64,000 nt of DNA from Catellatospora vulcania (GTDB lineage: Bacteria > Actinomycetota > Actinomycetes > Mycobacteriales > Micromonosporaceae): NCBI RefSeq assembly GCF_009720385.1, contig NZ_WARX01000014.1:62001-126000 (forward strand). The letters are read 5' to 3'. Shown here in pieces: positions 1 through 64,000 of this stretch. The notes under the pieces were generated by a model, which made no database searches, had not been told where the DNA came from, and saw only the letters and a list, made by a program, of their open reading frames with translations. Positions within the stretch are counted from its first letter, which is position 1, and each line of letters opens with the position of its first letter. The position numbers and the translations under genes were made by a program.

Positions 1-514
1 CGTTCCACGCTCTCATGATCAGTTCTCGGGCGCCGGTATCCCCGCCGGTGTGGGCCGCGGAGAAGCGCTCGAAGCGCACCCCGGCGTCGGCCAGCAGCCC
101 GTCGACCTCGCCTGCGGGCCGGGCGGCGAGCCAGACACCGGTCTCCAGCCGCCCGTAGCCGAGGAAGGTCAGCTCGGCGGCGAGCCGGTCGCGCTCGGTG
201 CGAACATCCGGTGCGGAGATCACCAGAAGGTCGAAATGTCCGTCCCAGGAGCTGCGGCCGGTCCGGTAGATGCGGGCGGCGGCCTCGTCGAGGCGGCGAA
301 CGGCCCGCGGGGTCAGGTGGTAGCCGGGTCCGGCGGGCAGTCGTACCGGCGCGAGCCAGCCTTGTCGCACCATGCGGGACACCGCGGTACGTACCGCCGG
401 TGCGGCGACACCCAGCGGCGCGAGCAGCCGGATGAGGGCCGCGATGGTGGCTCTGCCACCACGTTGCCGCAGGTGATCGCCGTAGAGGTCGAAGAGTGCG
501 GAACGGGCCTGCAT
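1..514 (-). CDS. PaaX-family transcriptional regulator (3' end cut by window edge)
   Basis: The reverse strand is open from an ATG at 514 to the window edge, about 171 codons. The start reads MQARSALFDLYGDHLRQRGG, followed by a winged-helix-like segment (APAVRTAVSRMVRQGWLAP, residues ~40-58) and a middle segment WDGHFDLLVISAP (~91-103). This order (helix-turn-helix plus 'W.G.W.L..' core) is typical of PaaX/PaaX-like repressors, which in characterised members respond to phenylacetyl-CoA. The family length is about 260-300 residues, so roughly the C-terminal third is missing. The ligand here cannot be inferred because the target operon is outside the window. The start is chosen because the protein begins as PaaX proteins do. 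Confidence 0.8.
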   Translation of the reverse strand, partial: MQARSALFDLYGDHLRQRGGRATIAALIRLLAPLGVAAPAVRTAVSRMVRQGWLAPVRLPAGPGYHLTPRAVRRLDEAAARIYRTGRSSWDGHFDLLVISAPDVRTERDRLAAELTFLGYGRLETGVWLAARPAGEVDGLLADAGVRFERFSAAHTGGDTGARELIMRAWN

Positions 515-800
515 GAGGGGTGATTGTGACAGATGTGAACTGTGCTGGCGAGATGATGTCACACCGTGACCGGCCCGGTTTGGGCTTAGCGGAGTCCATC
601 AGGGAAAATCATTGGTCGGCACCCGTTCGTGTGGCCCCACCCAACCACACGCCGGTGCCGGACGGCGTACGGGACGGCGCGTCGCGGCGAGGCTGCATCG
701 GCAGCCGTCGCGAGGTTTCGTCGGCGGAGCAGGCGGGGAGACCCGCCAAGTCTTGCATTCAACCCGAGTGCAGGTCTGGCAAGTCTGAGGGGAGACACAC

Positions 801-968
801 ATGGCGGCGATGAAGCCGCGGACGGGCGACGGTCCGCTGGAGGTCACCAAAGAGGGCCGGGGAATCGTCATGCGCGTGCCGCTGGAAGGCGGCGGGCGGC
901 TTGTGGTGGAGATGACACCAGACGAGGCCACCGCTCTCGGCGAGGCCCTCAAACTGGCCGTCGGCTGA
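801..968 (+). CDS. DUF3117 family small protein
   Basis: A 55-codon ORF, starting ATG at 801 with GGGGAGA as ribosome binding site 8 nt upstream. The protein starts MAAMKPRTGDGPLEVTKEGR, then RGIVMRVPLEGGGRLVVEM and ends TPDEATALGEALKLAVG. This is the near-invariant sequence of the DUF3117 family found across actinobacteria (Rv1211 in M. tuberculosis). Its function is unknown; extreme conservation suggests a core role. It stands alone, divergent from the PaaX gene with 286 bp between them. In that gap I see no further gene. Confidence 0.93.
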   Translation: MAAMKPRTGDGPLEVTKEGRGIVMRVPLEGGGRLVVEMTPDEATALGEALKLAVG

Positions 969-1251
969 CATCGGGACCGGCCGGGCCCCATCCCGGCCGT
1001 CCAACCCACCCCTCACCGGCTCACGTGGCGCGCTGACCGCGCGGCGCGGAGCCGCCTTCACCCCCATTGCACCCACCCCCTCCTGACCAGCGGGAACGTG
1101 CCCTGGATCCGGTATGCCGCGCGGACGGCACACCGTCGCCGGGCGCGCGCGCACCAGCACTCCGTCGCGGCCGGCGCCGGAGGCAGCGCGATATGGTCAG
1201 GCGGTCGGCGGCCGGTGGGGCGTCGGCGGCACAGCCAGTGAAGGGGCAGGG

Positions 1252-2706
1252 ATGATCTCGATTCGACTGGACGGCGCGGCGGATCCCGCCGGAACCGTCG
1301 CGTGCCCGGTGGGCACCGCCGAGGGCGAGTCCACGGCGGGCACACCGCTCGCCGTGCTGCCCGCAGACGTCGCCGCCGAGGCGGACGCGTTCCTCGTCGC
1401 CACCGAGCACAAGGGCTCGGCGGGTGTCGTCCAGACGCTGCCGCGACCGCTGCGCGAGCCGTCGAAGGTGCTGCTGGTCGGGGTCGGCTCCGGTGACGAG
1501 GCGGGCTGGCGGGCGGCCGGCGCCGCGCTGGCGCGTGCCGCCGCCAAGGAGGCCGCGCTCACCGTGCTCGCTCCCGCCGACCTGACCGACGCCGCGTTGC
1601 GGGGCCTGGCCGAGGGCCTGTGGCTGGCGTCGTACCGGTTCCGCGTGGCCGAGGAGAAGCCCGAGGCCACGCCGAAGCTGGCCGAGGTCGTCATCGCCGT
1701 GGCGGGCAGCCCCGAGCGGGAGGCGGCGCTCGCGGCGACCCGCACCGTGGCCGGGCACACCCGCTTCGCCCGGGACCTCACCAACACCCCGTCGCTGACC
1801 AAGACGCCCGAGTGGTTCGTGCGCCAGGTGCGCGAGCGGGCCGGGGACGGCGTGACCGTCACCGTGCGCGAGCGCGAGCAACTGGAGGCCGAGGGCTTCG
1901 GCGGCATCCTCGCCGTCGGCGGCGGCTCCGTGCACGAGCCCCGCCTGCTGGAGCTGAGCTGGTCCCCCGAGGGGGCCACGAAGCACGTGGTGCTGGTCGG
2001 CAAGGGCATCACGTACGACACCGGCGGCATCGACATCAAGCCCAACGACGCCATGCAGCTGATGCGCAAGGACATGGGCGGCGCGGCCGCGGTCGTCGGC
2101 GCGCTGCTCGCCGTCGCCGACCTGGGGCTGCCGGTGCGGGTCACCGCGCTCGCCCCGCTGGCCGAGAACATGGTCTCCGGCAGCGCCTGGCGCTCCGGCG
2201 ACGTGGTCACCCACTACGGCGGGCTCACCTCGGAGGTGCGCAGCACCGACGCCGAGGGCCGGGTCGTGGTCGGCGACGCCATGGCGTACGCGGTGCGCAA
2301 CCTCGCGCCCGACCTGCTGATCGACCTCGCCACGCTGACCGGCGCGTCGCGCATCGCGCTGGGCAAGAAGACCGCGGCCCTGTTCAGCGCCAACGAGGAG
2401 CTGATCGGCGGCTTCACCGCCGCGGGCGCCGCGGCCGGGGAGCCGGTGTGGCGGCTGCCGCTGGCCGAGGAGTACGCCGGGGACGTCGCCTCCGACATCG
2501 CCGACCTGGACAACGCCGCGGGCAACCCCGGCACCATCACCGCCGCGCTCTACCTGCGCGAGTTCGCGGGTCCGCTGCGCGACCGGTGGGTGCACATCGA
2601 CATGTCCTCGCCGTCCTGGTCCGCCGCCCCCGACGGCGAGCTGACCAAGGGCGCGACCGGCTGGGGCGTACGCACCCTGGTCCGCTGGCTCTCGACGGTC
2701 TCCTGA
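1252..2706 (+). CDS. pepA: Leucyl aminopeptidase (M17 family, PepA)
   Basis: 484 residues, usual size for the family. M17 aminopeptidases are cytoplasmic di-metal enzymes that remove N-terminal residues, preferring Leu. Visible are the metal/active-site motifs GKGITYDTGGIDIKP (around residue 250, with the Lys and Asp ligands), MRKDMGGAAAV (~267-277) and STDAEGRVVVGDA (~330). The family signature is NTDAEGR; here the first residue is Ser instead of Asn, while the catalytic D.EGR part is kept. The N-terminal third is the variable macrodomain-like part. ATG at 1252 is chosen because of GAAGGGGCAGG just upstream; the frame is open further upstream but low in similarity to the family. The gene is followed at once by palindrome A1. 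Confidence 0.93.
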   Translation: MISIRLDGAADPAGTVACPVGTAEGESTAGTPLAVLPADVAAEADAFLVATEHKGSAGVVQTLPRPLREPSKVLLVGVGSGDEAGWRAAGAALARAAAKEAALTVLAPADLTDAALRGLAEGLWLASYRFRVAEEKPEATPKLAEVVIAVAGSPEREAALAATRTVAGHTRFARDLTNTPSLTKTPEWFVRQVRERAGDGVTVTVREREQLEAEGFGGILAVGGGSVHEPRLLELSWSPEGATKHVVLVGKGITYDTGGIDIKPNDAMQLMRKDMGGAAAVVGALLAVADLGLPVRVTALAPLAENMVSGSAWRSGDVVTHYGGLTSEVRSTDAEGRVVVGDAMAYAVRNLAPDLLIDLATLTGASRIALGKKTAALFSANEELIGGFTAAGAAAGEPVWRLPLAEEYAGDVASDIADLDNAAGNPGTITAALYLREFAGPLRDRWVHIDMSSPSWSAAPDGELTKGATGWGVRTLVRWLSTVS

Positions 2707-2716
2707 CCTTCCCGCG

Positions 2717-2777
2717 ACAACTCTTAAAGACTTGCGGCCTCCGAGTGCTTCGGAGGCCGCAAGTCTTTAAGAGTTGT
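2717..2777. repeat. Palindromic element A1 (61 bp, 28-bp perfect arms)
   Basis: Arms 2717-2744 and 2750-2777 are perfectly complementary, with a 5-nt loop (GTGCT). The outer end reads ACAACTCTTAAAGACTTGCG. It lies between the convergent pepA and methyltransferase genes, 10 bp from the pepA stop and 8 bp from the methyltransferase stop. Two relatives of exactly 61 bp lie at 5301 and 27375. It can act as a bidirectional terminator, though no T-run follows the stem. Confidence 0.9.
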
Positions 2778-2785
2778 GAGGAGGG

Positions 2786-3400
2786 TCAGGCTTTGACGGC
2801 GGCGAGGAGGCCTTCGCCGAGGGGGAGCAGGGCGGGCTGCCAGAGGTCGCTGTCGCGGACGCCGTATGCCAGCTCGCGCACCGTGAAGACGTCGCGGCCG
2901 CTGGTCAGCACGCCGTGCAGGACGGCCACGCCGCCCGGCCGCAGCAGCCGCGCCGCGGCGTCCATGAACGCGGCGTACTCGGTCGGGTCGGCGTCGACGA
3001 AGATCAGGTCGTAGGCGCCGTCGGCGAGCCGGGGCAGCACCTCCAGGGCGCGGCCGGTGATGACCCGGGCCCGCGAGGCGGAAAAGCCGGCCTCCGTGAA
3101 CAGCCGTCGCGCCATGCGCTGGTGCTCGGACTCCCGGTCGATCGTGGTCAGCACGCCGTCGGCCCGCATGCCGCGCAGCAGCCACAGGCCGCTGACCCCG
3201 GTGCCGGTGCCGATCTCGACGACCGCCTTGGCGGCGCAGGCCCCGGCCAGCATGCGCAGTGCGGCCCCGACGGCCGGCGCCACCGGCTGCAGGCCCACTT
3301 CGACAGCCAGCCCGCGAGCCGTCTGCGCGATCACGTCCTCGGGGACGAACGACGCGATGAAGTCGCCTGCGCTACCTGGCTGGCGATGCAGCGTCGTCAT
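2786..3400 (-). CDS. O-methyltransferase, Methyltransf_3 family (Rv1220c-like)
   Basis: 204 residues. A class I SAM-dependent methyltransferase of the catechol/caffeoyl-CoA O-methyltransferase type. The SAM-binding glycine motif VEIGTGTGVSG is at residues 61-71, and FVDADPTEY (134-142) is the second motif with the metal/substrate Asp. The physiological substrate is unknown. It is divergent from the HtrA-like protease gene with an 80-bp gap. In M. tuberculosis the same gene (Rv1220c) is followed on the other strand by sigE-rseA-htrA-tatB; here sigE and rseA are absent. ATG at 3400 is the only good start. Confidence 0.88.
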   Translation of the reverse strand: MTTLHRQPGSAGDFIASFVPEDVIAQTARGLAVEVGLQPVAPAVGAALRMLAGACAAKAVVEIGTGTGVSGLWLLRGMRADGVLTTIDRESEHQRMARRLFTEAGFSASRARVITGRALEVLPRLADGAYDLIFVDADPTEYAAFMDAAARLLRPGGVAVLHGVLTSGRDVFTVRELAYGVRDSDLWQPALLPLGEGLLAAVKA

Positions 3401-3480
3401 GGGGCACCTTCCGTGAACAGTGATTTTTCACGTTGAAACCATGCCATCCTGAAACCGGGAACGGGACGGAGGGCTGGTCA

Positions 3481-4752
3481 GTGACCGACGGCTGGGGTTA
3501 TCGCCGGCCGGATGACGACGACTGGACGGCAACGCAGCAGACGCCGCCGGCCGTCGCACCGCCGGCGTCGTTTTGGTGGTCTGATGCGCTCAACGATCCG
3601 TGGCGCGATCCGCACTCGCCGGTGGCGCTCGTGCCACCCGCCGAGCGCGCGCACGCACCCGAGCCGGAGCCGTTGGCCGAGCCTGACCATACCCGACGGC
3701 GTACGTTGTGGACAGTCGCCGGAGCGGCCGTCCTGGCGGGCGTACTGGCCGGGGTGCTGGGCGGCGCGATGGGCGTGCGGTTCAGCGACGACCGCCAGAC
3801 GGCGCGCTCGCTGCTCGGCCCGACCGCCACCCCGCCTTATCGCGCCCCTGAGACGCTGGCCGCCGTGGCCAGCCTGCTGCTGCCCAGCGTGGTCACCGTC
3901 CGGGTGCCGGTGGACGGCAGCGTCTCGCTCGGCTCGGGCTTCGTGGCCAGCGCCGACGGCCACATCATCACCAACGACCACGTGGTCTCCGGCAGCACCG
4001 GAGTGGTGAGCGTCATATTCGACGACGGCACCAGCTCCCCGGCGAAGGTGATCGGCAGCGATCCCGAGTCGGACGTCGCGGTGCTCCAGGTCAAGCGTGG
4101 CGAGCTGCACCCGGCGATGCTGGGCGACTCCGACGCGGTCGCCGTCGGCGACTCGGTGGTGGCGATCGGCTCACCGCTGGCGCTGCGCGGCACCGTGACC
4201 GCGGGCATCGTCAGCGCGCTGGACCGGCCCATCGCCACGGACTCCGACAACGGCACGACCAGGTATTACGCCGCGATCCAGACCGACGCCGCGGTCAACC
4301 ACGGCAACTCGGGCGGCCCGCTGGTCGACGCCGCGGGCCAGGTGGTCGGGATCAACGCCGTGATCAAGTCGATGGCGAGCAGCGAAGAGTCGTCCGGCAA
4401 CATCGGCCTGGCCTTCGCCATCCCGATCAACCACGCCCGCCGGGTCGCCGAGGAGATCATCACCGCGGGCCGGGCACACCGTACGGTGATCGGGGCCGAG
4501 GTCGAGGAGTCGTTCCGTGGACCGGCCGGCGGGGTACGCCTGGGCGAGGTCGTGGCCACCGGTCCGGCCGCCGAGGCCGGCATGCGCACCGGTGACGTGG
4601 TGACCAGCTTCGACCGCCGGCCGCTCAGCGAGCCTACGGACCTCATCGCACTTGTGCGGAAAACTGCACCGGGTGAGGTGGTCGAAGTGACCTACAAACG
4701 GGGTTCTACCAGCCACAACGCTGCCGTGACACTCGTCGCTGACGCTGACTGA
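3481..4752 (+). CDS. Membrane-anchored HtrA/DegP-like serine protease with PDZ domain
   Basis: 423 residues from the GTG at 3481, preceded by GGACGGAGGG; a TTG at 3433 is possible but less likely. Residues 1-70 are polar and cytoplasmic, ~75-100 form one membrane helix (VAGAAVLAGVLAGVLGGAMGV). The trypsin-like domain has its catalytic triad at His167 (NDHVV), Asp198 (SDVAV) and Ser277 (GNSGG). A C-terminal PDZ domain runs from about 340 (ATGPAAEAGMRTGDVV). Such proteins degrade or refold misfolded envelope proteins. The order with tatB downstream (64 bp) matches Rv1223-Rv1224. A stress-sigma gene normally sits upstream but is missing here. Confidence 0.92.
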   Translation: MTDGWGYRRPDDDDWTATQQTPPAVAPPASFWWSDALNDPWRDPHSPVALVPPAERAHAPEPEPLAEPDHTRRRTLWTVAGAAVLAGVLAGVLGGAMGVRFSDDRQTARSLLGPTATPPYRAPETLAAVASLLLPSVVTVRVPVDGSVSLGSGFVASADGHIITNDHVVSGSTGVVSVIFDDGTSSPAKVIGSDPESDVAVLQVKRGELHPAMLGDSDAVAVGDSVVAIGSPLALRGTVTAGIVSALDRPIATDSDNGTTRYYAAIQTDAAVNHGNSGGPLVDAAGQVVGINAVIKSMASSEESSGNIGLAFAIPINHARRVAEEIITAGRAHRTVIGAEVEESFRGPAGGVRLGEVVATGPAAEAGMRTGDVVTSFDRRPLSEPTDLIALVRKTAPGEVVEVTYKRGSTSHNAAVTLVADAD

Positions 4753-4816
4753 GGGGTGGCCTGTCCGGCCTTCGCGCACGTACCCTTGCGACGGCGGACA
4801 CACTCAGGAGGCAGCG

Positions 4817-5233
4817 GTGTTGGACAACCTGAACAGCTGGGAGTTCATCGGGCTCCTGCTGATCGCACTGTTGATCTTCGGCGAGCGGCTGCCCAAGGTG
4901 ATCGGCGACGGCATGCGCATGCTGCGCGGCCTGCGCGCCATGGCCACCAACGCCACCGGTGACCTGAGCAAGGAGCTGGGCACCGACATCAAGCTCGAAG
5001 ACCTCAACCCCAAGGCGTTCGTACGCAAGCACCTGCTCAGCGAGGAGGACGAAGCCGCCCTCCGCAAGCCGCTGACCGGCATCTACGACGACCTCCGGGG
5101 CGAGCTGAACAACGCCGGCAAGCTGGCCGCCGAGACCAAGGCGAACGTCAACGCCATGGCCACCGCCACCCCCTCGTCGTCGTCCTCGACTCCCGCCGCC
5201 CCGGCCCCGGCCCGCTTCGACGACGCCACCTGA
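4817..5233 (+). CDS. tatB: Sec-independent translocase subunit TatB
   Basis: 138 residues with a GTG start preceded by CAGGAGGCAGC. A short periplasmic N-terminus leads into one membrane helix (EFIGLLLIALLIFGERLP) ending in the conserved FGERLPK hinge. An amphipathic helix (DGMRMLRGLRAM) and a charged cytoplasmic part follow, then a Ser/Ala/Pro tail typical of actinobacterial TatB. TatB with TatC binds twin-arginine signal peptides and exports folded proteins. tatA and tatC are not in the window. It follows the HtrA-like gene as in M. tuberculosis (Rv1223-Rv1224). Confidence 0.93.
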   Translation: MLDNLNSWEFIGLLLIALLIFGERLPKVIGDGMRMLRGLRAMATNATGDLSKELGTDIKLEDLNPKAFVRKHLLSEEDEAALRKPLTGIYDDLRGELNNAGKLAAETKANVNAMATATPSSSSSTPAAPAPARFDDAT

Positions 5234-5300
5234 CCCACCCGGCCCGCGCCGGCCCCGCGCCCCTGCCCGCCGCGCCGCGCGCCCCCCACGTCCCGCGTGC

Positions 5301-5361
5301 ACAACTCTTAAAGACTTGCGGCCTCAGAGTGCATCTGAGGCCGCAAGTCTTTAAGAGCTGT
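5301..5361. repeat. Palindromic element A2 (61 bp)
   Basis: Second copy of family A. Arms 5301-5328 and 5334-5361 pair with a single mismatch near the outer end (GAGCTGT against ACAACTC); the loop is GTGCA. It lies between convergent tatB and mrp. Compared with A1, the inner stem has CTCAGA/TCTGAG instead of CTCCGA/TCGGAG, so both arms changed together. Confidence 0.9.
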
Positions 5362-5418
5362 CGCAGCAGGGTGGGGTGGTCGCCCCTGGCCGGCCCGTCG
5401 GGGCGGAGGCCGTCCGGG

Positions 5419-6561
5419 TCAGCGCTTGGCGGGGGAGAGGCCCAGGGATTTGCCGACGAGGGACTCGCGGCGCTGGGCGAGGCGGTCGGCGATGGCGTTG
5501 AGGGCGGTTCCGGCGGGCGAGCCCGGCGTGGCCAGCACCGCCGGGGTGCCGTTGTCGCCGGCTTCCCGTACGCCGGTGTCCAGCGGGATCTGGCCCAGCA
5601 GCGGGACCGACGCGCCCGTGAGGCGGGTCAGCGAGTCGGCCACGGTCTGCCCGCCGCCCGCCCCGAAGACCTCCATGCGGGTGCCGTCGGGCAGCTCCAG
5701 CCAGGACATGTTCTCGATGACGCCGACCAGGCGCTGGTGGGTCTGCATGGAGATCGCGCCCGCGCGCTCGGCCACCTCGGCGGCCGCGGCCTGCGGGGTG
5801 GTGACGACCAGGATCTCGGCGGTCGGCAGCAGTTGGGCCAGCGAGATCGCGATGTCGCCGGTGCCCGGGGGCAGGTCGAGCAGCAGCACGTCCAGGTCGC
5901 CCCAGTACACGTCGGCGAGGAACTGCTGCAGGGCCCGGTGCAGCATCGGCCCGCGCCAGACGACGGCGGCGTTGCCGCTGGTGAACATGCCGATGGAGAT
6001 GACCTTCACGCCGTGTGCCTGCGGCGGCATGATCATGTCTTCGACCTGGGTGGGGCGGCCTTCGACGCCGAGCATCCGGGGCACCGAGTGGCCGTAGATG
6101 TCCGCGTCGACCACGCCGACCGACAGGCCCCGGGCGGCCAGCGCCGCGGCCAGGTTGACGGTGACGCTGGACTTGCCGACGCCGCCCTTGCCGGAGGCGA
6201 CGGCGTAGACGCGGGTGCGGCTGCCGGGCTGCGCGAACGGGATGACCGGCTCGGCCGCGGCGTTTCCGCGCAGCCGCTTCTGCAGGTCCTGGCGCTGGTC
6301 CGGGCTCATCACGCCGAAGTCGATCTCGACCGAGGTGACGCCCTCGACCGTGACGGCGGCGGCCGTGATGTCGGTGCGCAGGGTGTCCTTGAGCGGGCAA
6401 CCGGCGACGGTGAGCAGGATGCGGACGTACGCCACACCCGCGTCGACCTTCACCGACTCGACCATGCCGAGTTCCGTGATGGGACGCTTGATCTCCGGGT
6501 CGTTCACGGAGGCGAGTGCGGCCAGGACTGCCTGGTCGTCGGCGTGCACAGCGGTGGACAT
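5419..6561 (-). CDS. mrp: Mrp/NBP35 family P-loop ATPase, iron-sulfur carrier type
   Basis: 380 residues. The N-terminal DUF59/MIP18 domain (~1-100) is followed by the ParA/MinD-type ATPase domain with the deviant Walker A GKGGVGKSS at 124-132, and LLDLPPGTGD as the switch region. Mrp/ApbC proteins carry or transfer Fe-S clusters. The C-terminal CxxC cluster-bridging motif of ApbC/Nbp35 is absent; at that place the protein has ENMSWLELPDG, as in actinobacterial members, so its cluster chemistry may differ. It is the counterpart of Rv1229c in the same gene order. Convergent with tatB across A2. Confidence 0.92.
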   Translation of the reverse strand: MSTAVHADDQAVLAALASVNDPEIKRPITELGMVESVKVDAGVAYVRILLTVAGCPLKDTLRTDITAAAVTVEGVTSVEIDFGVMSPDQRQDLQKRLRGNAAAEPVIPFAQPGSRTRVYAVASGKGGVGKSSVTVNLAAALAARGLSVGVVDADIYGHSVPRMLGVEGRPTQVEDMIMPPQAHGVKVISIGMFTSGNAAVVWRGPMLHRALQQFLADVYWGDLDVLLLDLPPGTGDIAISLAQLLPTAEILVVTTPQAAAAEVAERAGAISMQTHQRLVGVIENMSWLELPDGTRMEVFGAGGGQTVADSLTRLTGASVPLLGQIPLDTGVREAGDNGTPAVLATPGSPAGTALNAIADRLAQRRESLVGKSLGLSPAKR

Positions 6562-6689
6562 GCGCCCATGCTACCCGCGGCATCGATCATGACCGGCCGA
6601 CGCGTGGGCCGGGTGGCACGCGCAACATTCTCGCAACCCGTTGCCCGCGTTCGCCCGATCGTGGGACCATCGAAGGAGCTTGCCGCGCG

Positions 6690-7220
6690 TCATGCCCCTT
6701 GCGACGCGCGGCTCTTCTTTTCCTTGCGGTCGGCCTTCTCCTGGTGGTGCCGCCGGGCCGCTGCGTCGTCCAGCTCCTCGGCCAGTTTGGCCAGCTCGGA
6801 GCGGATGTAGTCACGGGTGGCCACCTCGTTGAGCGCCATCCGCAGCGACGCGATCTCCCGGGCCAGGTACTCCGTGTCGGCCTTCTGGGCCTGGGCGCGG
6901 CGGCGGTCCTCGTCGATGGTCAGCCGGTCGCGGTCGGCCTGGCGGTTCTGGGCGAGCAGAATCAGCGGGGCGGCGTACGACGCCTGGGTGCTGAAGAACA
7001 GGTTGAGCAGGATGAACGGGTACGGATCCCACTGCAGCCCGAAGACGCCGATCAGGTTGATCAGAATCCAGACGATCACGAAGACCGTCATGTAGACGAG
7101 GAACCGCGCGGTGCCCATGAAGCGGGCGAACTTCTCCGCGAAGTTGCCGAACGCGTCGGGGTCCCACCGGGGCAGCCGGATGGCGTGCGGTTCCCGGGGC
7201 TGGTCGAGGCGGTCGCTCAT
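6690..7220 (-). CDS. DUF1003 family membrane protein
   Basis: 176 residues. Residues ~1-35 are polar, two membrane helices follow (FLVYMTVFVIVWILINLIGVF and ILLNLFFSTQASYAAPLILLA), with the conserved WDPYPFILLNL between them. A long charged helix, probably coiled coil (DRDRLTIDEDRRRAQAQKAD), ends the protein. This layout is that of DUF1003, of unknown function. It lies 25 bp downstream of the MgtE-N/CBS gene, so the two are likely co-transcribed, as in the Rv1230c-Rv1232c region of M. tuberculosis. Confidence 0.88.
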   Translation of the reverse strand: MSDRLDQPREPHAIRLPRWDPDAFGNFAEKFARFMGTARFLVYMTVFVIVWILINLIGVFGLQWDPYPFILLNLFFSTQASYAAPLILLAQNRQADRDRLTIDEDRRRAQAQKADTEYLAREIASLRMALNEVATRDYIRSELAKLAEELDDAAARRHHQEKADRKEKKSRASQGA

Positions 7221-7245
7221 CGGACCTCCTCCGGGCCGGGCGCGG

Positions 7246-8496
7246 TCATGGGGTGCGGTCCGTGGCGCGCTCCTGCTCCCGCCAGTCCCGCGGCAGCAGG
7301 TGGTCGAGCACGTCGTCCACGGTCACCGCGCCGACCAGCCGGTCGTTGGAGTCCACCACCGCGATCGCGACCAGGTTGTAGGTCGCCATCCGCCGGGTGA
7401 TGTCGGCCAGCGGCAGGCTCGGCGACAGCGGGGTGATGTCGCGCTCCAGCACTCCGCCGAGCAGGTCGCCGGGCGGCTCGCGCAGCAGCCGCTGGAAGTG
7501 CACCACGCCCAGGTACCGGCCGGTCGGCGTGTCGATCGGGGCGCGGCACACGAACACCTGCGCGGCCAGCGCCGGGGACAGGTTCTTCTCGCGGATGCGG
7601 GCCAGCGCGTCGGCGACGGTGGCGTCCGGGGTCAGGATCACCGGCTCGCTGGTCATCAGCGCGCCGGCGGTGTTCGGCCGGTACTGCATCAGGGCCCGCA
7701 CCGGGGCCGACTCCTCCGGCTCCATCAGGTCCAGCAGCAGCGCCCGCTCGGTGGGCGGCAGCTCGGCCAGCAGGTCGGCGGCGTCGTCGGCGTCCATCTC
7801 CTCCAGCACGTCGGCGGCCCGCTCGCGGTCCAGCCGGGCCAGGATGTCGACCTGGGCGTGTTCGGGCAGCTCCTCCAGCACGTCGGCCAGCCGCTCGTCG
7901 TCCAGCGCCGCGGCGACCGCGTGGCGGCGCTGGTCGGGCAGGTCCTGCAGCGCGTTGGCGAGGTCGGCCGGGCGCATCTTCTCCAGCACCGACAGCAGCG
8001 AGGCGGTGCCCTGCAGCGCACCGGCGTCGACGAGGCCGGTCAGCTCGTGCCACTCGAACTGGTGCAGCTGGCCGCGCCGGCTCAGCCGACTGGTGATGTC
8101 GCGTACGGCGACGCGGCCGAGGTTCCACTGCCCGGCCCGGTCGGACTCCATGGCGACGTCGACCACGGTGGCGGGGGTGCCGTTCGGGGTGGTGATGCGC
8201 CGGTCCAGCAGGTCCGCGAGCACCATCAGCTCGGCCGGGCCCTTCTGGAAGCGGCGCAGGTTGATGGTGCCCGAGCCGAGCACCACGCTGTCGGCGTCGA
8301 TGGAGGTGACCCGGGCGATCGGCAGGAAGATCTGCCGTCGCAGCGGCATCTCCGCGACCAGGCCGACGACCGACGGGGACCCGTCGGAGCGCAGCCGGGC
8401 GACGGCGTCACGCACCCGGCCCACCTGGTCGCCGTTCGGGTCGTAGACGGGCAGGCCTGCGAGCCGGGCGACGAAGACCCTGGTCAGCGTGGCCAT
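7246..8496 (-). CDS. MgtE N-domain and CBS-domain protein with PRC-barrel-like N-terminus (Rv1232c-like)
   Basis: 416 residues from the ATG at 8496. The N-terminal ~160 residues resemble two PRC-barrel-like repeats (VYDPNGDQVGRVRDAVARL). Residues ~170-265 are the MgtE intracellular N domain, a superhelix of repeats such as DERLADVLEELPEHAQVDIL. Two CBS domains follow (MTSEPVILTPDATVADAL... and ITPLSPSLPLADITRRM...VVDSNDRLVGAVTVDDVLDHLL). The five-helix membrane channel domain of true MgtE is missing, so this is not a magnesium channel by itself. It may sense Mg2+ or nucleotides. It is probably in an operon with the DUF1003 gene. Confidence 0.88.
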   Translation of the reverse strand: MATLTRVFVARLAGLPVYDPNGDQVGRVRDAVARLRSDGSPSVVGLVAEMPLRRQIFLPIARVTSIDADSVVLGSGTINLRRFQKGPAELMVLADLLDRRITTPNGTPATVVDVAMESDRAGQWNLGRVAVRDITSRLSRRGQLHQFEWHELTGLVDAGALQGTASLLSVLEKMRPADLANALQDLPDQRRHAVAAALDDERLADVLEELPEHAQVDILARLDRERAADVLEEMDADDAADLLAELPPTERALLLDLMEPEESAPVRALMQYRPNTAGALMTSEPVILTPDATVADALARIREKNLSPALAAQVFVCRAPIDTPTGRYLGVVHFQRLLREPPGDLLGGVLERDITPLSPSLPLADITRRMATYNLVAIAVVDSNDRLVGAVTVDDVLDHLLPRDWREQERATDRTP

Positions 8497-8533
8497 ATTC
8501 GCATGGTATGCGTATTTCTCACATGATTGGGAG

Positions 8534-9013
8534 TTATCGGCGTCGGACCCGGTGCAGGCGGAACGGCTTGCGGGTGGCGTTCGCCGCCGGGGTCGGCCGG
8601 GGCTCGGCCCGCCCCGAGTCCTCGCCCGCGGACGCCGGGTCGCCGGCCGGAACGAGCGCCACCAGGACACACTCCCGCCCCCAGCGCTCGGCGAGCGCCT
8701 CGGCAGTGCCGGGCGAGTTGAGCCGCTTGCCGGCCAGCGTCACCGCGACCGCGGTCCACTGCTCGCCACCAGGCTCAATCCGCTGCACCTGCGCCGGATA
8801 GGTCACCACCGCTCCGCCGTGATCCCCGCGCAGCGTCACCGTCGCCTCGGCGGCCTCGGCCAGCCCCGGCAGCGCCTGCTCGCCCGGCCCGACCACCACG
8901 TGCAGCCGCCCGTCCTGCGGCAGGCACCACACCGCGTACGCGGGCCCGCCCCCCACCGACACCCACGCCACAGCCGCCTTCTTAGCGGCCTCCTCCACCA
9001 ACGGATGCGTCAT
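8534..9013 (-). CDS. Conserved hypothetical protein, possibly split-barrel fold
   Basis: 159 residues from the ATG at 9013, chosen because GGGAGG sits 9 nt upstream; two upstream in-frame ATGs (9022, 9034) overlap that site. The protein starts MTHPLVEEAAKKAAVAWVSV and alternates strands and turns (VWCLPQDGRLHVVVGPGEQ, EATVTLRGDHGGAVVTYPAQV), resembling pyridoxamine-phosphate-oxidase-like split barrels. I see no clear flavin motif. The C-terminal 30 residues are polar. It is upstream of the MgtE-N/CBS gene (37 bp) and probably in the same transcript. Function unknown. Confidence 0.7.
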   Translation of the reverse strand: MTHPLVEEAAKKAAVAWVSVGGGPAYAVWCLPQDGRLHVVVGPGEQALPGLAEAAEATVTLRGDHGGAVVTYPAQVQRIEPGGEQWTAVAVTLAGKRLNSPGTAEALAERWGRECVLVALVPAGDPASAGEDSGRAEPRPTPAANATRKPFRLHRVRRR

Positions 9014-9033
9014 ACCGCCCATCCTCCCACCCA

Positions 9034-9086
9034 AAGGAAGGGCACCTTCACATCGCTATACGTAGAGCAAGGGCACCTTCTTAACG
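9034..9086. repeat. Palindromic element B1
   Basis: Family B copy. Two blocks GAAGGGCACCTTC and CAAGGGCACCTTC flank a core CGCTATACGTAG and end in TTAACG. Each block is itself a near palindrome (GAAGG-GCA-CCTTC). Here the blocks are direct repeats, unlike B2 and B4 where they are inverted. It lies just upstream of the start at 9013 and could affect its expression. Confidence 0.75.
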
Positions 9087-9166
9087 CCGCACCCACGGTG
9101 ACCTGCCCACTTCCGGGCCACCGCGACAGGAGCCGAGCCGACACCCCACCAAGTGGGGCTTCGGTC

Positions 9167-9230
9167 GTGCAGTTTCGGGGAAACTGCGCTCCGGATTCCG
9201 CCGATGGCGGCACTTTCCCCGAAACTGCAC
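9167..9230. repeat. Palindromic element E1 (64 bp, 17-bp arms)
   Basis: Arms GTGCAGTTTCGGGGAAA at 9167-9183 and its exact complement at 9214-9230. The interior holds a second weak pairing (TCCGCCGATGGCGGCA). It lies 15 bp downstream of the EamA gene stop (minus strand) and may serve as its terminator. It is the only copy of this family in the window. Confidence 0.8.
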
Positions 9231-9245
9231 GGGGTGTGTGGCGGG

Positions 9246-10178
9246 TCAGCGGCCGGTGGCGGGCAGGTCGACGTCCACCGGGTCGGGGGTGGGTAGGGCG
9301 GCGGGGCGGCGGGCACCGAGGATGACGGCGGCGACACCGGCCATGAGCAGGGCGATGCCGGGCCAGGCGGCGGCGGGCGGGGCCTGGCCCAGCCATACCC
9401 AGCCGAGCACGGCGGCACCGGGCACCTCCAGCAGGATCAGCACGCTGATCGTGGTGGCGGAGACCTTGTGCAGGGCGTAGTTGAACATCGAGTGCCCGAG
9501 CAGCTGCGCCCCGGCGGTCAGCGCGATGATGGCCAACCAGGTCCGGTCGTCGAAGCCGGTCATCTCCACGCCGAAGAGCAGGCACACGCCCAGCAGCAGC
9601 ACGGCGCAGACGGAGTAGCAGAGCGTCGTGTACGTCGTGGTCGAGGTCCGGCTGCGCGCCTTCTCGCCGAAGGACGTGTAGATCGCCGCGAGCAGGCCGC
9701 CGGCGACGGCCAGCAGGTCGCCGACGACCGCCGTACCCCCGCGGGTGAAGTCGGCGCCGGTCGCGATCGCCGCGCCCACCACGGCGCTGCCGATGCCGAT
9801 CCAGGTCCACCGGCCCAGCCGCCGCCCCTGCCAGAGCGCGATCAGCCCGGCCCAGACCGGCTGCGTGGCGACCAGCGCGGTGGCGGTGGCGACGGTGGTC
9901 ATCTTGACGCTGGGCACCCAGGTGGCGAAGTGCCCGGCCAGCGCGAGCCCGGCCAGCACGCTCCACCGCCAGGCGTGGCCCTCGCGCAGCCCGCGCAGCT
10001 CGGCCCGGCGGCGGGTGAGGGTGACCGGGGCGAGCACGCCGACCGCGAGGGCGTTGCGCCAGAAGGCGATGGCCAGCGCGGGCGCGGCGGCGTACGCGAT
10101 GAGCGGCCCGGACGACGACACGGCGACGATCGCGACCGTGATCGCGGCGATGGTGAGCGGGTCGAGCCGTGATCGCAT
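9246..10178 (-). CDS. EamA/DMT-family transporter
   Basis: 310 residues from the ATG at 10178. About ten hydrophobic segments form two EamA repeats, beginning LTIAAITVAIVAVSSSGPLIAY and ending PGIALLMAGVAAVILGAR, with the conserved FWRNALAVG near helix 2 and LEVPGAAVLGWVWLGQ in the second repeat. DMT transporters export or import small metabolites; the substrate cannot be predicted. The 129-bp AT-rich gap to the divergent HAD gene is the likely promoter region for both. Confidence 0.87.
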   Translation of the reverse strand: MRSRLDPLTIAAITVAIVAVSSSGPLIAYAAAPALAIAFWRNALAVGVLAPVTLTRRRAELRGLREGHAWRWSVLAGLALAGHFATWVPSVKMTTVATATALVATQPVWAGLIALWQGRRLGRWTWIGIGSAVVGAAIATGADFTRGGTAVVGDLLAVAGGLLAAIYTSFGEKARSRTSTTTYTTLCYSVCAVLLLGVCLLFGVEMTGFDDRTWLAIIALTAGAQLLGHSMFNYALHKVSATTISVLILLEVPGAAVLGWVWLGQAPPAAAWPGIALLMAGVAAVILGARRPAALPTPDPVDVDLPATGR

Positions 10179-10307
10179 GAAGCCCGATCCTGCCAGGCGC
10201 AGGTGAGCGGCCTGTCGGCGCGCTGACAAATACTAAATGCGTTCATCCGCACACTGTGCGCGATCATCCTATGTACTTCATGTGAGCGGCTGATTACTGT
10301 CGCACGA

Positions 10308-11033
10308 ATGGATTCAGAACCTTCGTTATCCGGCGTAATGCCGCGCGCGATCCTGTTCGACTTCTACGGCACGCTGACCTCGGCGTGCACCCGCGGACCG
10401 GCCCACGAACTGGCCCCCCGGCTGCTCGGCTGCGAGCCCGCCGAGTACTTCGCGGTGCTCAACACCTCCTTCTACCCCCGCTGCCGCGGCGCGTACGGCG
10501 ACGCCCTGGACACCATGCGCTGGGTCGCCGCCGAGCTGGGCGTACGCGTCACCCCCGCGCGGCTGCGCGCCGCCCAGGCGGCCCGGCTGACGGCCGTACG
10601 CGCCGACACGCACCTGCGGCCCGAGGCGGTGCCCACGCTGTGGCGGCTGCGCCGCGCGGGGGTACGCCTGGCCGTGGTCAGCGACTGCGCCTGGGAGCTG
10701 CCCGAGATCATGCGCTCGTTGCCGGTCTACCACCTGCTCGACGCGAAGATCTTCTCGGTGCAGGCCGGCTGCACCAAGCCGGACCCGCGGATCTACCTCG
10801 CCGCCTGCGAGCGGCTGAACGTCTCGCCCGAGGAGTGCGTCTTCGTCGGCGACGGCGGTTCCCGCGAGCTGACCGGCGCGCAGGCGCTCGGCATCCGCGC
10901 CATCCGGCTGGCCGCCCCGGACCTCGCCGACCACCTGCAGTTCGCCTCCGACGACGCTTTCACCGGCGAGTCCGCGCGCACCCTGCCCGACGCAGCCGCA
11001 CTCGCAATGACCCCCCAGCCCGTGGGGGTATGA
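10308..11033 (+). CDS. HAD-superfamily hydrolase
   Basis: 241 residues. Motif I is FDFYGTLT (residues ~15-22), with the nucleophile Asp but Tyr in place of the second Asp, as in haloacid-dehalogenase-like members rather than typical phosphatases. Motif II is VVSDCAW (~125), motif III is the Lys in CTKPDPRIY, and motif IV is FVGDGGSREL. The cap is of the small helical type. The substrate is unknown. Starts at 10308 and at 10338 (MPRAILFDFYG) are both possible; I list the longer. A GC-rich tandem repeat and element B2 follow. Confidence 0.85.
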   Translation: MDSEPSLSGVMPRAILFDFYGTLTSACTRGPAHELAPRLLGCEPAEYFAVLNTSFYPRCRGAYGDALDTMRWVAAELGVRVTPARLRAAQAARLTAVRADTHLRPEAVPTLWRLRRAGVRLAVVSDCAWELPEIMRSLPVYHLLDAKIFSVQAGCTKPDPRIYLAACERLNVSPEECVFVGDGGSRELTGAQALGIRAIRLAAPDLADHLQFASDDAFTGESARTLPDAAALAMTPQPVGV

Positions 11034-11036
11034 CCC

Positions 11037-11177
11037 CACCCCCGACCCCGCCCACCCCCGACCCCGCCCACCCCCGAGCCCGCCCACCCCCGCGCCCGCC
11101 CACCCCCGAGCCCGCCCACCCCCGCGCCCGCCCACCCCCCGCGCCCGCCCGCCCACCCCCCGCGCCCGCCCACCACG
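11037..11177. repeat. GC-rich short tandem repeat
   Basis: About nine imperfect units of roughly 15-16 bp built on CCCGCCCACCCCCG(A/C)G. They start immediately after the HAD gene stop and run towards element B2. One strand is almost free of G inside the units. The repeat is in a convergent intergenic gap and codes for nothing I can support. Confidence 0.8.
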
Positions 11178-11236
11178 AGGCTCGCCCACCACAAAGCAAG
11201 CCCGACCTGCCCCACCGCAGGTGGGCGCAGGTCGGG

Positions 11237-11289
11237 CGTTAAGAAGGGCACCTTCTGCAACGCATAGCGTTAAGAAGGTGCCCTTCCTT
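11237..11289. repeat. Palindromic element B2
   Basis: Family B in its symmetric form: GCGTTAAGAAGGGCACCTTC, a core CGCATAGCG, then AAGAAGGTGCCCTTCCTT, the second block being the complement of the first. It sits between the convergent HAD and SDR genes, 9 bp from the SDR stop. Confidence 0.85.
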
Positions 11290-11297
11290 CGGGCTGG

Positions 11298-12065
11298 TCA
11301 GCCCTGGCGTACGGATTGGCCGCCGTCGATTACGAGCATCTGGCCGGTTATGTAGCCGGCGGCGGGGGAGCAGAGGAAGGCGATGGTGGCGGCGACCTCG
11401 TCGGGGGTGCCGGGGCGGCCCATCGGCGTGTCGTAGCCGAGCTTGAGCTCGGCCAGGGTGGACGCCGAGGTGTGGATGGTGCCGGGGGCGACCGCGTTGA
11501 CGGTGATCCCGTCGGCGACCAGCTCCATCGCCAGCGCGCGGGTCAGGCCCAGCACGCCGGCCTTGGCGGCTGCGTAACCCGCCTCGGCGGGCAGCGCGTT
11601 CACCGGTCCGGCGGTGGCGGCGAGGTTGACGATGCGGCCCCAGCCACGCTCGGACATACCGCTCAGGAACGCCCGGCTGGACAGGAACGCCGTGGTCAGG
11701 TTCCGGTCGATCTCGGCTTTCCACTCCTCGAAGCTGAGCTGCGCCACCGGCCGGATCACCTCCGGGCTGGCCCGGCTGGTCAGGCCGGCGTTGTTGACCA
11801 GGATGTCGACGTCGCCCAGCTGCTCGGTGACCGCGTCGGCGAGCGCGCCGACCTCCGCCTCCAGGGTCAGGTCGGCGACGAAGCCGAGCACGCCCAGTTC
11901 GCCGGCGCGCTCGTGGATGCGCCGGGTGGTGGAGACGACGGCGACCTTCGCGCCGAGTGCGGCCAGCTGGCGAGCGGTGGCGAAGCCGATGCCGTGCGGG
12001 CTGCCGGCACCGGTGACGAGTGCGACCCGGCCGTCCAGCCGGAAGAGATCCATCCGCTCGTTCAT
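11298..12065 (-). CDS. SDR-family NAD(P)-dependent oxidoreductase
   Basis: 255 residues from the ATG at 12065 with AGGAT upstream. Cofactor motif [10 protein letters not shown] is at residues 18-27, NNAG follows, and the active-site YAAAK is in [18 protein letters not shown]. The residue 13 places before the Tyr, normally the catalytic Ser, is Thr in NLAATAG. The C-terminus ends [12 protein letters not shown], as in FabG-like reductases. The Thr substitution makes the standard Ser-Tyr-Lys mechanism uncertain. It lies alone between B2 and the DUF4190 gene; the substrate is unknown. Confidence 0.87.
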
Positions 12066-12154
12066 GGCTTGATCCTGCCGGTTTGTCCGAGCTGACGCCA
12101 GTAGGAGGCACCGCTTACTCTGTCGGGACCCCTTCACCGGATGGAGCCAGGCCG

Positions 12155-12835
12155 ATGACCGACCCCACCGCGCCGCCGCCTGCGAGCCCCGATCTCGGCA
12201 AGCCGCAGCCGGCGTTCCCGGAGCCGGTGCCGCTGACCTTCGGCTCGGCCGACCCCGTTCCGGCTGCTCCGGCACCCGTTTTCGGCAGCCCTGCCACGGA
12301 TCCGGCCGCGTCGGGCAGCCCGGCCGCGAGCCCCGCCGCGGTGCCGGGGCACTGGCCCAATCCGTACCAGGCGGCCGGTCCCCACCCCGCGAGCGGTCAC
12401 CCGACCGGCGGCTGGCCGCAGGCTGCCGGACAGCCGGCGCCGCCCGCAGGCCCGCCCGGTCAGCCGGGTCCTTACGGCGCCTACCCGCCGCCGGGCTACG
12501 GCCCGTACGGCCCGTACGGCTACGGCCACGTGCAGCGGCGCACCAACGGCATGGCCATCGGCGCGATGGTGACCGCGCTGGCCGGTGTGCTCCTGCTGTG
12601 CTTCTACGGCGTGCCCGCGCTCATCCTCGGCCCGCTCGGCGCGATCCTCGGGCACGTCGCCCGGCGCAAGATCCGCGAGAGCGGCGAGGACGGCGACGGC
12701 ATGGCCCTGACCGGCATCATCGTCGGCTGGATCGCCACCGCGCTGGCGGTCCTCGTCATCGCCGGATTCGTGGCGCTGATCGTCTTCCTGCCGGACAGCC
12801 CGGCCGGGCACTACGAGCCGCCGGGGGCCTTCTGA
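12155..12835 (+). CDS. DUF4190-domain membrane protein with proline-rich N-terminus
   Basis: 226 residues. Residues 1-125 are rich in Pro, Ala and Gly with a [11 protein letters not shown] run. Two membrane helices follow: [34 protein letters not shown] and [31 protein letters not shown], separated by [16 protein letters not shown]. This is the DUF4190 pattern (Gly-rich helix pair around RKI.....GRG). Function unknown; the long tail probably faces the cytoplasm. The ATG at 12155 is preceded by GGAGCCAGG. The methyltransferase gene follows after 33 bp on the same strand. Confidence 0.85.
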
Positions 12836-12868
12836 CCGGCTCCGCGGCCCATCGCGCATCCTTGACGT

Positions 12869-14020
12869 ATGGCAGCACTCCCTGAAGCCCTGGCCGAGGT
12901 ACGCGAACTCCTGCTGGCGCCGGACCTGATCCGGGCCACCGCGGGCGGGCAGCGGCGGGACGGGACACCGTCCGTGCAGCGGGCCACGCTGCGCCCGGTG
13001 ACCCTGAAATCGGGCGACCGGGTGCAGTTGGTCACCGAGGACGGGCAGCGTCCGACCACGGTGAACCTCGCCCCCGGCGCGGAGCTGGCGGGCCGGGTGG
13101 ACGAGCTGCTGGCCGAGCCGTTCGGCAGCTGGACCGTGGAGACCGGGCACGGCACGCTGCGCCTGCAGACCACGAAGAAGGGGGCGGTGCTGCACCGCTC
13201 CGCGGCTCCGGCGGCCGCGCCCGCCGTCACCGCGCACGACCGGTCGCGGGAGCACCTGATCGACCCCGGCGATCCGCTGTACGCCGTGATCGGGGGCGAC
13301 GCGGCCAAGCGCCGGCAGGTCGACGCGTTCCTGCGGGCGCTGGACGCGACCCTGCCGGACCCGGCGCAGCTGCCGAGCCCGCTGCACGTGGTCGACCTGG
13401 GCTGCGGCAACGCGTATCTGACCTTCGCCGCGTACCGCCACCTGTCCGGGCTCGGCGTGGACGTGCGGCTGGTCGGCGTGGACGTGCGCGACGACCAGCG
13501 CGAGCGCAACACCGCGATCGCCCGCAAGCTGGGCTGGGAGGATCACGTCAGCTTCGTCGCGGGCACCATCGCCGACGCGCCGGTGCGGCAGGCCGACGTG
13601 GTGCTGGCGCTGCACGCCTGCGACACGGCCACCGACGACGCGCTGGCCCGCGCGCTGTCCTGGGACGCGCGCTGGATCCTGGCCGCGCCCTGCTGCCACA
13701 AGGACCTGTCCCGGCAGCTGCGGCGGCGGCCGCCGGAGGGGGCTGCGGCGCTGCTCACCGAGCACGGCATCCTGCGCGAGCGGTTCGCGGACGTGCTCAC
13801 CGACACGGTGCGCGCGGCACTGCTGCGCCGGCAGGGGTACGCGGTGGAGGTGGTCGAGTTCATCGACTCGGCGCACACCCCGCGCAACGCGATGATCCGC
13901 GCCCACCGCACCGGCCGCCCGCCGTCGCCCCAGGCGGCCGCGGAACTGGCGGCCCTGCTTGCCGAGTGGCAGGTCCAGCCCCACCTCGCGAGCCTGCTGG
14001 CCGACGTCCCGCCCGCCTGA
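12869..14020 (+). CDS. SAM-dependent methyltransferase, Methyltransf_32 type
   Basis: 383 residues. An N-terminal ~125-residue region precedes the methyltransferase domain, whose SAM motif is HVVDLGCGNAYLTFAAY (around 172-188), followed by LVGVDVRDDQRERN. The later motifs LALHACDTATDDAL and APCCHKDL are typical of the METTL25/Methyltransf_32 group, thought to act on RNA. The substrate in bacteria is not known to me. Co-directional with the DUF4190 gene. It ends 55 bp before element F1. Confidence 0.85.
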   Translation: MAALPEALAEVRELLLAPDLIRATAGGQRRDGTPSVQRATLRPVTLKSGDRVQLVTEDGQRPTTVNLAPGAELAGRVDELLAEPFGSWTVETGHGTLRLQTTKKGAVLHRSAAPAAAPAVTAHDRSREHLIDPGDPLYAVIGGDAAKRRQVDAFLRALDATLPDPAQLPSPLHVVDLGCGNAYLTFAAYRHLSGLGVDVRLVGVDVRDDQRERNTAIARKLGWEDHVSFVAGTIADAPVRQADVVLALHACDTATDDALARALSWDARWILAAPCCHKDLSRQLRRRPPEGAAALLTEHGILRERFADVLTDTVRAALLRRQGYAVEVVEFIDSAHTPRNAMIRAHRTGRPPSPQAAAELAALLAEWQVQPHLASLLADVPPA

Positions 14021-14074
14021 CCCGACCCCGTCGCCCGACTCCGCGGGTCCGCGCCCCGGTGGTCCGGGCCCATG

Positions 14075-14156
14075 GTCAAGATCGTTCGATTTGCCAGGCA
14101 GATGGGTGTGAGCGGGTTCAAGATACGCACAGGTGCCAGGCAAGTCGGACGGTCAA
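14075..14156. repeat. Palindromic element F1 (about 82 bp)
   Basis: Outer arms TCAAGATCG.TCGATTTGCC and GGCAAGTCGGACGGTCAAC pair imperfectly (core TTGCC(T/A)GGCA). The asymmetric centre contains CAAGATACGCACAGGTG. F2 at 30613 carries the same element inverted. F1 lies between convergent genes, 9 bp from the stop of the next gene. Confidence 0.8.
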
Positions 14157-14165
14157 CCCCGCGGG

Positions 14166-15212
14166 TCAGGGGGTGAGGGCTTTGGCGAGTTCGATGGCGG
14201 TGTCGGCGAGCAGCGTGTCCGGCGGCATGGGCGCGCCGGCCAGCGCGGCGACGAAGGTGGCGAACCCGGGCAGCGGGTAGCCGTCCTCGTCGGCGATCGC
14301 CGGATCGTGCTTGGCCAGCGAGGCGCGGGTGCGGCCCCAGGCGTCGAGCAGTTCGCGCTGCGACGGCACGCCGAAGCCGTGACCGACCGGCGCGCTGTGG
14401 CGCAGCTTCACCACCGCCGACTCGTTGAGCGTCCCGGCCAGCAGACAGCCGTGCGTGACGAGCTCCGCCTGCCGCGCGTCGAGCCGGCGGTAGACGCTGC
14501 ACCGCCGGTGGCAGGTGGTCGCGCAGACGCAGAGCGCGTGCGAGGTGTTCGAGTGCTGGCGGTCCAGGTAGGTCCGCCAGCCGGCGTTGTTCTCGTGCGC
14601 CACGGTCAGGGTGCGCCGCGCGGCCGACTTCTCCGGTTTGGTGTGCGGGCAGTCCCGGTCCTCGAAGTCGCCCCAGGCGCTGCCGTCGCCGCCCACCGCC
14701 GCGGGCATGCGCACCGGGTCGGCGGCGTGCCCGAGCACCCGCTCCCAGACCAGCAGCGGCCCGTACTCGCTGGCGATGTGCACCGCGGCGACCACCGCCG
14801 TGGTCTCGCCGCGCCGGTAGCGCGCGTCGATGACCTCCAGCAGCAGCCGGAACGTGGGCCGCATGCTGCCCAGCGCGCCGCGGTGCACCTCCTTGGGCGC
14901 CTGCGGCATCCGGCATGCGAGTGCCCGTTCCCGCAGGTGCTCGGGTATGTGGTCGCCGTGCACCTGGTCGGCGACGGCATGCTCGGTGTTGGCCTCCGCG
15001 GCGGCGTTCAGCTCACCGAAGTCCTCGGCGTCGAGGTCGAGCAGCCGCTGCCCGAACGCGCACAGCTGCTGCACGTGGGCGACCGACTCGGTGGACAGCG
15101 CCCCGCCGCCGGCGCGCGGCAGCACACCGGAGTCCGGGGCGACCAGAGCGGCCACCTCCGCGAAGGCGTACCGCCTGGTCAGCGCGATGAGAACGTCGTG
15201 TGCCGTCTCCAC
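14166..15212 (-). CDS. Hypothetical protein with Cys/His cluster
   Basis: 348 residues from the GTG at 15212; an alternative start at 15275 would overlap the heme oxygenase gene by 38 bp. I do not recognise the family. The N-terminal part is helical (AHDVLIALTRRYAFAEVAALV). A notable centre is DFEDRDCPHTKPEKSAARR followed by SHALCVCATTCHRRCSVYRR, which together offer five Cys and several His, suggesting a metal site. No signal peptide or membrane helix is visible. It follows the heme oxygenase gene on the same strand with 25 bp between them, so iron-linked co-expression is possible but unproven. Confidence 0.7.
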   Translation of the reverse strand: METAHDVLIALTRRYAFAEVAALVAPDSGVLPRAGGGALSTESVAHVQQLCAFGQRLLDLDAEDFGELNAAAEANTEHAVADQVHGDHIPEHLRERALACRMPQAPKEVHRGALGSMRPTFRLLLEVIDARYRRGETTAVVAAVHIASEYGPLLVWERVLGHAADPVRMPAAVGGDGSAWGDFEDRDCPHTKPEKSAARRTLTVAHENNAGWRTYLDRQHSNTSHALCVCATTCHRRCSVYRRLDARQAELVTHGCLLAGTLNESAVVKLRHSAPVGHGFGVPSQRELLDAWGRTRASLAKHDPAIADEDGYPLPGFATFVAALAGAPMPPDTLLADTAIELAKALTP

Positions 15213-15237
15213 ACCGGCCAGTGTTCCACGCCCGCGC

Positions 15238-16176
15238 TCACCGGGCAGGCACCCCGAGCAGGGCGCACGCCTCACGGTAGAGCCGGGTCACCTCGACGCG
15301 CACCTGGGCGCGCTCGGTCAGCTGCTCGGCGAAGGGCACCCGGATCGGCGTCTCGACACCGTTGATCACGGCGTTGAACTCGATGCCGCGGTTGTCCATG
15401 CCCGACATCAGCGCCGCGGTGGCGTCCGGGCGGGCCGGCTCGGGGAGCGCGGCCTGGCAGATCAGCAGCGAGTCGGCCGGGTGGTCCTCGTTCATGTGCC
15501 GCATGATCTGGGCGATCACCTCCGGCGGGAACGGGTTCGGGTGCACCCGGCCCAGGTCGGCCAGCAGGTCGGTGTTCAGCCGGTACGCGAGCTTCACCTC
15601 GTCGATGATGCGGTCCTGTTCGGCGGCGCCCCACGGCGCGGCGTCGAGCCGGGCGCGGTAGGCCTCCTTGAACGCGGTGAGGTCGGTGATGCCGTCGAAG
15701 GCGTAGAAACGCAGCCCGTCGCCGCCCAGGGTGAGCCCGTAGGAGCGGGCCAGGGCACGGGCCACGTACTGCCCGCCGGACAGGTCGCCCAGGTAGCGGT
15801 TGTAGTGGTGGGCGACGTAGCCGCCGGGCCAGGTGAAGGCGACTTCGCGCAGGCGGGCGGTGTACTCGGCGGTGGTCGCGACGGGGATGAGCGCGTCGCG
15901 CCAGTCGGCCCCGAGCAGGAAGGCGAGGTCCTCGGCGAGCGCGGGCAGGCGGGTGAGCGCGTCGGCGTGGAAGCCGGCCGCGACCGGTTCCCCGCTCCAG
16001 TGCGCGGCGGCCTCCTCCAGCACCTGGTAGACGAGGTAGTGCTGCGCGGTCAGCGCAGCGTGGGCGGCGACGGTGAGCCGCCCCCGGGTCAGGTCGTCCA
16101 GGAACGTCGTCTGCTCGGCCGAGCTGTGGTCGGACCAGGTGGCGGCGCGCAGGCGGGTGGAGAAGGGCTCACTCAT
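15238..16176 (-). CDS. Heme oxygenase with C-terminal DUF2470 domain
   Basis: 312 residues. Residues 1-~215 are a biliverdin-producing heme oxygenase: proximal His17 in TWSDHSSAEQ and the distal helix motif YLGDLSGGQ. Heme oxygenases split heme to release iron, biliverdin and CO. Residues ~225-312 form a DUF2470 domain (MRHMNEDHPADSLLICQA), related to the heme-binding split-barrel/HugZ group, so the protein is a fusion roughly 90 residues longer than simple HmuO. The start at 16176 fits the usual MSEPFSTRLR beginning. An IdeR-type iron box lies 20 bp upstream. A partner reductase or heme uptake system is not in the window. Confidence 0.92.
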   Translation of the reverse strand: MSEPFSTRLRAATWSDHSSAEQTTFLDDLTRGRLTVAAHAALTAQHYLVYQVLEEAAAHWSGEPVAAGFHADALTRLPALAEDLAFLLGADWRDALIPVATTAEYTARLREVAFTWPGGYVAHHYNRYLGDLSGGQYVARALARSYGLTLGGDGLRFYAFDGITDLTAFKEAYRARLDAAPWGAAEQDRIIDEVKLAYRLNTDLLADLGRVHPNPFPPEVIAQIMRHMNEDHPADSLLICQAALPEPARPDATAALMSGMDNRGIEFNAVINGVETPIRVPFAEQLTERAQVRVEVTRLYREACALLGVPAR

Positions 16177-16195
16177 GCGCAGCACCGTACGCGAG

Positions 16196-16214
16196 TAAGG
16201 ACACCCTAACCTCA
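16196..16214 (-). promoter_or_regulatory. Probable IdeR/DtxR iron box
   Basis: Read on the minus strand the site is TGAGGTTAGGGTGTCCTTA. It matches the DtxR/IdeR consensus TTAGGTTAGSCTAACCTAA at 14 of 19 positions, with the left half almost perfect. It ends 20 bp upstream of the heme oxygenase start, where a repressor would block transcription in iron-replete cells. Function is inferred from position and match only. Confidence 0.65.
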
Positions 16215-16257
16215 AACTTTCGTTTGATCCTGGCCTGCGAAAAGATTCCGGCCTGCG

Positions 16258-16306
16258 AAAAAGGGACGCCCCTACGCTGTTTCTACAGCGTGGGGGCGTC
16301 CCTTTT
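16258..16306 (-). terminator. Terminator of the DEAD-box helicase gene
   Basis: A stem of about 20 bp (AAAGGGACGCCCC.ACGCTGT with its complement) and loop TTCT, with AAAA on the left and TTTT on the right. It works in both directions, but the helicase gene ends 11 bp away on the minus strand. The sequence GGCCTGCGAAAA occurs twice just beside it (16232-16260). Confidence 0.85.
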
Positions 16307-16316
16307 GACGTGAACG

Positions 16317-18065
<1,749 letters not shown>

Positions 18066-18361
18066 CAGGTTCTGGGGTGCCCTCTCAGTGATCCGCGTAC
18101 GGCGGACCCTGCGGGCTGCCCAGCGGATGTCGGTACGCCCGGTTCATCGAAGGGCGTATATGTAGTCTCGAGCGCGGGGCGCGGCGATGAAGGATGTGGA
18201 TCCCATCGCGCGGCGCGATCGTTGGGGACCGCGGCGCCGCACACGCGACGACATGGGCATCGGGCCCATGTCAACTCAGCCATCGTACGGCCCGGTGGCC
18301 GTCTGGTCACCTGGTGTGTGTCGAATTCCCGGTTCTTAGTGGGATTTCCCACGCAAAACGG

Positions 18362-19021
18362 TCAATTGTTGAGGCCGACCGCCGTCATCCGGGCGGTGTG
18401 TGCGGTCGTCAGCCGCCGGAACAGCACATCGACGGACCCGCCGTCGCCCACGCCCGCCAGCACCAGCGCCGCCAGCGGGGTGCGCTCCTGTGCCACCAGT
18501 TGCGCCTGTGACAGGGCCTCGCCGGTGAGCCGCCGCGCCCACATCGACAGCCGGTTGGCGACCTTCGGGTCGGCCGCGATCGCCGCGCGGATCTCGCCGG
18601 CCGCGAAGTCCGCGTAACTGTCGTCGTGCAGCACGTCCAGCACCAGCGCCCGGTCGGTGTCGGCCAGCACGCCCGCGGGCAGCACCTGCGCCACCTCGCG
18701 GAAGAAGTCGTCGGAGATGCCCTCGCCGACGTAGGCCTTGGTCAGCGCCTCCAGCCAGTCGCCCGGCTCGGTGTTGTCGTGGTACGCGCGCAGCGCCGTC
18801 ACGAACGGCAGCATCGCCTGCTCGGGGTCCGCGCCCAGCGCGGTGAGCCGGTTGGCCAGCCGCCGGTAGTTGGCCATCTCCCACGCCGCCATCTCGGCCA
18901 GCCGGGCCTGCCGGCCGAGGTCCGGGGCGAGCCGGGAATCGGCTGCCATGCGGTCGAAGGCCAGCAGCTCGCCGTAGGCGAGCATGCCCAGTAGATCGAT
19001 CACTCCGGCGTCAGCGGACAC
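18362..19021 (-). CDS. Ferritin-like-fold protein, MiaE_2 type (Rv3210c-like)
   Basis: 219 residues from a GTG at 19021. Helical, with YGELLAFDRMAADSRLAP (~17-34) and LAEMAAWEMANYRRL (~41-55) supplying Glu/His-type ligand candidates, and HDDSYADFAAGEIRAAI later. This is the actinobacterial family annotated as ferritin-like or MiaE-like hydroxylase. A true tRNA hydroxylase role is not shown. In M. tuberculosis the equivalent (Rv3210c) also lies next to the DEAD-box helicase. It is on the same strand as DUF3107 and the TetR gene. Confidence 0.82.
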   Translation of the reverse strand: MSADAGVIDLLGMLAYGELLAFDRMAADSRLAPDLGRQARLAEMAAWEMANYRRLANRLTALGADPEQAMLPFVTALRAYHDNTEPGDWLEALTKAYVGEGISDDFFREVAQVLPAGVLADTDRALVLDVLHDDSYADFAAGEIRAAIAADPKVANRLSMWARRLTGEALSQAQLVAQERTPLAALVLAGVGDGGSVDVLFRRLTTAHTARMTAVGLNN

Positions 19022-19072
19022 GCCCGCAGACTACCGGCCCGACACACCCTCGGCATCCGCCGGAAACGGCGG

Positions 19073-19103
19073 AACGGCACGGCGCAGGTTGCGCCGTGCC
19101 GTT
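19073..19103 (-). terminator. Terminator after the DUF3107 gene
   Basis: Perfect 13-bp stem AACGGCACGGCGC at 19073-19085 and its complement at 19091-19103, loop AGGTT. It lies 28 bp after the DUF3107 stop and 51 bp before the start of the ferritin-like gene, so it probably separates the two transcripts. There is no T-run. Confidence 0.7.
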
Positions 19104-19130
19104 CACCTGCAGTTATGTGCTGCGGCCGCG

Positions 19131-19358
19131 TCAGCGGGCCGAGAAGCCGACACTCCGCGTCGACGCCTCGGCGATCTCCACATATGCCAGCTTGTCCAGC
19201 GGGACGATGACCCGCCGGCCCTTCTCGTCTACCAGCGTCAGCAGCTGGGCCTTCGACGCAAGCGCGTCGGCGACCATCTGCTCGACCTCAGCGGGCGTCT
19301 GCGTGCTGTCCACCACCAACTCGCGGGGGGCGAACTGCACACCGATCTTGACCTCCAC
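19131..19358 (-). CDS. DUF3107 family protein (Rv3208A/TB9.4-like)
   Basis: 75 residues. The GTG at 19358 is chosen because AGGAGG sits 7 nt upstream; the longer frame lacks this. The sequence starts MEVKIGVQFAPRELVVDSTQ and ends AYVEIAEASTRSVGFSAR, the conserved DUF3107 ends. In M. tuberculosis the homologue is antigen TB9.4. Function is unknown. It follows the TetR gene by 71 bp and is probably co-transcribed with it, as in Rv3208-Rv3208A. Confidence 0.9.
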   Translation of the reverse strand: MEVKIGVQFAPRELVVDSTQTPAEVEQMVADALASKAQLLTLVDEKGRRVIVPLDKLAYVEIAEASTRSVGFSAR

Positions 19359-19429
19359 ACAACCTCCTCGGCTCGTCAGCGAGATTACCCCGCTGTCGCG
19401 TCCGGACGGCGCGCAAGCGCGCAACCGTG

Positions 19430-20083
19430 TCAGTGATCAGTTCCGCTGAGCGGGAAGCTGCTGATGCCGCGCCAGGAGAGAGTGGTGATGAGCTGTTCGG
19501 CCTCGTCCTGTGCGATGACCCGGCCGCCGGCCAGCCACCAGCGGGCCGAGACCTGCGCCGCGCCGCACAGGCCGGCCGCCAGCACCTCGGCGCGGGCCCG
19601 GCTGACGCCGGTGTCGGACATGATGGTCTCGGTGATGGCCTCGACGGACAGGCGCTCCATCCGGTCCACCCGCTCCGCGACCGCCGGGTCGTTGCGCAGG
19701 TCGGACTCGAACACCAGTCGGTAGGCCTCGCTCTCGTGCGAGACGAAGTCGAAGTAGGCCCGCATCGCGCCGCGGACCCGCTCCTTGTTGTCCGGGGTCG
19801 CCGCCATGGCGGAGCGGATGCGCTCGGCGAACGCGTCGCAGTGCGTGTCGAGAAGTGCCAGGTAGAGCTCGAGTTTGCCGGGGAAGTGCTGGTAGAGCAC
19901 CGGCTTCGACACGCCCGCCCGTTCGGCGATGTCATCCATCGCTGCGGAGTGGTAACCCTGGGCGACGAAGACGTCCTGAGCAGCGGCGAGCAGCTGCTTG
20001 CGTCGTGCCGACCGGGGCAGCCGGGTCGGCCGGCCCGTGGCTGGCAAGCCGGTCGGGTTGGCGCCACTGGTGGCCGCGGTCAT
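19430..20083 (-). CDS. TetR-family regulator, FasR (Rv3208)-like
   Basis: 217 residues from the ATG at 20083 with GAGGGAG upstream. The HTH is at ~25-75: RKQLLAAAQDVFVAQGYHSA, MDDIAERAGVSKPVLYQHF. The C-terminal domain includes FDFVSHESEAYRLVFESDL. Its neighbours (DUF3107, ferritin-like, DEAD helicase on one side; DUF3152 and MoeZ on the other) are those of Rv3208, FasR, which in mycobacteria activates the fatty acid synthase genes and senses long-chain acyl-CoA. Whether this protein has that role in a non-mycolate organism is inference. The 120-bp gap to the divergent gene probably holds promoters for both. Confidence 0.85.
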   Translation of the reverse strand: MTAATSGANPTGLPATGRPTRLPRSARRKQLLAAAQDVFVAQGYHSAAMDDIAERAGVSKPVLYQHFPGKLELYLALLDTHCDAFAERIRSAMAATPDNKERVRGAMRAYFDFVSHESEAYRLVFESDLRNDPAVAERVDRMERLSVEAITETIMSDTGVSRARAEVLAAGLCGAAQVSARWWLAGGRVIAQDEAEQLITTLSWRGISSFPLSGTDH

Positions 20084-20203
20084 CGAATCTCCCTCACCCT
20101 GCAGACGTATCCTTTGACGGATCTTGCAAACTGGCCCGTCGTTGCAACTTATCGTCATTCGCCGTTCACGGTAGCCTCAGCGTGGGCGACGGAGGAGCGC
20201 ACG

Positions 20204-22915
20204 GTGGACGTAACAGGGCAGACCGGAAACACAGCGGGAGCTGACGACCCCGCCAACGGGTCAGCCGGCGGAGTCGGACACCCGACGGCTAACGGGCATA
20301 AGCCCGCGAGCTGGGCGGATTCCGACCGTTCGGATGCATGGTCGAGTGCGGGCGCAGCGTTGGAGCCCGGATTCGAACCGTTGACGCCGTGGCACGCCAC
20401 GGTAGCCGACCGCCGGGGGATAGACGCGCTCACGGGCGCCGACCCGGTCACCACCACGCTGGTACGCACGTCGGACACCGCCCCGTCCACGCGCAACGGC
20501 CACCACCGCCCCTTCGAGCGTCCCCTGCCGGAACTCTCCTCCCCCGGCGAGGACCCGTATGCCGACGAGTTCGCCCAGACCTCGGCCGAGTTCGCCCGCC
20601 ACGCCGCGTTCGACGAGCCCACCCCGGTCAACGGCTCGCCGGTGCTCGGCAACGACGACACCGGCCGCATCCCCGTGTTCACGCCGTACCACCCCGGCCC
20701 CGTGGCCGCGGTCGCGCCACCGGAGGTGATCCCGATCCCGGTCATGCCGCCGCTGCCCGCCGGGGCCAATCCCGCGCTGACCATGCCCACCGGCGGTTAT
20801 CCGGTGCCGCCGCCGGGCCTGCGGCCCTCGCTGCCCGCCGAGCTCTCGGGTCCGGTGCCCGCCGCGCCGCCCGCGGACGCCCCCCTGGCCGCGATGGCCG
20901 AGGCCGCCACCCGTGCCGTGCCGCCCGGCGCGCCCGCTGCCCCCGAGCGGCGCTCGCCCGGCGCGGACGCCCTCGACGACGGCATCGAGGACCTCGACGA
21001 CATCGACGACGAGGCGAGGCAGGACGAGGCGGAGCGGATGTCGCTCGGCGCGCGCTTCGGCATGGCCTTCCCCGAGTCGCCGCCGCCGGGACGATCGGCT
21101 GCCAACGGCCGGCCCGGCGTGCCGTCGCAGGAACCTGGCCGCGCCGATGCTGCGGAGACCGGTCCCGCGGACCGGTGGAAACCGGGGCAGAACGTGGCGC
21201 GCTCCGGCGACGCCGCCGAACGGAGCCGGACGGGCGAGTTCCCGGTGCTGCCGGATCCGGCCGCCGCGGCCGCCGCACGGCTCGACGCGGCCCGCGAGGG
21301 CTACGCCGCCGCCCAGCTCGGCATGGCCCGCCAGGCAGCCCGCGCCGCGCAGCTCGGCACGTCCCGCGAGGACCACATCGGCGCGCTGGCCGCGACCGGA
21401 CCGGGCTCCTCGGCGCTGCGCGACGCCGCGGCGATCCGCGACGCAGGCGCTCCGCGCGACGATGCCGGCGCGGGCCGCGACCACGCCGACATCCACGGCG
21501 CCGGCAATGCTCGTGCTGTGGGCGCCGGCACCAGCCGGGGCGAGCGAGGCGGTGTGCCGCAGGCCGCGGGCGCCCCGGGCCAGGATCATGGCCGCCCCGG
21601 AGAACGGGAACGCGACGACAACGCCCCGCCGGCCGCCGGCCCTCCGGGCCAGCCGTCCTTCGTCTCGCAGCCGCGGCCCTACCTGCCGCCCTCACCGCAG
21701 CCGCACATCCCGCAGCCCGCGGGCGCGGTTTCGCCGCCGCACCAGCCGCCGGCCGCGCAGCCTGCCGCCGCGGCGGCCCAGCTGCCTCCGTCCCAGCAGC
21801 CGACCGTGCCCGACGCCCGCCGCGCCGAGCCCGAACCGGCAGGGGATCCGGGCGGCGCGGAGCACCTGCCGCAGCGGGTTCCCGCGGTGCCCGACGTGCC
21901 GCCCGCCATCCACCCGGTCGTCGAGGCGGAGCCGGTCGTCGCGGCGACGCCGCAGCTCGACCGCATAGCCTCCCACCTGCGTCGCAGTGACGACGTGGGC
22001 ACCGACGAGCGGCCCGACGGGTTCGACGTCGACGCGGTGCTGCGCGCCGTGCGCGGCGTCGCCGGGGTACGCGACGCGGCCCTGCGGACCACCGCCACCG
22101 GTGCCCACCACCTGCGGCTCGACCTCGCCGAGGGGGCCGACCCCGCGGCGATCAGCCGGATGGTCGCCCGCATGCTGCAGGAGCAGATGGGCATCGACGC
22201 CGCACCGGCCGGTCCGCTGGTCCCCAAGCCCGCGCCCGCCTCAGACGCCGCGCCGCCGACGGCCACGCTGCCCGCACCCCGCTCGGGTGCGGGGGCGGCC
22301 CCGCCGCCGGGGCTGACCGGGCTGCACCCGGATCCGCTGTCGGACCAGTCGCCGCGCGAGCCGCGCCGCCGCCATCCGGTGAGCGTGCCCCGCCGGGCGC
22401 CCGGCGAGTTGCGCGACCGGGTCGCCGCGCTGCGTTCGGGGCCGGTGAACAGCGAGCCGGAGCTGCCCGCCACGGCCTCGCCGCCGCCACTGCCGAACGA
22501 CCGCGACCAGGGCCCCCGCGCGATCATCGAGCACGTGCAGACCAGCACGTTCGGCCTGGACGCGACGGTGGAGGTGCGCCTGAACACCGGCGACCGGCAG
22601 GCCGTCGGGGTGGCCAGCGGGCCGGCCGTCGACGCGTACGTGCTGCGCCTGTGCGCCGCCGCGACCGCGGTGGCCATCGACGACCTGCTGCGCGAGGGCA
22701 CCACGACCGGGGAGTCCGGCCGGTGTTTCGTGGAGCAGGCGACCATCGTCCCGATGGGCAGCTGTGAGGTCGCCGTGGTGGTGGTGCTGCTGGTCTGCGG
22801 TGGTTGGGTCGAGCAGCTCGCCGGGTCGGCGCTGGTCTCCGGGGACCCCCGCCGGGCGGTGGTCCGAGCCACGCTCAGCGCGGTGAACAGGCGGCTAGCG
22901 GCGCTGTTGCCGTAG
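20204..22915 (+). CDS. Large low-complexity hypothetical protein with two C-terminal folded blocks
   Basis: 903 residues from the GTG at 20204, preceded by GGAGGAGCG; the frame is open for 777 nt upstream but that part overlaps the TetR gene. Residues ~1-600 are rich in Pro, Ala, Gly and Arg and probably disordered. A folded block at ~603-664 reads DVDAVLRAVRGVAGVRDAAL and ends MVARMLQEQMGID. A second block from ~769 to the end (IIEHVQTSTFGLDATVEVRL, then AYVLRLCAAATAVAIDDLL, then EVAVVVVLLVCGGWVEQLAG) alternates strands and helices. I do not recognise either block. No membrane segment is certain. It is followed by two DUF3152 genes within 20 bp, suggesting one transcript. Confidence 0.75.
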   Translation: MDVTGQTGNTAGADDPANGSAGGVGHPTANGHKPASWADSDRSDAWSSAGAALEPGFEPLTPWHATVADRRGIDALTGADPVTTTLVRTSDTAPSTRNGHHRPFERPLPELSSPGEDPYADEFAQTSAEFARHAAFDEPTPVNGSPVLGNDDTGRIPVFTPYHPGPVAAVAPPEVIPIPVMPPLPAGANPALTMPTGGYPVPPPGLRPSLPAELSGPVPAAPPADAPLAAMAEAATRAVPPGAPAAPERRSPGADALDDGIEDLDDIDDEARQDEAERMSLGARFGMAFPESPPPGRSAANGRPGVPSQEPGRADAAETGPADRWKPGQNVARSGDAAERSRTGEFPVLPDPAAAAAARLDAAREGYAAAQLGMARQAARAAQLGTSREDHIGALAATGPGSSALRDAAAIRDAGAPRDDAGAGRDHADIHGAGNARAVGAGTSRGERGGVPQAAGAPGQDHGRPGERERDDNAPPAAGPPGQPSFVSQPRPYLPPSPQPHIPQPAGAVSPPHQPPAAQPAAAAAQLPPSQQPTVPDARRAEPEPAGDPGGAEHLPQRVPAVPDVPPAIHPVVEAEPVVAATPQLDRIASHLRRSDDVGTDERPDGFDVDAVLRAVRGVAGVRDAALRTTATGAHHLRLDLAEGADPAAISRMVARMLQEQMGIDAAPAGPLVPKPAPASDAAPPTATLPAPRSGAGAAPPPGLTGLHPDPLSDQSPREPRRRHPVSVPRRAPGELRDRVAALRSGPVNSEPELPATASPPPLPNDRDQGPRAIIEHVQTSTFGLDATVEVRLNTGDRQAVGVASGPAVDAYVLRLCAAATAVAIDDLLREGTTTGESGRCFVEQATIVPMGSCEVAVVVVLLVCGGWVEQLAGSALVSGDPRRAVVRATLSAVNRRLAALLP

Positions 22916-22935
22916 GGATGTGGCAGGCTGTGTCG

Positions 22936-23850
22936 ATGCGCACCGCCCTTGCACCGCCCCCGAGGACCGAACGGGAAGCTCCTTCCCGGTCCTCGCGAGT
23001 GGAGTCCGGGAGGCTCGCCAGGGCCCGTGCCCGGCAGCGCCGCCGCCGCGCGACGGCGGTGTGCGTGCTGCTCGGCGCGGCCCTGCTGGTGGGCGTGGAC
23101 CTGCTGCGCGGCGCGCCCGATCCCGGGCCCACCCGGCAGGTGGCGTCGACGCCCGCCGTGACCGAGAACCCTGAGCCGACCGCCGAGCCGTCGCCGTCGG
23201 CCGCGCAGCCCTCGCCGAGCGCGCAGCCCGAGACGGTCTACCAGATGGACGGCGAGTTCCCCCCGTCCGGCCCGGGGACCTGGACGTACGCGAAGAGCCA
23301 GGGCAAGGTGCTGGGCACCGCGGGCAGCATCAAACGGTTCCGGGTCGCGGTGGAGAAGAACGTCGCCGACACCGAGATCGACGTGTTCACCGACCTGGTG
23401 GACGAGACGCTGGGCGATGCGCGCAGCTGGATCGCGGGTAAGCAGTACCGGCTGCAGCGAGTGCCGACCGGTTCGTCGTACCAGTTCACGATCTATCTGG
23501 CGACCGGGGAGACGACCCGCAAGCTGTGCGGCGCGGGCGGCATGGACACCCGGCTCGACGGCGTGTCGTACACCTCGTGCCGCCTGCCCGGGCGGGTCGT
23601 CATCAACCTCAACCGCTGGCGGTTGTCGGTGCCCGACTACGTCAACGGCAAGATCGACCTGTACTCCTACCGGCAGTACGTGATCAACCACGAGGTAGGC
23701 CACGAACTCGGCCGCTTCCACGAGGGCTGCCCGGGCAAGGGCAAGCCCGCCCCGGTGATGCAGCAGCAGACGTACGGCCTCAAGGGCTGCACCGCCAACG
23801 CCTGGCCGTACATCGACGGCAAGCGCTACACCGGGCCTCCGGTGGCCTGA
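22936..23850 (+). CDS. DUF3152 protein, putative membrane-anchored zinc protease (copy 1)
   Basis: 304 residues from ATG 22936; ATG 22918 is also in frame and only 2 nt after the previous stop. After an Arg-rich start there is one membrane helix (ATAVCVLLGAALLVGVDLL, ~35-55), a Pro/Ser/Glu linker, and from ~100 an extracellular domain with GTWTYAKSQGKVLGTAGSIKRF. The DUF3152 zinc motif is complete: His252-Glu253-His256 in NHEVGHELG and His262 in GRFHEGC. Conserved Cys pairs (KLCGAGG, TSCRLPG, EGCPG, KGCTAN) could form disulfides. Counterpart of Rv3207c. Its substrate is unknown. Its TGA overlaps the ATG of the next, homologous gene. Confidence 0.88.
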   Translation: MRTALAPPPRTEREAPSRSSRVESGRLARARARQRRRRATAVCVLLGAALLVGVDLLRGAPDPGPTRQVASTPAVTENPEPTAEPSPSAAQPSPSAQPETVYQMDGEFPPSGPGTWTYAKSQGKVLGTAGSIKRFRVAVEKNVADTEIDVFTDLVDETLGDARSWIAGKQYRLQRVPTGSSYQFTIYLATGETTRKLCGAGGMDTRLDGVSYTSCRLPGRVVINLNRWRLSVPDYVNGKIDLYSYRQYVINHEVGHELGRFHEGCPGKGKPAPVMQQQTYGLKGCTANAWPYIDGKRYTGPPVA

Positions 23851-24737
23851 TGAACGACGAACTTGAGCTCTTCGAGCAGCCGGCGGCGGACCCGCGCCGG
23901 CCGGCGGACGAGGCGACCGGATTCCGGGCCCGCCGCCGCGCCGTGATCCAGGCCCGGCGCCGCCGGAACGGCTTCATCCTCGCCGGTGTGCTCGGCCTCA
24001 TCGTGGTGCTGACCGGGATCGATCTCGCCCGCGGCGACGACGGCCTGCTGTTCGGCGGGTCCGCCGCACCGGTCGCCGGATCACCCGATCCCGCGGGTTC
24101 GGGCAGCCCGTCCGCGGAGCCCGCCGCGTCGGGGCAGCCCCGCGAGGAGAGCACGCCGGTGCCGTCCGGCAGCGGTACGTTCGGCTACGCGACGGGCACC
24201 GGCAAGGTGCTGGGGACCGCGGGCACCGTACGCAAGTTCCGGGTGGCCGTGGAGAAGGGCGCCGACACCGACGTCAAGGCGTTCGCGACCGACGTCGAGC
24301 GGATCCTCGCCGACCCGCGCGGCTGGACCGGCGGCGGCAAGCACCGCTTCCAGCGGGTGGCGGAGAAGGCCGCCAACGAGTTCACCGTGTACCTGGCCTC
24401 GGCCGGCACCACGCAGAAGCTCTGCGCCGCGGGCGGCCTGCACACCGAGGGCTTCACCTCCTGCCGGCTGCCCGGACAGCTCATCCTCAACCTCGATCGC
24501 TGGCTGAACGCGGTCCCCGGCTACGGCGCACCGCTGCCCGACTACCAGGCCTTCGCGCTCAACCACGAACTCGGCCACCAGCTCGGCTACGGCCACGAGG
24601 CCTGCCCCGCCCCCGGCCAACCCGCCCCCGTCATGCAGCAACAGTCCACCGGCCTCAAAACCTGCACCCCCAACCCCTGGCCCCACCCCGCCGCCCCCAC
24701 CGACCCCGCCCTCTACCGCGGCCCGGCCATCCCCTGA
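23850..24737 (+). CDS. DUF3152 protein, putative membrane-anchored zinc protease (copy 2)
   Basis: 295 residues; ATG at 23850 overlaps the preceding TGA by one base (TGATG), so the two genes are translationally coupled. The layout repeats copy 1: Arg-rich start, one membrane helix (GFILAGVLGLIVVLTGIDLA), Ser/Pro linker, then GTFGYATGTGKVLGTAGTVRKF and the zinc motif His239-Glu240-His243 (NHELGHQLG) with His249 (GYGHEAC). It is clearly a tandem duplicate, well diverged in the linker and in the central domain. The last 60 codons use many C-ending runs (CCCCACCCC) and may be drifting. Confidence 0.88.
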   Translation: MNDELELFEQPAADPRRPADEATGFRARRRAVIQARRRRNGFILAGVLGLIVVLTGIDLARGDDGLLFGGSAAPVAGSPDPAGSGSPSAEPAASGQPREESTPVPSGSGTFGYATGTGKVLGTAGTVRKFRVAVEKGADTDVKAFATDVERILADPRGWTGGGKHRFQRVAEKAANEFTVYLASAGTTQKLCAAGGLHTEGFTSCRLPGQLILNLDRWLNAVPGYGAPLPDYQAFALNHELGHQLGYGHEACPAPGQPAPVMQQQSTGLKTCTPNPWPHPAAPTDPALYRGPAIP

Positions 24738-24765
24738 CCGGGCGTCGGGCCTCCGGCCCGAGCCG

Positions 24766-24824
24766 TTGATCATGAACTTATGGCACGGTTCGGCGGCGTG
24801 TCGCGGGAATAAGTTCATGATCAA
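24766..24824. repeat. Palindromic element C1 (59 bp, 15-bp arms)
   Basis: Arms TTGATCATGAACTTA (24766-24780) and its complement TAAGTTCATGATCAA (24810-24824). The centre is TGGCACGG and a CGGCG-rich stretch. Copies C2 and C3 lie at 30127 and 30720. It sits between the co-directional DUF3152 and moeZ genes. Confidence 0.88.
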
Positions 24825-24912
24825 AAGAAGGCTGATCAGGGCGTGATGCAACTCGCATCCCAGCGGGTTGGAGATCATGGCATTCCCTACCGCGGCGCGC
24901 GAGAATGTGCCT

Positions 24913-26094
24913 ATGTCGTTGCCGCCACTTGTGGAGCCTGCCGAGTCGCTCTCGGTGGACGAGATCCGCCGCTACAGCCGCCACCTGATCATCCCCGACG
25001 TCGGGGTCGAGGGTCAGAAGCGGCTCAAGAACGCCAAGGTGCTGTGCGTCGGCGCCGGAGGGCTCGGTTCGCCCGCGCTGATGTACCTGGCTGCGGCCGG
25101 CGTCGGCACGCTGGGCATCGTCGAGTTCGACACCGTCGACGAGTCGAACCTGCAGCGCCAGATCATTCACGGCCAGTCGGACATCGGCCGGCCCAAGGCG
25201 GAGTCCGCCGCCAACAGCGTTCGGGAGATCAACCCGTACGTCAACGTGGTCATCCACAACACCGCGATCGACCGCGACAACGTCTTCGAGATCTTCGGGC
25301 AGTACGACCTGATCGTCGACGGCACCGACAACTTCGCCACCCGTTACCTGGTGAACGACGCTGCGGTGCTGCTCGGCAAGCCGTACGTCTGGGGCTCGAT
25401 CTACCGCTTCGACGGGCAGGCCAGCGTGTTCTGGGCCGAGCACGGCCCCTGCTACCGCTGCCTCTACCCGGAGCCGCCGCCGCCCGGCATGGTCCCGTCG
25501 TGCGCCGAGGGCGGCGTGCTGGGCGTGCTGTGCGCCAGCATCGGCTCGATCCAGGTGACCGAGGCGATCAAGCTGCTGGCGGGCATCGGCGAGCCGCTGG
25601 TCGGGTCGCTGATGGTGTACGACGCGCTGGAGATGTCGTACCGCAAGATCCGCGTGCGCAAGGACCCGTCCTGCGTGCTGTGCGGCGAGAACCCGAGCAT
25701 CACCGAGCTGGTCGAGGACTACGAGGCCTTCTGCGGCGCGGTCTCCGTCGAGGCGCAGGAGGCGGTCGTCGACTCGACCATCACCGCCCGCGAGCTCAAG
25801 GAGATGCAGGACGCCGACAAGGACTTCCTGCTCGTCGACGTGCGCGAGCCGGCCGAGTTCGAGATCGTCCGCATCCCGGGCAGCGTGCTGATCCCCAAGG
25901 GCGAGATCCTGTCCGGCGAGGCGCTGGCCAAGCTGCCGCAGGACAAGCAGATCGTGCTGCACTGCAAGTCGGGCGTACGGTCCGCCGAGGCGCTCGCCGC
26001 GCTGAAGGCGGCGGGGTTCAAGGACGCGGTCCACGTCCAGGGCGGCGTGCTCGCCTGGGTCAAGACCGTCGATCCGTCCCTGCCCAGCTACTGA
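24913..26094 (+). CDS. moeZ: MoeZ-type adenylyltransferase/sulfurtransferase
   Basis: 393 residues from ATG 24913 (MSLPPLVEPAESLSVDEIRR); an earlier ATG at 24868 is possible. The E1-like ThiF/MoeB domain has the ATP motif GAGGLGSPAL at 47-56 and DGTDNFATRYLVND, with zinc Cys pairs CYRC and CVLC. The C-terminal rhodanese domain (~300-393) has active Cys351 in LHCKSGVRS. MoeZ activates and thiolates sulfur-carrier proteins for molybdopterin, thio-amino-acid and secondary metabolite pathways. It matches MoeB1/MoeZ Rv3206c in position. The stop codon lies inside an 18-bp tandem repeat. Confidence 0.94.
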   Translation: MSLPPLVEPAESLSVDEIRRYSRHLIIPDVGVEGQKRLKNAKVLCVGAGGLGSPALMYLAAAGVGTLGIVEFDTVDESNLQRQIIHGQSDIGRPKAESAANSVREINPYVNVVIHNTAIDRDNVFEIFGQYDLIVDGTDNFATRYLVNDAAVLLGKPYVWGSIYRFDGQASVFWAEHGPCYRCLYPEPPPPGMVPSCAEGGVLGVLCASIGSIQVTEAIKLLAGIGEPLVGSLMVYDALEMSYRKIRVRKDPSCVLCGENPSITELVEDYEAFCGAVSVEAQEAVVDSTITARELKEMQDADKDFLLVDVREPAEFEIVRIPGSVLIPKGEILSGEALAKLPQDKQIVLHCKSGVRSAEALAALKAAGFKDAVHVQGGVLAWVKTVDPSLPSY

Positions 26095-26157
26095 GGTTCA
26101 CCCCGCTACTGAGGTTCACCCCGCTACTGAGGTTCACCCCGCTACTGAGTTCACCCC
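26087..26157. repeat. 18-bp tandem repeat carrying the moeZ stop codon
   Basis: Three perfect copies of GCTACTGAGGTTCACCCC (26087-26104, 26105-26122, 26123-26140) and a fourth lacking one G (26141-26157). The first unit includes the last sense codon and TGA of moeZ. Because the unit is 18 bp, TGA recurs in the same reading frame at 26092, 26110, 26128 and 26146. Confidence 0.95.
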
Positions 26158-26175
26158 GGACCACCCGGTCCGCAC

Positions 26176-26214
26176 GGCGGAGGCCGGCGACAGCATCTGT
26201 CGCCGGCCTCCGCC
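26176..26214 (+). terminator. Terminator after moeZ
   Basis: A perfect 18-bp stem (GGCGGAGGCCGGCGACAG with its complement) and a 3-nt loop CAT, 82 bp after the moeZ stop and 19 bp after the tandem repeat. No U-run follows. It is the strongest hairpin of this gap. Confidence 0.8.
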
Positions 26215-26312
26215 GTCTCCGGACCCGGGCGGTGTGGCTGTCGGGTTTCCGGCTGTGACTTCGATCACCGTCCATGCGTGAGGTTCGTCTCGCGGTCCGC
26301 GCCCGGATGCGG

Positions 26313-26336
26313 AAAACGCCGCCGTACGGCGGTTTT
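26313..26336. terminator. Bidirectional terminator-like hairpin in the moeZ-26449 gap
   Basis: Stem CCGCC/GGCGG with loop GTAC, preceded by AAAACG and followed by TTTT. It can terminate in either direction. The rest of the 26215-26448 gap holds no gene; the stretch just before 26449 is the probable promoter region of the next gene. Confidence 0.5.
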
Positions 26337-26448
26337 GTAGGCCGTCACGGAGGCCTGAAACGGCTGTTTCCGAATTTATTTCACCCGCCAGTGCTGTTGA
26401 CCTTGGCCGACCTGATGAGGCCGGAGGGTCACCGGGCACGTACCCTCG

Positions 26449-27309
26449 ATGACCGTGGTGGATCTCGACGCGGCTATCGGTTTCGTGGTGAAGAAGGGCG
26501 ACCCGGTCGACCGGGCACGCCTGTCGTACCTGCGTACCGGCGTTACGCCGGCCGAGGAGATCCTCGCGGCGGCCGAGGCAGGACAGGCGGACGGCGGCGG
26601 CTGGTTCGCCACCCAGCGGGGCAAGATCCCTTCCGTCGACGTGACCTGCTTCCGGCTCGCCCAGCTCGACGACCTCGGCGCGCTCGGACGTCCCGGCGTC
26701 AAGCGGGCGTTCGACTGGCTGGCCGGTCGCCAGGCCGCCGACGGCAGCTGGCAGGAGGCCAAGGAGCTGGCCGTCGACGCCCCCGAGTGGGCGCAGCCCG
26801 GCGACCCCGAGGCGACGCTCTACCTGACCGCGAACGCCACGTTCTGGCTCACCGTGATGGGGCTCGACGTGCGCTCGTCGCTGCCGTACGGCGACCCGAC
26901 GCCGATCCCGTACGCAGATGCGGCCCTGCGCGGCGCGGAGTTCATCAAGAACAGCCTCAACTCGGACGGCACCTGGCCGTCGTACCTGGTCACCGGCTGG
27001 CTGGGCGCGGCGGTGATGTACCGGCAGGACATGTTCTACGAGGCCGCGCGTATGCAGGCGGTGCTGGGCGAGCGCCTGCCCGCGATGGCCCCGGCCGACG
27101 CCGCCGCGATGGCGGCCACGATGCGCCGGGTCGGCGTGTCGGCCGACGACTGGACGATGATCGCCGCGAAGCGCCGCCTGGCGGAGACCCAGCGCACCGA
27201 CGGCGGCTGGGAGTCCGAGGACGGCGAGACCTTCGACGTCCACCTGACCCTCAACGTCATCCGGGCGCTGTACGAGGTCACCCCACCCGGCCAGTCCAGC
27301 CTCCTCTGA
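26449..27309 (+). CDS. Prenyltransferase/squalene-cyclase-type repeat protein
   Basis: 286 residues. The protein shows four repeats with the DG.W signature of alpha/alpha barrels: ADGGGWFATQ, ADGSWQEAK, SDGTWPSYL and TDGGWESED. These QW-like repeats are found in terpene cyclases and protein prenyltransferase subunits. There is no DXDD or DDxxD motif of a cyclase, so it may be a non-catalytic repeat protein. The ATG at 26449 lies at the beginning of MTVVDLDAAIGFVVKKGDPV. It is convergent with proA across A3. The function is unknown. Confidence 0.8.
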   Translation: MTVVDLDAAIGFVVKKGDPVDRARLSYLRTGVTPAEEILAAAEAGQADGGGWFATQRGKIPSVDVTCFRLAQLDDLGALGRPGVKRAFDWLAGRQAADGSWQEAKELAVDAPEWAQPGDPEATLYLTANATFWLTVMGLDVRSSLPYGDPTPIPYADAALRGAEFIKNSLNSDGTWPSYLVTGWLGAAVMYRQDMFYEAARMQAVLGERLPAMAPADAAAMAATMRRVGVSADDWTMIAAKRRLAETQRTDGGWESEDGETFDVHLTLNVIRALYEVTPPGQSSLL

Positions 27310-27374
27310 CCCACCCACCCCCGGGGCCTTGCCGCCCGCCCGCCCGCCGGCCTGCGGCCTGCCACCCACTTGCG

Positions 27375-27435
27375 ACAACTCTTAAAAACTTGCGGCCTCA
27401 GAAGCGTTCTGAGGCCGCAAGTTTTTAAGAGTTGT
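27375..27435. repeat. Palindromic element A3 (61 bp)
   Basis: Third family A copy, 29-bp arms with loop GCG and no mismatch. Both arms carry an A-T for G-C exchange compared with A1/A2 (CTTAAAAACTTG against CTTAAAGACTTG, and its partner CAAGTTTTTAAG), so the pairing was preserved. It is between convergent genes (26449 gene and proA), followed by a (GGGTC)n run at 27471-27500. Confidence 0.92.
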
Positions 27436-27537
27436 GCCGCGTGGCACCGCAGGCGTCGCGTGCCGGGCCGGGTCGGGTCGGGTCGGGTCGGGGGCGGGAG
27501 GTGGGGCGGGAGGTGGCGCGGGTCGGGTGGGCTGGGG

Positions 27538-28782
27538 TCAGGTGCGGATCTGGCCGTCGCCGGTGATGACGTACTTGGTGCTGGTCAGTTCCGGCAGGCC
27601 CATCGGGCCGCGGGCGTGCAGCTTCTGGGTGGAGATGCCGATCTCCGCGCCGAAGCCGAGCTCGCCGCCGTCGACGAACCGGGTCGACGCGTTCACCAGC
27701 ACCGCCGCCGCGTCGACCTGCGCCGTGAACCGGTTCGCGGCCGGCAGCGAGGACGTGATGATCGCCTCGGAGTGGCCGGAGCCGTAGCGCCGGATGTGCG
27801 CGACCGCCTCGTCCAGCGACGGCACCACCCGCGCGGACAGCTCCAGGGCCAGGTACTCGGTGCCCCAGTCGTCCTCGGTCGCCGCCACGACGTCAGCGGA
27901 GTACGCGGCGATCTCCGGCGAGCCGTGCACGGTCACGCGGTGTTCGCGCAGCGCGGCCAGGGCGGCGGGCAGGAACGCGTCCGCGACGGCCGCGTGCACC
28001 AGCAGCGACTCGGCCGAGTTGCACACCGACGGCCGCTGCACCTTCGCGTTGAGCAGGATGGTCAGCGCCATGTCCAGGTCGGCGGACTCGTCGACGTAGA
28101 TGTGGCAGTTGCCGACGCCGGTCTCGATCACGGGGACCGAGGACTCCTCGACCACGGTGCGGATCAGTGACGCGCCGCCGCGCGGGATCAGCACGTCGAC
28201 CAGGCCGCGCGCCCGCATCAGCTCCTTGACGGTGTCCCGGGTGGTCGAGTCGACCAGCTGGACCGCGTCGGCGGGCAGCCCGGCCGCGACGAGCGCGTCG
28301 CGCAGCACGTCGACGATCGCCGCGTTGGAGCGGGCCGCCGAGCCGGAGCCGCGCAGCAGCACCGCGTTGCCCGACTTCAGGGTCAGGCCCGCCGCGTCGG
28401 CGGTGACGTTCGGGCGGGCCTCGTAGATGATGCCGACCACGCCGAACGGCACCCGCAGCTGGCGCACCTGCAGGCCGTTGGGCAGGGTGCCGCCGCGTAC
28501 CACCTCGCCGACCGGGTCCGGCAGGCCCGCGATCTGGCGCAGGCCGTCGGCCATCCCGGCCAGCCGCGACTCGTTGAGCGCGAGCCGGTCCACGGTCGAC
28601 TCCGGCGTGCCCTGCTCGCGCGCCGCGGCCACGTCCAGACCGTTGGCTTCCAAGATCTCGGGGGTACGCGCGGCGAGCGCGTCGGCCATCGCCGCCAGCC
28701 CGGCGTCCTTGGCCCTGCGCGAGGCCGTGGCCAGCACCTGTGCCGCCTCGCGGGCTCGCGCCGCCTGCTCGATGACGCTCAT
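27538..28782 (-). CDS. proA: Glutamate-5-semialdehyde dehydrogenase (gamma-glutamyl phosphate reductase)
   Basis: 414 residues from ATG 28782 ([20 protein letters not shown]). An aldehyde-dehydrogenase-fold enzyme reducing gamma-glutamyl phosphate with NADPH, the second step of proline synthesis. Recognised features are [36 protein letters not shown] and the Cys-containing [13 protein letters not shown] with the catalytic Cys. The C-terminal HAEAIIT-like segment is [10 protein letters not shown]. It follows proB on the same strand, but with a 149-bp gap holding element B3, so the two may be partly uncoupled. Confidence 0.95.
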
Positions 28783-28847
28783 GTCGTTTCCAGCCTTCCT
28801 TGGTGCTCGGGCTCGTCGCCACATCGCCGCAGCTCACCCTGCGAGCT

Positions 28848-28931
28848 GCGTTAAGAAGGTGCCCCTCCGCCACGCATAGCGTGCTGCAATTCTGCTCGCC
28901 TCGCTGACGCGAGCCGACGAAGGCGCCTTCC
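28848..28931. repeat. Palindromic element B3, degenerate and interrupted
   Basis: Left part GCGTTAAGAAGGTGCCCC, core CGCATAGCG and right part GAAGGCGCCTTCC are family B elements, but about 35 bp (TGCAATTCTGCTCGC... and a TCGCTGACGCGA palindrome) separate the core from the right part. It lies between proB and proA and ends at the proB stop codon. Confidence 0.65.
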
Positions 28932-30047
28932 CTACAGCAGGACGAGGTCGTCGCGGTGGATTACTTCGCGTTCGTAGGCGGGGCCGAAAGTGGCGGCCAG
29001 TTCGCCGGTGGAGCGGCCGAGTAGGCCGGGCAGTTCGAGGGCGTCGTAGTTGACCAGGCCGCGGGCCACCGCGTGGCCGGTGACGTCGATCAGGTCGACG
29101 GGGTCGCCGGCCGTGAAAGCGCCGTCGACGCGGGTGATGCCGGCCGGGAGCAGGGAGGCGCGGCGGTCGACGACGGCGGTGACCGCGCCCGGGTCCAGGT
29201 GCAGGCGGCCGCGGGCCGTGGTGGCGTGGGCGAGCCAGTGCAGGCGGGCGGTCGCGCGTACCCCCGCGGCGTGGAAGAGCGTGCCCACCGCCTCGCCGGA
29301 CAGGGCCGCGGCGGCCAGGGGCGCCGCGGTCAGCACCACCGGGATGCCCGCGTCGGTCGCGATGCGGGCCGCCTCGACCTTGGTGACCATGCCGCCGGTG
29401 CCCACCCCGGCGCTGCCGACGCCGCCCACCGACACCTCGGCGAGCTGTGCGAAGTCGGTGACCTCGTCGACCTTCCGGGAGCCGGGCTGCGACGGGTGGC
29501 CGGTGTAGAGCGCGTCGACGTCCGACAGCAGCACCAGCAGGTCGGCCTGGACGAGGGCGGCCACCAGCGCGGCCAGCCGGTCGTTGTCGCCGAAGCGGAT
29601 CTCCTCGGTGGCCACGGTGTCGTTCTCGTTGATGATCGGCACGGCCTGCATGTCGAGCAGTTTGCGCAGCGTGCGGTGGGCGTTGCGGTAGTGCGCACGC
29701 CGGGTCACGTCATCGACGGTCAGCAGCACCTGCCCGACGGTCCGCCCGTGCCGCCCGAACTCCTCGGTGTACGCGTGCATCAGCCGCCCCTGGCCCACAC
29801 TGGCCGCCGCCTGCTGCGTGGCCAGATCCCGCGGTCGCCGCGACAACCCGAGCGGAGCCAGCCCCGCCGCGATCGCCCCCGACGACACCAGCACGACCTC
29901 CCGCCGCCGCGCCTGGTCGTCCACGCTGCACAGCGCCCCGACCAGGGCCGCCAAGCGCCCCGGATCCAACCCACCGGCGGCAGTCGTCAACGACGACGAC
30001 CCCACCTTCACCACCACCCGCCGAGCCCGGGTGACTACTGCACGCAT
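28932..30047 (-). CDS. proB: Glutamate 5-kinase
   Basis: 371 residues from ATG 30047 (MRAVVTRARRVVVKVGSSSL). Amino-acid-kinase domain with VVVKVGSSSLTT, LVSSGAIAAGLAPLG, INENDTVATEEIRFGDND (~155-172) and TGGMVTKVEAARIA, then a C-terminal PUA domain (from ~285). It phosphorylates glutamate, the committed step of proline synthesis, and is usually inhibited by proline. Upstream frame extension to 30185 overlaps element C2 and is rejected. Confidence 0.95.
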   Translation of the reverse strand: MRAVVTRARRVVVKVGSSSLTTAAGGLDPGRLAALVGALCSVDDQARRREVVLVSSGAIAAGLAPLGLSRRPRDLATQQAAASVGQGRLMHAYTEEFGRHGRTVGQVLLTVDDVTRRAHYRNAHRTLRKLLDMQAVPIINENDTVATEEIRFGDNDRLAALVAALVQADLLVLLSDVDALYTGHPSQPGSRKVDEVTDFAQLAEVSVGGVGSAGVGTGGMVTKVEAARIATDAGIPVVLTAAPLAAAALSGEAVGTLFHAAGVRATARLHWLAHATTARGRLHLDPGAVTAVVDRRASLLPAGITRVDGAFTAGDPVDLIDVTGHAVARGLVNYDALELPGLLGRSTGELAATFGPAYEREVIHRDDLVLL

Positions 30048-30126
30048 CCGCCCATTCTGCCGCCCCCACCTCCCCCCACCCCGCACCGATCCCACCTGCT
30101 GGCGCGTCCCCCGGCACCCTCCCGCG

Positions 30127-30185
30127 TTGATCATGAACTTATGGCACGGGTCGGCGGCGTGTCGTGTGCACAACTTCCTGATCAA
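30127..30185. repeat. Palindromic element C2 (59 bp, degenerate right arm)
   Basis: Same length and left half as C1 (TTGATCATGAACTTATGGCA), then a CGGCGGCGTGTCG centre; the right arm is CACAACTTCCTGATCAA, which has lost part of its pairing. Its right half resembles that of C3. It is in the divergent gap between proB and the alkyltransferase-like gene, ending 13 bp before the latter's start. Confidence 0.85.
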
Positions 30186-30198
30186 TTAGCCTTCGGCC

Positions 30199-30492
30199 AT
30201 GACCCCCGAGGAGTACGCCGAAGCGGTGCTGCGGATGGTCGAGGCGATCCCGCCCGGCCGGGTGATGACCTACGGCGCGATCGCCGACGCGCTCGCGGAC
30301 GAGTCGGGCCGCAACTCGGCCCGCCGCGTCGGCACGATCATGGCGAAACACGGCGGCGGGGTGCCCTGGCACCGCGTGGTCGGCGCCGGTGGCCGCCTTC
30401 CTCCCGGTCACGAGAACGAGGCCCGCCGTCGCCTCACCGCCGAAGGCGTCCCCTTCCGCGGCGACCGCGTCGCCCCCACCGCCATCAACTAG
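30199..30492 (+). CDS. Alkyltransferase-like protein (ATL, MGMT-related)
   Basis: 97 residues. Single domain of the DNA-binding part of O6-alkylguanine-DNA alkyltransferase: IPPGRVMTYGAIADALA (~17-33), NSARRVGTIMAKH, and PWHRVVGAGGRL at 56-67. In true MGMT the active site is PCHRV; here Cys is replaced by Trp57, the diagnostic change of ATL proteins, which bind alkylated guanine and recruit nucleotide excision repair instead of transferring the alkyl group. M. tuberculosis Rv3204 near moeZ is a comparable gene. The start lies 13 bp after element C2. Confidence 0.92.
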   Translation: MTPEEYAEAVLRMVEAIPPGRVMTYGAIADALADESGRNSARRVGTIMAKHGGGVPWHRVVGAGGRLPPGHENEARRRLTAEGVPFRGDRVAPTAIN

Positions 30493-30612
30493 CGGCCGTC
30501 TCGCCCCACCCTGCCGACCGGGGCACCCCCGCCGACCGGGCCGCCCCCGCTGACCAGGCCGCACGCGCTGACCGGGCCGCCCGCACCGGCGGCGGCCGAT
30601 CGCACATGCGCC

Positions 30613-30694
30613 TCAAGATCGCCCGACTTGCCAGGCGCCTGTGCGTATCTTGACCCCGCTTACCCGCGATTGCCTGGCAAGTCGAAGGATCAAC
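30613..30694. repeat. Palindromic element F2 (about 82 bp, inverted relative to F1)
   Basis: Left arm TCAAGATCGCCCGACTTGCC, right arm GGCAAGTCGAAGGATCAAC; centre GCCTGTGCGTATCTTGACCC. The centre is the complement of the centre of F1, so the two elements are inserted in opposite directions. It lies between convergent genes and next to C3. Confidence 0.82.
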
Positions 30695-30719
30695 ACCGCC
30701 GCCCGCCGGGCCGCGATCA

Positions 30720-30777
30720 TGATCATGAAGTTGTGGCCACGACACGCCGTCGAGCCGTGCCATAAGTTCATGATCAA
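30720..30777. repeat. Palindromic element C3 (58 bp, reverse orientation)
   Basis: The complement of this element matches C1 and C2 (TTGATCATGAACTTATGGCA ...). Arms pair well: TGATCATGAAGTTGTGGC against GCCATAAGTTCATGATCA. It ends 5 bp before the stop of the gamma-glutamyltransferase-like gene, between convergent genes. F2 and C3 together fill most of the 290-bp gap. Confidence 0.87.
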
Positions 30778-30782
30778 CCCGC

Positions 30783-32186
30783 CTACAGGAGGAGGCGGGC
30801 GGCGCCGCCGCGGCGGGGGTCGCCGGAGGCGCCGGCGGTGCCGATGGCGGAGACGCCGCCGAAGTAGTGGTTGCGGTCTGGCCAGCGGTTGACGGTGTAG
30901 CCGGATTCGGCCAGGGCCATCTCCTCGGGGACGGGGAAGTGCGGTTCCACGTGGACCACGTCGTCGACGGGATGCAGGCGCGGGGCGGCTACGGCGGCGG
31001 TGGTGTCCTCACCGTCGATCAGGACGCCGACCAGCGTGCGCAGCAGGGCGGAGCGGATCCGGGACGCTCCGGCGGAGCCGATGGCCAGGCGGAGCGCGCC
31101 GTCGGCGTCGAGCACCACGAGCGGGCACATCATCGAGGCCAGGCGCTCGCCGGGGGCGAGTTCGCCGGAGTACAGCTCGCCCTCGCCGAGCATCGAGTTG
31201 AGGTGCACGCCCAGGCCGGGTAGCCAGACGCCGGAGCCGAGGCCGAGCGTGGTGGTGATGACGCAGGCGTTGCCGGCGCTGTCGACGGCCGTGACGTTGG
31301 TGGTGTCGCCGAGCCGGTCGTCGGGGCCGCGTACGTCGAGCGCGTCGGCCAGCACCACGGCGCGTTCCGGGTGGGGCATGGCGGCCAGGTCCGGGGGCAG
31401 CGCGCGCAGCGTCTGCACGGTGCGGTTGAGGTCGGCGCGGCCGTGCACGAGACTCCCGGCCAGCTCGGCGGTGGTCACCGCCCGTTCGAGCACCTGGTAT
31501 GCGGACAGGTCGAGCGGCCCGAGCGCCCCGCCGTCGGCGCGCACCGACTCGACGACGGCCGCGCCGAGCTTGCCGGTGTAGCAGGTGGCGGGGCCGTCGT
31601 CGGCGAGGATGTCCAGCGCGTCGGCGAGCCCGGCGTGGAACAGCCGGTCGCCGCCCTGCAGCAGCCGGCCGCCGGGCGCGTACGCCGGGCCGCCCTGGCC
31701 GGGCAGCATGGCCTCGATGAGCGAGGGCAGGGTGACCGCGTGCGCGAAGGGCATGGCGACGCCGGCGCGGGCGAGCCCGGCGGCGGGCGCGACGACGTCG
31801 GCCCAGGGCAGGGCGCCCCAACGCGAGTGAATCTCGCCACACCCCGCGGGCAGGCCGGGGACCGCGACGGAGGCCCCGCCGATCTCGTACGGCAGCGGCA
31901 CCTCGCCGAACCGCACGGCGATCGGCGTCATCGGCTCCGCCTTGCGATCACCGTCCAGGCCGGGCATCGCAACGAAGAAGTCAAGGCAGGTGACCTGGCC
32001 AGACGAAGATTCGTAGTAAGTGGCGTACCCGCCGCCGCCCAGTCCCGTGAAGATCGTCTCAGCGACGCAGGCGGCCAGCGTCGCGGCGACCGCCGCGTCG
32101 GCCGCCGTTCCGCCCATCCGCAGTACCCGAAGGCCTACATCAGCGGTGGCCGGATGGCCCGCTGCCACACCGGCAGGTACCAGCAT
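30783..32186 (-). CDS. Gamma-glutamyltransferase-like Ntn hydrolase
   Basis: 467 residues with GGGAGGCGAG before the ATG at 32186. The N-terminal part has GGTAADAAVAATLAACVAE and TGLGGGGYATYYE typical of the GGT large subunit. The expected cleavage site is around residue 295 in GDTTNVTAVDSAGNA: the nucleophile Thr is kept, but the usual TTH.S.VD is TTNVTAVD, so the His is Asn. The following small subunit of ~170 residues ends FGGVSAIGTAG.SGDPRRGG as in the family. No signal peptide is seen, so it should be cytoplasmic. It shares a 28-bp divergent promoter gap with the transporter gene. Substrate uncertain. Confidence 0.85.
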   Translation of the reverse strand: MLVPAGVAAGHPATADVGLRVLRMGGTAADAAVAATLAACVAETIFTGLGGGGYATYYESSSGQVTCLDFFVAMPGLDGDRKAEPMTPIAVRFGEVPLPYEIGGASVAVPGLPAGCGEIHSRWGALPWADVVAPAAGLARAGVAMPFAHAVTLPSLIEAMLPGQGGPAYAPGGRLLQGGDRLFHAGLADALDILADDGPATCYTGKLGAAVVESVRADGGALGPLDLSAYQVLERAVTTAELAGSLVHGRADLNRTVQTLRALPPDLAAMPHPERAVVLADALDVRGPDDRLGDTTNVTAVDSAGNACVITTTLGLGSGVWLPGLGVHLNSMLGEGELYSGELAPGERLASMMCPLVVLDADGALRLAIGSAGASRIRSALLRTLVGVLIDGEDTTAAVAAPRLHPVDDVVHVEPHFPVPEEMALAESGYTVNRWPDRNHYFGGVSAIGTAGASGDPRRGGAARLLL

Positions 32187-32214
32187 TCACTCGCCTCCCG
32201 TACGATCCGCGCTC

Positions 32215-33600
32215 ATGACATCCAGTGTGGAGGTGATGGAGGCTCCGGACGAAGCGCTTCCCACTCGAGTGCGAGTGGGATATTCGCTCGGCTCCCTGGT
32301 GACCGGTGCTTTCGGCACCGTCCCTGGCCTGTTGCTGCTGCCGTACCTGACCGACACCCTGGGTGTCGCCGCGGGCCTGGCGGGCCTGCTGGTGCTGCTA
32401 CCCAAAGCCTGGGACGTCATGCTCAACCCGGTGGTCGGCCGCATCTCGGACCGCACCCAGACCCGCTGGGGCGCCCGCCGCCCCTACCTGCTCTTCGCCG
32501 GCCTGGCCATGGCCGTGCTGTTCGCGCTGCTGTTCGCCGCCCCATTCGGCGACGGCGGCCAGGCGGGCCTGTACGTCGCGGTGATGTTCCTGCTCACGGC
32601 CACCGCGTTCGCCTTCTTCCAGGTGCCCTACGTGGCCATGCCCGCCGAGATGACCGGCTCCTACTCCGAGCGCACCCGGCTGATGACCTGGCGGGTGGCG
32701 CTGCTGGCCACCTCGATCCTGGTCTCCGGCGCGATGGCCCCGATCATCCGCGACGCGATGGGCGGCGGCCTGCCCGGCTACCGCTGGATGGCGCTGTTCG
32801 TCGCCACGATCATGGTGGGCGGCACGCTGATCGTGTTCGTGAGCACCCGCTCCGCCCCGACCGGCACCATCACCGCCAGCGAGCCGTCGCTGCGCGCCCA
32901 GCTCAAGGTGGTCGCCGCGAACCGGCCGTTCCGGGTGCTGGTGGCCTGCTTCGTGGCGCAGTCGACCGGGGTGGCCTGCATGCTCGGCGGTGTCGAGTAC
33001 TTCGCCAAGCACGTGCTCGGCGACGCGGGCACCACCACCGCCCTGTTCGTGGTCGTGGTCAGCCCGGCGCTGTTCGTGATGCCGGTGTGGCGCCGCGTCG
33101 GCGAGCGCCTCGGCAAGCTCAAGGGCTACGTGGTCGCCTCGATCACGCTCACCGTGGCGACGCTCGCGCTGTCGGCGGCCCCGCTGCTGCCGCACTGGAC
33201 GATCTACTCGATCATCGCGCTGATGGGCTTCGGCTATGCCGGCCAGCAGCTGTTCGGCCTGTCCATGCTGCCCGACTGCATCGCGTACGACACCGCCCGC
33301 ACCGGCAAGCGGCAGGCCGGCGTGTTCACCGGGGTGTGGACCGCGGGGGAGACCCTGGGTCTGGCGCTCGGGCCGTTCATCTTCGGCGTGGTGCTCCAGC
33401 TCTTCGGCTACATCTCCACCACCGCAGGTGAGACGGTCGCGCAGAGCGATCTGGCGAAGACGGGAGTACTGCTCGGGTTCACTGTGGTGCCGGGTCTTAT
33501 CGTGGGCATCGCGCTGGTGCTGCTGCGCGGGTACGACCTCGGTGGCGACCCGGCCGTCACGAGCGGCGAACCGCTGCCCGAGGCAGCTCCGGCCAGGTAG
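32215..33600 (+). CDS. MFS transporter of the GPH (glycoside-pentoside-hexuronide) type
   Basis: 461 residues with about 12 hydrophobic segments. Family features are KAWDVMLNPVVGRISDRTQTRWGARRPYLL near helix 2-3 and FQVPYVAMPAEMTGSYSERTRLMTWR near helix 4-5, together with LFGLSMLPDCIAYD in the second half. GPH carriers import sugars or related compounds with cations; the cargo here is unknown. ATG at 32215 is used because it is preceded by a short spacer shared with the divergent gene. It runs co-directionally with the unknown gene at 33645. Confidence 0.88.
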   Translation: MTSSVEVMEAPDEALPTRVRVGYSLGSLVTGAFGTVPGLLLLPYLTDTLGVAAGLAGLLVLLPKAWDVMLNPVVGRISDRTQTRWGARRPYLLFAGLAMAVLFALLFAAPFGDGGQAGLYVAVMFLLTATAFAFFQVPYVAMPAEMTGSYSERTRLMTWRVALLATSILVSGAMAPIIRDAMGGGLPGYRWMALFVATIMVGGTLIVFVSTRSAPTGTITASEPSLRAQLKVVAANRPFRVLVACFVAQSTGVACMLGGVEYFAKHVLGDAGTTTALFVVVVSPALFVMPVWRRVGERLGKLKGYVVASITLTVATLALSAAPLLPHWTIYSIIALMGFGYAGQQLFGLSMLPDCIAYDTARTGKRQAGVFTGVWTAGETLGLALGPFIFGVVLQLFGYISTTAGETVAQSDLAKTGVLLGFTVVPGLIVGIALVLLRGYDLGGDPAVTSGEPLPEAAPAR

Positions 33601-33644
33601 CTCCACGTCTTGCGTACAGGACCTCAGGGGAGGGTGCACGCCAC

Positions 33645-34670
33645 ATGTTCGTGCAGCATGTTCAGCGGTTCCACCAGCTCATCCTCGGCCAGGATGTGAA
33701 CTCCGCGCTGGCCGCGGTGGCTCCGCTGGTGCAGGCTGCCCGGCTGGCGCCGGCGCACGAGCTGACCCCGGCGGTGACCCACCTGGCCCCGGCCATCGGG
33801 GCGGCGCCGATCCCGTTCGTCGCGGCCACCGCGGCCACCGCCGCGGGCGCGCTCGTCGAGCTGGGCGGCTCGCCCGGCCCGCTCACCCGGATCGTGCTGG
33901 AGCGCCTGAACAGTGCCCTGACCGGCACGCACGCGTTCATCGACGCGTGGATGGCGTACGCCGGCGGCCGGCCGCTGCCGGAGCGTACGCAGCTGGACAT
34001 CACGGTGGCGACCGGCCTACTGGCCTCCCAGCTCGGCCCGGACCGGGCGATGCCGCTGGTGGCCGCGTGGCGCGACGCCCCGCACTGGGCGCTCGCTGCC
34101 GTGGCCTGCCTGCACCACGCCGAGGCGCGGGCCCAGCTCGGCGACCGGGCCGCCTGGACCGCGCAGGTCGACCCGCTGCACTCGGCCGCCCCCGCGTTCA
34201 TGCGGCTCATCCTGGCGCTGCGCATCATCGACGAGCACCTGCTGGTGCTGCACCGGCCGACCCGGCGCGGGGCGATGGTGTTCGTCAGCGGCGTGGCCGA
34301 CAACTTCCAGCTGCAGACGCTGCTCGCCGACGCGCTGATCGGGGCGGGCCTGGTGCAGGGCAAGCGGCCCGACGCGCGCTGGATCAGCGCGTTCCAGCAC
34401 GGGCCGGACGGCACCGTGCTGGAGCATGTGGACGACAGCTTCCACCTCACCGACGCGACCGGCGCGACCATGCGCAACGAGGCCGGTCCGGCCGACATCG
34501 CCGTGGTCAGCGGCTCGCGCATCCTGGTGCTGGACGACGCCCGCTACAGCCGGCACTGGCGGCCGGGGCGGCGCTTCCCGATCACCGCCCAGGTGCGCGT
34601 CGACCGCATCCTGACGCAGGAGGAGGTCGAGGCGTGGTTGGGCTACGTCCCGCCCACCTCCGCGGTCTAG
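33645..34670 (+). CDS. Hypothetical soluble protein upstream of nuoB
   Basis: 341 residues, ATG after GGGGAGGGTGC. Not recognised. The first 200 residues are Ala-rich and helical ([40 protein letters not shown]); from ~205 there is a different part ([34 protein letters not shown]) that might be a strand-rich domain. No signal peptide or sure membrane helices, so it is not nuoA although it occupies the place before nuoB. The gap to nuoB is 10 bp, which suggests co-transcription. Confidence 0.75.
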
Positions 34671-34680
34671 GCTGACCCGT

Positions 34681-35202
34681 ATGGCCCTGCCCTCGGTGCT
34701 CGGAGATCCGATCAAGTTCGTGCTGAACTGGGGTCGGCGCTACTCGCTGTGGGTGTTCAACTTCGGCCTGGCCTGCTGCGCGATCGAGTTCATCGCCAGC
34801 AGCATGGGCCGGCACGACTTCATGCGACTGGGCGTGATCCCGTTCGCGCACGGCCCCCGCCAGGCCGACCTGATGGTCGTGTCGGGCACGGTCACCGACA
34901 AGATGGCCCCGGCCATCAAGCGGCTGTACGACCAGATGCCCGAACCCAAGTACGTCATCTCCTTCGGCGCGTGCAGCAACTGCGGCGGTCCGTACTGGGA
35001 CTCGTACTCGGTGACCAAGGGCGTGGACCAGATCATCCCGGTGGACGTGTACGTGCCCGGCTGCCCGCCGCGGCCCGAGGCGCTGCTGCACGGCATCCTG
35101 CGCCTGCAGGAGAAGATCGCCGCGGAGCAGTCCGGCTTCGGCGGCGTGCACCGCCCCGACCCGGCCGCGCTGACCGCCCCGATCGTGTCACCACCGCGCT
35201 GA
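34681..35202 (+). CDS. nuoB: NADH-quinone oxidoreductase subunit B
   Basis: 173 residues. Holds the N2 [4Fe-4S] cluster of complex I, the last in the chain to quinone. The four Cys ligands are visible: the pair in LACCAIEF, one in GACSNCGG and one in VPGCPPRPE. The N-terminal [13 protein letters not shown] is typical. It is separated from nuoC by 2.8 kb with a DUF2252 gene and a sigma-factor pair; nuoA is not upstream. Confidence 0.95.
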
Positions 35203-35254
35203 CCTGTCCTGTTTCCGCAGCGCCTGGTTGCGATCACGCGTTAGCGTCCAAGCC

Positions 35255-36562
35255 ATGACGCGTTCCGAGCAGATCCTGGACGTGCTGGTCACCGAGTTCG
35301 GGCCGCTGATGACGGCGGAGCCCGCGGCGTTCCGGCGCAAGTTCCGCAAGATGGCGTCCAGCGCGTTCGCGTTCTACCGCGGCAGTGCGGCCCTGTTCTA
35401 CGCCGACATGAACGGGCAGTACGCCGACGACACCTTTCTGACCCCGCAGACCAGCCGGGTGTGGATCCACGGTGACCTGCACGCGGAGAACTTCGGCACC
35501 TACATGAACGCCGAAGGCGTGCTGGTGTTCAACGTCAACGACTTCGACGAGGCGTACGTCGGCCCGTTCCTGTGGGACCTGCGGCGGCTGTGCGCCAGCA
35601 TCGCGTTGCTCGGCTACGCCAAGGCGCTGTCCGACGAGACCATCGGCTACCTGATCAAGGACTTCGCCGGATCGTACCTGGCCGAGCTGCGCGCCATCGC
35701 GCTCGGCGGCGACGACGCCATCGGCTCGCTGACCCTGTCCACCACCACCGGGCCGCTGCACCGGGTGCTCCAGCAGGCCCGCCTGAACACCCGGGTGGAC
35801 CTGCTGCAGGGCATGACCGTGATCGACCGGTACGAGCGCCGCTTCGCCGACCGCGACGGGGTCTACCAGATCGACGCGCCGACCCGGGCCGCCGTCGAGG
35901 AGGCCTTCCGGGGTTACCTCGGCACGCTGAACCCGTACCACGCGCACAACGGCCACTCCGGCGTCGAGCGCACCATCAAGGACGTCGTGCTGCGCAAGGG
36001 CGTGGGCATCGGCTCGGCCGGGCTGCCGTCGTACAGCCTGCTGCTCGAGGGGCACACCCAGGCGCTGGAGAACGACGTCGTCGTCTACATGAAGCAGGCG
36101 CAGACCCCGGCGGTGGCCCGGCACATCGACGACGCCCGGGTACGCGGCTACTTCCTGCACCAGGGCCACCGCACCGCCGAGTCGCAGCGGGCGCTGCAGG
36201 CCGCCGCCGACGCCTGGCTGGGCTACACCGAGCTGGGCGGGGTCGGGCAGCTCGTCGCCGAGGTGTCGCCGTACGCCGCCGACCTGGACTGGTCCGACGT
36301 CAACGAACCCGACGAGCTGGTCAGCGTGGTACGCGAGCTGGGCCGGGCGGTGGCCCGCATGCACTCGGTCGCCGACGACGAGTCCAGCCACGACCTCGTC
36401 GACTTCTCCACCGAGGAGGCGATCGTGGCCGAACTAGACCGCGACGAGGCCGGCTTCGTGCGCGGCCTGGTCGAGTTCGCGCACGCGTACGGCGCCCAGG
36501 CCCGCGGCGACCACCAGCTCTTCGTCGACCTGTTCCGCAACGGCGCGATCCCGGGCGTGTGA
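35255..36562 (+). CDS. DUF2252 family protein, kinase-like fold
   Basis: 435 residues from ATG 35255. DUF2252 proteins have an aminoglycoside-phosphotransferase-like fold: IHGDLHAENFGTY (~70-82) is the catalytic loop, FNVNDFDEAYVGPFLWDLRRL (~90-110) the metal-binding DFD. No substrate is known to me. It follows nuoB by 52 bp on the same strand but has no known link to complex I. The next gene is on the other strand and convergent with a 5-bp gap. Confidence 0.87.
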   Translation: MTRSEQILDVLVTEFGPLMTAEPAAFRRKFRKMASSAFAFYRGSAALFYADMNGQYADDTFLTPQTSRVWIHGDLHAENFGTYMNAEGVLVFNVNDFDEAYVGPFLWDLRRLCASIALLGYAKALSDETIGYLIKDFAGSYLAELRAIALGGDDAIGSLTLSTTTGPLHRVLQQARLNTRVDLLQGMTVIDRYERRFADRDGVYQIDAPTRAAVEEAFRGYLGTLNPYHAHNGHSGVERTIKDVVLRKGVGIGSAGLPSYSLLLEGHTQALENDVVVYMKQAQTPAVARHIDDARVRGYFLHQGHRTAESQRALQAAADAWLGYTELGGVGQLVAEVSPYAADLDWSDVNEPDELVSVVRELGRAVARMHSVADDESSHDLVDFSTEEAIVAELDRDEAGFVRGLVEFAHAYGAQARGDHQLFVDLFRNGAIPGV

Positions 36563-36567
36563 CCCGG

Positions 36568-37380
36568 TCAGCAGTTGACGTTCAGGAAGTGCTGCCGGAA
36601 GAGGCCCGTGCTGCGGCCCGGTGACCAGGCCGGCAGGTCGAGGTGCTCGCCGGCGGGGATCGTCTCGGGGAACGTGTGGGCGCCGAAGTAGAAGTAGCGG
36701 TCCGCCGGGCAGTTGTACTCGCTGTACAGACGGCCGGTCCGAGTCGGCGTCGCGGCGCTGAGCACGAAGTCGTTGGCGCTGGCCATCATCTGGGAGGAGT
36801 CCTGGTAGACGTAGTACGCCGCCCAGGTGATGCGGATCTGCCACCCGTCGCAGAGCCGCTCCAGGTCCGCCGGGGCGATGCTGAAGGTCATCGTGGCGGG
36901 CGCGGGCGTGGTCGCGTTGGTGATCTGCGGTTCCACGATGTCGACGCAGGCCGGCGGCGGCGGTGAGGGCGACGGGGACGGGCTCGGGCTCGGGTTCGCG
37001 ACCGGCTGCCCGGACGAACCCGGCCTGCCGCTCGGTGTCGCGCCGGGCGACGGCGAGGAGCCCGGCGCCGGTGTCGCCGAGGGTGACAGCGAGGGCACGA
37101 CCGTCGGCGTCGCCGAGACCGGCCCGGACGGCGAGGCCGACGGGTCGACCGTGGGGCCGATCGACGGGGTGGGCACCAGCGGCGGCATCGGCGAGGTGGG
37201 TCGGGGGAGGAGGTTCGTGGCGAGGACGAGCGCCAGCACCAGCACCATGGCCAGCCCGGACACCCGCATGACCCGGCGGCGCCGCAGGGTGTTCCGGGCA
37301 GCGTCGGGGCCGGGCGGCCGCAGGTGCGGCTGCGCGGCGCGGCTCGCTTCGGCGAGCATCCGGCGGAGGTCGTCAGACAC
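36568..37380 (-). CDS. Membrane-anchored Pro/Ser-rich protein, candidate regulator of the adjacent sigma factor
   Basis: 270 residues. Short cytoplasmic part (1-~38), one membrane helix (VSGLAMVLVLALVLATNLL), a long Ser/Pro/Thr linker (SPSPSPSPSPPPP) and an outside domain of ~130 residues with ITNATTPAPATMTFSIAPAD and three Cys. The start overlaps the sigma gene by 8 bp, the usual place for an anti-sigma factor. But the cytoplasmic part is short and lacks the HxxxCxxC zinc anti-sigma motif, so any such role is open. Confidence 0.8.
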   Translation of the reverse strand: MSDDLRRMLAEASRAAQPHLRPPGPDAARNTLRRRRVMRVSGLAMVLVLALVLATNLLPRPTSPMPPLVPTPSIGPTVDPSASPSGPVSATPTVVPSLSPSATPAPGSSPSPGATPSGRPGSSGQPVANPSPSPSPSPSPPPPACVDIVEPQITNATTPAPATMTFSIAPADLERLCDGWQIRITWAAYYVYQDSSQMMASANDFVLSAATPTRTGRLYSEYNCPADRYFYFGAHTFPETIPAGEHLDLPAWSPGRSTGLFRQHFLNVNC

Positions 37381-37873
37381 GGTCGACCTCCTCCGGAGCC
37401 AGCTCGGACAGTCGGTCGGCGAGGGTGGCCCGGGCCCGGTGCAGCCAGGACTTGACCGTTCCCTCAGCTACCCCGATCATCGCAGCGATCTCCGCGATCG
37501 GCAGATCCTCCAGATAGTGCAGGATCACCGCCTGACGTTGGCGGGTGGGCAGGTCGGACAGTGCGGCGACGATGGCCACCCGGTCAGGTTCCGGGCCGGG
37601 CGAGAGTTCCTCGCGGTGCCCGCGCGAGGCCAGTTCGAGGCCGCGCCGCACGCGCCGCCAGCGGCTGGTGGCGAGGTTCCAGGCGACCCGGCGCACCCAG
37701 GCGGCCGGCTCGTCGTACGTGGACACGGTCGACCACCGCGCCAGCGCCCGGATCATGGCTTCCTGCACCACGTCCTGGGCTTCGGCGAGGTCTCCGGTGT
37801 ACACGTACAGCGCGGCGGCCAGCTTCTGGAACGACGCGCTGTAGAACTCCGCGAATTCGCGGTGTTCGGTCAC
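37373..37873 (-). CDS. ECF RNA polymerase sigma factor
   Basis: 166 residues from GTG at 37873. Region 2: FYSASFQKLAAALYVYTGDLAEAQDVVQEAMIRAL (~10-45). Region 4: LSDLPTRQRQAVILHYLEDLPIAEIAAMIGVAEGTVKSWLHRAR (~105-150). It resembles the SigE/SigM-like 'SACE' group of actinobacterial ECFs. It runs divergently to nuoC (131-bp gap) and overlaps its own downstream gene. Its target genes are not known; autoregulation is possible. Confidence 0.92.
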   Translation of the reverse strand: MTEHREFAEFYSASFQKLAAALYVYTGDLAEAQDVVQEAMIRALARWSTVSTYDEPAAWVRRVAWNLATSRWRRVRRGLELASRGHREELSPGPEPDRVAIVAALSDLPTRQRQAVILHYLEDLPIAEIAAMIGVAEGTVKSWLHRARATLADRLSELAPEEVDRV

Positions 37874-38004
37874 GGGCAGCTCCAGGGGTGTCAGAAATCC
37901 GCCGCAGCATAGCGGGTCCGATCAACGGCGTCGGAGGGCCGCTCGGGTGGCCGCCGCCGGTGAGGTGGGGCGCGCCGGGCGGCGGCGGGCATAGGATGCC
38001 GGTC

Positions 38005-38562
38005 ATGACGCCGGAGGAGATCGGAGCGCGCCTGGCGGAGTCCGTCACGGGCGCGCAGGCGGGCGTGTCGGGCGGCGGTCCGTACGCGCGTGCGGTCGTC
38101 GACGTGCCCGCCGCGTCCTGGCTGTCCGCGCTGACCACCGCGCGCGACGAGCTGGGTTGCGACTTCTTCGACTGGCTGTCGGCCGTGGACGAGCTGGACG
38201 CGGGCTTCGACGTGGTCGCGCACCTGTGGTCGACGGGTCGGCGGCACGGGGTGCTGCTGCGCACCCGGGTGCCAGTGGACGGGTCACTGGAGTCCGCCGT
38301 CGACGTGTATCCCGGCGCGGCGTGGCACGAGCGGGAGACGTACGAGATGTTCGGCATCGGTTTCCCCGGCCCGCTGGAACCGCTGCTGCTGCCGCCCGAG
38401 TTCGAGGGCCACCCGCTGCGCAAGAGTTTCGTGCTGGCCAGCCGGGTCGCCAAGCCGTGGCCCGGGGCCAAGGAGCCCGGCGAGTCGGAGACCGGCTCCA
38501 AACGCCAGGCGATCCGCCCGCCGGGCGTGCCCGCGCCGGGGGAGTGGGGGCCGGCGGCATGA
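38005..38562 (+). CDS. nuoC: NADH-quinone oxidoreductase subunit C
   Basis: 185 residues from ATG 38005 with AGGATG upstream; ATG 37996 is in frame too. It has the 30-kDa subunit signature WHERETYEMFGIGFPGP and the end HPLRKSFVLASRVAKPWPG. It connects NuoB and NuoD in the peripheral arm. Its TGA overlaps the ATG of a 24-codon mini-ORF. nuoD, which should follow, is absent. Confidence 0.92.
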   Translation: MTPEEIGARLAESVTGAQAGVSGGGPYARAVVDVPAASWLSALTTARDELGCDFFDWLSAVDELDAGFDVVAHLWSTGRRHGVLLRTRVPVDGSLESAVDVYPGAAWHERETYEMFGIGFPGPLEPLLLPPEFEGHPLRKSFVLASRVAKPWPGAKEPGESETGSKRQAIRPPGVPAPGEWGPAA

Positions 38563-38633
38563 GCGAACGCAGTGACCGAATCATGAGTCTTCCGGGCCGT
38601 CCAGGCGCGCAGCGGAGCGGAGCGACGGCATGA
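38559..38633 (+). CDS. 24-codon mini-ORF linking nuoC and nuoH
   Basis: The ATG at 38559 overlaps the nuoC stop (ATGA), and its TGA at 38631-38633 overlaps the nuoH ATG at 38630 (ATGA). The peptide begins MSERSDRIMSLPGRP and is Arg/Ser/Gly-rich, with no known match. The DNA contains the GAGCGAACGCAGTGA... and CGCAGCGGAGCGGAGCGAC motifs common as intergenic filler in such genomes. It may only serve to couple translation. Position matches that of the missing nuoD. Not certain to be a functional peptide. Confidence 0.5.
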   Translation: MSERSDRIMSLPGRPGAQRSGATA

Positions 38634-39586
38634 CCTGGGAAGTGATCTTGCGGGTCGCGCTGGTCGCGGTGGCGTTCCTGACCCTGCCGCTGATCGTCGG
38701 CCAGACCGAGCACAAGGTGATGGCGCACATGCAGGCCCGGCTGGGCCCGATGTACGCCGGTGCGTTCCACGGCTGGGCTCAGCTGATCGCCGACGGCGTG
38801 AAGTTCGCGCAGAAGGAGGACGTGACCCCGCGCGCCGCGGACGGCCCGGTGTTCCGGCTCGCGCCCGCGGTCGCGCTGCTGCCGTACCTGCTGGTGCTGC
38901 TGGTCATCCCGCTCGGCCCCGGTGACCTGGTCGGGCAGCAGCTCGACGTCGGCCTGTTCTTCGTGCTGGCCGTCGTCGGCGTGGGCGTGATCGCGGTGCT
39001 GATGGCGGCGTGGGCCTCGGCGAACAAGTACTCGCTGCTCGGCGGCCTGCGCGCGGCGGCCCAGCTGCTCGGGTACGAGCTGCCGTTCGTGCTGTCCGCG
39101 GCAAGCGTGGCGATGGCCGCGGGCACGCTCAGCCTGCCCGGCATCGTGGCCGCCTGGCAGCCGTGGTGGCTGCTGTGGCAGCTGCCCGCGACGATCGTCT
39201 TCTTCGTGTCGGGGCTGGCCGAGATCCGCCGCCCCCCGTTCGACATGCCGATCGCCGACTCCGAGCTGGTCTTCGGCTACATGACCGAGTACACCGGCCT
39301 GCGCTTCGCGTTCTTCCTGCTCGCCGAGTACGTCGGCATCGTGGTCATCTCGGCGCTGACCGCGGCGCTGTTCCTCGGCGGCTGGCACGGCCCGTGGGCC
39401 GACTCGGTGGGCTGGCTGTGGATGCTGCTCAAGACCGGCGCGGTGGCGTTCGTCGTGATCTGGCTGCGGGTCTCCTGGCCCCGGCTGCGCGAGGACCAGC
39501 TGCAGCGCCTGTGCTGGCTGGTGCTGGTGCCGCTGGCGCTGGCGCAGCTGGTGCTGACCGCCGGCGTGCGGGTGGCGCTGAGCTAG
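38630..39586 (+). CDS. nuoH: NADH-quinone oxidoreductase subunit H
   Basis: 318 residues; about eight membrane helices. Family motifs are GQTEHKVMAHMQARLGPMYAG near helix 1 and FDMPIADSELVFGYMTEYTG after helix 5, the latter with the Glu residues of the quinone-proton coupling region. NuoH forms the heel of the membrane arm. The usual N-terminal motif E.....QxR.GP is present. The next gene on the other strand (39617) is convergent. Confidence 0.93.
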   Translation: MTWEVILRVALVAVAFLTLPLIVGQTEHKVMAHMQARLGPMYAGAFHGWAQLIADGVKFAQKEDVTPRAADGPVFRLAPAVALLPYLLVLLVIPLGPGDLVGQQLDVGLFFVLAVVGVGVIAVLMAAWASANKYSLLGGLRAAAQLLGYELPFVLSAASVAMAAGTLSLPGIVAAWQPWWLLWQLPATIVFFVSGLAEIRRPPFDMPIADSELVFGYMTEYTGLRFAFFLLAEYVGIVVISALTAALFLGGWHGPWADSVGWLWMLLKTGAVAFVVIWLRVSWPRLREDQLQRLCWLVLVPLALAQLVLTAGVRVALS

Positions 39587-39616
39587 CACCACCCGCACAC
39601 CGGCGGCCACCGCCGC

Positions 39617-42202
39617 TCAGCGCCGCGGGCGCGGTCTGTGGCCGGACGCCGGGGGCATCCGCTCCGGGACCGGCGTCGGTTCGGCATCCAGGCAGTTCTG
39701 CCCCGGTGTCAGCGTGATCCTGCTGATCGTGCTCGCGCCGACCCGGTAGTACGGTGTCCGTCCGCTGCCGGAGCCGAAGTACGCCCAGCAGTGCTGGCCG
39801 TCGTAGTCGAGCCGCAGCACCACGGACCGGGCGGGCGGGAGGATCATGCCGAAGCCGCTGCCCGAGGCGTTGACCATCTCGCGGGTCGACGCGTCGTAAG
39901 CAGTCACATACCACAACACCGGAGCCGTCCCGCCGAACGCGAAGGACTGCACCATGGTGCCCGGCCGCAGGAAGGCGTCGGCCACGATCTCCGTCCGTGA
40001 AATGATCATCAGTGACGCGGGCGCGCCGGCCTCGCCCGGCCTGACGGTGACCATGCCGGGGCCTGAATAGGCGATCGCCCACTGGTACGGGCCCAGGTCA
40101 GCGAAGTGGTAGAAGCCGCCGTCGCCGCAGCTCGTCATCCCAGGCCCTGCCTGCGCGCAGGTGTCCCGCACCGGCTTGTTGGTGGCCGCCTCCCGCATGT
40201 TGCCGAAGACCCCGCCCGATTCGGCCGCGATGATCGTCGGCGCCGTCGTGACCGCGCCCGTTTGCAGGCGCACCGTCGCCGCGCTGCGGCGGTCGCCGGT
40301 CCCGCCCTGGTAGCCGAGCCACTGCGCCCCGGCCATACCCCGGGACCTGACGAACAGCTGCACGAATCCCGGCTGGAAAGGACCGAGCAGCAGCGTTCCG
40401 TCGCCGGCGGGCATGGCGCATACCGGTGCGCCTTGGCCGTCGTCCTCCAGCCCCCAGCGTCCGCGCACCGTGTGGACGCAGACCGGGGATCCCTCAGCCG
40501 GGTAGGCGGTCTGGTCCCGGTAGGTCGTCGCGATGACCGCGCCCGGCGCCATCTTCAGCGTCACCTTCGTGACCTCGCCCGGCCTGGCGGTGACCGAGGT
40601 CTGCGCCCGGAAGTGGTAGGGCTCGTGCGTCGCGGTGACGGTGTACGGGCCTGTCTGCCAGTCCAGTTCCCCGCGGTAGACGCCGTCGACGTCGGTGCAG
40701 ACCTCCTGCCACATGTGGACGCACGCGCCGGAGATCGGGGCGCCGGTGACGGCGTCGAGCAGCGTGGCCTCGATCGTGGCCGGGCGGAGCATCGACTCGG
40801 TGATCTCGGTGGTCTGGCCGTCGACGATGGTGATGTCCTGCGCGGCGGTGCTGTCCGGCTTGGCGGGATACCACTGCGCCGGCCGCGACGGGCCCGAAGG
40901 GGCTGCGTGGGTGAGCTTCAGCTGGTACCGGCCGGCGGGCACCTCGGCCAGGTCGATGGTGCCGTCGAAGCGGACCGGCAGCGTGTAGGTCCAGGCGCCG
41001 TTCGCCGTCGACAGCGTGGCGTTGACACCCGGCGGGGGCAACGTCCCGTCGTAGTCCTTGAGGTTGACCTTCAGCCGACCCGAGCCCGCGCCCATCCTGA
41101 TGGCGATGGGCGTGCTTGACGCCGTCCTGCCGCGGTATGGCTCGGGATCGTTGGCGTCCCAGGTGGTGGCGAACCCGGCCGCGCTCACTTTCGTGTACAC
41201 AGGGATCCCGAACCGGATGTTCGGCGCCGCGAACCGGCCCTCGCCGTCGGTCTGCACCGTGGTGACGGGGACCAGGCCGTTGCCATACAGGCTGACCTGC
41301 GCGTTCGGCACCGGCGTGTCGTCCGGTTGCATGACGGTGCCCTGCACGGTGATGAGCTGGGGCGCGGTGGGGATCGGGTCGACGGCCCGGAACTGCTCGA
41401 CGGCCGTGGCGGTGCCGCCCTCGGTGATCTCCACGGTCGCCCCCTCGGCCCGGGTGGCCTTGGCCGGATACCACTGGGTGGCGTAGCCGCTGCCGTTGAA
41501 CGCCACGTGGTAGCTCCCGACGGGCAGGCCGGTGCGCTCGAAACCGCTGCCGAAGTCGGCGGTGTAGGCGATCGGCTTCTCGGCGCCGACCGGGTACAGG
41601 ACGGCGGTGGCGAAGATCGCCGGAGTGCCGTCCTGGCGGGTCAGCGAGCCGCGGAAGGTGCCCTTGCGCCGTTCGATCACGAAGTCGGCGACCGGGGCCT
41701 GGCCCGGGTAGGCGCCCACGGCGACCGCGTAGTTCTGGTCCAGCGACCCCGGCCACCACCAGTTGTGGTCGTCGATCGTGGCCTTAAGGAAGATCGTGTA
41801 CGCGTAGGCGTTGGCGAGGGTGTACCGGCCGTCGGCGCCGGTGCAGGTGCGCCCCAGGGTCTGCCGGTTGTTGTTGTACGCGGTCACGCAGGCCCCGGCG
41901 ATCGGGTTGCCGGAGGCCTTGTCGGTGACCTTTCCGCTGATCTGGCTCGTGGCCTTGGTGACCGCCGTGGCGGACGGCGCCGATGCGGGCGCGGATGCGG
42001 GTGCCGCCGCCGGTGCGGCCTGCCGCCGGGCGGCGGTCGCCGATGCGGCCTGGACGGCTGCGGTGTGCGACGCGGTCTGGACGGCTGCGACCTGGGACAA
42101 GGTGCCTTGGACTGAGACGTTCGGCGGCACCGCCTGGGACGACGATGGGACGATTAGTGCCGCCGCCAGAAGGGCGATGACGGCCGGCGCGCGTTTGCGC
42201 AT
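39617..42202 (-). CDS. Secreted protein with carboxypeptidase-regulatory-like (CNA-B/SdrD-type) repeats
   Basis: 861 residues from ATG 42202. A signal peptide ([23 protein letters not shown]) is followed by an Ala/Thr-rich linker. Then come six or seven beta-sandwich repeats with the pattern [45 protein letters not shown] and WYPAK(A/P)..., as in carboxypeptidase-regulatory-like folds. No protease or sugar-binding motif was found. It probably acts outside the cell or is wall-associated by interactions. It breaks the nuo cluster between nuoH and nuoI, on the opposite strand. Confidence 0.85.
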
Positions 42203-42317
42203 GGATGGAGCCTCCCCGTTTCGAAACGCGCTCACCGTAACGGATCATGGGGGCTACCGGATCATCCGTGCGTACCGGTACTCGCGCGCCGACCGGCGAC
42301 ACGGCAGGATGGAGCTC

Positions 42318-42827
42318 ATGAGCATTCCGGGCGCGGGATTGGGCAAGGGCCTGGCGGTCACGCTGAAGACCCTGGTGACTCCCTCGACGACGCAGCAGTA
42401 TCCGGATGTGGCGCCCGAGCTGCCGCCGCGCTCCCGGGGCGTGATCGCCCTGCGCGAGGAGAACTGCACGGTCTGCATGCTGTGCTCGCGTGAGTGCCCC
42501 GACTGGTGCATCTACATCGACTCGCACAAGGAGGAGGTCGTGGTGCCGGGCGCGGCCCGCCCCCGGCAGCGCAACGTCCTCGACCGGTTCGACATCGACT
42601 TCTCGCTGTGCATGTACTGCGGCATCTGCATCGAGGTGTGCCCGTTCGACGCCCTCTACTGGTCGCCGGAGTTCGAGTACGCCGAGTACGACATCCGCGA
42701 CCTCATGCACGACAAGGACCGGCTCGGCGAGTGGATGGCCACCGTGCCGCCGCCGCCCCCGCACGACCCGCTCGGTGAGCCGTCGAAGGAGGAGACCGCC
42801 GTGGCCAAGCGCGCGAGCGCCTCGTGA
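42318..42827 (+). CDS. nuoI: NADH-quinone oxidoreductase subunit I
   Basis: 169 residues with GGATGGAGCTC before the ATG. Two [4Fe-4S] motifs [12 protein letters not shown] and [12 protein letters not shown] hold N6a and N6b. It begins a tightly packed run nuoI-J-K-L-M-N; its TGA overlaps the nuoJ GTG (GTGA). The 115-bp gap upstream, shared with the divergent secreted-protein gene, should hold the promoter of this run. Confidence 0.95.
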
Positions 42828-43354
42828 CGTTGCAGGACGTGCTGCTCGCGGTGGCCGGCCTGGTCGCGGTCGCGGGCGGCGTCGCCGTGGTGACCACCAA
42901 GCAGCTGGTCCGGGCGGGCCTGTGGCTGGTCGTCGCGCTGGGCGCGGTCGCGGTGGAGTTCCTGCTGCTCGGCGCGGAGTTCGCGGCCTGGGTGCAGGTG
43001 CTCATCTACGTCGGCGCGGTGGTGGTGCTGCTGCTGTTCGCGGTGATGCTGACCCGCGCGCCGATCGGCCGCAGCTCTGATCTGGACCGCCCGGCCCTGC
43101 CCGCGGCGCTGGTCGGCGCGGCTTCCGGGCTCGGTTTGGCCGCGCTGTTCGTCGGTGTGTTCGCGCAGTTCCAGGTCCCGGCCCCGGCGGTCGGCACCGC
43201 CGAGCGCATCGGCGACGCCGTCTTCGGCGACTGGGTGCTGCCGTTCGAGGTGCTGTCGATCCTGCTGCTGGCCGCGCTGGTCGGCGCGATCGTGCTGTCG
43301 CGCCCGTCCGCGCCGCAGGAGACGACTGCCGTTGCACAGGGGAGCAGCCGATGA
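42824..43354 (+). CDS. nuoJ: NADH-quinone oxidoreductase subunit J
   Basis: 176 residues, five membrane helices as in the family, beginning [22 protein letters not shown]. The conserved Tyr/Val-rich third helix segment is [23 protein letters not shown] start overlapping the nuoI stop; its own stop overlaps the nuoK ATG (ATGA). Confidence 0.93.
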
Positions 43355-43731
43355 TCCGTCCGGTGATCCCGCTGGTGACCGCGGCGCTGCTGTTCGGGCT
43401 GGGCGCGTACGGCGTGCTGCGGCGGCGCAACGCGGTGCTGGTGCTGATGTCGGTCGAGCTGATGCTCAACGCGGTGAACCTGATCCTGGTCACCGGCGAC
43501 ACCATGCGCGAGCGGGTGACCGGCCAGATCTTCGCCCTGTTCGTCATCGTGATCGCGGCGGCCGAGGTGGGCGTCGGCCTGGCGCTGGTGCTGCGGCTGT
43601 TCCGGCTGCGCCAGGACATCGACATCGACCAGGTGGCGCTCGACGACGAGCCGCGTGCCGCCGCGCCGTCCGCCGAGCCCGTGCTCGCCGGTCCGACCGG
43701 CGCGCCCACGCTCGACGGGGAGCAAGCATGA
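43351..43731 (+). CDS. nuoK: NADH-quinone oxidoreductase subunit K, C-terminally extended
   Basis: 126 residues; three membrane helices with [14 protein letters not shown] (conserved Glu of helix 2) and [18 protein letters not shown] (Glu of helix 3). Typical NuoK ends at ~100 residues; here a polar tail of about 26 ([20 protein letters not shown]...) follows. Overlaps nuoJ and nuoL by 4 nt. Confidence 0.92.
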
Positions 43732-45497
43732 TCGCGACGCTGGTGCTGGCCCCACTGGTGTGCGGGCTGGTCGGGCTGCTGCTGCCGATGCGCAACCGGC
43801 CGGTCGGCGCGGCGCTGGGCATCGCCGGTGCCGCGGTCAGCCTGGTGCTGACGGTGCTGCTGCTGGCCGACGGCACGCGCGGGGAGTTCTCGACGACGTG
43901 GGCCAGCTTCGGCGACCTCGGCGTGACGCTGACCGCGCTGGTCGACACGCGCGCGCTGCTGATGTCGCTGGCGGTCGCGGTGGTCGCGCTGTGCGTGCAG
44001 GTGTACTCGGTCGGCTACCTGGCCGGGGACGGGCGCTACGGGCCGTACGCCGCCCAGATCTCGATCTTCACCGGCGCGATGCTGACCGTGGTGTTCTCCG
44101 GCGACCTGATCTCCCTGCTGATCGGCTGGGAGGTGATGGGCGCCTGCTCGTACCTGCTCATCGCGCACGACCGCACGCTGCCCGAGGCCCCGGCCGCCGC
44201 GGTGAAGGCGTTCCTGGTCACCCGCGTCGGCGACATCGGCTTCCTGCTCGGCATCGTGCTGCTCGGCGTCACCGCGGGCAGCTTCCGCATCACCGAGGTG
44301 CTGGCCGCCGTCCCGGCGATGTCCGGCCCGACGGTGACCGCGGCGGCGCTGCTGCTGCTGGCCGGGGTCGCCGGCAAGAGCGCCCAGTTCCCGCTGCACA
44401 CCTGGTTGCCCGACGCGATGGCCGGCCCGACGCCGATCTCGGCGCTCATCCACGCCGCCACCATGGTCGCCGCCGGTGTGTACGTGGTGGCCCGGCTCTT
44501 CCCGGTTTTCGCGGCCTCCCCGACGGCGCTGGCCGTGATGGCCGCGATGGCGGGGGTGACCCTGCTGCTCGGCGCGCTGGCCGCGACCGCCGCCGACGAC
44601 ATCAAGCGGGTGCTGGCCTGGTCGACCGTCTCGCAGCTCGGCTACATGATGGCCGCGCTGTCCGCCAAGGCCGTCGACGCGGCGATGTTCCACCTGCTGG
44701 CCCACGCCGCGTTCAAGGCGCTGCTGTTCCTCTGCGCCGGATCGGTGATCCACGCGGTGGGCAGCAACCTGATGTCGCGCATGGGCGGGCTGCGCAAGGA
44801 CATGCCGCTCACCTTCTGGACCATGACGATCGGCCTCGGCGCGCTGATCGGGCTGCCGCCGTTCGTCGGCTTCTTCAGCAAGGAAGCCGTCGTCGGGGCG
44901 CTGCACGCGCAGCCCGCGCTGTGGCTGGCCGCGCTGCTCGGCGTCGCGCTGACCGCCTGGTACTCCACCCGCCTGTGGCTGCTGACCTTCTTCGGCCCGG
45001 CCCGCGACGCCACGGTGCACGCGCACGAGCCCGGCTGGGCCATGCGGGCCCCGCTGCTGCTGCTCGCCGTGCCCGCGGCCGGCCTGGGCGTCGGCGCGCT
45101 CGTCGCCGACTACGAACTGGCCCACCTGGGTCTCGAACTGGTGCTGCCGCTGGTGCTGGCCGTGCTCGGCGTCGCCGCCGCCTGGTGGGGCTGGCGCCGC
45201 GCCGACGCCGGTGACCCGGCCGCGGTGCTCGGCCGGGCCGGGCCGTTCCTGGCGGGCGGGCTCGGTCTGGACACCGTCCAGGACCGCCTGGTCGTACAAC
45301 CCGTGCGGGCGCTCTCCCGGGCGGTCACCGCGGTCGACGTGTCCGGCGTGGACGGCGCGGTCAACGGCCTCGGCCGGGCGACCACCGGCGCGGGCGCGGG
45401 ACTGGCCGCGTGGCACCGCGCCGCGCTGCCCCGGGCACTGGCCGGGATACTGGTCGGCGCGGTGCTGGTGACGGTGACGGCGGTGGTGTTCGCATGA
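43728..45497 (+). CDS. nuoL: NADH-quinone oxidoreductase subunit L
   Basis: 589 residues, slightly short of the usual 610-660. Antiporter-like subunit at the tip of the membrane arm: [17 protein letters not shown] (conserved Glu), [37 protein letters not shown] (Lys and His of the proton channel), [12 protein letters not shown]. The lateral helix at the C-terminus seems shortened, judged by length. Stop overlaps the nuoM start (ATGA). Confidence 0.94.
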
Positions 45498-46984
45498 CGA
45501 CCTCTGAGTTCCTCCTGGTGGGCGTGCTGTTGGCGCCGCTGCTGGGGGCCGTCGCCGCGCTGCTGCTGCGCGGGCGGGCCGGCACGATCACGGCCACCGT
45601 CGCCGCGGCGCTGAGCCTGCTGCTGGCGGCTCCGATGTTCATGGCCCGCGGCGTGGTCGAGTCGTCCGGCCGGGGGGCCGCGCTGTGGCACGAGGTCGAC
45701 TGGACCTGGGTGCCCGCGCTGGAGTTGCGGCTGAACCTCGGCGTGGACGGCATCTCGTACCCCCTGGTCGTGCTGACGGCGCTGCTGACCCTGCTGTGCT
45801 GCGGCTACCTGATGTGGCAGCGGCCGGAACGGGCCAACCAGCTCGCCGCGCTGCTGCTGGTGATCGAGGTAGGCATCCTCGGCACCTTCCTCGCCTTCAA
45901 CCTGGTGCTGTTCTTCCTGGCGTTCGAGGTGGTGCTGCTGCCGATGGCGGCGGTCATCGCCGGGTGGGGCGGCCCGGCCCGGCGCGCGGCGGCGCTGAAG
46001 TTCGCGCTCTACACCCTGGCCGGATCGGTGCTGCTGCTGATCGGTGTGGTCGCGGTCGTCGTGCAGACCGGCACCGCCGACATCGCACGCCTGACCGCCG
46101 AGCCCGGCCTGCTGTCGCACGACGCCCAACTGTGGATCTTCGGACTGTTCGCGATCGCGTTCGCCGTGAAGAGCCCGCTGTGGCCGCTGCACACCTGGCT
46201 GCCCGACGCGCACACCGAAGCGCCGACTGTCGGCAGCGTGATCCTGGCCGGGGTGCTGCTGAAGATGGGCACGTACGGCCTGATCCGGGTCGGGGTCGGG
46301 GTGACGCCCGAAGGTGCCGCGGCGTTCGCGCCCGCGCTCGGTGTGCTCGCGGTCGCCGCGATCCTCATCGGGTCCCTGGTCTGCCTGTCACAGGTCGAGG
46401 TCAAACGCCTGATCGCGTACTCCTCCGTCGGGCACATGGGGTTCGTGCTGCTCGGCATCGCCACCCTCAACGAGATCGGCCTGCAGGCCGCGCTGATCGG
46501 CAACATCGCGCACGGCCTGCTCACCGGACTGCTGTTCTTCCTGGCCGGCGCGATCAAGGACCGGGCGCACACCGGCCTGCTCGCCGACCTCGGCGGTCTG
46601 CGCGAGCGCCAGCCCTGGCTGGCCGGCGTGCTCGGCTTCGCCGCGCTGGGCAGCCTCGGCCTGCCCGGCCTCGCCGGGTTCTGGGGCGAGGCGTTCGCCG
46701 TGGTGGCGTCCGTGCAGCGCGGCGGCACCCTGTGGACCGTGCTGGCGGTGCTGGCCGCGATCGGCGGCGCGCTGACCGCGGCATACCTGCTGCGGCTGCT
46801 GCGGCGGGTCAGCCACGGCCCGCAGGCCGCGACGCTCGCGGGCGCACCCGAGGCCCGGGTCCCCGAACTGGTCGCCTGGTCGCCGCTGGTGGCCCTGGCA
46901 CTGCTGCTCGGCGTGATGCCGATGCTGGTGCTGGGCATGTCGGCCGACGCGGTGGCCGCGCTGACGGCAGCGGTGACGCCGTGA
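45494..46984 (+). CDS. nuoM: NADH-quinone oxidoreductase subunit M
   Basis: 496 residues, about 14 helices. Motifs: LGVDGISYPLVVLTALLT, FFLAFEVVLLPMAAVIAGWG (conserved Glu), [20 protein letters not shown] and SVGHMGFVLLGIA. A proton-pumping antiporter-like subunit. Its stop overlaps the GTG of a 22-codon mini-ORF that leads to nuoN. Confidence 0.95.
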   Translation: MTTSEFLLVGVLLAPLLGAVAALLLRGRAGTITATVAAALSLLLAAPMFMARGVVESSGRGAALWHEVDWTWVPALELRLNLGVDGISYPLVVLTALLTLLCCGYLMWQRPERANQLAALLLVIEVGILGTFLAFNLVLFFLAFEVVLLPMAAVIAGWGGPARRAAALKFALYTLAGSVLLLIGVVAVVVQTGTADIARLTAEPGLLSHDAQLWIFGLFAIAFAVKSPLWPLHTWLPDAHTEAPTVGSVILAGVLLKMGTYGLIRVGVGVTPEGAAAFAPALGVLAVAAILIGSLVCLSQVEVKRLIAYSSVGHMGFVLLGIATLNEIGLQAALIGNIAHGLLTGLLFFLAGAIKDRAHTGLLADLGGLRERQPWLAGVLGFAALGSLGLPGLAGFWGEAFAVVASVQRGGTLWTVLAVLAAIGGALTAAYLLRLLRRVSHGPQAATLAGAPEARVPELVAWSPLVALALLLGVMPMLVLGMSADAVAALTAAVTP

Positions 46985-47049
46985 AGCCGAAGCCGGGACT
47001 GTCCGCCGACCTGGCGGCCACGTCGACGACGGGAGCGGTGGCACCATGA
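46981..47049 (+). CDS. 22-codon mini-ORF linking nuoM and nuoN
   Basis: GTG at 46981 overlaps the nuoM stop (GTGA) and its TGA at 47047-47049 overlaps the nuoN ATG at 47046 (ATGA). The peptide begins MKPKPGLSADLAATSTTGAV and is not hydrophobic. A GGGAG near its end serves nuoN. It repeats the arrangement seen between nuoC and nuoH, but with a different sequence. Role may be translational coupling only. Confidence 0.45.
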   Translation: MKPKPGLSADLAATSTTGAVAP

Positions 47050-48560
47050 ACCTCCAGCTGATGCTGCCCCTGCTGGTCGCCGCCGGGACCGCGCTCGCGG
47101 TGCTGGTCGTGGACCTGATCACGCAACCGCGCTGGCGCTGGCCGCTCGGCGCCGGCCTGCTCGGCGCGGTGGCGACCGCGATGACCGCGGCGTTCACGCA
47201 GCCGCGCCAGATCGGCACCTTCTGCGCCGGGCTCGCCGCACCCGGCAGCGACGCGATCATGCCGGTGGACTGCGCGCTGGTCTTCGACTCCCGGGCCCGC
47301 CTGGTATCCGTGCTGGTGGCGGCGCTGACCGTCGGTGCGCTGCTGCTCTACGTCCCGGCGCTGCGCCGTGGCGACGCCCCCGCGGGCGAGACGGTCTTCC
47401 TGTTCGCTTGCGCGATGACCGGCGGTGTCGCGCTGGCCGCCGCCGGCGACCTGATCACCCTGATCGTGGCCCTGGAGACCCTGACCATCCCGCTGTACGC
47501 CCTGGTGGCGCTGCACCGCCGGCGGGCCGGTGAGGCCGCTGCCGCCGCGGTGACGTTCTTCGCCAACAGCGTCGCCGCGACCGCGGTCACCCTGCTCGGC
47601 GCGGCGCTGCTCTACCTCGCCTCGGGCACCGTGCAGCTGCGCGGGCTGGTCTCGGCCCCGCTGTTCGCCACCGGGCAGTGGCGGCCCGTGGCGCTCACCG
47701 GCCTGGCGCTGATCCTGGTCGGCCTCGGCTTCAAGGTCGCCGCCGCGCCGCTGCACGCCTGGGCCCCGGCCACGTACGAGGGCGCGCCCGTGCCCGTGGC
47801 CGCGTTCCTGTCCACCGCCTCCAAGCTGGGCGGCGTGGTGGCGATCCTGATCGTGGTCGACGGCGTGCTGGCCACCGGGGCCGCGGGCGACGACCGCAGC
47901 ATGTTCATCACCGCGGGCATCACCCTGGCCGTGCTCGCCGCGCTGTCGATGCTGATCGGCACGCTGGTCGCCCTGCGCCAGCGCCGCACCGTGCGCCTGC
48001 TGGCCTGGTCGTCGATCGCGCAGGCCGGGTTCATCCTCGCGCCGCTGGGCGGGCTCACCGGGCTGGCGCTGGCCGGCCAGGCCGACGGGCTGCTCGACGC
48101 CGCGCTCGCGTACACCGTGTTCTTCCTGGTGCTGGAGCTGGCCGCGTTCAGCGCGGTGGTGGCGCTGCGCCCGGACGCACCCGACGGCGGCACCCTGGCC
48201 GACCTGCGCGGCCTGGGCCGGACCGCGCCGTGGCGCGCCGCGGCGCTGACCTTCGCCCTGGTCGGGCTGGCCGGCCTGCCGCCGATGCTGGCCGGGCTGT
48301 TCGCCAAGATCACCGTGATCCAGGCGCTGCTGCGCGTCGACTCCTACCGGCTCGCCGTACTGGTGGCCCTGGTCTCGGTCATCGGCCTCGCCGTGTACTG
48401 GCGTCCCGTCGCCGCCCTCTACCGCGCCGCCGACGGGGCTGCCGAGGCTGCCCGCGTGCCGTGGGCCCCCGCCGCGGCGCTCGGCCTGGCCACCGCCGCC
48501 GGCCTCCTCCTCACCATCGACCCCCAACTCCTCTACGCCGCAGTAACCGCCTGGCGCTGA
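47046..48560 (+). CDS. nuoN: NADH-quinone oxidoreductase subunit N
   Basis: 504 residues, about 14 helices. Conserved points: LITLIVALETLTIPLYALVAL (Glu), FKVAAAPLHAWAPATYEGAPVPVAAFLSTASKLGG (Lys and surrounding channel residues) and GLAGLPPMLAGLFAKI. Last gene of the nuo run. D1 follows 25 bp after the stop. Confidence 0.94.
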   Translation: MNLQLMLPLLVAAGTALAVLVVDLITQPRWRWPLGAGLLGAVATAMTAAFTQPRQIGTFCAGLAAPGSDAIMPVDCALVFDSRARLVSVLVAALTVGALLLYVPALRRGDAPAGETVFLFACAMTGGVALAAAGDLITLIVALETLTIPLYALVALHRRRAGEAAAAAVTFFANSVAATAVTLLGAALLYLASGTVQLRGLVSAPLFATGQWRPVALTGLALILVGLGFKVAAAPLHAWAPATYEGAPVPVAAFLSTASKLGGVVAILIVVDGVLATGAAGDDRSMFITAGITLAVLAALSMLIGTLVALRQRRTVRLLAWSSIAQAGFILAPLGGLTGLALAGQADGLLDAALAYTVFFLVLELAAFSAVVALRPDAPDGGTLADLRGLGRTAPWRAAALTFALVGLAGLPPMLAGLFAKITVIQALLRVDSYRLAVLVALVSVIGLAVYWRPVAALYRAADGAAEAARVPWAPAAALGLATAAGLLLTIDPQLLYAAVTAWR

Positions 48561-48584
48561 CCCGACCCAGCGGGTCAGGTGCAA

Positions 48585-48645
48585 GATCGCTGTTTCGTGC
48601 CATGATCTGCGGTCCCACCGCAGGTTCTGACACGAAACAGCGATC
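48585..48645. repeat. Palindromic element D1 (61 bp, 15-bp arms)
   Basis: Arms GATCGCTGTTTCGTG (48585-48599) and complement CACGAAACAGCGATC (48631-48645). An inner hairpin TGCGGTCCCACCGCA is nested inside. Relative D2 at 62582 shares GATCGCTGTTT and its complement. Located after nuoN and before htpX, possibly terminating the nuo transcript. Confidence 0.85.
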
Positions 48646-48777
48646 ACCGCGGTGCGACGGCCGGGCAAAACGCGAGTTTTCAGCATGTTCACAGCCCTCG
48701 GCGGGAACGTGGAGACCAGGAGCACTGGTTGACACAGATGCGCGGTTCACCGACCGCGCCACTCGTGGAGGGAAGGC

Positions 48778-49653
48778 ATGCACAGCCACAACGGCTTGAA
48801 GACGGCGGCCCTGCTGGGCCTGCTGACAGCGATCATCCTGGGCATCGGCTATTGGTTCGGCGGCAGCGCCGGGCTGTTCATCGCCGTCATCGTGGCGCTG
48901 CTCATGAACGGTGTGAGCTACTTCTTCTCGGACAAGCTCGCGCTGCGCTCGATGCGCGCCCAACCGGTCAGCGAGGCCGATTTCCCCCAGCTCCACCAGA
49001 TGGTGCGGGAACTCTCGCAGCAGGCCGGACAGCCCATGCCCCGCCTGTACGTCAGCCCCACCATGCAGCCCAACGCCTTCGCCACCGGCCGCAACCCGCA
49101 GCACGCGGCGGTGGCGGTGACCGAGGGCATCACCCGCATCCTCGACTACCGCGAGCTGCGCGCCGTCATCGGCCACGAGCTGTCGCACGTCTACAACCGC
49201 GACATCCTCATCTCCAGCGTCGCCGGGGCGCTGGCCGGCATCATCACCATGCTGGCCAACCTCGCCTGGTTCATCCCGCTGGGCGGCGACGACGAGGACG
49301 GCCCCAACCCGCTCGCGCTGATGATGATGCTGATCCTCGGCCCGCTGGCCGCGACGATCATCCAGCTCGCCATCAGCCGCAGCCGGGAGTTCCAGGCCGA
49401 CGCCTCCGGCGCGCAGCTCACGAACGACCCGCTGGCCCTGGCCAGCGCCCTAAAGAAGATCCACATGGGGGTGCAGCAGATGCCGCTGCCCGCCGAGGGA
49501 CAGCTCGCCAGCTCGGCCCACCTGATGATCGACAACCCGCTGAAGGGCGGCGGCATCGCGTCGCTGTTCTCCACGCACCCGCCGATGGAGGAGCGGGTCC
49601 GGCGCCTGGAAGCCATGGCCGCCAGCTCCGGCCCGATCCAGTACATGCGCTGA
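48778..49653 (+). CDS. htpX: HtpX family zinc metalloprotease
   Basis: 291 residues; ATG after GGAGGGAAGG. Two membrane helices at the N-terminus (TAALLGLLTAIILGIGYWFGG, LFIAVIVALLMNGVSYFF), the zinc motif His133-Glu134-His137 in VIGHELSHVYN, two more helices (AGIITMLANLAWF, LILGPLAATIIQLAI) and the third ligand Glu in SREFQADASGA. The C-terminal STHPPMEERVRRL is standard. HtpX cleaves misfolded membrane proteins on the cytoplasmic side. Confidence 0.95.
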   Translation: MHSHNGLKTAALLGLLTAIILGIGYWFGGSAGLFIAVIVALLMNGVSYFFSDKLALRSMRAQPVSEADFPQLHQMVRELSQQAGQPMPRLYVSPTMQPNAFATGRNPQHAAVAVTEGITRILDYRELRAVIGHELSHVYNRDILISSVAGALAGIITMLANLAWFIPLGGDDEDGPNPLALMMMLILGPLAATIIQLAISRSREFQADASGAQLTNDPLALASALKKIHMGVQQMPLPAEGQLASSAHLMIDNPLKGGGIASLFSTHPPMEERVRRLEAMAASSGPIQYMR

Positions 49654-49663
49654 CGCTCCGCGG

Positions 49664-49693
49664 AAGGGCCCCACCGCCCGGTGGGGCCCTTTT
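49664..49693 (+). terminator. Rho-independent terminator of htpX
   Basis: Perfect 12-bp stem AAGGGCCCCACC/GGTGGGGCCCTT with loop GCCC, followed by TTTTC, 11 bp after the htpX stop. A canonical intrinsic terminator. Confidence 0.9.
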
Positions 49694-49843
49694 CATGTCC
49701 GTTCATCCGATCCAGGCTCGCCGAAATGCTCTCTGAGCGTGAGCCGACTCGATTACTCGTGTTTGCGGTGCTTCGGTCTCCAGCGGCGAAGCCGGGCGGT
49801 GTTTCGGTCGGCTCTGCCTTCTGAACTGGCATAATCCGCGAGT

Positions 49844-50332
49844 GTGAGTCCCGATCACGTGCCTGCCGGAGCCGGGTCGGGCATGTCGCGACTGCCGCGA
49901 ACCTTCCGTAACGGCGCGTACCCGGTGCTCGGCTGGACCTCGATGCTCGTGGCGCTGTGCTGTCTGTCCGGCGCGTGGGCAGTTCGCGGGAACGTCGACG
50001 ACGGGTTCATCTTCGTACCGCTCAGCATCCTCGCCGTCCTGGTCTGCTGGCGTGGCTACGTCCGCCCCCGCATCGTGGCCGACGTCGAGGGCGTCACCAT
50101 CGTGAACGTCCTGACGACCCATGTCGTCCCGTGGTCCGACATCGAGCGCTTCCAGGCTTTCGATCTGCTGACCGTCTTCCTGCTGCCGGAGCGGGGCGGT
50201 CGGATCGCCGTATGGGCCGTGCAGGCGGCGAATCTGGCCCGGTTGGCGGGTCGGCGGAGCAAGGCCGACGACGTCGCCGACGAACTCAATGCCCTGCTCC
50301 GTGCTGCGAACGGCAGCGCGGGACCAGCCTAG
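49844..50332 (+). CDS. PH-like-domain membrane protein
   Basis: 162 residues from GTG 49844; ATG 49883 (MSRLPRTFRNGAY) with GGAG upstream is an equally good start. Two membrane helices (YPVLGWTSMLVALCCLSGAWAV and FIFVPLSILAVLVCWRGYV) precede a cytoplasmic strand-rich part: PRIVADVEGVTIVNVLTTHVVPWSDIERF, the usual form of the bacterial PH domain (bPH6/YdbS-like). The tail is a helix (DDVADELNALLR). The function of this family is unknown. It is convergent with the yajQ gene. Confidence 0.8.
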   Translation: MSPDHVPAGAGSGMSRLPRTFRNGAYPVLGWTSMLVALCCLSGAWAVRGNVDDGFIFVPLSILAVLVCWRGYVRPRIVADVEGVTIVNVLTTHVVPWSDIERFQAFDLLTVFLLPERGGRIAVWAVQAANLARLAGRRSKADDVADELNALLRAANGSAGPA

Positions 50333-50388
50333 GGTGGCTGAACTGCCGTCAAAGTTGGTCCGCCGCGGAGCCATGGCCCGGGGCGAAT

Positions 50389-50429
50389 TTGGCCCCGTAC
50401 GTCGCCCGAGGGCGACCGTGCGGGGCCAA
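50389..50429. terminator. Bidirectional terminator hairpin between convergent genes
   Basis: Stem TTGGCCCCG...GTCGCC with complement GGCGAC...CGGGGCCAA, small internal mismatches and loop CGAG. It serves the PH-like gene and/or yajQ. The left side has AATTT, giving a short T-run on one strand only. Confidence 0.7.
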
Positions 50430-50447
50430 GTGCTGTTGCGGGCGGTG

Positions 50448-50942
50448 TCAGCGGTAGTTGGTGAACTGGAGGGCGACGTCGAAGTCGCCTCCCTTGAGCA
50501 GGGCGATGACTTCCTGCAGATCGTCCTTCTTCTTGCCGGTCACCCGGAGCTGGTCGCCCTGGATCTGCGCCTGGACGCCCCTGGGGCCCTCGTCGCGGAT
50601 CTTCTTGGAGATGGCCTTCGCCTTCTCCTGGTCGATGCCCTGGATGATCTTGCAATCGATCTTGTAGATCTTGCCGGAGGACTTCGGATCGCCGGCGTCC
50701 AGCGACTTCAGGGAGATGTTGCGCTTGATCAGCTTCTCCTTGAAGACGTCCAGGGCGGCGATCGCCCGGTCCTCGGTGTTGGCCTGGATCGTCACGCCCT
50801 CCTCGCCGGCCCAGGTGATGGATGCTCCCGTGTCACGGAAGTCGAACCGCGTGCCCAGCTCCTTCTCGGCCTGGTGCAGAGCGTTGTCCACCTCCTGCCG
50901 ATCAACCTTGCTGACGATGTCGAACGACGGGTTAGCTGCCAT
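50448..50942 (-). CDS. YajQ family nucleotide-binding protein
   Basis: 164 residues, standard length. The start [20 protein letters not shown] and the segments [15 protein letters not shown] and [20 protein letters not shown] are conserved throughout the family. YajQ-like proteins have two ferredoxin-like domains; some bind cyclic di-GMP. A diguanylate cyclase/phosphodiesterase gene is 4 kb away (55233), but a link is only conjecture. Confidence 0.94.
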
Positions 50943-51067
50943 GCGTACCGTTTTAGCAGATCCGGCGGCGCGCCGTGCTCATGGTCCAACCCGGTTGCAC
51001 GCGGCTGCCGGCATACCGCTATCCTTATCGAGCCAACATCGCCTGCGGTGCTGGCGACGCTGTACCA

Positions 51068-51151
51068 GGCGGGTTGCCCGAGCGGCCAATGGGAGCGGAC
51101 TGTAAATCCGTCGCGAAAGCTACAGAGGTTCGAATCCTCTACCCGCCACCA
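51068..51151 (+). tRNA. tRNA-Tyr (GTA)
   Basis: 84 nt including an encoded CCA. Acceptor GGCGGGT pairs with ACCCGCC. Anticodon stem GCGGA/TCCGT with loop CTGTAAA, anticodon GTA at 51102-51104. A long variable arm (class II), as expected for Tyr, and the T arm AGAGG-TTCGAAT-CCTCT. A strong terminator follows after 7 bp. Confidence 0.96.
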
Positions 51152-51158
51152 ACAGCGC

Positions 51159-51199
51159 AAAGAGCCCCTCACCAAGTGAAATCTGGTGAGGGGCTCTTT
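51159..51199 (+). terminator. Terminator after tRNA-Tyr (bidirectional)
   Basis: Perfect 16-bp stem AAAGAGCCCCTCACCA with complement TGGTGAGGGGCTCTTT, loop AGTGAAATC. The stem begins with AAA and ends in TTT. It also ends the lipoprotein gene on the minus strand (stop at 51220). Confidence 0.9.
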
Positions 51200-51219
51200 C
51201 GTGCGGTCGGCCGCCGGGC

Positions 51220-51717
51220 TCAGGCCGCGCAGAGCTCCTCGAGCTTCTTGCCGGCCGCCTCGAACTCCGGGGCGTCCATCGCGCTGCTGGCCTTGTCGAA
51301 GTCGCCGCCGGCGGACTCGATGGCCTTGGTGGCCGTGGTCAGGGCGGCGACGGTCGCGTCGAGAGCGGCCTTGACCTCGGCGTCGGCGCTGTCGGCGGCG
51401 GCTGTGCTGAGGGCGGCGCCGAAGTCGGTCATGGTCTTCTTCAGGTCGACGACGAGCTGCTGCTGCCTGGTCTTGTCGTCCATGGCCTTCATGGCCTCGC
51501 CGAGCGTGTTGACCAGGGCCATCTTGGCGGCGAGCTCGGCCTTCTCGTACGCCGCGCAGGTGGTCTTCTTGTCGGCGGTGCCGGCCGGCGCGGCGGCGGC
51601 CGTGGCCGACGGAGCCGCGGAGGAGCCCGGTCCCGCCTCGGTCGTGGGCGTGTCCGTGCAGGCGGCGGTGCCGAAAACGGCCAGGCTGAGGGAGAGGGTC
51701 GCGATGACGCGGCGCAT
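51220..51717 (-). CDS. Small lipoprotein of unknown function
   Basis: 165 residues. Signal peptide RRVIATLSLSLAVFG with lipobox TAAC, giving lipidated Cys20. A Thr/Ala/Pro linker follows, then a helical domain (TCAAYEKAELAAKMALVNTL, LKKTMTDFGAALSTAAADSA) and a second conserved Cys three residues from the end. A disulfide between the early and final Cys is possible. No family recognised. Confidence 0.8.
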   Translation of the reverse strand: MRRVIATLSLSLAVFGTAACTDTPTTEAGPGSSAAPSATAAAAPAGTADKKTTCAAYEKAELAAKMALVNTLGEAMKAMDDKTRQQQLVVDLKKTMTDFGAALSTAAADSADAEVKAALDATVAALTTATKAIESAGGDFDKASSAMDAPEFEAAGKKLEELCAA

Positions 51718-51856
51718 GACTGGGTTCCTTCGGTTCGACGATGGGCGCCTGTATCCAGGCTGCCGAGTTGATCACTCGGCAGCCTAGGGTCGGCGTGTCA
51801 CAGCCCGATCACCGAATGGTCCCCGGTCAGGCGCGGTTGCCGGCGCCGGCCGGTAC

Positions 51857-52126
51857 CTAGGCGGTCGGCAGGTTCCGGTCGAGCGCTTCGCTGATCTGCG
51901 TTGCCGAAAGCGCGGGGTAGCACCTGGCCAGATCCGCGATCGCGGCGTCGCGTGTGATCTCGCCGGTGCGCTGGCGTCCGGCCAGCACGCTCGCCGTCTG
52001 ATCGAGACCGGCCGGTGGGCGTCGGCGCGCGAAGGCCCGTCCGCCGAAGTAGCCGAGAGCGAAGACCACCATGGCCGCGACGGAGAAGCAGACCAGGATG
52101 TCGGGGATGTTGATGTTGTTGAGCAC
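51857..52126 (-). CDS. Small membrane protein with short C-terminal helical domain
   Basis: 89 residues from GTG at 52126. One membrane helix (DILVCFSVAAMVVFALGYFGG) near the N-terminus, RRRPP as a cytoplasmic flank, then a ~45-residue soluble part: RTGEITRDAAIADLARCYPALSATQISEALDRNL. No family is recognised; the soluble part looks like a small helical (UBA-like) bundle. Confidence 0.6.
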   Translation of the reverse strand: MLNNINIPDILVCFSVAAMVVFALGYFGGRAFARRRPPAGLDQTASVLAGRQRTGEITRDAAIADLARCYPALSATQISEALDRNLPTA

Positions 52127-52231
52127 GCCGAGAGGATAGGCGCAGGCTGCCGAAACGTGTGCCCCGCCCCGGGAGCGGACCGCTCACACCGGCCCACGCC
52201 CGCGGTGCCTTCCGGCGGCGACGGCCCGGGT

Positions 52232-53044
52232 TCAGGGCACCTGACCTGTGGCGATCACCGCGGCGGTGGGCAGCGCGAGCCGACCGTCCCCGTCCAGGTG
52301 AGCCGCGACGGCGCGGTCGTAATGTGCCTTGACCACGGCTACCTCGGCCGCGTCCAGGACCGACAGCATCGCGCCGAGCACGCCGATCCCGTTCGCCGGT
52401 CCGGCCCACCAGTCCTCGGGGTCGGCCCGGTGGGTCCAGGTGACGGTGTGCGCCGACACGTCCGTCAGCCCTGCGCCGCGCAGCAGGTCCGCGAGCCCGT
52501 CCGGGTCGCGGGTGAAGTTCAGCTCCTCGGCGACCAGTGGTGCGGAGTCCGGGCGGCGCAGGCCGCAGGCCGCCGAGACGGTGCCCCAGAGCTGCTGCAG
52601 CGGCGGCGCGGGCGCGGGCCAGACGCTCACTGCGACGCGGCCGCCGGAACGGGTGACCCGGCGCAGCTCCGACGTCGCCGCGGCCGGGTCGCCGACGTGG
52701 TTGACGACGAAGTTGCCCACGGTGGCGTCGAAGCCGCCGTCGTCGAGCGGCAGCTCCGGCAGCACGCCGTGGCGTACGTCGGCGCCCGGGACGGCGCGCC
52801 GGGCGGCGTCGACCATGCTCTGCTCGGCGTCCACCGCGGTGACCGCAGCACCGCGGGCCAGGGCGAGAGCCGCGACGGTGCCGGTTCCGGCGCCGACGTC
52901 GAGCAGCCGCGTCCGGTCACCGACCCCGGCCGCGTCGAGCAGCGCAGGGCCGGTGTGCCCGCAGAGGGCGGCGAAACTTCGCTGGTACGCCGACGCGCGT
53001 CCCTGCCACAGGCGGCGCTCGTAGTCGTCGAAGGCTGTCGTCAC
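52232..53044 (-). CDS. Class I SAM-dependent methyltransferase
   Basis: 270 residues from GTG at 53044. SAM motif LLDVGAGTGTVAALAL (~47-62), then VDAEQSMVDAARRAVPG and DATVGNFVVNHVGDPAAATS (Methyltransf_11/25 type). The substrate is unknown. The GNAT gene lies upstream on the same strand with a 10-bp gap, so they form an operon. Confidence 0.87.
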   Translation of the reverse strand: MTTAFDDYERRLWQGRASAYQRSFAALCGHTGPALLDAAGVGDRTRLLDVGAGTGTVAALALARGAAVTAVDAEQSMVDAARRAVPGADVRHGVLPELPLDDGGFDATVGNFVVNHVGDPAAATSELRRVTRSGGRVAVSVWPAPAPPLQQLWGTVSAACGLRRPDSAPLVAEELNFTRDPDGLADLLRGAGLTDVSAHTVTWTHRADPEDWWAGPANGIGVLGAMLSVLDAAEVAVVKAHYDRAVAAHLDGDGRLALPTAAVIATGQVP

Positions 53045-53054
53045 CGGCCGGAGC

Positions 53055-53609
53055 CTACCGGCGGCCCATCGCCCGCCACTCGGCGGCGAGCAGCGAGTAC
53101 ACCTGGACGTCGTGGTTCTCGCCCTGGTGCGGGAACGCTTCGCGCAGGACGCCGTCCAGGGTCATGCCCAGGCGTTTCGCGCAGGCGATGCTGGCGGCGT
53201 TGCCGGGCACGGTGCGCCACTCGACGCGGTTGATGCCGCGCTCGTCCACCGCCCAGGCGATCATGCGGGTGGCGGCCCGCGTGATCAGGCCCTGTCCCTG
53301 GGCGTCCGGGGCCAGCCAGACGCCGATCTCGGCGGTGCGGAAGCGGGTGTCGAAGGTGCGGAACAGGGTGCCGCCGACCAGCTCGCGGTGCTGCCAGATG
53401 CCGTAGATGCGGCCGCCGTCGCGGGCGGTGTCGTCGGCGTACCGCTGAAGCCAGGCGCGGGTCTGGGGCTCGTCGGTGAGGGCGGTGGCCCAGGGCAGCC
53501 AGGGCGCGAGGTGGGCGCGGTGCCGTTCGATGAAGTCCGCGAATTGCGCGGCGTAGGCGGGCTCCAGGACGCGCATCTCGGCGGTGTCGGTGAGGGAGTA
53601 GGCCAGCAC
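53055..53609 (-). CDS. GNAT-family N-acetyltransferase, RimJ/RimL type
   Basis: 184 residues from GTG at 53609. The start RVLEPAYAAQFADFIERHRAHLAPWLPW is that of RimJ/RimL-like enzymes. The acetyl-CoA loop is LAPDAQGQGLITRAATRMIAWA, and GINRVEWRTVPGNAASIACAKRLGM completes the fold. It likely acetylates N-termini, amino acids or small amines. It is divergent from a TetR gene with 71 bp between the starts and may be its target. Confidence 0.88.
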   Translation of the reverse strand: MLAYSLTDTAEMRVLEPAYAAQFADFIERHRAHLAPWLPWATALTDEPQTRAWLQRYADDTARDGGRIYGIWQHRELVGGTLFRTFDTRFRTAEIGVWLAPDAQGQGLITRAATRMIAWAVDERGINRVEWRTVPGNAASIACAKRLGMTLDGVLREAFPHQGENHDVQVYSLLAAEWRAMGRR

Positions 53610-53629
53610 GGATGCTCCTGTTCGCGTAC

Positions 53630-53639
53630 CAAACGTTTG
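53630..53639. promoter_or_regulatory. Candidate operator between GNAT and TetR genes
   Basis: Palindrome CAAACGTTTG, with one more matching position on one side (ACCAAACGTTTGTT). It lies 20 bp upstream of the GNAT start and 41 bp upstream of the TetR start. TetR proteins often bind such sites in the gap shared with their target. No binding evidence. Confidence 0.45.
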
Positions 53640-53680
53640 TTATGTATCTTGGCACAGGCTGTCCGGCGGAGGGAGTGGCG

Positions 53681-54268
53681 GTGCCCGCGAAAGGTGACCA
53701 CGACGCCAGGCGTCGCGACGTGTCCCAGGCGGTATGGGAGGTGCTCGCGGCGAAGGGCTTCGGCGGGCTGACCCTGCGCGCCGTCGCCGCGCACATGGGC
53801 GCCTCGACCGGGCTGCTCACGCACTACTTCCCCAGTAAGAAGGCGCTGGTGCGGCACGCGCTGGAGATCGCGCAGGAGCACACGCAGGGGCGCGAGCGCC
53901 GCGCGGCCGAGGGTGAGGGTCTGCCCGGCCTGCGGGTCGCCCTGCTCGACGTGATGCCGCTCACGCCGGAGACCGCCGCGATGAACAGGGTGTGGGTCAG
54001 CTTCTGGGACGCCGCGCTCGGCGACGACGAACTGGCCGCGGTCGAGCTGCGGCGTTACGAGCGATGGCGGGGCATGCTGCGCCCGCACGTCGACGCGGCC
54101 GTCCGCTCGGGACAGTTGCCGGCCGGCACCGACCCCGATGACGTCGTGGCCACTGCGGCGGGGTTCGGGCACGGCCTGGTGGTGCAGGCCCTCTTCGATC
54201 CGGCGCGGTTCCCGCCGCAGCGGCAGATCAGACTCGTCGACGACTTCGTCGCGCAGCTGGCGCGCTGA
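53681..54268 (+). CDS. TetR-family transcriptional regulator
   Basis: 195 residues from GTG 53681 with GGAGGG at a good distance; GTG 53675 and a longer frame from 53612 exist. HTH: RDVSQAVWEVLAAKGFGGLT, LRAVAAHMGASTGLLTHYF (~10-50). The C-terminal part resembles the BetI/TetR_C group (GLRVALLDVMPLTPETAAMNRVWVSFWD). Divergent from the GNAT-methyltransferase pair and probably its repressor. Confidence 0.88.
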   Translation: MPAKGDHDARRRDVSQAVWEVLAAKGFGGLTLRAVAAHMGASTGLLTHYFPSKKALVRHALEIAQEHTQGRERRAAEGEGLPGLRVALLDVMPLTPETAAMNRVWVSFWDAALGDDELAAVELRRYERWRGMLRPHVDAAVRSGQLPAGTDPDDVVATAAGFGHGLVVQALFDPARFPPQRQIRLVDDFVAQLAR

Positions 54269-54474
54269 TCCGGGGGCAGCGGCCGTCACCCGGCCGGGTG
54301 ATCGTGGGCGACTGGCCGGGCACCGGCAGCGCGGCGCCGGGCGGGGTGGGGGAGCATCCGCGGTCGTGCCGAGGCGGTGGGGAGCGGCGTACGCGGACGG
54401 CTCGGCCGACCGTCGTGTGCCGCCGCCCCGGCGACCGGCGGGAGGGGCGCCTCGCGGCGGCGACCCGGGCACGG

Positions 54475-54696
54475 TCAGCGGTGCAGGTGCTCCAGGTTGC
54501 GCCATTCGCCCTGCGCACACAGGCCGTCGGCGACGCGCCGCGCCTCCCGTTCGGTGGCGTACTCGCGCATCACCGACCGGCCGTGCTGGCGGTGTTCGAC
54601 CTCCCACGGACCGGCCGGGTTGGCGCGCAGGAACACGTCCTGCCGTCGGTAGCTGGCGGTGGTGCCGTTCCATCGGTGCTCTACCAGTCGCATCAT
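54475..54696 (-). CDS. Small hypothetical protein under a probable LexA box
   Basis: 73 residues from ATG 54696 (or 54693). The sequence MRLVEHRWNGTTASYRRQDV is followed by FLRANPAGPWEVEHRQHG and YATEREARRVADGLCAQGEW, rich in Arg, Glu and Trp, possibly alternating strands and a helix. No family is recognised. The 206 bp on its 3' side hold nothing clear. A near-perfect SOS box lies 9 bp upstream of the start, so it may be DNA-damage inducible. Confidence 0.6.
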   Translation of the reverse strand: MMRLVEHRWNGTTASYRRQDVFLRANPAGPWEVEHRQHGRSVMREYATEREARRVADGLCAQGEWRNLEHLHR

Positions 54697-54704
54697 GGCG
54701 CGTA

Positions 54705-54720
54705 TCGTACACATGTTCGA
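54705..54720 (-). promoter_or_regulatory. Probable LexA (SOS) box
   Basis: On the minus strand the site reads TCGAACATGTGTACGA. The Gram-positive SOS consensus is TCGAACATATGTTCGA (GAAC-N4-GTTC core): 14 of 16 positions agree and the site is itself palindromic but for one pair. It lies 9 bp upstream of the start at 54696. Confidence 0.6.
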
Positions 54721-54941
54721 ACGGGCGCAGAAGACTATCCGGGGGCGAGCCGGGGACGTACAGTGTTGCTTCATGCTCCGGCCGTCAGGAGGGGTGGTTC
54801 TGGCGGTCACGCGAATCACCACCGAACGGCTAGAAATCCGCGTGTCGGCGGCGTGGCACGCTCTGTGGGCTTCCTCCGGTGCCAGCGGCTGTGGCACGAT
54901 CCATGTCAGCCCCTACTGACCGCTGTGCTGTGGAGTCGACG

Positions 54942-55187
54942 ATGCGTACGAGCAGACTTGCCCGCCTGGTAAGCCGAGGCGCGATCCTCGCCGCCGTGGG
55001 CATTGCCGCCGTGGGTGCCGCGGGTCCGGCTTTTGCCGCGGACGAGACCACCGTGATGTACCAGACCGACACGACCATCGAGTGGGGAACCGCGTCCACT
55101 ATCGAATGGGCCTCGATCCCGACGCGCGATCCGGACGTCAAGCCGGATCGCACCGGGCTGGAGGAAAAGACCATCGAATGGGCTTGA
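54942..55187 (+). CDS. Small secreted peptide with three TIEW motifs
   Basis: 81 residues from ATG 54942. Signal peptide TSRLARLVSRGAILAAVGIA, cleavage after AGPAFA. The mature part (~49 residues) has TIEWGT, TIEWAS and a C-terminal TIEWA, with acidic residues before each. No Cys. I do not know this family. A membrane GAF-GGDEF-EAL gene begins 45 bp downstream on the same strand, so co-expression is likely. Confidence 0.7.
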   Translation: MRTSRLARLVSRGAILAAVGIAAVGAAGPAFAADETTVMYQTDTTIEWGTASTIEWASIPTRDPDVKPDRTGLEEKTIEWA

Positions 55188-55232
55188 TTCGCCGCGTAGG
55201 CGGATGAATCCGAAGGAAATGGGCGAACGGCA

Positions 55233-57758
55233 TTGGCACGACCTGAGCGGCGCGTCCAACGATCGCCCGAACTGGCTTGGCTGATCACCGGCCCGCTGGT
55301 GTTGATGACCATCGGGCTCACCGCCTTGGCGTTCGCCCGTTCCGATGAGCCACTCGGCGAGTGGTGGCTGGGGCTCGTCTTCTTCGGCCTGTTCTTCGTA
55401 GCCGAGATGACCGGCCTGCAGTTCGAGGTCCGTCGGCACAGCATGATCCTCACGCTGGCCGATGTGCCGTTCCTGCTCGCGCTGGCGTATCTACCGCCCG
55501 TCACGCTGCTGATCGTCCGCCTCGCCGTGTATTCGCTGGCGCAGTGGCGGCGCGGCACCGCGCCGGTGAAAGCCGCCTTCAACATAGCCCTGCTGGGTGC
55601 CAGCACCGCGTTCGCCAATCTCGTCGTGGTCGAGCAGGGGCCGATCGTGGCCGACGATCCGCGCAGCTGGTTCGTGCTGGTGGTGGCCGTGCTGACCAGC
55701 GTGCTCGTGGCGGCCGCCGGTGTGGTGGGCGTGATCTCGCTGGTCCAGGGCCGCTTCGCCCCGCAGGAGATGGCGGTCTCCGTGCTGCCGAGCATCCTGG
55801 TGGCCGGCCTCAACACCGCCATCGGGCTCGCCGTGCTGCTGATCCTGCAACAGGGTGCGGCCGCGTACGCGCTGCTCGCGGTGCTGGTCGCCTTCTTCTA
55901 TCTCGCGTACCGCTCCTATGCCGGGGCGATGAACCAGCACCGCACCCTCACCGAGATCTACGACCTGACCGGTGCCATCTCCGACACCCCGCACGACGGC
56001 ACGCTGCCCGACGTGCTGCTCGGCCGGGTGCGCAGGCTGCTGCAGGCCGAGTACGCGACGCTGTGGATGCCCGCACAGGGCCGGCACCCCGAGGTGCTGC
56101 TCAGCGCGCGCGCCGACGACAAGGGCCTGCTCGACGTGGCGGGGTCCCCGGAATCACTGCGCAAGCAGGCCGTCGAATCCGGCCAGACGGTGGCCGGCGG
56201 CGCCAAGCTCGGCGACGATTCGATCCGGGCGCAGCTGCGCGAGTTCGGCGCGAAGGATGCGATCGTCGTGCCGCTGCGGGCCAGCTCGGCGGTGATCGGC
56301 ACGCTCGAGGTGGCGGGCCGGCTCGGCGACAACCTGCACTTCAGGTCCGGTGATGTGCGGCTGCTGGAGGCGGTCGCGGCACACGCGGCGGTCGCGGTCG
56401 AGAACAACCGCCTGGTCGACCGGCTGCGTTTCGACGCGTACCACGACGCCCTGACCGCGCTGCCCAACCGCCGCCGCATCAGCCAGGCGCTGGAGGAGGC
56501 GGTTCGCGTACGCGCCCCCGGTGAGGTGGTCGCGGTGCTGATGTTCGATGTGGACGGCCTGCGGGACGTGAACGACTCGCTGGGGCAGTCCGCGGGCGAC
56601 CAGTTGCTGGCCGAGGTGGCCACCCGGCTGCGCACGCTGTCGTCACCCGCGGCGCTGGTGGGCCGGGTCGGCGGCGACGAGTTCGTGGTGACGCTGCGCC
56701 TGCCCAACGCCGAGGCCGCGCTGCAGCTGGCCGCGGAGCTGCGCAGCCAGATGCAGAACCCGATGACGTTCGGCTCGCTGACCCTGGACGTCGACACCGC
56801 GGTCGGCATCAGCCTGCACCCGGAGCACGGCTCCGATCCGGCGACGCTGCTGCAGCGCGCCGACGTGGCGACCCACTCGGCGAAGGCGCTGGCGGGCGGG
56901 GTGCAGCTGTTCGACCTGGCCCTGGAGTCGCGCTCGGTGCGCCGGCTCGGCCTGGCCGGGGACCTGCGCCGCGCCCTGGACAACGACGAGCTGGAGGTCT
57001 ACTTCCAGCCCAAGGTCAACCTGCGGGACCGCCGCCTGGTCGGGGTGGAGTGCCTGGCCCGCTGGGAGCACCCGACCCACGGCGCGGTGCAGCCGGAGGA
57101 CTTCGTCGCGGTGGCCGAGCACACCGGGCAGCTGTCCCGGCTCACCGAGGTGGTGATGCGCGAGGGCCTGCGCCGGGCACGGCAGTGGGTGGACGCCGGC
57201 CGGCCGCTTTCGGTCGCGGTGAACCTCTCGCCGCGCACGCTGGTCGACCCGGCCTTCCCGGACCGGGTGGACGAGCTGCTCCAGGAGTACGGCGTGTCAC
57301 CCGACCGGCTGACCCTGGAGATCACCGAGGACGGGGTGGTGGACGGCGTCGACCGGCTGCTGCCGACCCTGCGCCGGCTCTACGACCTGGGCGTGCACCT
57401 GAGCGTGGACGACTTCGGCACCGGCTATTCGTCGCTGTCCTATCTGCGCCGGCTGCCGGTGCACGAGGTGAAGGTGGACCGCTCCTTCGTGCAGGGCATG
57501 GCGACCGACCCGGGCGACCTGGCCATCGTGCGGGCCGTGGTGGACATCTCGCGCCACTTCGGGCTGAGCGTGGTCGCCGAGGGCGTGGAGAGCGAGCTGA
57601 CGCTGGAGCTGCTCGAGGAGATCGGCTGCGACATCGGGCAGGGCTTCCTGTTCAGCCGTCCGCTGCCGTACGAGCGGCTGGAAGCCTGGCTGGGCGCCCA
57701 GACCGACGCCGAACCGACCCCGCTGGGCGAGGTCCGGCGACTGCGCGCGGTGGGCTGA
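55233..57758 (+). CDS. Membrane protein with GAF, GGDEF and EAL domains (cyclic di-GMP turnover)
   Basis: 841 residues from a TTG at 55233; no ATG or GTG in this frame lies near the AAGGAAATGGG upstream. Residues 1-~230 hold about seven membrane helices, MASE-like, starting ELAWLITGPLVLMTIGLTAL. A GAF domain (~250-400) follows. The GGDEF domain has the intact RVGGDEFVV motif near 480. The EAL domain begins GVECLARWEHP near 606; EAL is ECL, with the catalytic Glu kept, and DDFGTGYSSLSYL plus VAEGVES are intact. Both cyclase and phosphodiesterase sites look functional. Confidence 0.92.
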   Translation: MARPERRVQRSPELAWLITGPLVLMTIGLTALAFARSDEPLGEWWLGLVFFGLFFVAEMTGLQFEVRRHSMILTLADVPFLLALAYLPPVTLLIVRLAVYSLAQWRRGTAPVKAAFNIALLGASTAFANLVVVEQGPIVADDPRSWFVLVVAVLTSVLVAAAGVVGVISLVQGRFAPQEMAVSVLPSILVAGLNTAIGLAVLLILQQGAAAYALLAVLVAFFYLAYRSYAGAMNQHRTLTEIYDLTGAISDTPHDGTLPDVLLGRVRRLLQAEYATLWMPAQGRHPEVLLSARADDKGLLDVAGSPESLRKQAVESGQTVAGGAKLGDDSIRAQLREFGAKDAIVVPLRASSAVIGTLEVAGRLGDNLHFRSGDVRLLEAVAAHAAVAVENNRLVDRLRFDAYHDALTALPNRRRISQALEEAVRVRAPGEVVAVLMFDVDGLRDVNDSLGQSAGDQLLAEVATRLRTLSSPAALVGRVGGDEFVVTLRLPNAEAALQLAAELRSQMQNPMTFGSLTLDVDTAVGISLHPEHGSDPATLLQRADVATHSAKALAGGVQLFDLALESRSVRRLGLAGDLRRALDNDELEVYFQPKVNLRDRRLVGVECLARWEHPTHGAVQPEDFVAVAEHTGQLSRLTEVVMREGLRRARQWVDAGRPLSVAVNLSPRTLVDPAFPDRVDELLQEYGVSPDRLTLEITEDGVVDGVDRLLPTLRRLYDLGVHLSVDDFGTGYSSLSYLRRLPVHEVKVDRSFVQGMATDPGDLAIVRAVVDISRHFGLSVVAEGVESELTLELLEEIGCDIGQGFLFSRPLPYERLEAWLGAQTDAEPTPLGEVRRLRAVG

Positions 57759-57864
57759 ACCACACCGCGCCGCGCCGGGGGTATCCCGATTTCCACGGCG
57801 GCTTGTTGTTGTGTACTCTTACCAAGGCGCGCGGCGAGGTGGGAAACCACCAGGCCACGAGCAC

Positions 57865-57937
57865 GCCCCCTTAGCTCAGTCGGCAGAGCGTCTCCATGGT
57901 AAGGAGAAGGTCTACGGTTCGATTCCGTAAGGGGGCT
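57865..57937 (+). tRNA. tRNA-Thr (GGT)
   Basis: 73 nt without encoded CCA. Acceptor GCCCCCT pairs with AGGGGGC. Anticodon stem TCTCC/GGAGA, loop ATGGTAA, anticodon GGT at 57898-57900. T arm TACGG-TTCGATT-CCGTA. A possible promoter (TACTCT at 57814) precedes it. Confidence 0.96.
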
Positions 57938-57977
57938 CGACCGGACTCCCGGTGCATCCACCGGGAGTGCCCGCCAC

Positions 57978-58050
57978 GGCGGTGTAGCTCAGATGGCAGA
58001 GCAAGCGGCTCATAATCGCTGTGTCGCCGGTTCAATTCCGGCCACCGCTA
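57978..58050 (+). tRNA. tRNA-Met (CAT), elongator
   Basis: 73 nt, no encoded CCA. Acceptor GGCGGTG with CACCGCT, including a terminal G-T pair. Anticodon stem AGCGG/TCGCT, loop CTCATAA with CAT at 58011-58013. The normal first acceptor pair distinguishes it from initiator tRNA. It lies 40 bp after tRNA-Thr, probably in the same transcript. Confidence 0.95.
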
Positions 58051-58224
58051 CGTTGTGTTGAATCGCTGGCGCGTGTCGCCAGTCAACGCTAGATCGCAGA
58101 CCGGTGGGGTATTCCCTGGTCGCGGTGTAAGGATCGCCATGGCGGCCCTTTTTGCATGTCTGGATGGACGTCGTCTATCTTGGTATGCCGGTAACTAAGC
58201 AGCTTGTTCTAGAAAGGCACTCCC

Positions 58225-58392
58225 GTGGCCAAGGCGACTGACGTACGTCCAAAGATCACCATGGCGTGCGTGGACTGCAAGGAGCGGAACTACATCACCA
58301 AGAAGAACCGGCGTAACGACCCGGATCGGATTGAGCTGAAGAAGTTCTGCCCGCGCTGCGGCAAGCACACCGCGCACCGCGAGACCCGCTGA
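58225..58392 (+). CDS. rpmG: 50S ribosomal protein L33
   Basis: 55 residues from GTG 58225 with AGAAAGG upstream. It begins [20 protein letters not shown], and has two Cys pairs (CVDC, CPRC) for zinc, so it is the zinc-binding C+ form. The end [10 protein letters not shown] is the standard L33 end. Rv0634B (rpmG2) occupies the same place next to the MaoC genes in M. tuberculosis. Confidence 0.96.
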
Positions 58393-58415
58393 CCTTTCCG
58401 GTCCAGCAGACGTTC

Positions 58416-58452
58416 CCAGCAGGGGGCGGCCCATCGGGCCGTCCCCTGCTGG
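58416..58452 (+). terminator. Hairpin between rpmG and the MaoC genes
   Basis: Stem CCAGCAGGGGGCGGCCC with near-perfect complement GGGCCGTCCCCTGCTGG, loop ATC. It lies 24 bp after the rpmG stop and 16 bp before the next start. No T-run follows, so it may attenuate rather than stop transcription. Confidence 0.7.
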
Positions 58453-58467
58453 CATAGGTTCACAGGC

Positions 58468-58917
58468 ATGCCGTTGGACCAGTCATTCACCGGTCGGACC
58501 TATCCGCCGACCGAGCCCTACCAGGTGGGCCGCGAGAAGATCAGGGAGTTCGCCACCGCGATCGGTGCCGACGACGCCCTGTACCACGACGTGGAGGCCG
58601 CGCAGAAGGCCGGCTACCGCGACGTCGTGGCCCCGCCCACCTTCCCGATCATCCTGAGCTTCGCCGCCATGGAGCAGATCGTCACCGACCCGGAACTGGG
58701 CATGGACTACACCCGCGTGGTCCACGGCGACCAGCGATTCTCGTACCGCCGCCCGATCGTCGCCGGGGACGAGCTGGTGGTCGTCAGCAGCATCGACGAC
58801 ATCACGCACCGCGGCGGCCACGACTTCCTGACCACTCGGGCCGAGCTGGCCACGCCGGCCGGCGAGCCCGTGGTGACCGTGGTGTGCAAGCTCGTCGTCC
58901 GAGGGCATGGTGAGTGA
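58468..58917 (+). CDS. MaoC-like dehydratase, first subunit (HadA/Rv0635-like)
   Basis: 149 residues. Hot-dog fold; MPLDQSFTGRTYPPTEPYQVGREKI, then DVVAPPTFPIILSFAAMEQI and VVHGDQRFSYRRPIVAGDEL, as in the non-catalytic partner HadA. In mycobacteria HadA-HadB dehydrate 3-hydroxyacyl-ACP in mycolate synthesis. This organism shows no mycolate genes in the window, so the lipid substrate is open. It overlaps the second subunit gene, consistent with a heterodimer. Confidence 0.88.
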   Translation: MPLDQSFTGRTYPPTEPYQVGREKIREFATAIGADDALYHDVEAAQKAGYRDVVAPPTFPIILSFAAMEQIVTDPELGMDYTRVVHGDQRFSYRRPIVAGDELVVVSSIDDITHRGGHDFLTTRAELATPAGEPVVTVVCKLVVRGHGE

Positions 58918-59326
58918 GATGGCGTACGAGAAGGGGCAGCAGCTGCCCTTGCAGACGTTCCGGGTGACCCGGGCCGACCTGGTCCGCTACGCGGGCGCGT
59001 CGGGCGACTTCAACCCGATCCACTGGAGCGAGCGCACCGCCGTCGGCGTCGGACTGCCCGGCGTGATCGCGCACGGCATGTACACCATGGCGCTGGCCGG
59101 CCGGGCCGTCACCGGCTGGGTGGGCGCCGCGGACGCGGTGCTCGACATCGGGGTCAGGTTCACCCGCCCGGTGCCGGTGCCGGACACCGACGAGGGCACC
59201 GAGGTGGAGTTCACCGCGGTGATCAAGAACGTTTCCGAGGACGGTCTGGTCACCTTCGACCTCACCGCGATCTGTGCCGGCGAGAAGGTGTTGGCGCAGG
59301 CCAGGGTCGTGGTCAAGCAGATCTGA
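58907..59326 (+). CDS. MaoC-like dehydratase, catalytic subunit (HadB/Rv0636-like)
   Basis: 139 residues from ATG 58907; starts at 58910 (GTG) and 58919 (ATG) are also in frame, the overlap with the first subunit being 11 bp or none. The hydratase-2 motif is YAGASGDFNPIHWSERTA (catalytic Asp and His) followed by GLPGVIAHGMYTM. It likely dehydrates 3-hydroxyacyl thioesters with its partner. Confidence 0.9.
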   Translation: MVSEMAYEKGQQLPLQTFRVTRADLVRYAGASGDFNPIHWSERTAVGVGLPGVIAHGMYTMALAGRAVTGWVGAADAVLDIGVRFTRPVPVPDTDEGTEVEFTAVIKNVSEDGLVTFDLTAICAGEKVLAQARVVVKQI

Positions 59327-59380
59327 GGGGCTCGTTCGTTGGCCGGCCGGCCGGTGGCGAGAGAAAATAGGGAGTGCCAG

Positions 59381-59410
59381 TTGGCCCACTCGCCTGTCTA
59401 CCCGTACACT
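59381..59410 (+). promoter_or_regulatory. Probable sigma-70-type promoter of tRNA-Trp
   Basis: TTGGCC at 59381-59386 and TACACT at 59405-59410, spacer 18 bp, ending 67 bp before the tRNA. The -10 fits the actinobacterial housekeeping consensus TANNNT. It might also serve secE-nusG by read-through. Confidence 0.5.
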
Positions 59411-59477
59411 GGTCGGCCGTGGGGTTAGTGAACTCCGCCGGTGGTTTTCGGCCATCGGCAGGGTGCTCTTCCCGCAC

Positions 59478-59550
59478 AGGGGTGTGGCGCAATTGGCAGC
59501 GCAGCGGTCTCCAAAACCGCAGGTTGCAGGTTCGAGTCCTGTCGCCCCTG
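59478..59550 (+). tRNA. tRNA-Trp (CCA)
   Basis: 73 nt without encoded CCA. Acceptor AGGGGTG with CGCCCCT (one T-G pair). Anticodon stem GCGGT/ACCGC, loop CTCCAAA with CCA at 59511-59513. T arm GCAGG-TTCGAGT-CCTGT. The tRNA-Trp-secE-nusG order is standard in actinobacteria. The 222 bp to secE hold no gene. Confidence 0.96.
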
Positions 59551-59772
59551 CGGCTTTGGCCTACCGGCCCGCGGTGGGCGATCATGGGAATCGGCCCACC
59601 GGATGTCTTCCGTGACGTCCTCGGCTGGTGGACCATGGTCGTATGGCCCGTATCGGCCCCCACTGGGGGCGGGCCAGATGGAACAGGTGCTCCTCGTGCG
59701 ACTGCGTCGGGCACACGGGATCGTGTCCCTGCACGGTTCCGACACCACCCCGCGAGATGGAAGTAGGGCGAA

Positions 59773-60168
59773 GTGGCCGAGAGCAACCGACGTGGCGAGG
59801 ACGCCGCGGCCGAGCACGTTGACGACGTGTTCGACGACGCTGTCGACGATGACGCTCAGGACGACGACGAGTCCGGCGTCTCCGGTGGTGGCACCGCGAC
59901 CAAGTCCCGCAAGGTGACGGACGGCAAGGGCTCCCGCGCGGTCAAGAGCACGGAGAAGGCCGAGAAGGTCGGCTTCTTCGGCCGGATCGGACGTTTTGTC
60001 CGTGAGATCGTCGCCGAGCTGCGTAAGGTCATCTGGCCGACGCGCAACGAACTGCTGACGTACACCGCGGTCGTCCTGATCTTCGTGACCTTCATGATGG
60101 CCATCGTGACGTTGCTGGATCTCGCCTACGCCCAGGGTGTGCTGTTCGTCTTCGGCGACGCGAAGTAA
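59773..60168 (+). CDS. secE: Preprotein translocase subunit SecE
   Basis: 131 residues from GTG 59773 (AGTAGGGCGAA upstream). A long acidic and then basic N-terminal region of ~70 residues, usual in actinobacteria, precedes the conserved [21 protein letters not shown] and one membrane helix ([21 protein letters not shown]). SecE clamps SecY. Followed by nusG after 14 bp. Confidence 0.95.
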
Positions 60169-60182
60169 CACAAACTACGGAA

Positions 60183-60899
60183 GTGAGCAGCTACGTGCCT
60201 GAGTACGACGAGACGGCCCAGACGGACGACACCGAGGCGACCTCAGCGGTCGCGGTGTCCGACGAGCCGGAGCTTGCGACGGCACCCGCTGAGGACGAGT
60301 TCGACCCGGCCACGGAGCTGCGTCAGAAGCTGCGGTTCGCGCCCGGCGACTGGTATGTCGTGCACTCCTACGCCGGCTACGAGAACAAGGTCAAGACCAA
60401 CCTCGAGACCCGGATCACGAGCCTCGACATGGAGGAGTTCATCTTCCAGGTCGAGGTGCCGACCCGTGAAGAGGTCGAGGTCAAGAACGGCAAGCGCACC
60501 CAGGTGCAGAGCAAGGTCTTCCCCGGCTACCTGCTGGTCCGGATGGATCTCACGCCCGAGTCCTACTCGTGTGTGCGCAACACCCCGGGTGTGACCGGCT
60601 TCGTGGGCGCGACGGACCGGGCCGACCGCCCGGCTCCGCTGAGCCTCGACGAGGTGCTGAAGTGGCTGCTGCCCGCGGTCGAGGCGCCCGGCGCCGGCCA
60701 GAAGAAGGCCAAGGCCGAGATCCGCGTGCTGGACTTCGAGGTCGGCGACTCGGTCACCGTCACCGACGGCGCGTTCGCCTCGCTGCCGGCCACGATCTCC
60801 GAGATCAACGCCGACCAGCAGAAGCTCAAGGTGCTGGTGTCGATCTTCGGTCGGGAGACCCCGGTCGAGCTGAACTTCAACCAGGTCGCCAAGATCTGA
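60183..60899 (+). CDS. nusG: Transcription termination/antitermination protein NusG
   Basis: 238 residues from GTG 60183. An acidic N-terminal extension (~50 residues), the NGN domain ([21 protein letters not shown], then [31 protein letters not shown]) and the C-terminal KOW domain ([21 protein letters not shown]). It binds RNA polymerase and couples to Rho or ribosomes. In the same transcript as secE. Confidence 0.96.
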
Positions 60900-60910
60900 C
60901 AGCTTGATGC

Positions 60911-60979
60911 GGAGGCCCGCTCTGCGGCCTCCTGAAGAACGCGATCGCGCGGCGGGCGGCCTTCGGGCCCCCGCCGCGC
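60911..60979 (+). terminator. Two hairpins between nusG and rplK
   Basis: GGAGGCC/GGCCTCC at 60911-60932 (loop 8 nt), then GCGCGGCGGG/CCCGCCGCGC at 60947-60979 with a 13-nt loop. They start 12 bp after the nusG stop. Neither has a long T-run (GCGTTTCGG follows). They probably end the secE-nusG transcript; the rplK promoter is likely downstream (TATGCGCTAATCTAGAAC near 61048). Confidence 0.6.
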
Positions 60980-61173
60980 GGCGTTTCGGCGCGTCGCAGC
61001 TCACATCCGGTGCGAAGGTCCCACCTCGCCGGATAGGCGCCCGCGAGTATGCGCTAATCTAGAACGTCCGGCCTGTGCCGCGCGCTGACCGTGCGCGCGA
61101 ACGCACCGGCCGGTCCGGTGTAAACCACCCTGATCCGCCGAGACGGCGGGTCGACAAGTCCCAGGAAGTAGAC

Positions 61174-61605
61174 ATGCCTCCGAAGAAGAAACTCGTCAAG
61201 ACGTTCACCCTGCAGCTGAAGGCCGGCCAGGCCACCCCGGCTCCGCCGGTGGGTCCCGCGCTGGGTCAGCACGGCGTGAACATCATGGAGTTCTGCAAGG
61301 CGTACAACGCCCAGACCGAGTCGCAGCGCGGTGACATCGTCCCGGCACAGATCAGCGTTTACGAGGACCGCTCGTTCACGTTCGTGCTGAAGACGCCGCC
61401 GGCCGCCCGTCTCCTGATCAAGGCCGCCGGTGTCGCCAAGGGCTCCGGCGTGCCGCACACCACCAAGGTCGGTTCGGTGACCCGCGCCCAGGTGCGCGAG
61501 ATCGCCGAGAAGAAGATGTCCGACCTGAACGCCAACGACCTGGACATGGCCGAGCGGATCATCGCCGGCACCGCCCGGTCGATGGGCATCACCGTCAAGG
61601 ACTGA
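61174..61605 (+). CDS. rplK: 50S ribosomal protein L11
   Basis: 143 residues. [20 protein letters not shown], then [22 protein letters not shown] (the universal L11 motif) and the C-terminal rRNA-binding part ending [13 protein letters not shown]. It sits in the GTPase centre of the ribosome. Start ATG 61174 follows CCCAGGAAGTAG. Followed by rplA after 87 bp. Confidence 0.97.
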
Positions 61606-61692
61606 ACGCCGCCCGCGGCGTCCGCCGCCTGACGGTCAGAAGTTTCGTGGGAGGGCCCGGCAGGGCTCGACACAACCACAGGAGATTCGAGA

Positions 61693-62406
61693 ATGAAGCA
61701 CGGCAAGAGCTACAACGCGTCCGCTGAGCAGGTCGACCGGGACAAGCTGTACACCCCGGTCGAGGCGATCAAGCTCGCGAAGGGCACCACCAAGGTCAAG
61801 TTCGACGCCACGGTCGAGGTCGCGATGCGCCTCGGCGTCGACCCCCGTAAGGCGGACCAGATGGTCCGCGGCGTGGTCAACCTGCCCCACGGCACCGGTA
61901 AGACCGCCCGCGTGATCGTCTTCGCCTCCGGCGAGAAGGCCGCCGAGGCGACCGCCGCCGGCGCCGACGCCGTCGGGACCGACGAGCTGGTGGCCCGCAT
62001 TCAGGAGGGCTGGCTGGACTTCGACGCCGCGATCGCGACGCCGGACCAGATGGCCAAGATCGGTCGGATCGCGCGGATCCTGGGCCCGCGCGGCCTCATG
62101 CCGAACCCGAAGACCGGCACGGTCACCATGGACATCGCCAAGGCGGTCTCCGACATCAAGGGCGGAAAGATCACCTTCCGCGTGGACAAGCACTCGAACC
62201 TGCACCTGATCATCGGCAAGGCGTCGTTCACTGCGGAGCAGCTGGTCGACAACTACGCCGCGGTGCTGGAGGAGGTGCTGCGGTCCAAGCCGTCGGCGTC
62301 CAAGGGCAAGTACCTGAAGAAGGTCTTCGTCACCACCACGATGGGCCCCGGCATCCCGGTCGACCCCAACGTGACCCGCAACATCCAGGAGAACCCCGAG
62401 TCCTGA
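61693..62406 (+). CDS. rplA: 50S ribosomal protein L1
   Basis: 237 residues; ATG after CACAGGAGATTCGAG. Motifs: [42 protein letters not shown], and [16 protein letters not shown]1 forms the E-site stalk and usually represses its own operon by binding the leader mRNA. The next genes rplJ-rplL, often close by, are not in the following 1.6 kb; a strong terminator closes the transcript. Confidence 0.97.
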
Positions 62407-62427
62407 TCCGCCTCGCCACACTCCACC

Positions 62428-62467
62428 CGGAAGGCCCCGCCTCGCACCCGCGAGGCGGGGCCTTCCG
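62428..62467 (+). terminator. Terminator after rplA
   Basis: Perfect 18-bp stem CGGAAGGCCCCGCCTCGC with its complement, loop ACCC, followed by CTTTCCC. 22 bp after the rplA stop. It begins the 412-bp gene-free gap 62407-62818, which is otherwise filled with repeats. Confidence 0.9.
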
Positions 62468-62474
62468 CTTTCCC

Positions 62475-62514
62475 CTCGGGACTCGGGCTCGGGACTCGGG
62501 ACTCGGGCTCGGGG
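62475..62514. repeat. Short (GGGACTC/GGGCTC) tandem repeat
   Basis: Six or so alternating units of CTCGGGA and CTCGGG between the rplA terminator and element B4. Non-coding. Confidence 0.8.
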
Positions 62515-62516
62515 AG

Positions 62517-62568
62517 AAGGAAGGGCACCTTCACATCGCTATGCGTAGAGGAAGGTGCCCTTCTTGAC
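62517..62568. repeat. Palindromic element B4
   Basis: AAGGAAGGGCACCTTC, core CGCTATGCG, then GAAGGTGCCCTTCTTGACG: the symmetric form with inverted blocks. It shares CACATCGCTAT with B1. Situated between convergent rplA and the GntR gene. Confidence 0.88.
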
Positions 62569-62581
62569 GTCGCCACTGGCG

Positions 62582-62646
62582 TTGATCGCTGTTTGTGGTC
62601 AGAAAGTGTGGTCCGACCGCACTTTCTGACCACAAACAGCGATCAA
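62582..62646. repeat. Palindromic element D2 (65 bp, 27-bp perfect arms)
   Basis: Arms 62582-62608 and 62620-62646 are perfectly complementary (outer end TTGATCGCTGTTTGTGGTCA); the 11-nt centre holds GGTCCGACC, itself palindromic. One of the longest perfect palindromes in the window. B4 lies only 13 bp away. Confidence 0.93.
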
Positions 62647-62663
62647 GGGCCGAAGCCGGGGTG

Positions 62664-62740
62664 GCCGAGCCGAGCCGGCCGATCCGAGCCGGCCGATCCG
62701 AGCTGAGCCGAGCCGAGCTGAGCCGAGCCGACGAGCCGGG
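62664..62740. repeat. GAGCC-type pentamer repeat
   Basis: About fifteen units of CCGAG/CTGAG with interspersed GGCCGATCCGAGCC repeats (CCGAGCCGGCCGAT twice). No coding sense. It fills the remaining gap together with a GC-rich stretch to 62818 in which I see nothing. Confidence 0.8.
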
Positions 62741-62818
62741 CTGCGGCGGGCCGGGACCAGGGTCGAACCGAGGCCAGGACGTGGTCGGGGGCTGGTCGAG
62801 GACTGGGCTGGGCTGGGG

Positions 62819-63193
62819 TCAGGGGTGGGGCCAGGCGGTGCGGATCGCGGCGAGGGCCTCGTCGAGGTCCGCGCCGAGGGTCAGGGCGGTGGTGGTGTAG
62901 GTATGCGCCGCCTGTGCCAACGGCCCCCGTCGGTCCGTCGGCGGGTCGGGGGTTCGTGCGGCCACCACCGTGCCTGCCGCGCGCCGGGTGGTCACCAGCC
63001 CGGCCGCCTCCAGTTCCTGGTACGCCCGAGCCACCGTGCCGGTGGCCAGGCCCAGGTCCGCGGCGAGTTGCCGGATCGGCGGCAGGCGGTGGCCCGCCGC
63101 CAGCAGCCCGCCGTTGATCAGCGCCTCGACCTGGGCCCGGATCTGTTCGTAGGGCGGCACCGGGCCGTGCCGGATGGTGATCGTGGGGATCAC
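62819..63193 (-). CDS. GntR-family regulator, YtrA subfamily
   Basis: 124 residues from GTG at 63193, overlapping the stop of the upstream gene (GTGA). Winged helix: PPYEQIRAQVEALINGGLLA (~12-31), GHRLPPIRQLAADLGLATGTVARAYQELEAAGLV. The short C-terminal part (~45 residues, two helices) is that of YtrA-like regulators, which lack a large effector domain and usually control membrane-protein or ABC operons beside them. Likely represses its own operon through the palindromes at 63941 and 63983. Confidence 0.9.
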   Translation of the reverse strand: MIPTITIRHGPVPPYEQIRAQVEALINGGLLAAGHRLPPIRQLAADLGLATGTVARAYQELEAAGLVTTRRAAGTVVAARTPDPPTDRRGPLAQAAHTYTTTALTLGADLDEALAAIRTAWPHP

Positions 63194-63927
63194 GCCGCGG
63201 CCTCGGCCGGCTCCTGCTGCTGCGCGACGGCGCTCACCACGCCCGACGGACCCGGGTGGATCAGCAGGTGCAGGTAGTGCGCGAACACCAGGAACGTGGT
63301 GAGGCCAAGGGTGAGCAGGCCGAACATCCACCAGCCCCAGCCGCCGACGAAGATCAGCCAGGCGCGCTGGCTGTAGTAGAACATCGCGCCGCTGAGGGTG
63401 CCGGAGAGCAGGACCCCGGTCGTGCCGAGGACCAGCCGGGACGCCCGCCGCCGCCATGCCTCGTCCGCGGCGAGGTGCTGCGGGTCCAGCCCGGCGTGGC
63501 CGGCCTCGGCGATGCGGCGCAGCAGATGCCGGGCGAGCAGGCCCCAGCAGGCAAGGACCACGGCGGTGGGCGCCAGGCGCACCATGGCGCCGGTGGTGTG
63601 GAACTCCCCGGCTGTGGCCATGGGGTTGACGCCGATCTGCACGGCGAGCGGGGGCAGTGCCACCACCAGTGCCAGGCCCAGCCAGCGCAGTTGCGCCCGG
63701 GACCCAGGTGGCAGGTACGCGTCGACGTCGCGCGCGGTGAGTTGCGCCGTCGGCTGCCCGGATGGGGACGGCCGGGGCGACATCAGTTCGCTGACCGCGA
63801 CTCCGGCCAGCACGAACACCGCGAACAGGGGCACGGCGAGCGGGATCAGGGTGCTGTTGGCGACAGTGAAGCTCAGCGCCCCGCCCAGGACGACACCGGC
63901 CGACCGCACGTAGGCGGCTCCGTTCAT
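63190..63927 (-). CDS. Multi-pass membrane protein co-transcribed with the GntR regulator
   Basis: 245 residues; ATG 63927 after AGGGAGGTC. About six membrane helices: VRSAGVVLGGALSFTVA, LIPLAVPLFAVFVLAGVAV, LGLALVVALPPLAVQIGV, LAPTAVVLACWGLLARHLL, LVLGTTGVLLSGTLSGAMFYY, LIFVGGWGWWMFGLLTLGL. Possibly DUF1648/DUF1707-like in style, though I cannot name the family. It precedes and overlaps the regulator by 4 nt. Probably the controlled function. Confidence 0.8.
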   Translation of the reverse strand: MNGAAYVRSAGVVLGGALSFTVANSTLIPLAVPLFAVFVLAGVAVSELMSPRPSPSGQPTAQLTARDVDAYLPPGSRAQLRWLGLALVVALPPLAVQIGVNPMATAGEFHTTGAMVRLAPTAVVLACWGLLARHLLRRIAEAGHAGLDPQHLAADEAWRRRASRLVLGTTGVLLSGTLSGAMFYYSQRAWLIFVGGWGWWMFGLLTLGLTTFLVFAHYLHLLIHPGPSGVVSAVAQQQEPAEAAA

Positions 63928-63940
63928 GTTGACCTCCCTG

Positions 63941-63962
63941 TTGTATCAAGCAACTGATACAA
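63941..63962. promoter_or_regulatory. Operator-like inverted repeat O1 for the GntR regulator
   Basis: TTGTATCA-N6-TGATACAA, perfect 8-bp arms, 14 bp upstream of the start at 63927. The form and place fit YtrA-type GntR operators. Binding would overlap the promoter and ribosome binding region. Confidence 0.7.
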
Positions 63963-63982
63963 GTGAACGTCATCACTGCGTC

Positions 63983-64000
63983 TTGTGTCAAACGATTGAT
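63983..64000. promoter_or_regulatory. Second operator O2, cut by the window edge
   Basis: TTGTGTCA-N6-TGAT at the window end. It has the same arm, same 6-nt spacer and starts 42 bp (about four helical turns) from O1, so both would lie on the same face of the DNA. The last four bases would be outside the window. Confidence 0.55.

What the first reader, a model, noticed from the sequence alone, without database searches (positions are those of the whole stretch)
2717..27435. Family A: three 61-bp palindromes with compensatory changes in both arms
Copies at 2717-2777, 5301-5361 and 27375-27435 are each exactly 61 bp with 28-29-bp arms, always between the stop codons of two convergent genes. Base differences between copies occur in pairs: CTCCGA/TCGGAG becomes CTCAGA/TCTGAG, and AAAGACTT/AAGTCTTT becomes AAAAACTT/AAGTTTTT. 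Paired change means either selection for the hairpin or arm-to-arm gene conversion. They may be a dedicated bidirectional terminator or a REP-like mobile palindrome.
Basis: seen in the sequence. Interest (0 to 1): 0.7.

Follow-up and report, generated by a model that had tools for sequence, protein, structure and literature searches.

The report
Copying hairpins at bacterial gene ends
A soil bacterium carries some ninety or more near-identical 61-letter DNA hairpins, mostly where two genes end face to face; they are kept by selection, look suited to stop transcription from both sides, and a few have recently been copied to new places although the enzyme known to move such repeats was not found.

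Summary
The window is from Catellatospora. In the 643 kb of its genome that I held there are 91 such elements, 87 exactly 61 bp. The outer 14-21 bp are near-invariant, the centre variable. 56 of 91 lie between convergent genes, which offer 16% of the intergenic space; none lie inside genes. Between two species at least 19 of 28 element sites are shared, and compensatory double changes run about sevenfold above expectation, so the hairpin is maintained. One-sided changes are still commoner than paired ones, and in one subclass centre pairing is at chance. The elements also copy: window copy 1 is an exact inverted 61/61 duplicate of another site with unrelated flanks; at its junction four sister species carry a different palindrome family. 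The architecture matches REPINs (inverted doublets of conserved ends), but the RAYT transposase was not found in this genome and GTAG/CGTC tags are absent. Best reading: REPIN-like copying palindromes retained as bidirectional, actinobacterial-type intrinsic terminators. Termination is inferred; I had no RNA data. The copying agent is unknown.

The parts
2717..2777 (.). Family A element 1, 61 bp, 28-bp perfect stem, 5-nt loop; exact inverted duplicate of G000:C8:328232-328292
5301..5361 (.). Family A element 2, 61 bp, one unpaired position (5304/5358)
27375..27435 (.). Family A element 3, 61 bp, 29-bp perfect stem, paired G-C to A-T change in both arms
2717..2735 (+). Left arm of element 1; the 19-bp arm is itself an imperfect dyad (GCAACTCTT-A-AAGACTTGC type)
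2759..2777 (-). Right arm of element 1; arm centres 42 bp apart, as in the 87 of 91 elements that are 61 bp long
1309..2706 (+). Gene ending 10 bp before element 1 (own gene model)
2786..3400 (-). Convergent gene ending 8 bp after element 1
4817..5233 (+). Gene ending 67 bp before element 2
5419..6561 (-). Convergent gene ending 57 bp after element 2
26449..27309 (+). Gene ending 65 bp before element 3
27538..28782 (-). Convergent gene ending 102 bp after element 3

Best explanation
Family A is a REPIN-like copying palindrome that the host keeps at gene 3' ends as a bidirectional intrinsic terminator of the actinobacterial, U-poor type. Shown: long hairpin on both strands; near-invariant AT-richer arms around a GC-rich variable centre; near-constant 61-bp length; placement just after stop codons; compensatory evolution at orthologous sites; verbatim copies of the 61-bp unit at unrelated loci; exchange with unrelated palindrome families at the same junction. 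Inferred: as RNA polymerase arrives from either side, the GC-rich inner stem folds in the RNA exit channel while the 8 nt that follow (AAGUCUUU or GACUCUUU, about 4 U) give a weak hybrid, so the transcript is released and no antisense RNA runs into the facing gene; the outer arms then pair and protect the 3' end. Unknown: the agent that copies the unit.
For: Copy number and control: arm pattern with up to 2 mismatches, 122 forward + 123 reverse hits against 0/0 for the reversed pattern (arms are near-dyads, so hits exceed elements); 91 elements, 87 of 61 bp. Location: 56 of 91 convergent, 33 tandem, 2 divergent, 0 inside genes; convergent space is 16.3%; in tandem junctions 29 of 33 are nearer the upstream stop; median 36 bp from stops in convergent ones. 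Second species G003: 20 of 28 convergent, 0 divergent, 0 inside, against 25 of 222 other junctions convergent. Maintenance: 19 of 28 G003 elements share both flanks with an own element; at 18 of these sites arms are 93% identical but the 20 bp on either side only 67% (57% between non-orthologous sites), centre 70%; 12 compensatory pairs against 1.74 expected; native folds beat half-swapped chimeras, p 4e-8 (84 copies). Terminator features: 3 or more U in the 8 nt after the inner stem on both strands in 85 of 87; full-length MFE at or below -23 on both strands in 82 of 87, the thresholds used for Streptomyces Term-seq ends in PMC8269248 (passages); 3-4 U in 10 nt is the Streptomyces range in PMC12207403 (passages). 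Functional equivalence: convergent junctions without family A carry other strong stems in 16 of 36 (one of these is an assembly-gap artefact), against 3 of 95 divergent; at orthologous junctions different palindrome families stand in for each other. Copying: 2 fully identical pairs with unrelated flanks, 0 of 200 simulations.
Against: No RNA 3'-end data. Arms are more conserved in sequence than a terminator needs, and length is nearly fixed. In the 38 of 84 copies with G at position 15, centre pairing is at chance. At the junctions of copies 1 and 3 several species have short gaps without such a palindrome, so it is dispensable there. Five or more T in any 8-mer of the + strand 3' arm in only 5 of 87. 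PMC12207403 reports that A-tracts, the mark of bidirectional terminators, are virtually absent in Streptomyces (passage). Convergent placement could partly be purging of selfish copies from promoters; REPs elsewhere also sit mostly in convergent and tandem junctions (PMC3733652, passages).
Confidence: 0.58

Rival explanations
1. Purely selfish REPIN-like element: copied by an unknown enzyme that recognises the conserved ends, surviving between convergent genes only because insertions elsewhere are harmful. No host function.
For: Identical copies at unrelated loci; clade-limited expansion: 6 of 11 genus genomes rich, G002 with 10 and G007 with 11 mostly degraded places, G008 one weak, G005 and G009 none (150 of about 4000 first-look candidates scored each); in another genus (G019) about 580 dyads, some read in frame inside NRPS and UbiA-family genes. 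REPIN ends are invariant and spacers length-constrained with compensatory changes in Pseudomonas (PMC3116915, passages). Five of the six rich Catellatospora, though not the own genome, have a Y1 transposase match.
Against: Copies shared by two species keep 93% identical arms while the adjoining 20 bp have fallen to 67%; unrelated palindrome families occupy the same kind of junction; almost no unpaired arms (4 hits at 2 places).
Confidence: 0.22
2. Double operator: each 19-bp arm is a dyad bound by a dimeric protein, the two sites four helical turns apart; the bound protein blocks RNA polymerase from both sides or loads a chromosome-organising factor.
For: Arms are imperfect dyads; 61-bp elements (87 of 91 own) put arm centres 42 bp apart, as do 26 of 28 in G003; one three-arm array at C1:238679 with the same 42-bp period.
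Against: In G019 the dyads occur singly (30 of 54 clusters) or 30-123 bp apart with no single spacing; there the centre bases of close doublets are complementary in 17 of 21, and compensatory changes occur in Catellatospora, both implying a hairpin; only 2 of 91 own elements in divergent junctions; no candidate protein identified.
Confidence: 0.13
3. Arm-to-arm template switching (quasi-palindrome correction) alone makes the paired changes; the hairpin itself is not selected.
For: In 18 orthologous pairs the centre fits better inverted in 7, same in 8, tie in 3; foreign or repeat DNA joins inside the left arm in two species.
Against: Does not explain placement at gene ends, near-fixed length, invariant arms, or replacement by other palindromes at the same junction.
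Confidence: 0.07

Closest known systems
REPINs (REP doublets forming hairpins; PMC3116915, passages read)
   Same: Two invariant ends in inverted orientation, each overlapping a palindrome, poorly conserved spacer of constrained length with compensatory changes, extragenic, verbatim copies; clade-limited here
   Different: No PF01797 match in the own genome or G019 and no family A arm near the nine matched loci of relatives; no GTAG or CGTC tag; placement far from random in extragenic space, whereas REPIN doublets in P. fluorescens SBW25 are described as randomly distributed there
Streptomyces-type intrinsic and bidirectional terminators (PMC8269248, PMC12207403, passages read)
   Same: Very stable GC-rich hairpin, 3-4 U after the stem, symmetric for both strands, just after stop codons
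   Different: Dispersed copies share the same arm sequence and nearly the same length, and copy between loci; AT-richer tract on both sides, while A-tracts are said to be virtually absent in Streptomyces
REP families with in-gene copies and Rickettsia palindromic elements (PMC3733652, passages read; in-frame insertion of the latter recalled)
   Same: Mostly convergent and tandem junctions; G019 relatives sit in frame inside genes
   Different: No in-gene copies in the Catellatospora DNA examined; no GTAG or CGTC tag
TRIT terminators of Mycobacterium tuberculosis (recalled from memory; searches did not list the original paper)
   Same: Repeated terminator with conserved sequence in an actinobacterium, as recalled
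   Different: Could not be compared here

Membership tests
REPIN / REP | Inverted doublet of conserved palindromic ends with variable hairpin-forming spacer | tested here: met
   comparison text
REPIN / REP | Extragenic, downstream of genes | tested here: met
   0 of 91 inside genes, 2 of 91 divergent
REPIN / REP | Copies as a unit within the genome | tested here: met
   two identical pairs with unrelated flanks, 0 of 200 simulations
REPIN / REP | GTAG (or CGTC) tag at one end | tested here: not met
   of 182 ends with 10 bp outside and 8 inside: CGTC 7, CTAC 4, GACG 1, GTAG 0
REPIN / REP | Associated RAYT Y1 transposase | tested here: not met
   PF01797: no match in the own genome (99.8% complete) or G019; matches in 6 of 14 genomes searched (G001, G003, G004, G006, G007, G010), i.e. 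in all five other rich Catellatospora, of which G003 and G006 carry an internal stop and G010 partial matches; no family A arm within about 1.5 kb of the nine matched loci
Intrinsic terminator, actinobacterial type | Stable hairpin at gene 3' end | tested here: met
   MFE at or below -23 on both strands in 82 of 87; median 36 bp from stops in convergent junctions
Intrinsic terminator, actinobacterial type | Three or more U in 8 nt after the stem | tested here: met
   85 of 87 on both strands, if the inner stem is taken to end at position 44; the outer arms can pair further
Intrinsic terminator, classical | T-rich run, 5 or more T in 8 | tested here: not met
   5 of 87 on the + strand; scan of window 1-20000 did not flag elements 1 and 2
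Intrinsic terminator | RNA 3' ends map to it | not testable with these tools
   no transcriptome available
DNA uptake sequence forming terminators | Many single copies outside inverted pairs | tested here: not met
   unpaired arms at 2 places in 643 kb
MITE of a known IS | Transposase gene flanked by the same ends, target duplications | tested here: inconclusive
   no unpaired arms flanking a gene in the DNA held; flanks too diverged to see duplications
Transcription-factor operator | Located in promoters | tested here: not met
   2 of 91 in divergent junctions
Rfam families | Match at gathering score | tested here: not met
   window gives only four tRNAs

The most novel reading that the evidence does not exclude
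Catellatospora carries a set of interchangeable, self-copying terminators: several unrelated long-palindrome families compete for the same convergent gene junctions, replace each other between sister species, and are propagated as exact units by an enzyme other than RAYT, so that transcription termination sites behave as a mobile, domesticated population.
Probability: 0.35. Interest if true: 0.8.

Novelty: new variant of a known kind. Interest (0 to 1): 0.57.

Why it matters
REPINs are known with their RAYT enzyme; here is the same architecture with strong placement at gene ends and no RAYT found in the own genome, in an actinobacterium. In the listings that I saw (9 papers, none using the word Actinobacteria; 10 of 3,188 shown; 6 of 2,749 shown) I met no report of such elements in Catellatospora; that is a weak absence. 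The exchange of unrelated palindromes at one junction gives a direct way to ask whether mobile palindromes are recruited as bidirectional terminators, and could explain how a high-GC actinobacterium insulates convergent genes with few U-tracts.

Tried and rejected
RAYT link: no PF01797 match in own or G019. This is not clean: all five other rich Catellatospora have a match; but no family A arm lies near the nine matched loci. So REPIN membership is not claimed. A strand bias suspected in the capped G019 hit list did not hold once the DNA was read. Autoregulated repressor: the two own divergent elements lie beside sugar-transport and galactosidase-like, and oxidoreductase and glutamine-synthetase-like genes; the two in G019 lie beside a LuxR-type regulator-like and a sigma-factor-like gene (read by eye); no gene recurs. 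DNA uptake sequence: too few single copies. IS ends: no flanked transposase seen. Papers: (2 papers, listing only, not relevant); searches listed nothing on Catellatospora palindromes; the M. tuberculosis TRIT paper was not listed. My notebook says 20 of 28 shared sites; recounting one search gives 19 of 28 (29 rows printed, one a stray third arm dropped), which is what I report.
Full report
WHAT IS THERE. The three palindromes exist as described and fold into near-perfect hairpins on both strands, -47.4 to -52.5 kcal/mol, 0 of 200 shuffles as stable. One correction: copy 2 carries an unpaired base in its outer arm (A5304 against C5358). The window is G000:C8:62001-126000 of an 8.83-Mb genome.

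GENOME-WIDE FAMILY. An arm pattern with up to 2 mismatches gives 122 + 123 hits against 0/0 for the reversed pattern; arms are near-dyads and can be hit on both strands, so this is not a count of elements. A covariance model built from 21 copies gives 150 matches, both strands, in the 150 of 4597 first-look candidates that were scored, all at E of 1.7e-8 or better. In 643 kb of own DNA fetched around hits plus the window I find 91 elements: 87 of 61 bp, 3 of 60, 1 of 62. One three-arm array (C1:238679-238781, the same 42-bp period) counts twice, and three elements have 5 mismatches to the arm cores. Positions 1-14 (GCAACTCTTAAAGA) are near-invariant. Each 19-bp arm is itself an imperfect dyad, and the two dyads are centred 42 bp apart. 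Unpaired arms (up to 2 mismatches of 14) give 4 hits at 2 places. The 91 come from stretches chosen because they hold hits, so they are not a random sample.

PAIRING. Across the 87 copies of 61 bp, pairing clearly exceeds independence at positions 15, 17, 21, 26 and 28 (also 1, 10 and 16) but by less than 2 at 22, 23, 25 and 27, and by 3 or less at 24, 29 and 30. Native copies fold better than half-swapped chimeras (mean -42.5 against -36.8 kcal/mol, p 4e-8, 84 copies). The effect sits in the 45 copies with C at position 15 (pairs at 22-28: 5.2 against 4.4); the 38 with G at 15 show none (3.66 against 3.84). The sharper test uses orthologous sites. Of 28 elements in 20 fetched G003 stretches, 19 have both flanks matching the flanks of one own element (the other 9 may still have own partners in DNA that I did not hold). 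For the 18 ungapped pairs, positions 1-26 show 12 compensatory double changes against a shuffled mean of 1.74 (0 of 5000), 7 other double changes and 38 one-sided changes, of which 17 keep a Watson-Crick or G-U pair. The excess lies in positions 1-21; in 22-26 (358 of 5000) and 27-30 (1422 of 5000) it is not significant. Arms are 93% identical between these orthologues, centres 70%, the 20 bp on either side 67%, against 57% for non-orthologous flanks. So the arms and the hairpin are maintained, but most changes are not paired.

LOCATION. With a codon-based gene model trained on the same DNA, 56 of 91 elements lie between convergent genes, 33 in tandem junctions, 2 in divergent ones, none inside a gene; among 445 junctions without an element 53 are convergent (Fisher p 3e-22). 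Convergent junctions make up 16.3% of element-free intergenic space. In tandem junctions 29 of 33 are nearer the upstream stop (medians 43 and 124 bp). G003 agrees: 20 of 28 convergent, none divergent or inside. In G019 25 of 54 clusters are convergent, 21 tandem, 2 divergent, 5 inside genes, 1 at an edge.

TERMINATOR FEATURES. The GC-rich centre is flanked by AT-richer arms (55% against 26% A+T). In the 8 nt after the inner stem 85 of 87 copies have 3 or more U on both strands, and 82 of 87 fold at or below -23 kcal/mol on both strands. These are the cut-offs used for structured U-rich 3' ends in S. clavuligerus (PMC8269248, passages); 3-4 U in 10 nt is the range in Streptomyces (PMC12207403, passages), though the same paper finds A-tracts virtually absent there. 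By the classical criterion of 5 T in 8 only 5 of 87 pass, and the simple scan missed elements 1 and 2. Compensatory evolution, and stronger constraint in bidirectional terminators, are known in Bacillus cereus (PMC5381666, passages), and inverted repeats concentrate after stop codons in E. coli, most of the longer ones as parts of intrinsic terminators (PMC6060812, passages).

COPYING AND TURNOVER. Window copy 1 is identical over 61 of 61 bases, inverted, to C8:328232, with flanks matching in 14 of 40 on each side; C3:54940 and C18:71163 are also identical, flanks 18 and 16 of 40. Dealing centre columns at random gives no identical pair in 200 simulations; 9 pairs lie within 3 differences against 0.3 expected. 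The C8:328232 site is shared with G003, while at the junction of copy 1 G001, G003, G004 and G010 carry another palindrome (TGGCCTATC family), G002 and G007 two others, G006, G005, G008 and G009 gaps of 25 bp or less. On an unrooted three-gene tree the six rich species stand apart from the other five (support 100; order inside weakly supported, 70-96), so I read copy 1 as a recent arrival in the own lineage. At the copy 2 junction family A is in own, G001 and G004 (left arm cut); G003 and G010 have another palindrome plus a T-tailed stem; G002 and G007 a third family; G005 and G008 other inverted repeats; G006 a 52-bp gap whose own ends form an inverted repeat; G009 a 65-bp gap (by eye). At the copy 3 junction own, G006 and G001 are filled; the other eight genus genomes and G019 are not. 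Convergent junctions without family A hold other strong stems in 16 of 36 (one a run-of-N artefact), against 11 of 106 and 14 of 72 tandem and 3 of 95 divergent.

DISTRIBUTION. Strict dyads occur in 7 of 354 family genomes: six Catellatospora and G019, another genus with about 580 (583 forward, 580 reverse of a near-palindromic pattern). Of 397 genomes drawn across the order only the own one matches a perfect dyad; that sample held neither G019 nor other Catellatospora. A W-centred perfect dyad in the genome-contig collection hits 17 Catellatospora stretches and one lone metagenome record (the own genome may be left out there, and the G019 form was not covered). With the covariance model G002 shows 10 places and G007 11, mostly degraded, G008 one weak, G005 and G009 none. 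In G019 the core is CAACTCTT-S-AAGAGTTG, single in 30 of 54 clusters or paired at variable distance; centre bases of close doublets are complementary in 17 of 21. Of six G019 places read in all frames, five lie in a recognisable coding frame and all five read NSSRV: four in an NRPS region (condensation and AMP-binding domains; one of the four lies outside a called gene and is read by eye) and one in a UbiA-family gene. This argues for mobility there.

IDENTITY. The design is that of REPINs (PMC3116915, passages), and placement in convergent and tandem junctions is also reported for REPs (PMC3733652, passages). But the tag is missing and no Y1 transposase is found in own or G019. Against this, Y1 genes occur in all five other rich Catellatospora and in G007, none in G002, G005, G008 or G009; those of G003 and G006 have an internal stop, G010's are partial, and no family A arm lies near any of the nine loci. 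I therefore call it REPIN-like, not a REPIN. Whether it terminates transcription is inferred. The strongest counter-reading is a selfish element surviving where it does least harm; the conservation of arms at shared sites and the stand-in by unrelated palindromes speak against that being the whole story.

Noticed in passing
window 48585-48645 and 62582-62646: Second long-palindrome family (GATCGCTGTTT...AAACAGCGATC), several copies elsewhere in the genome, mixed junction types
   Followed up: partly
window 9166-9231: Palindrome family with arms CAGTTTCGGGGAAA / TTTCCCCGAAACTG; six copies in the own DNA held
   Followed up: partly
window about 9037, 11243 and 62520: GAAGGGCACCTTC/GAAGGTGCCCTTC hairpins, a further repeated family, mostly at gene ends
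   Followed up: partly
window about 14135: GCCAGGCAAGTC palindrome between convergent genes; the same family stands at the copy 2 junction in G002 and G007
   Followed up: partly
window 51159-51199 and 16259-16306: Stem plus T-tail terminators of ordinary type, the first right after a tRNA, whose AAAGAG/CTCTTT ends resemble the family A arms
   Followed up: no
G000:C1:238679-238781: Three family A arms in a row at an exact 42-bp period
   Followed up: no
L161 (G001) and L244 (G004): At two orthologous sites the left arm is truncated where foreign or tandem-repeat DNA joins, as if the hairpin were a breakage point
   Followed up: no
L144 and L154 (G019): Related dyads sit in frame inside NRPS and UbiA-family genes; the five readable ones all give NSSRV
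   Followed up: partly
orthologous copies: In some element pairs between species the centre matches better in inverted orientation (7 of 18), hinting at centre flipping
   Followed up: partly
G001, G003, G004, G006, G007, G010: IS200-like Y1 transposase genes, some with an internal stop or partial, in the five other rich Catellatospora and G007 but not in the own genome
   Followed up: partly
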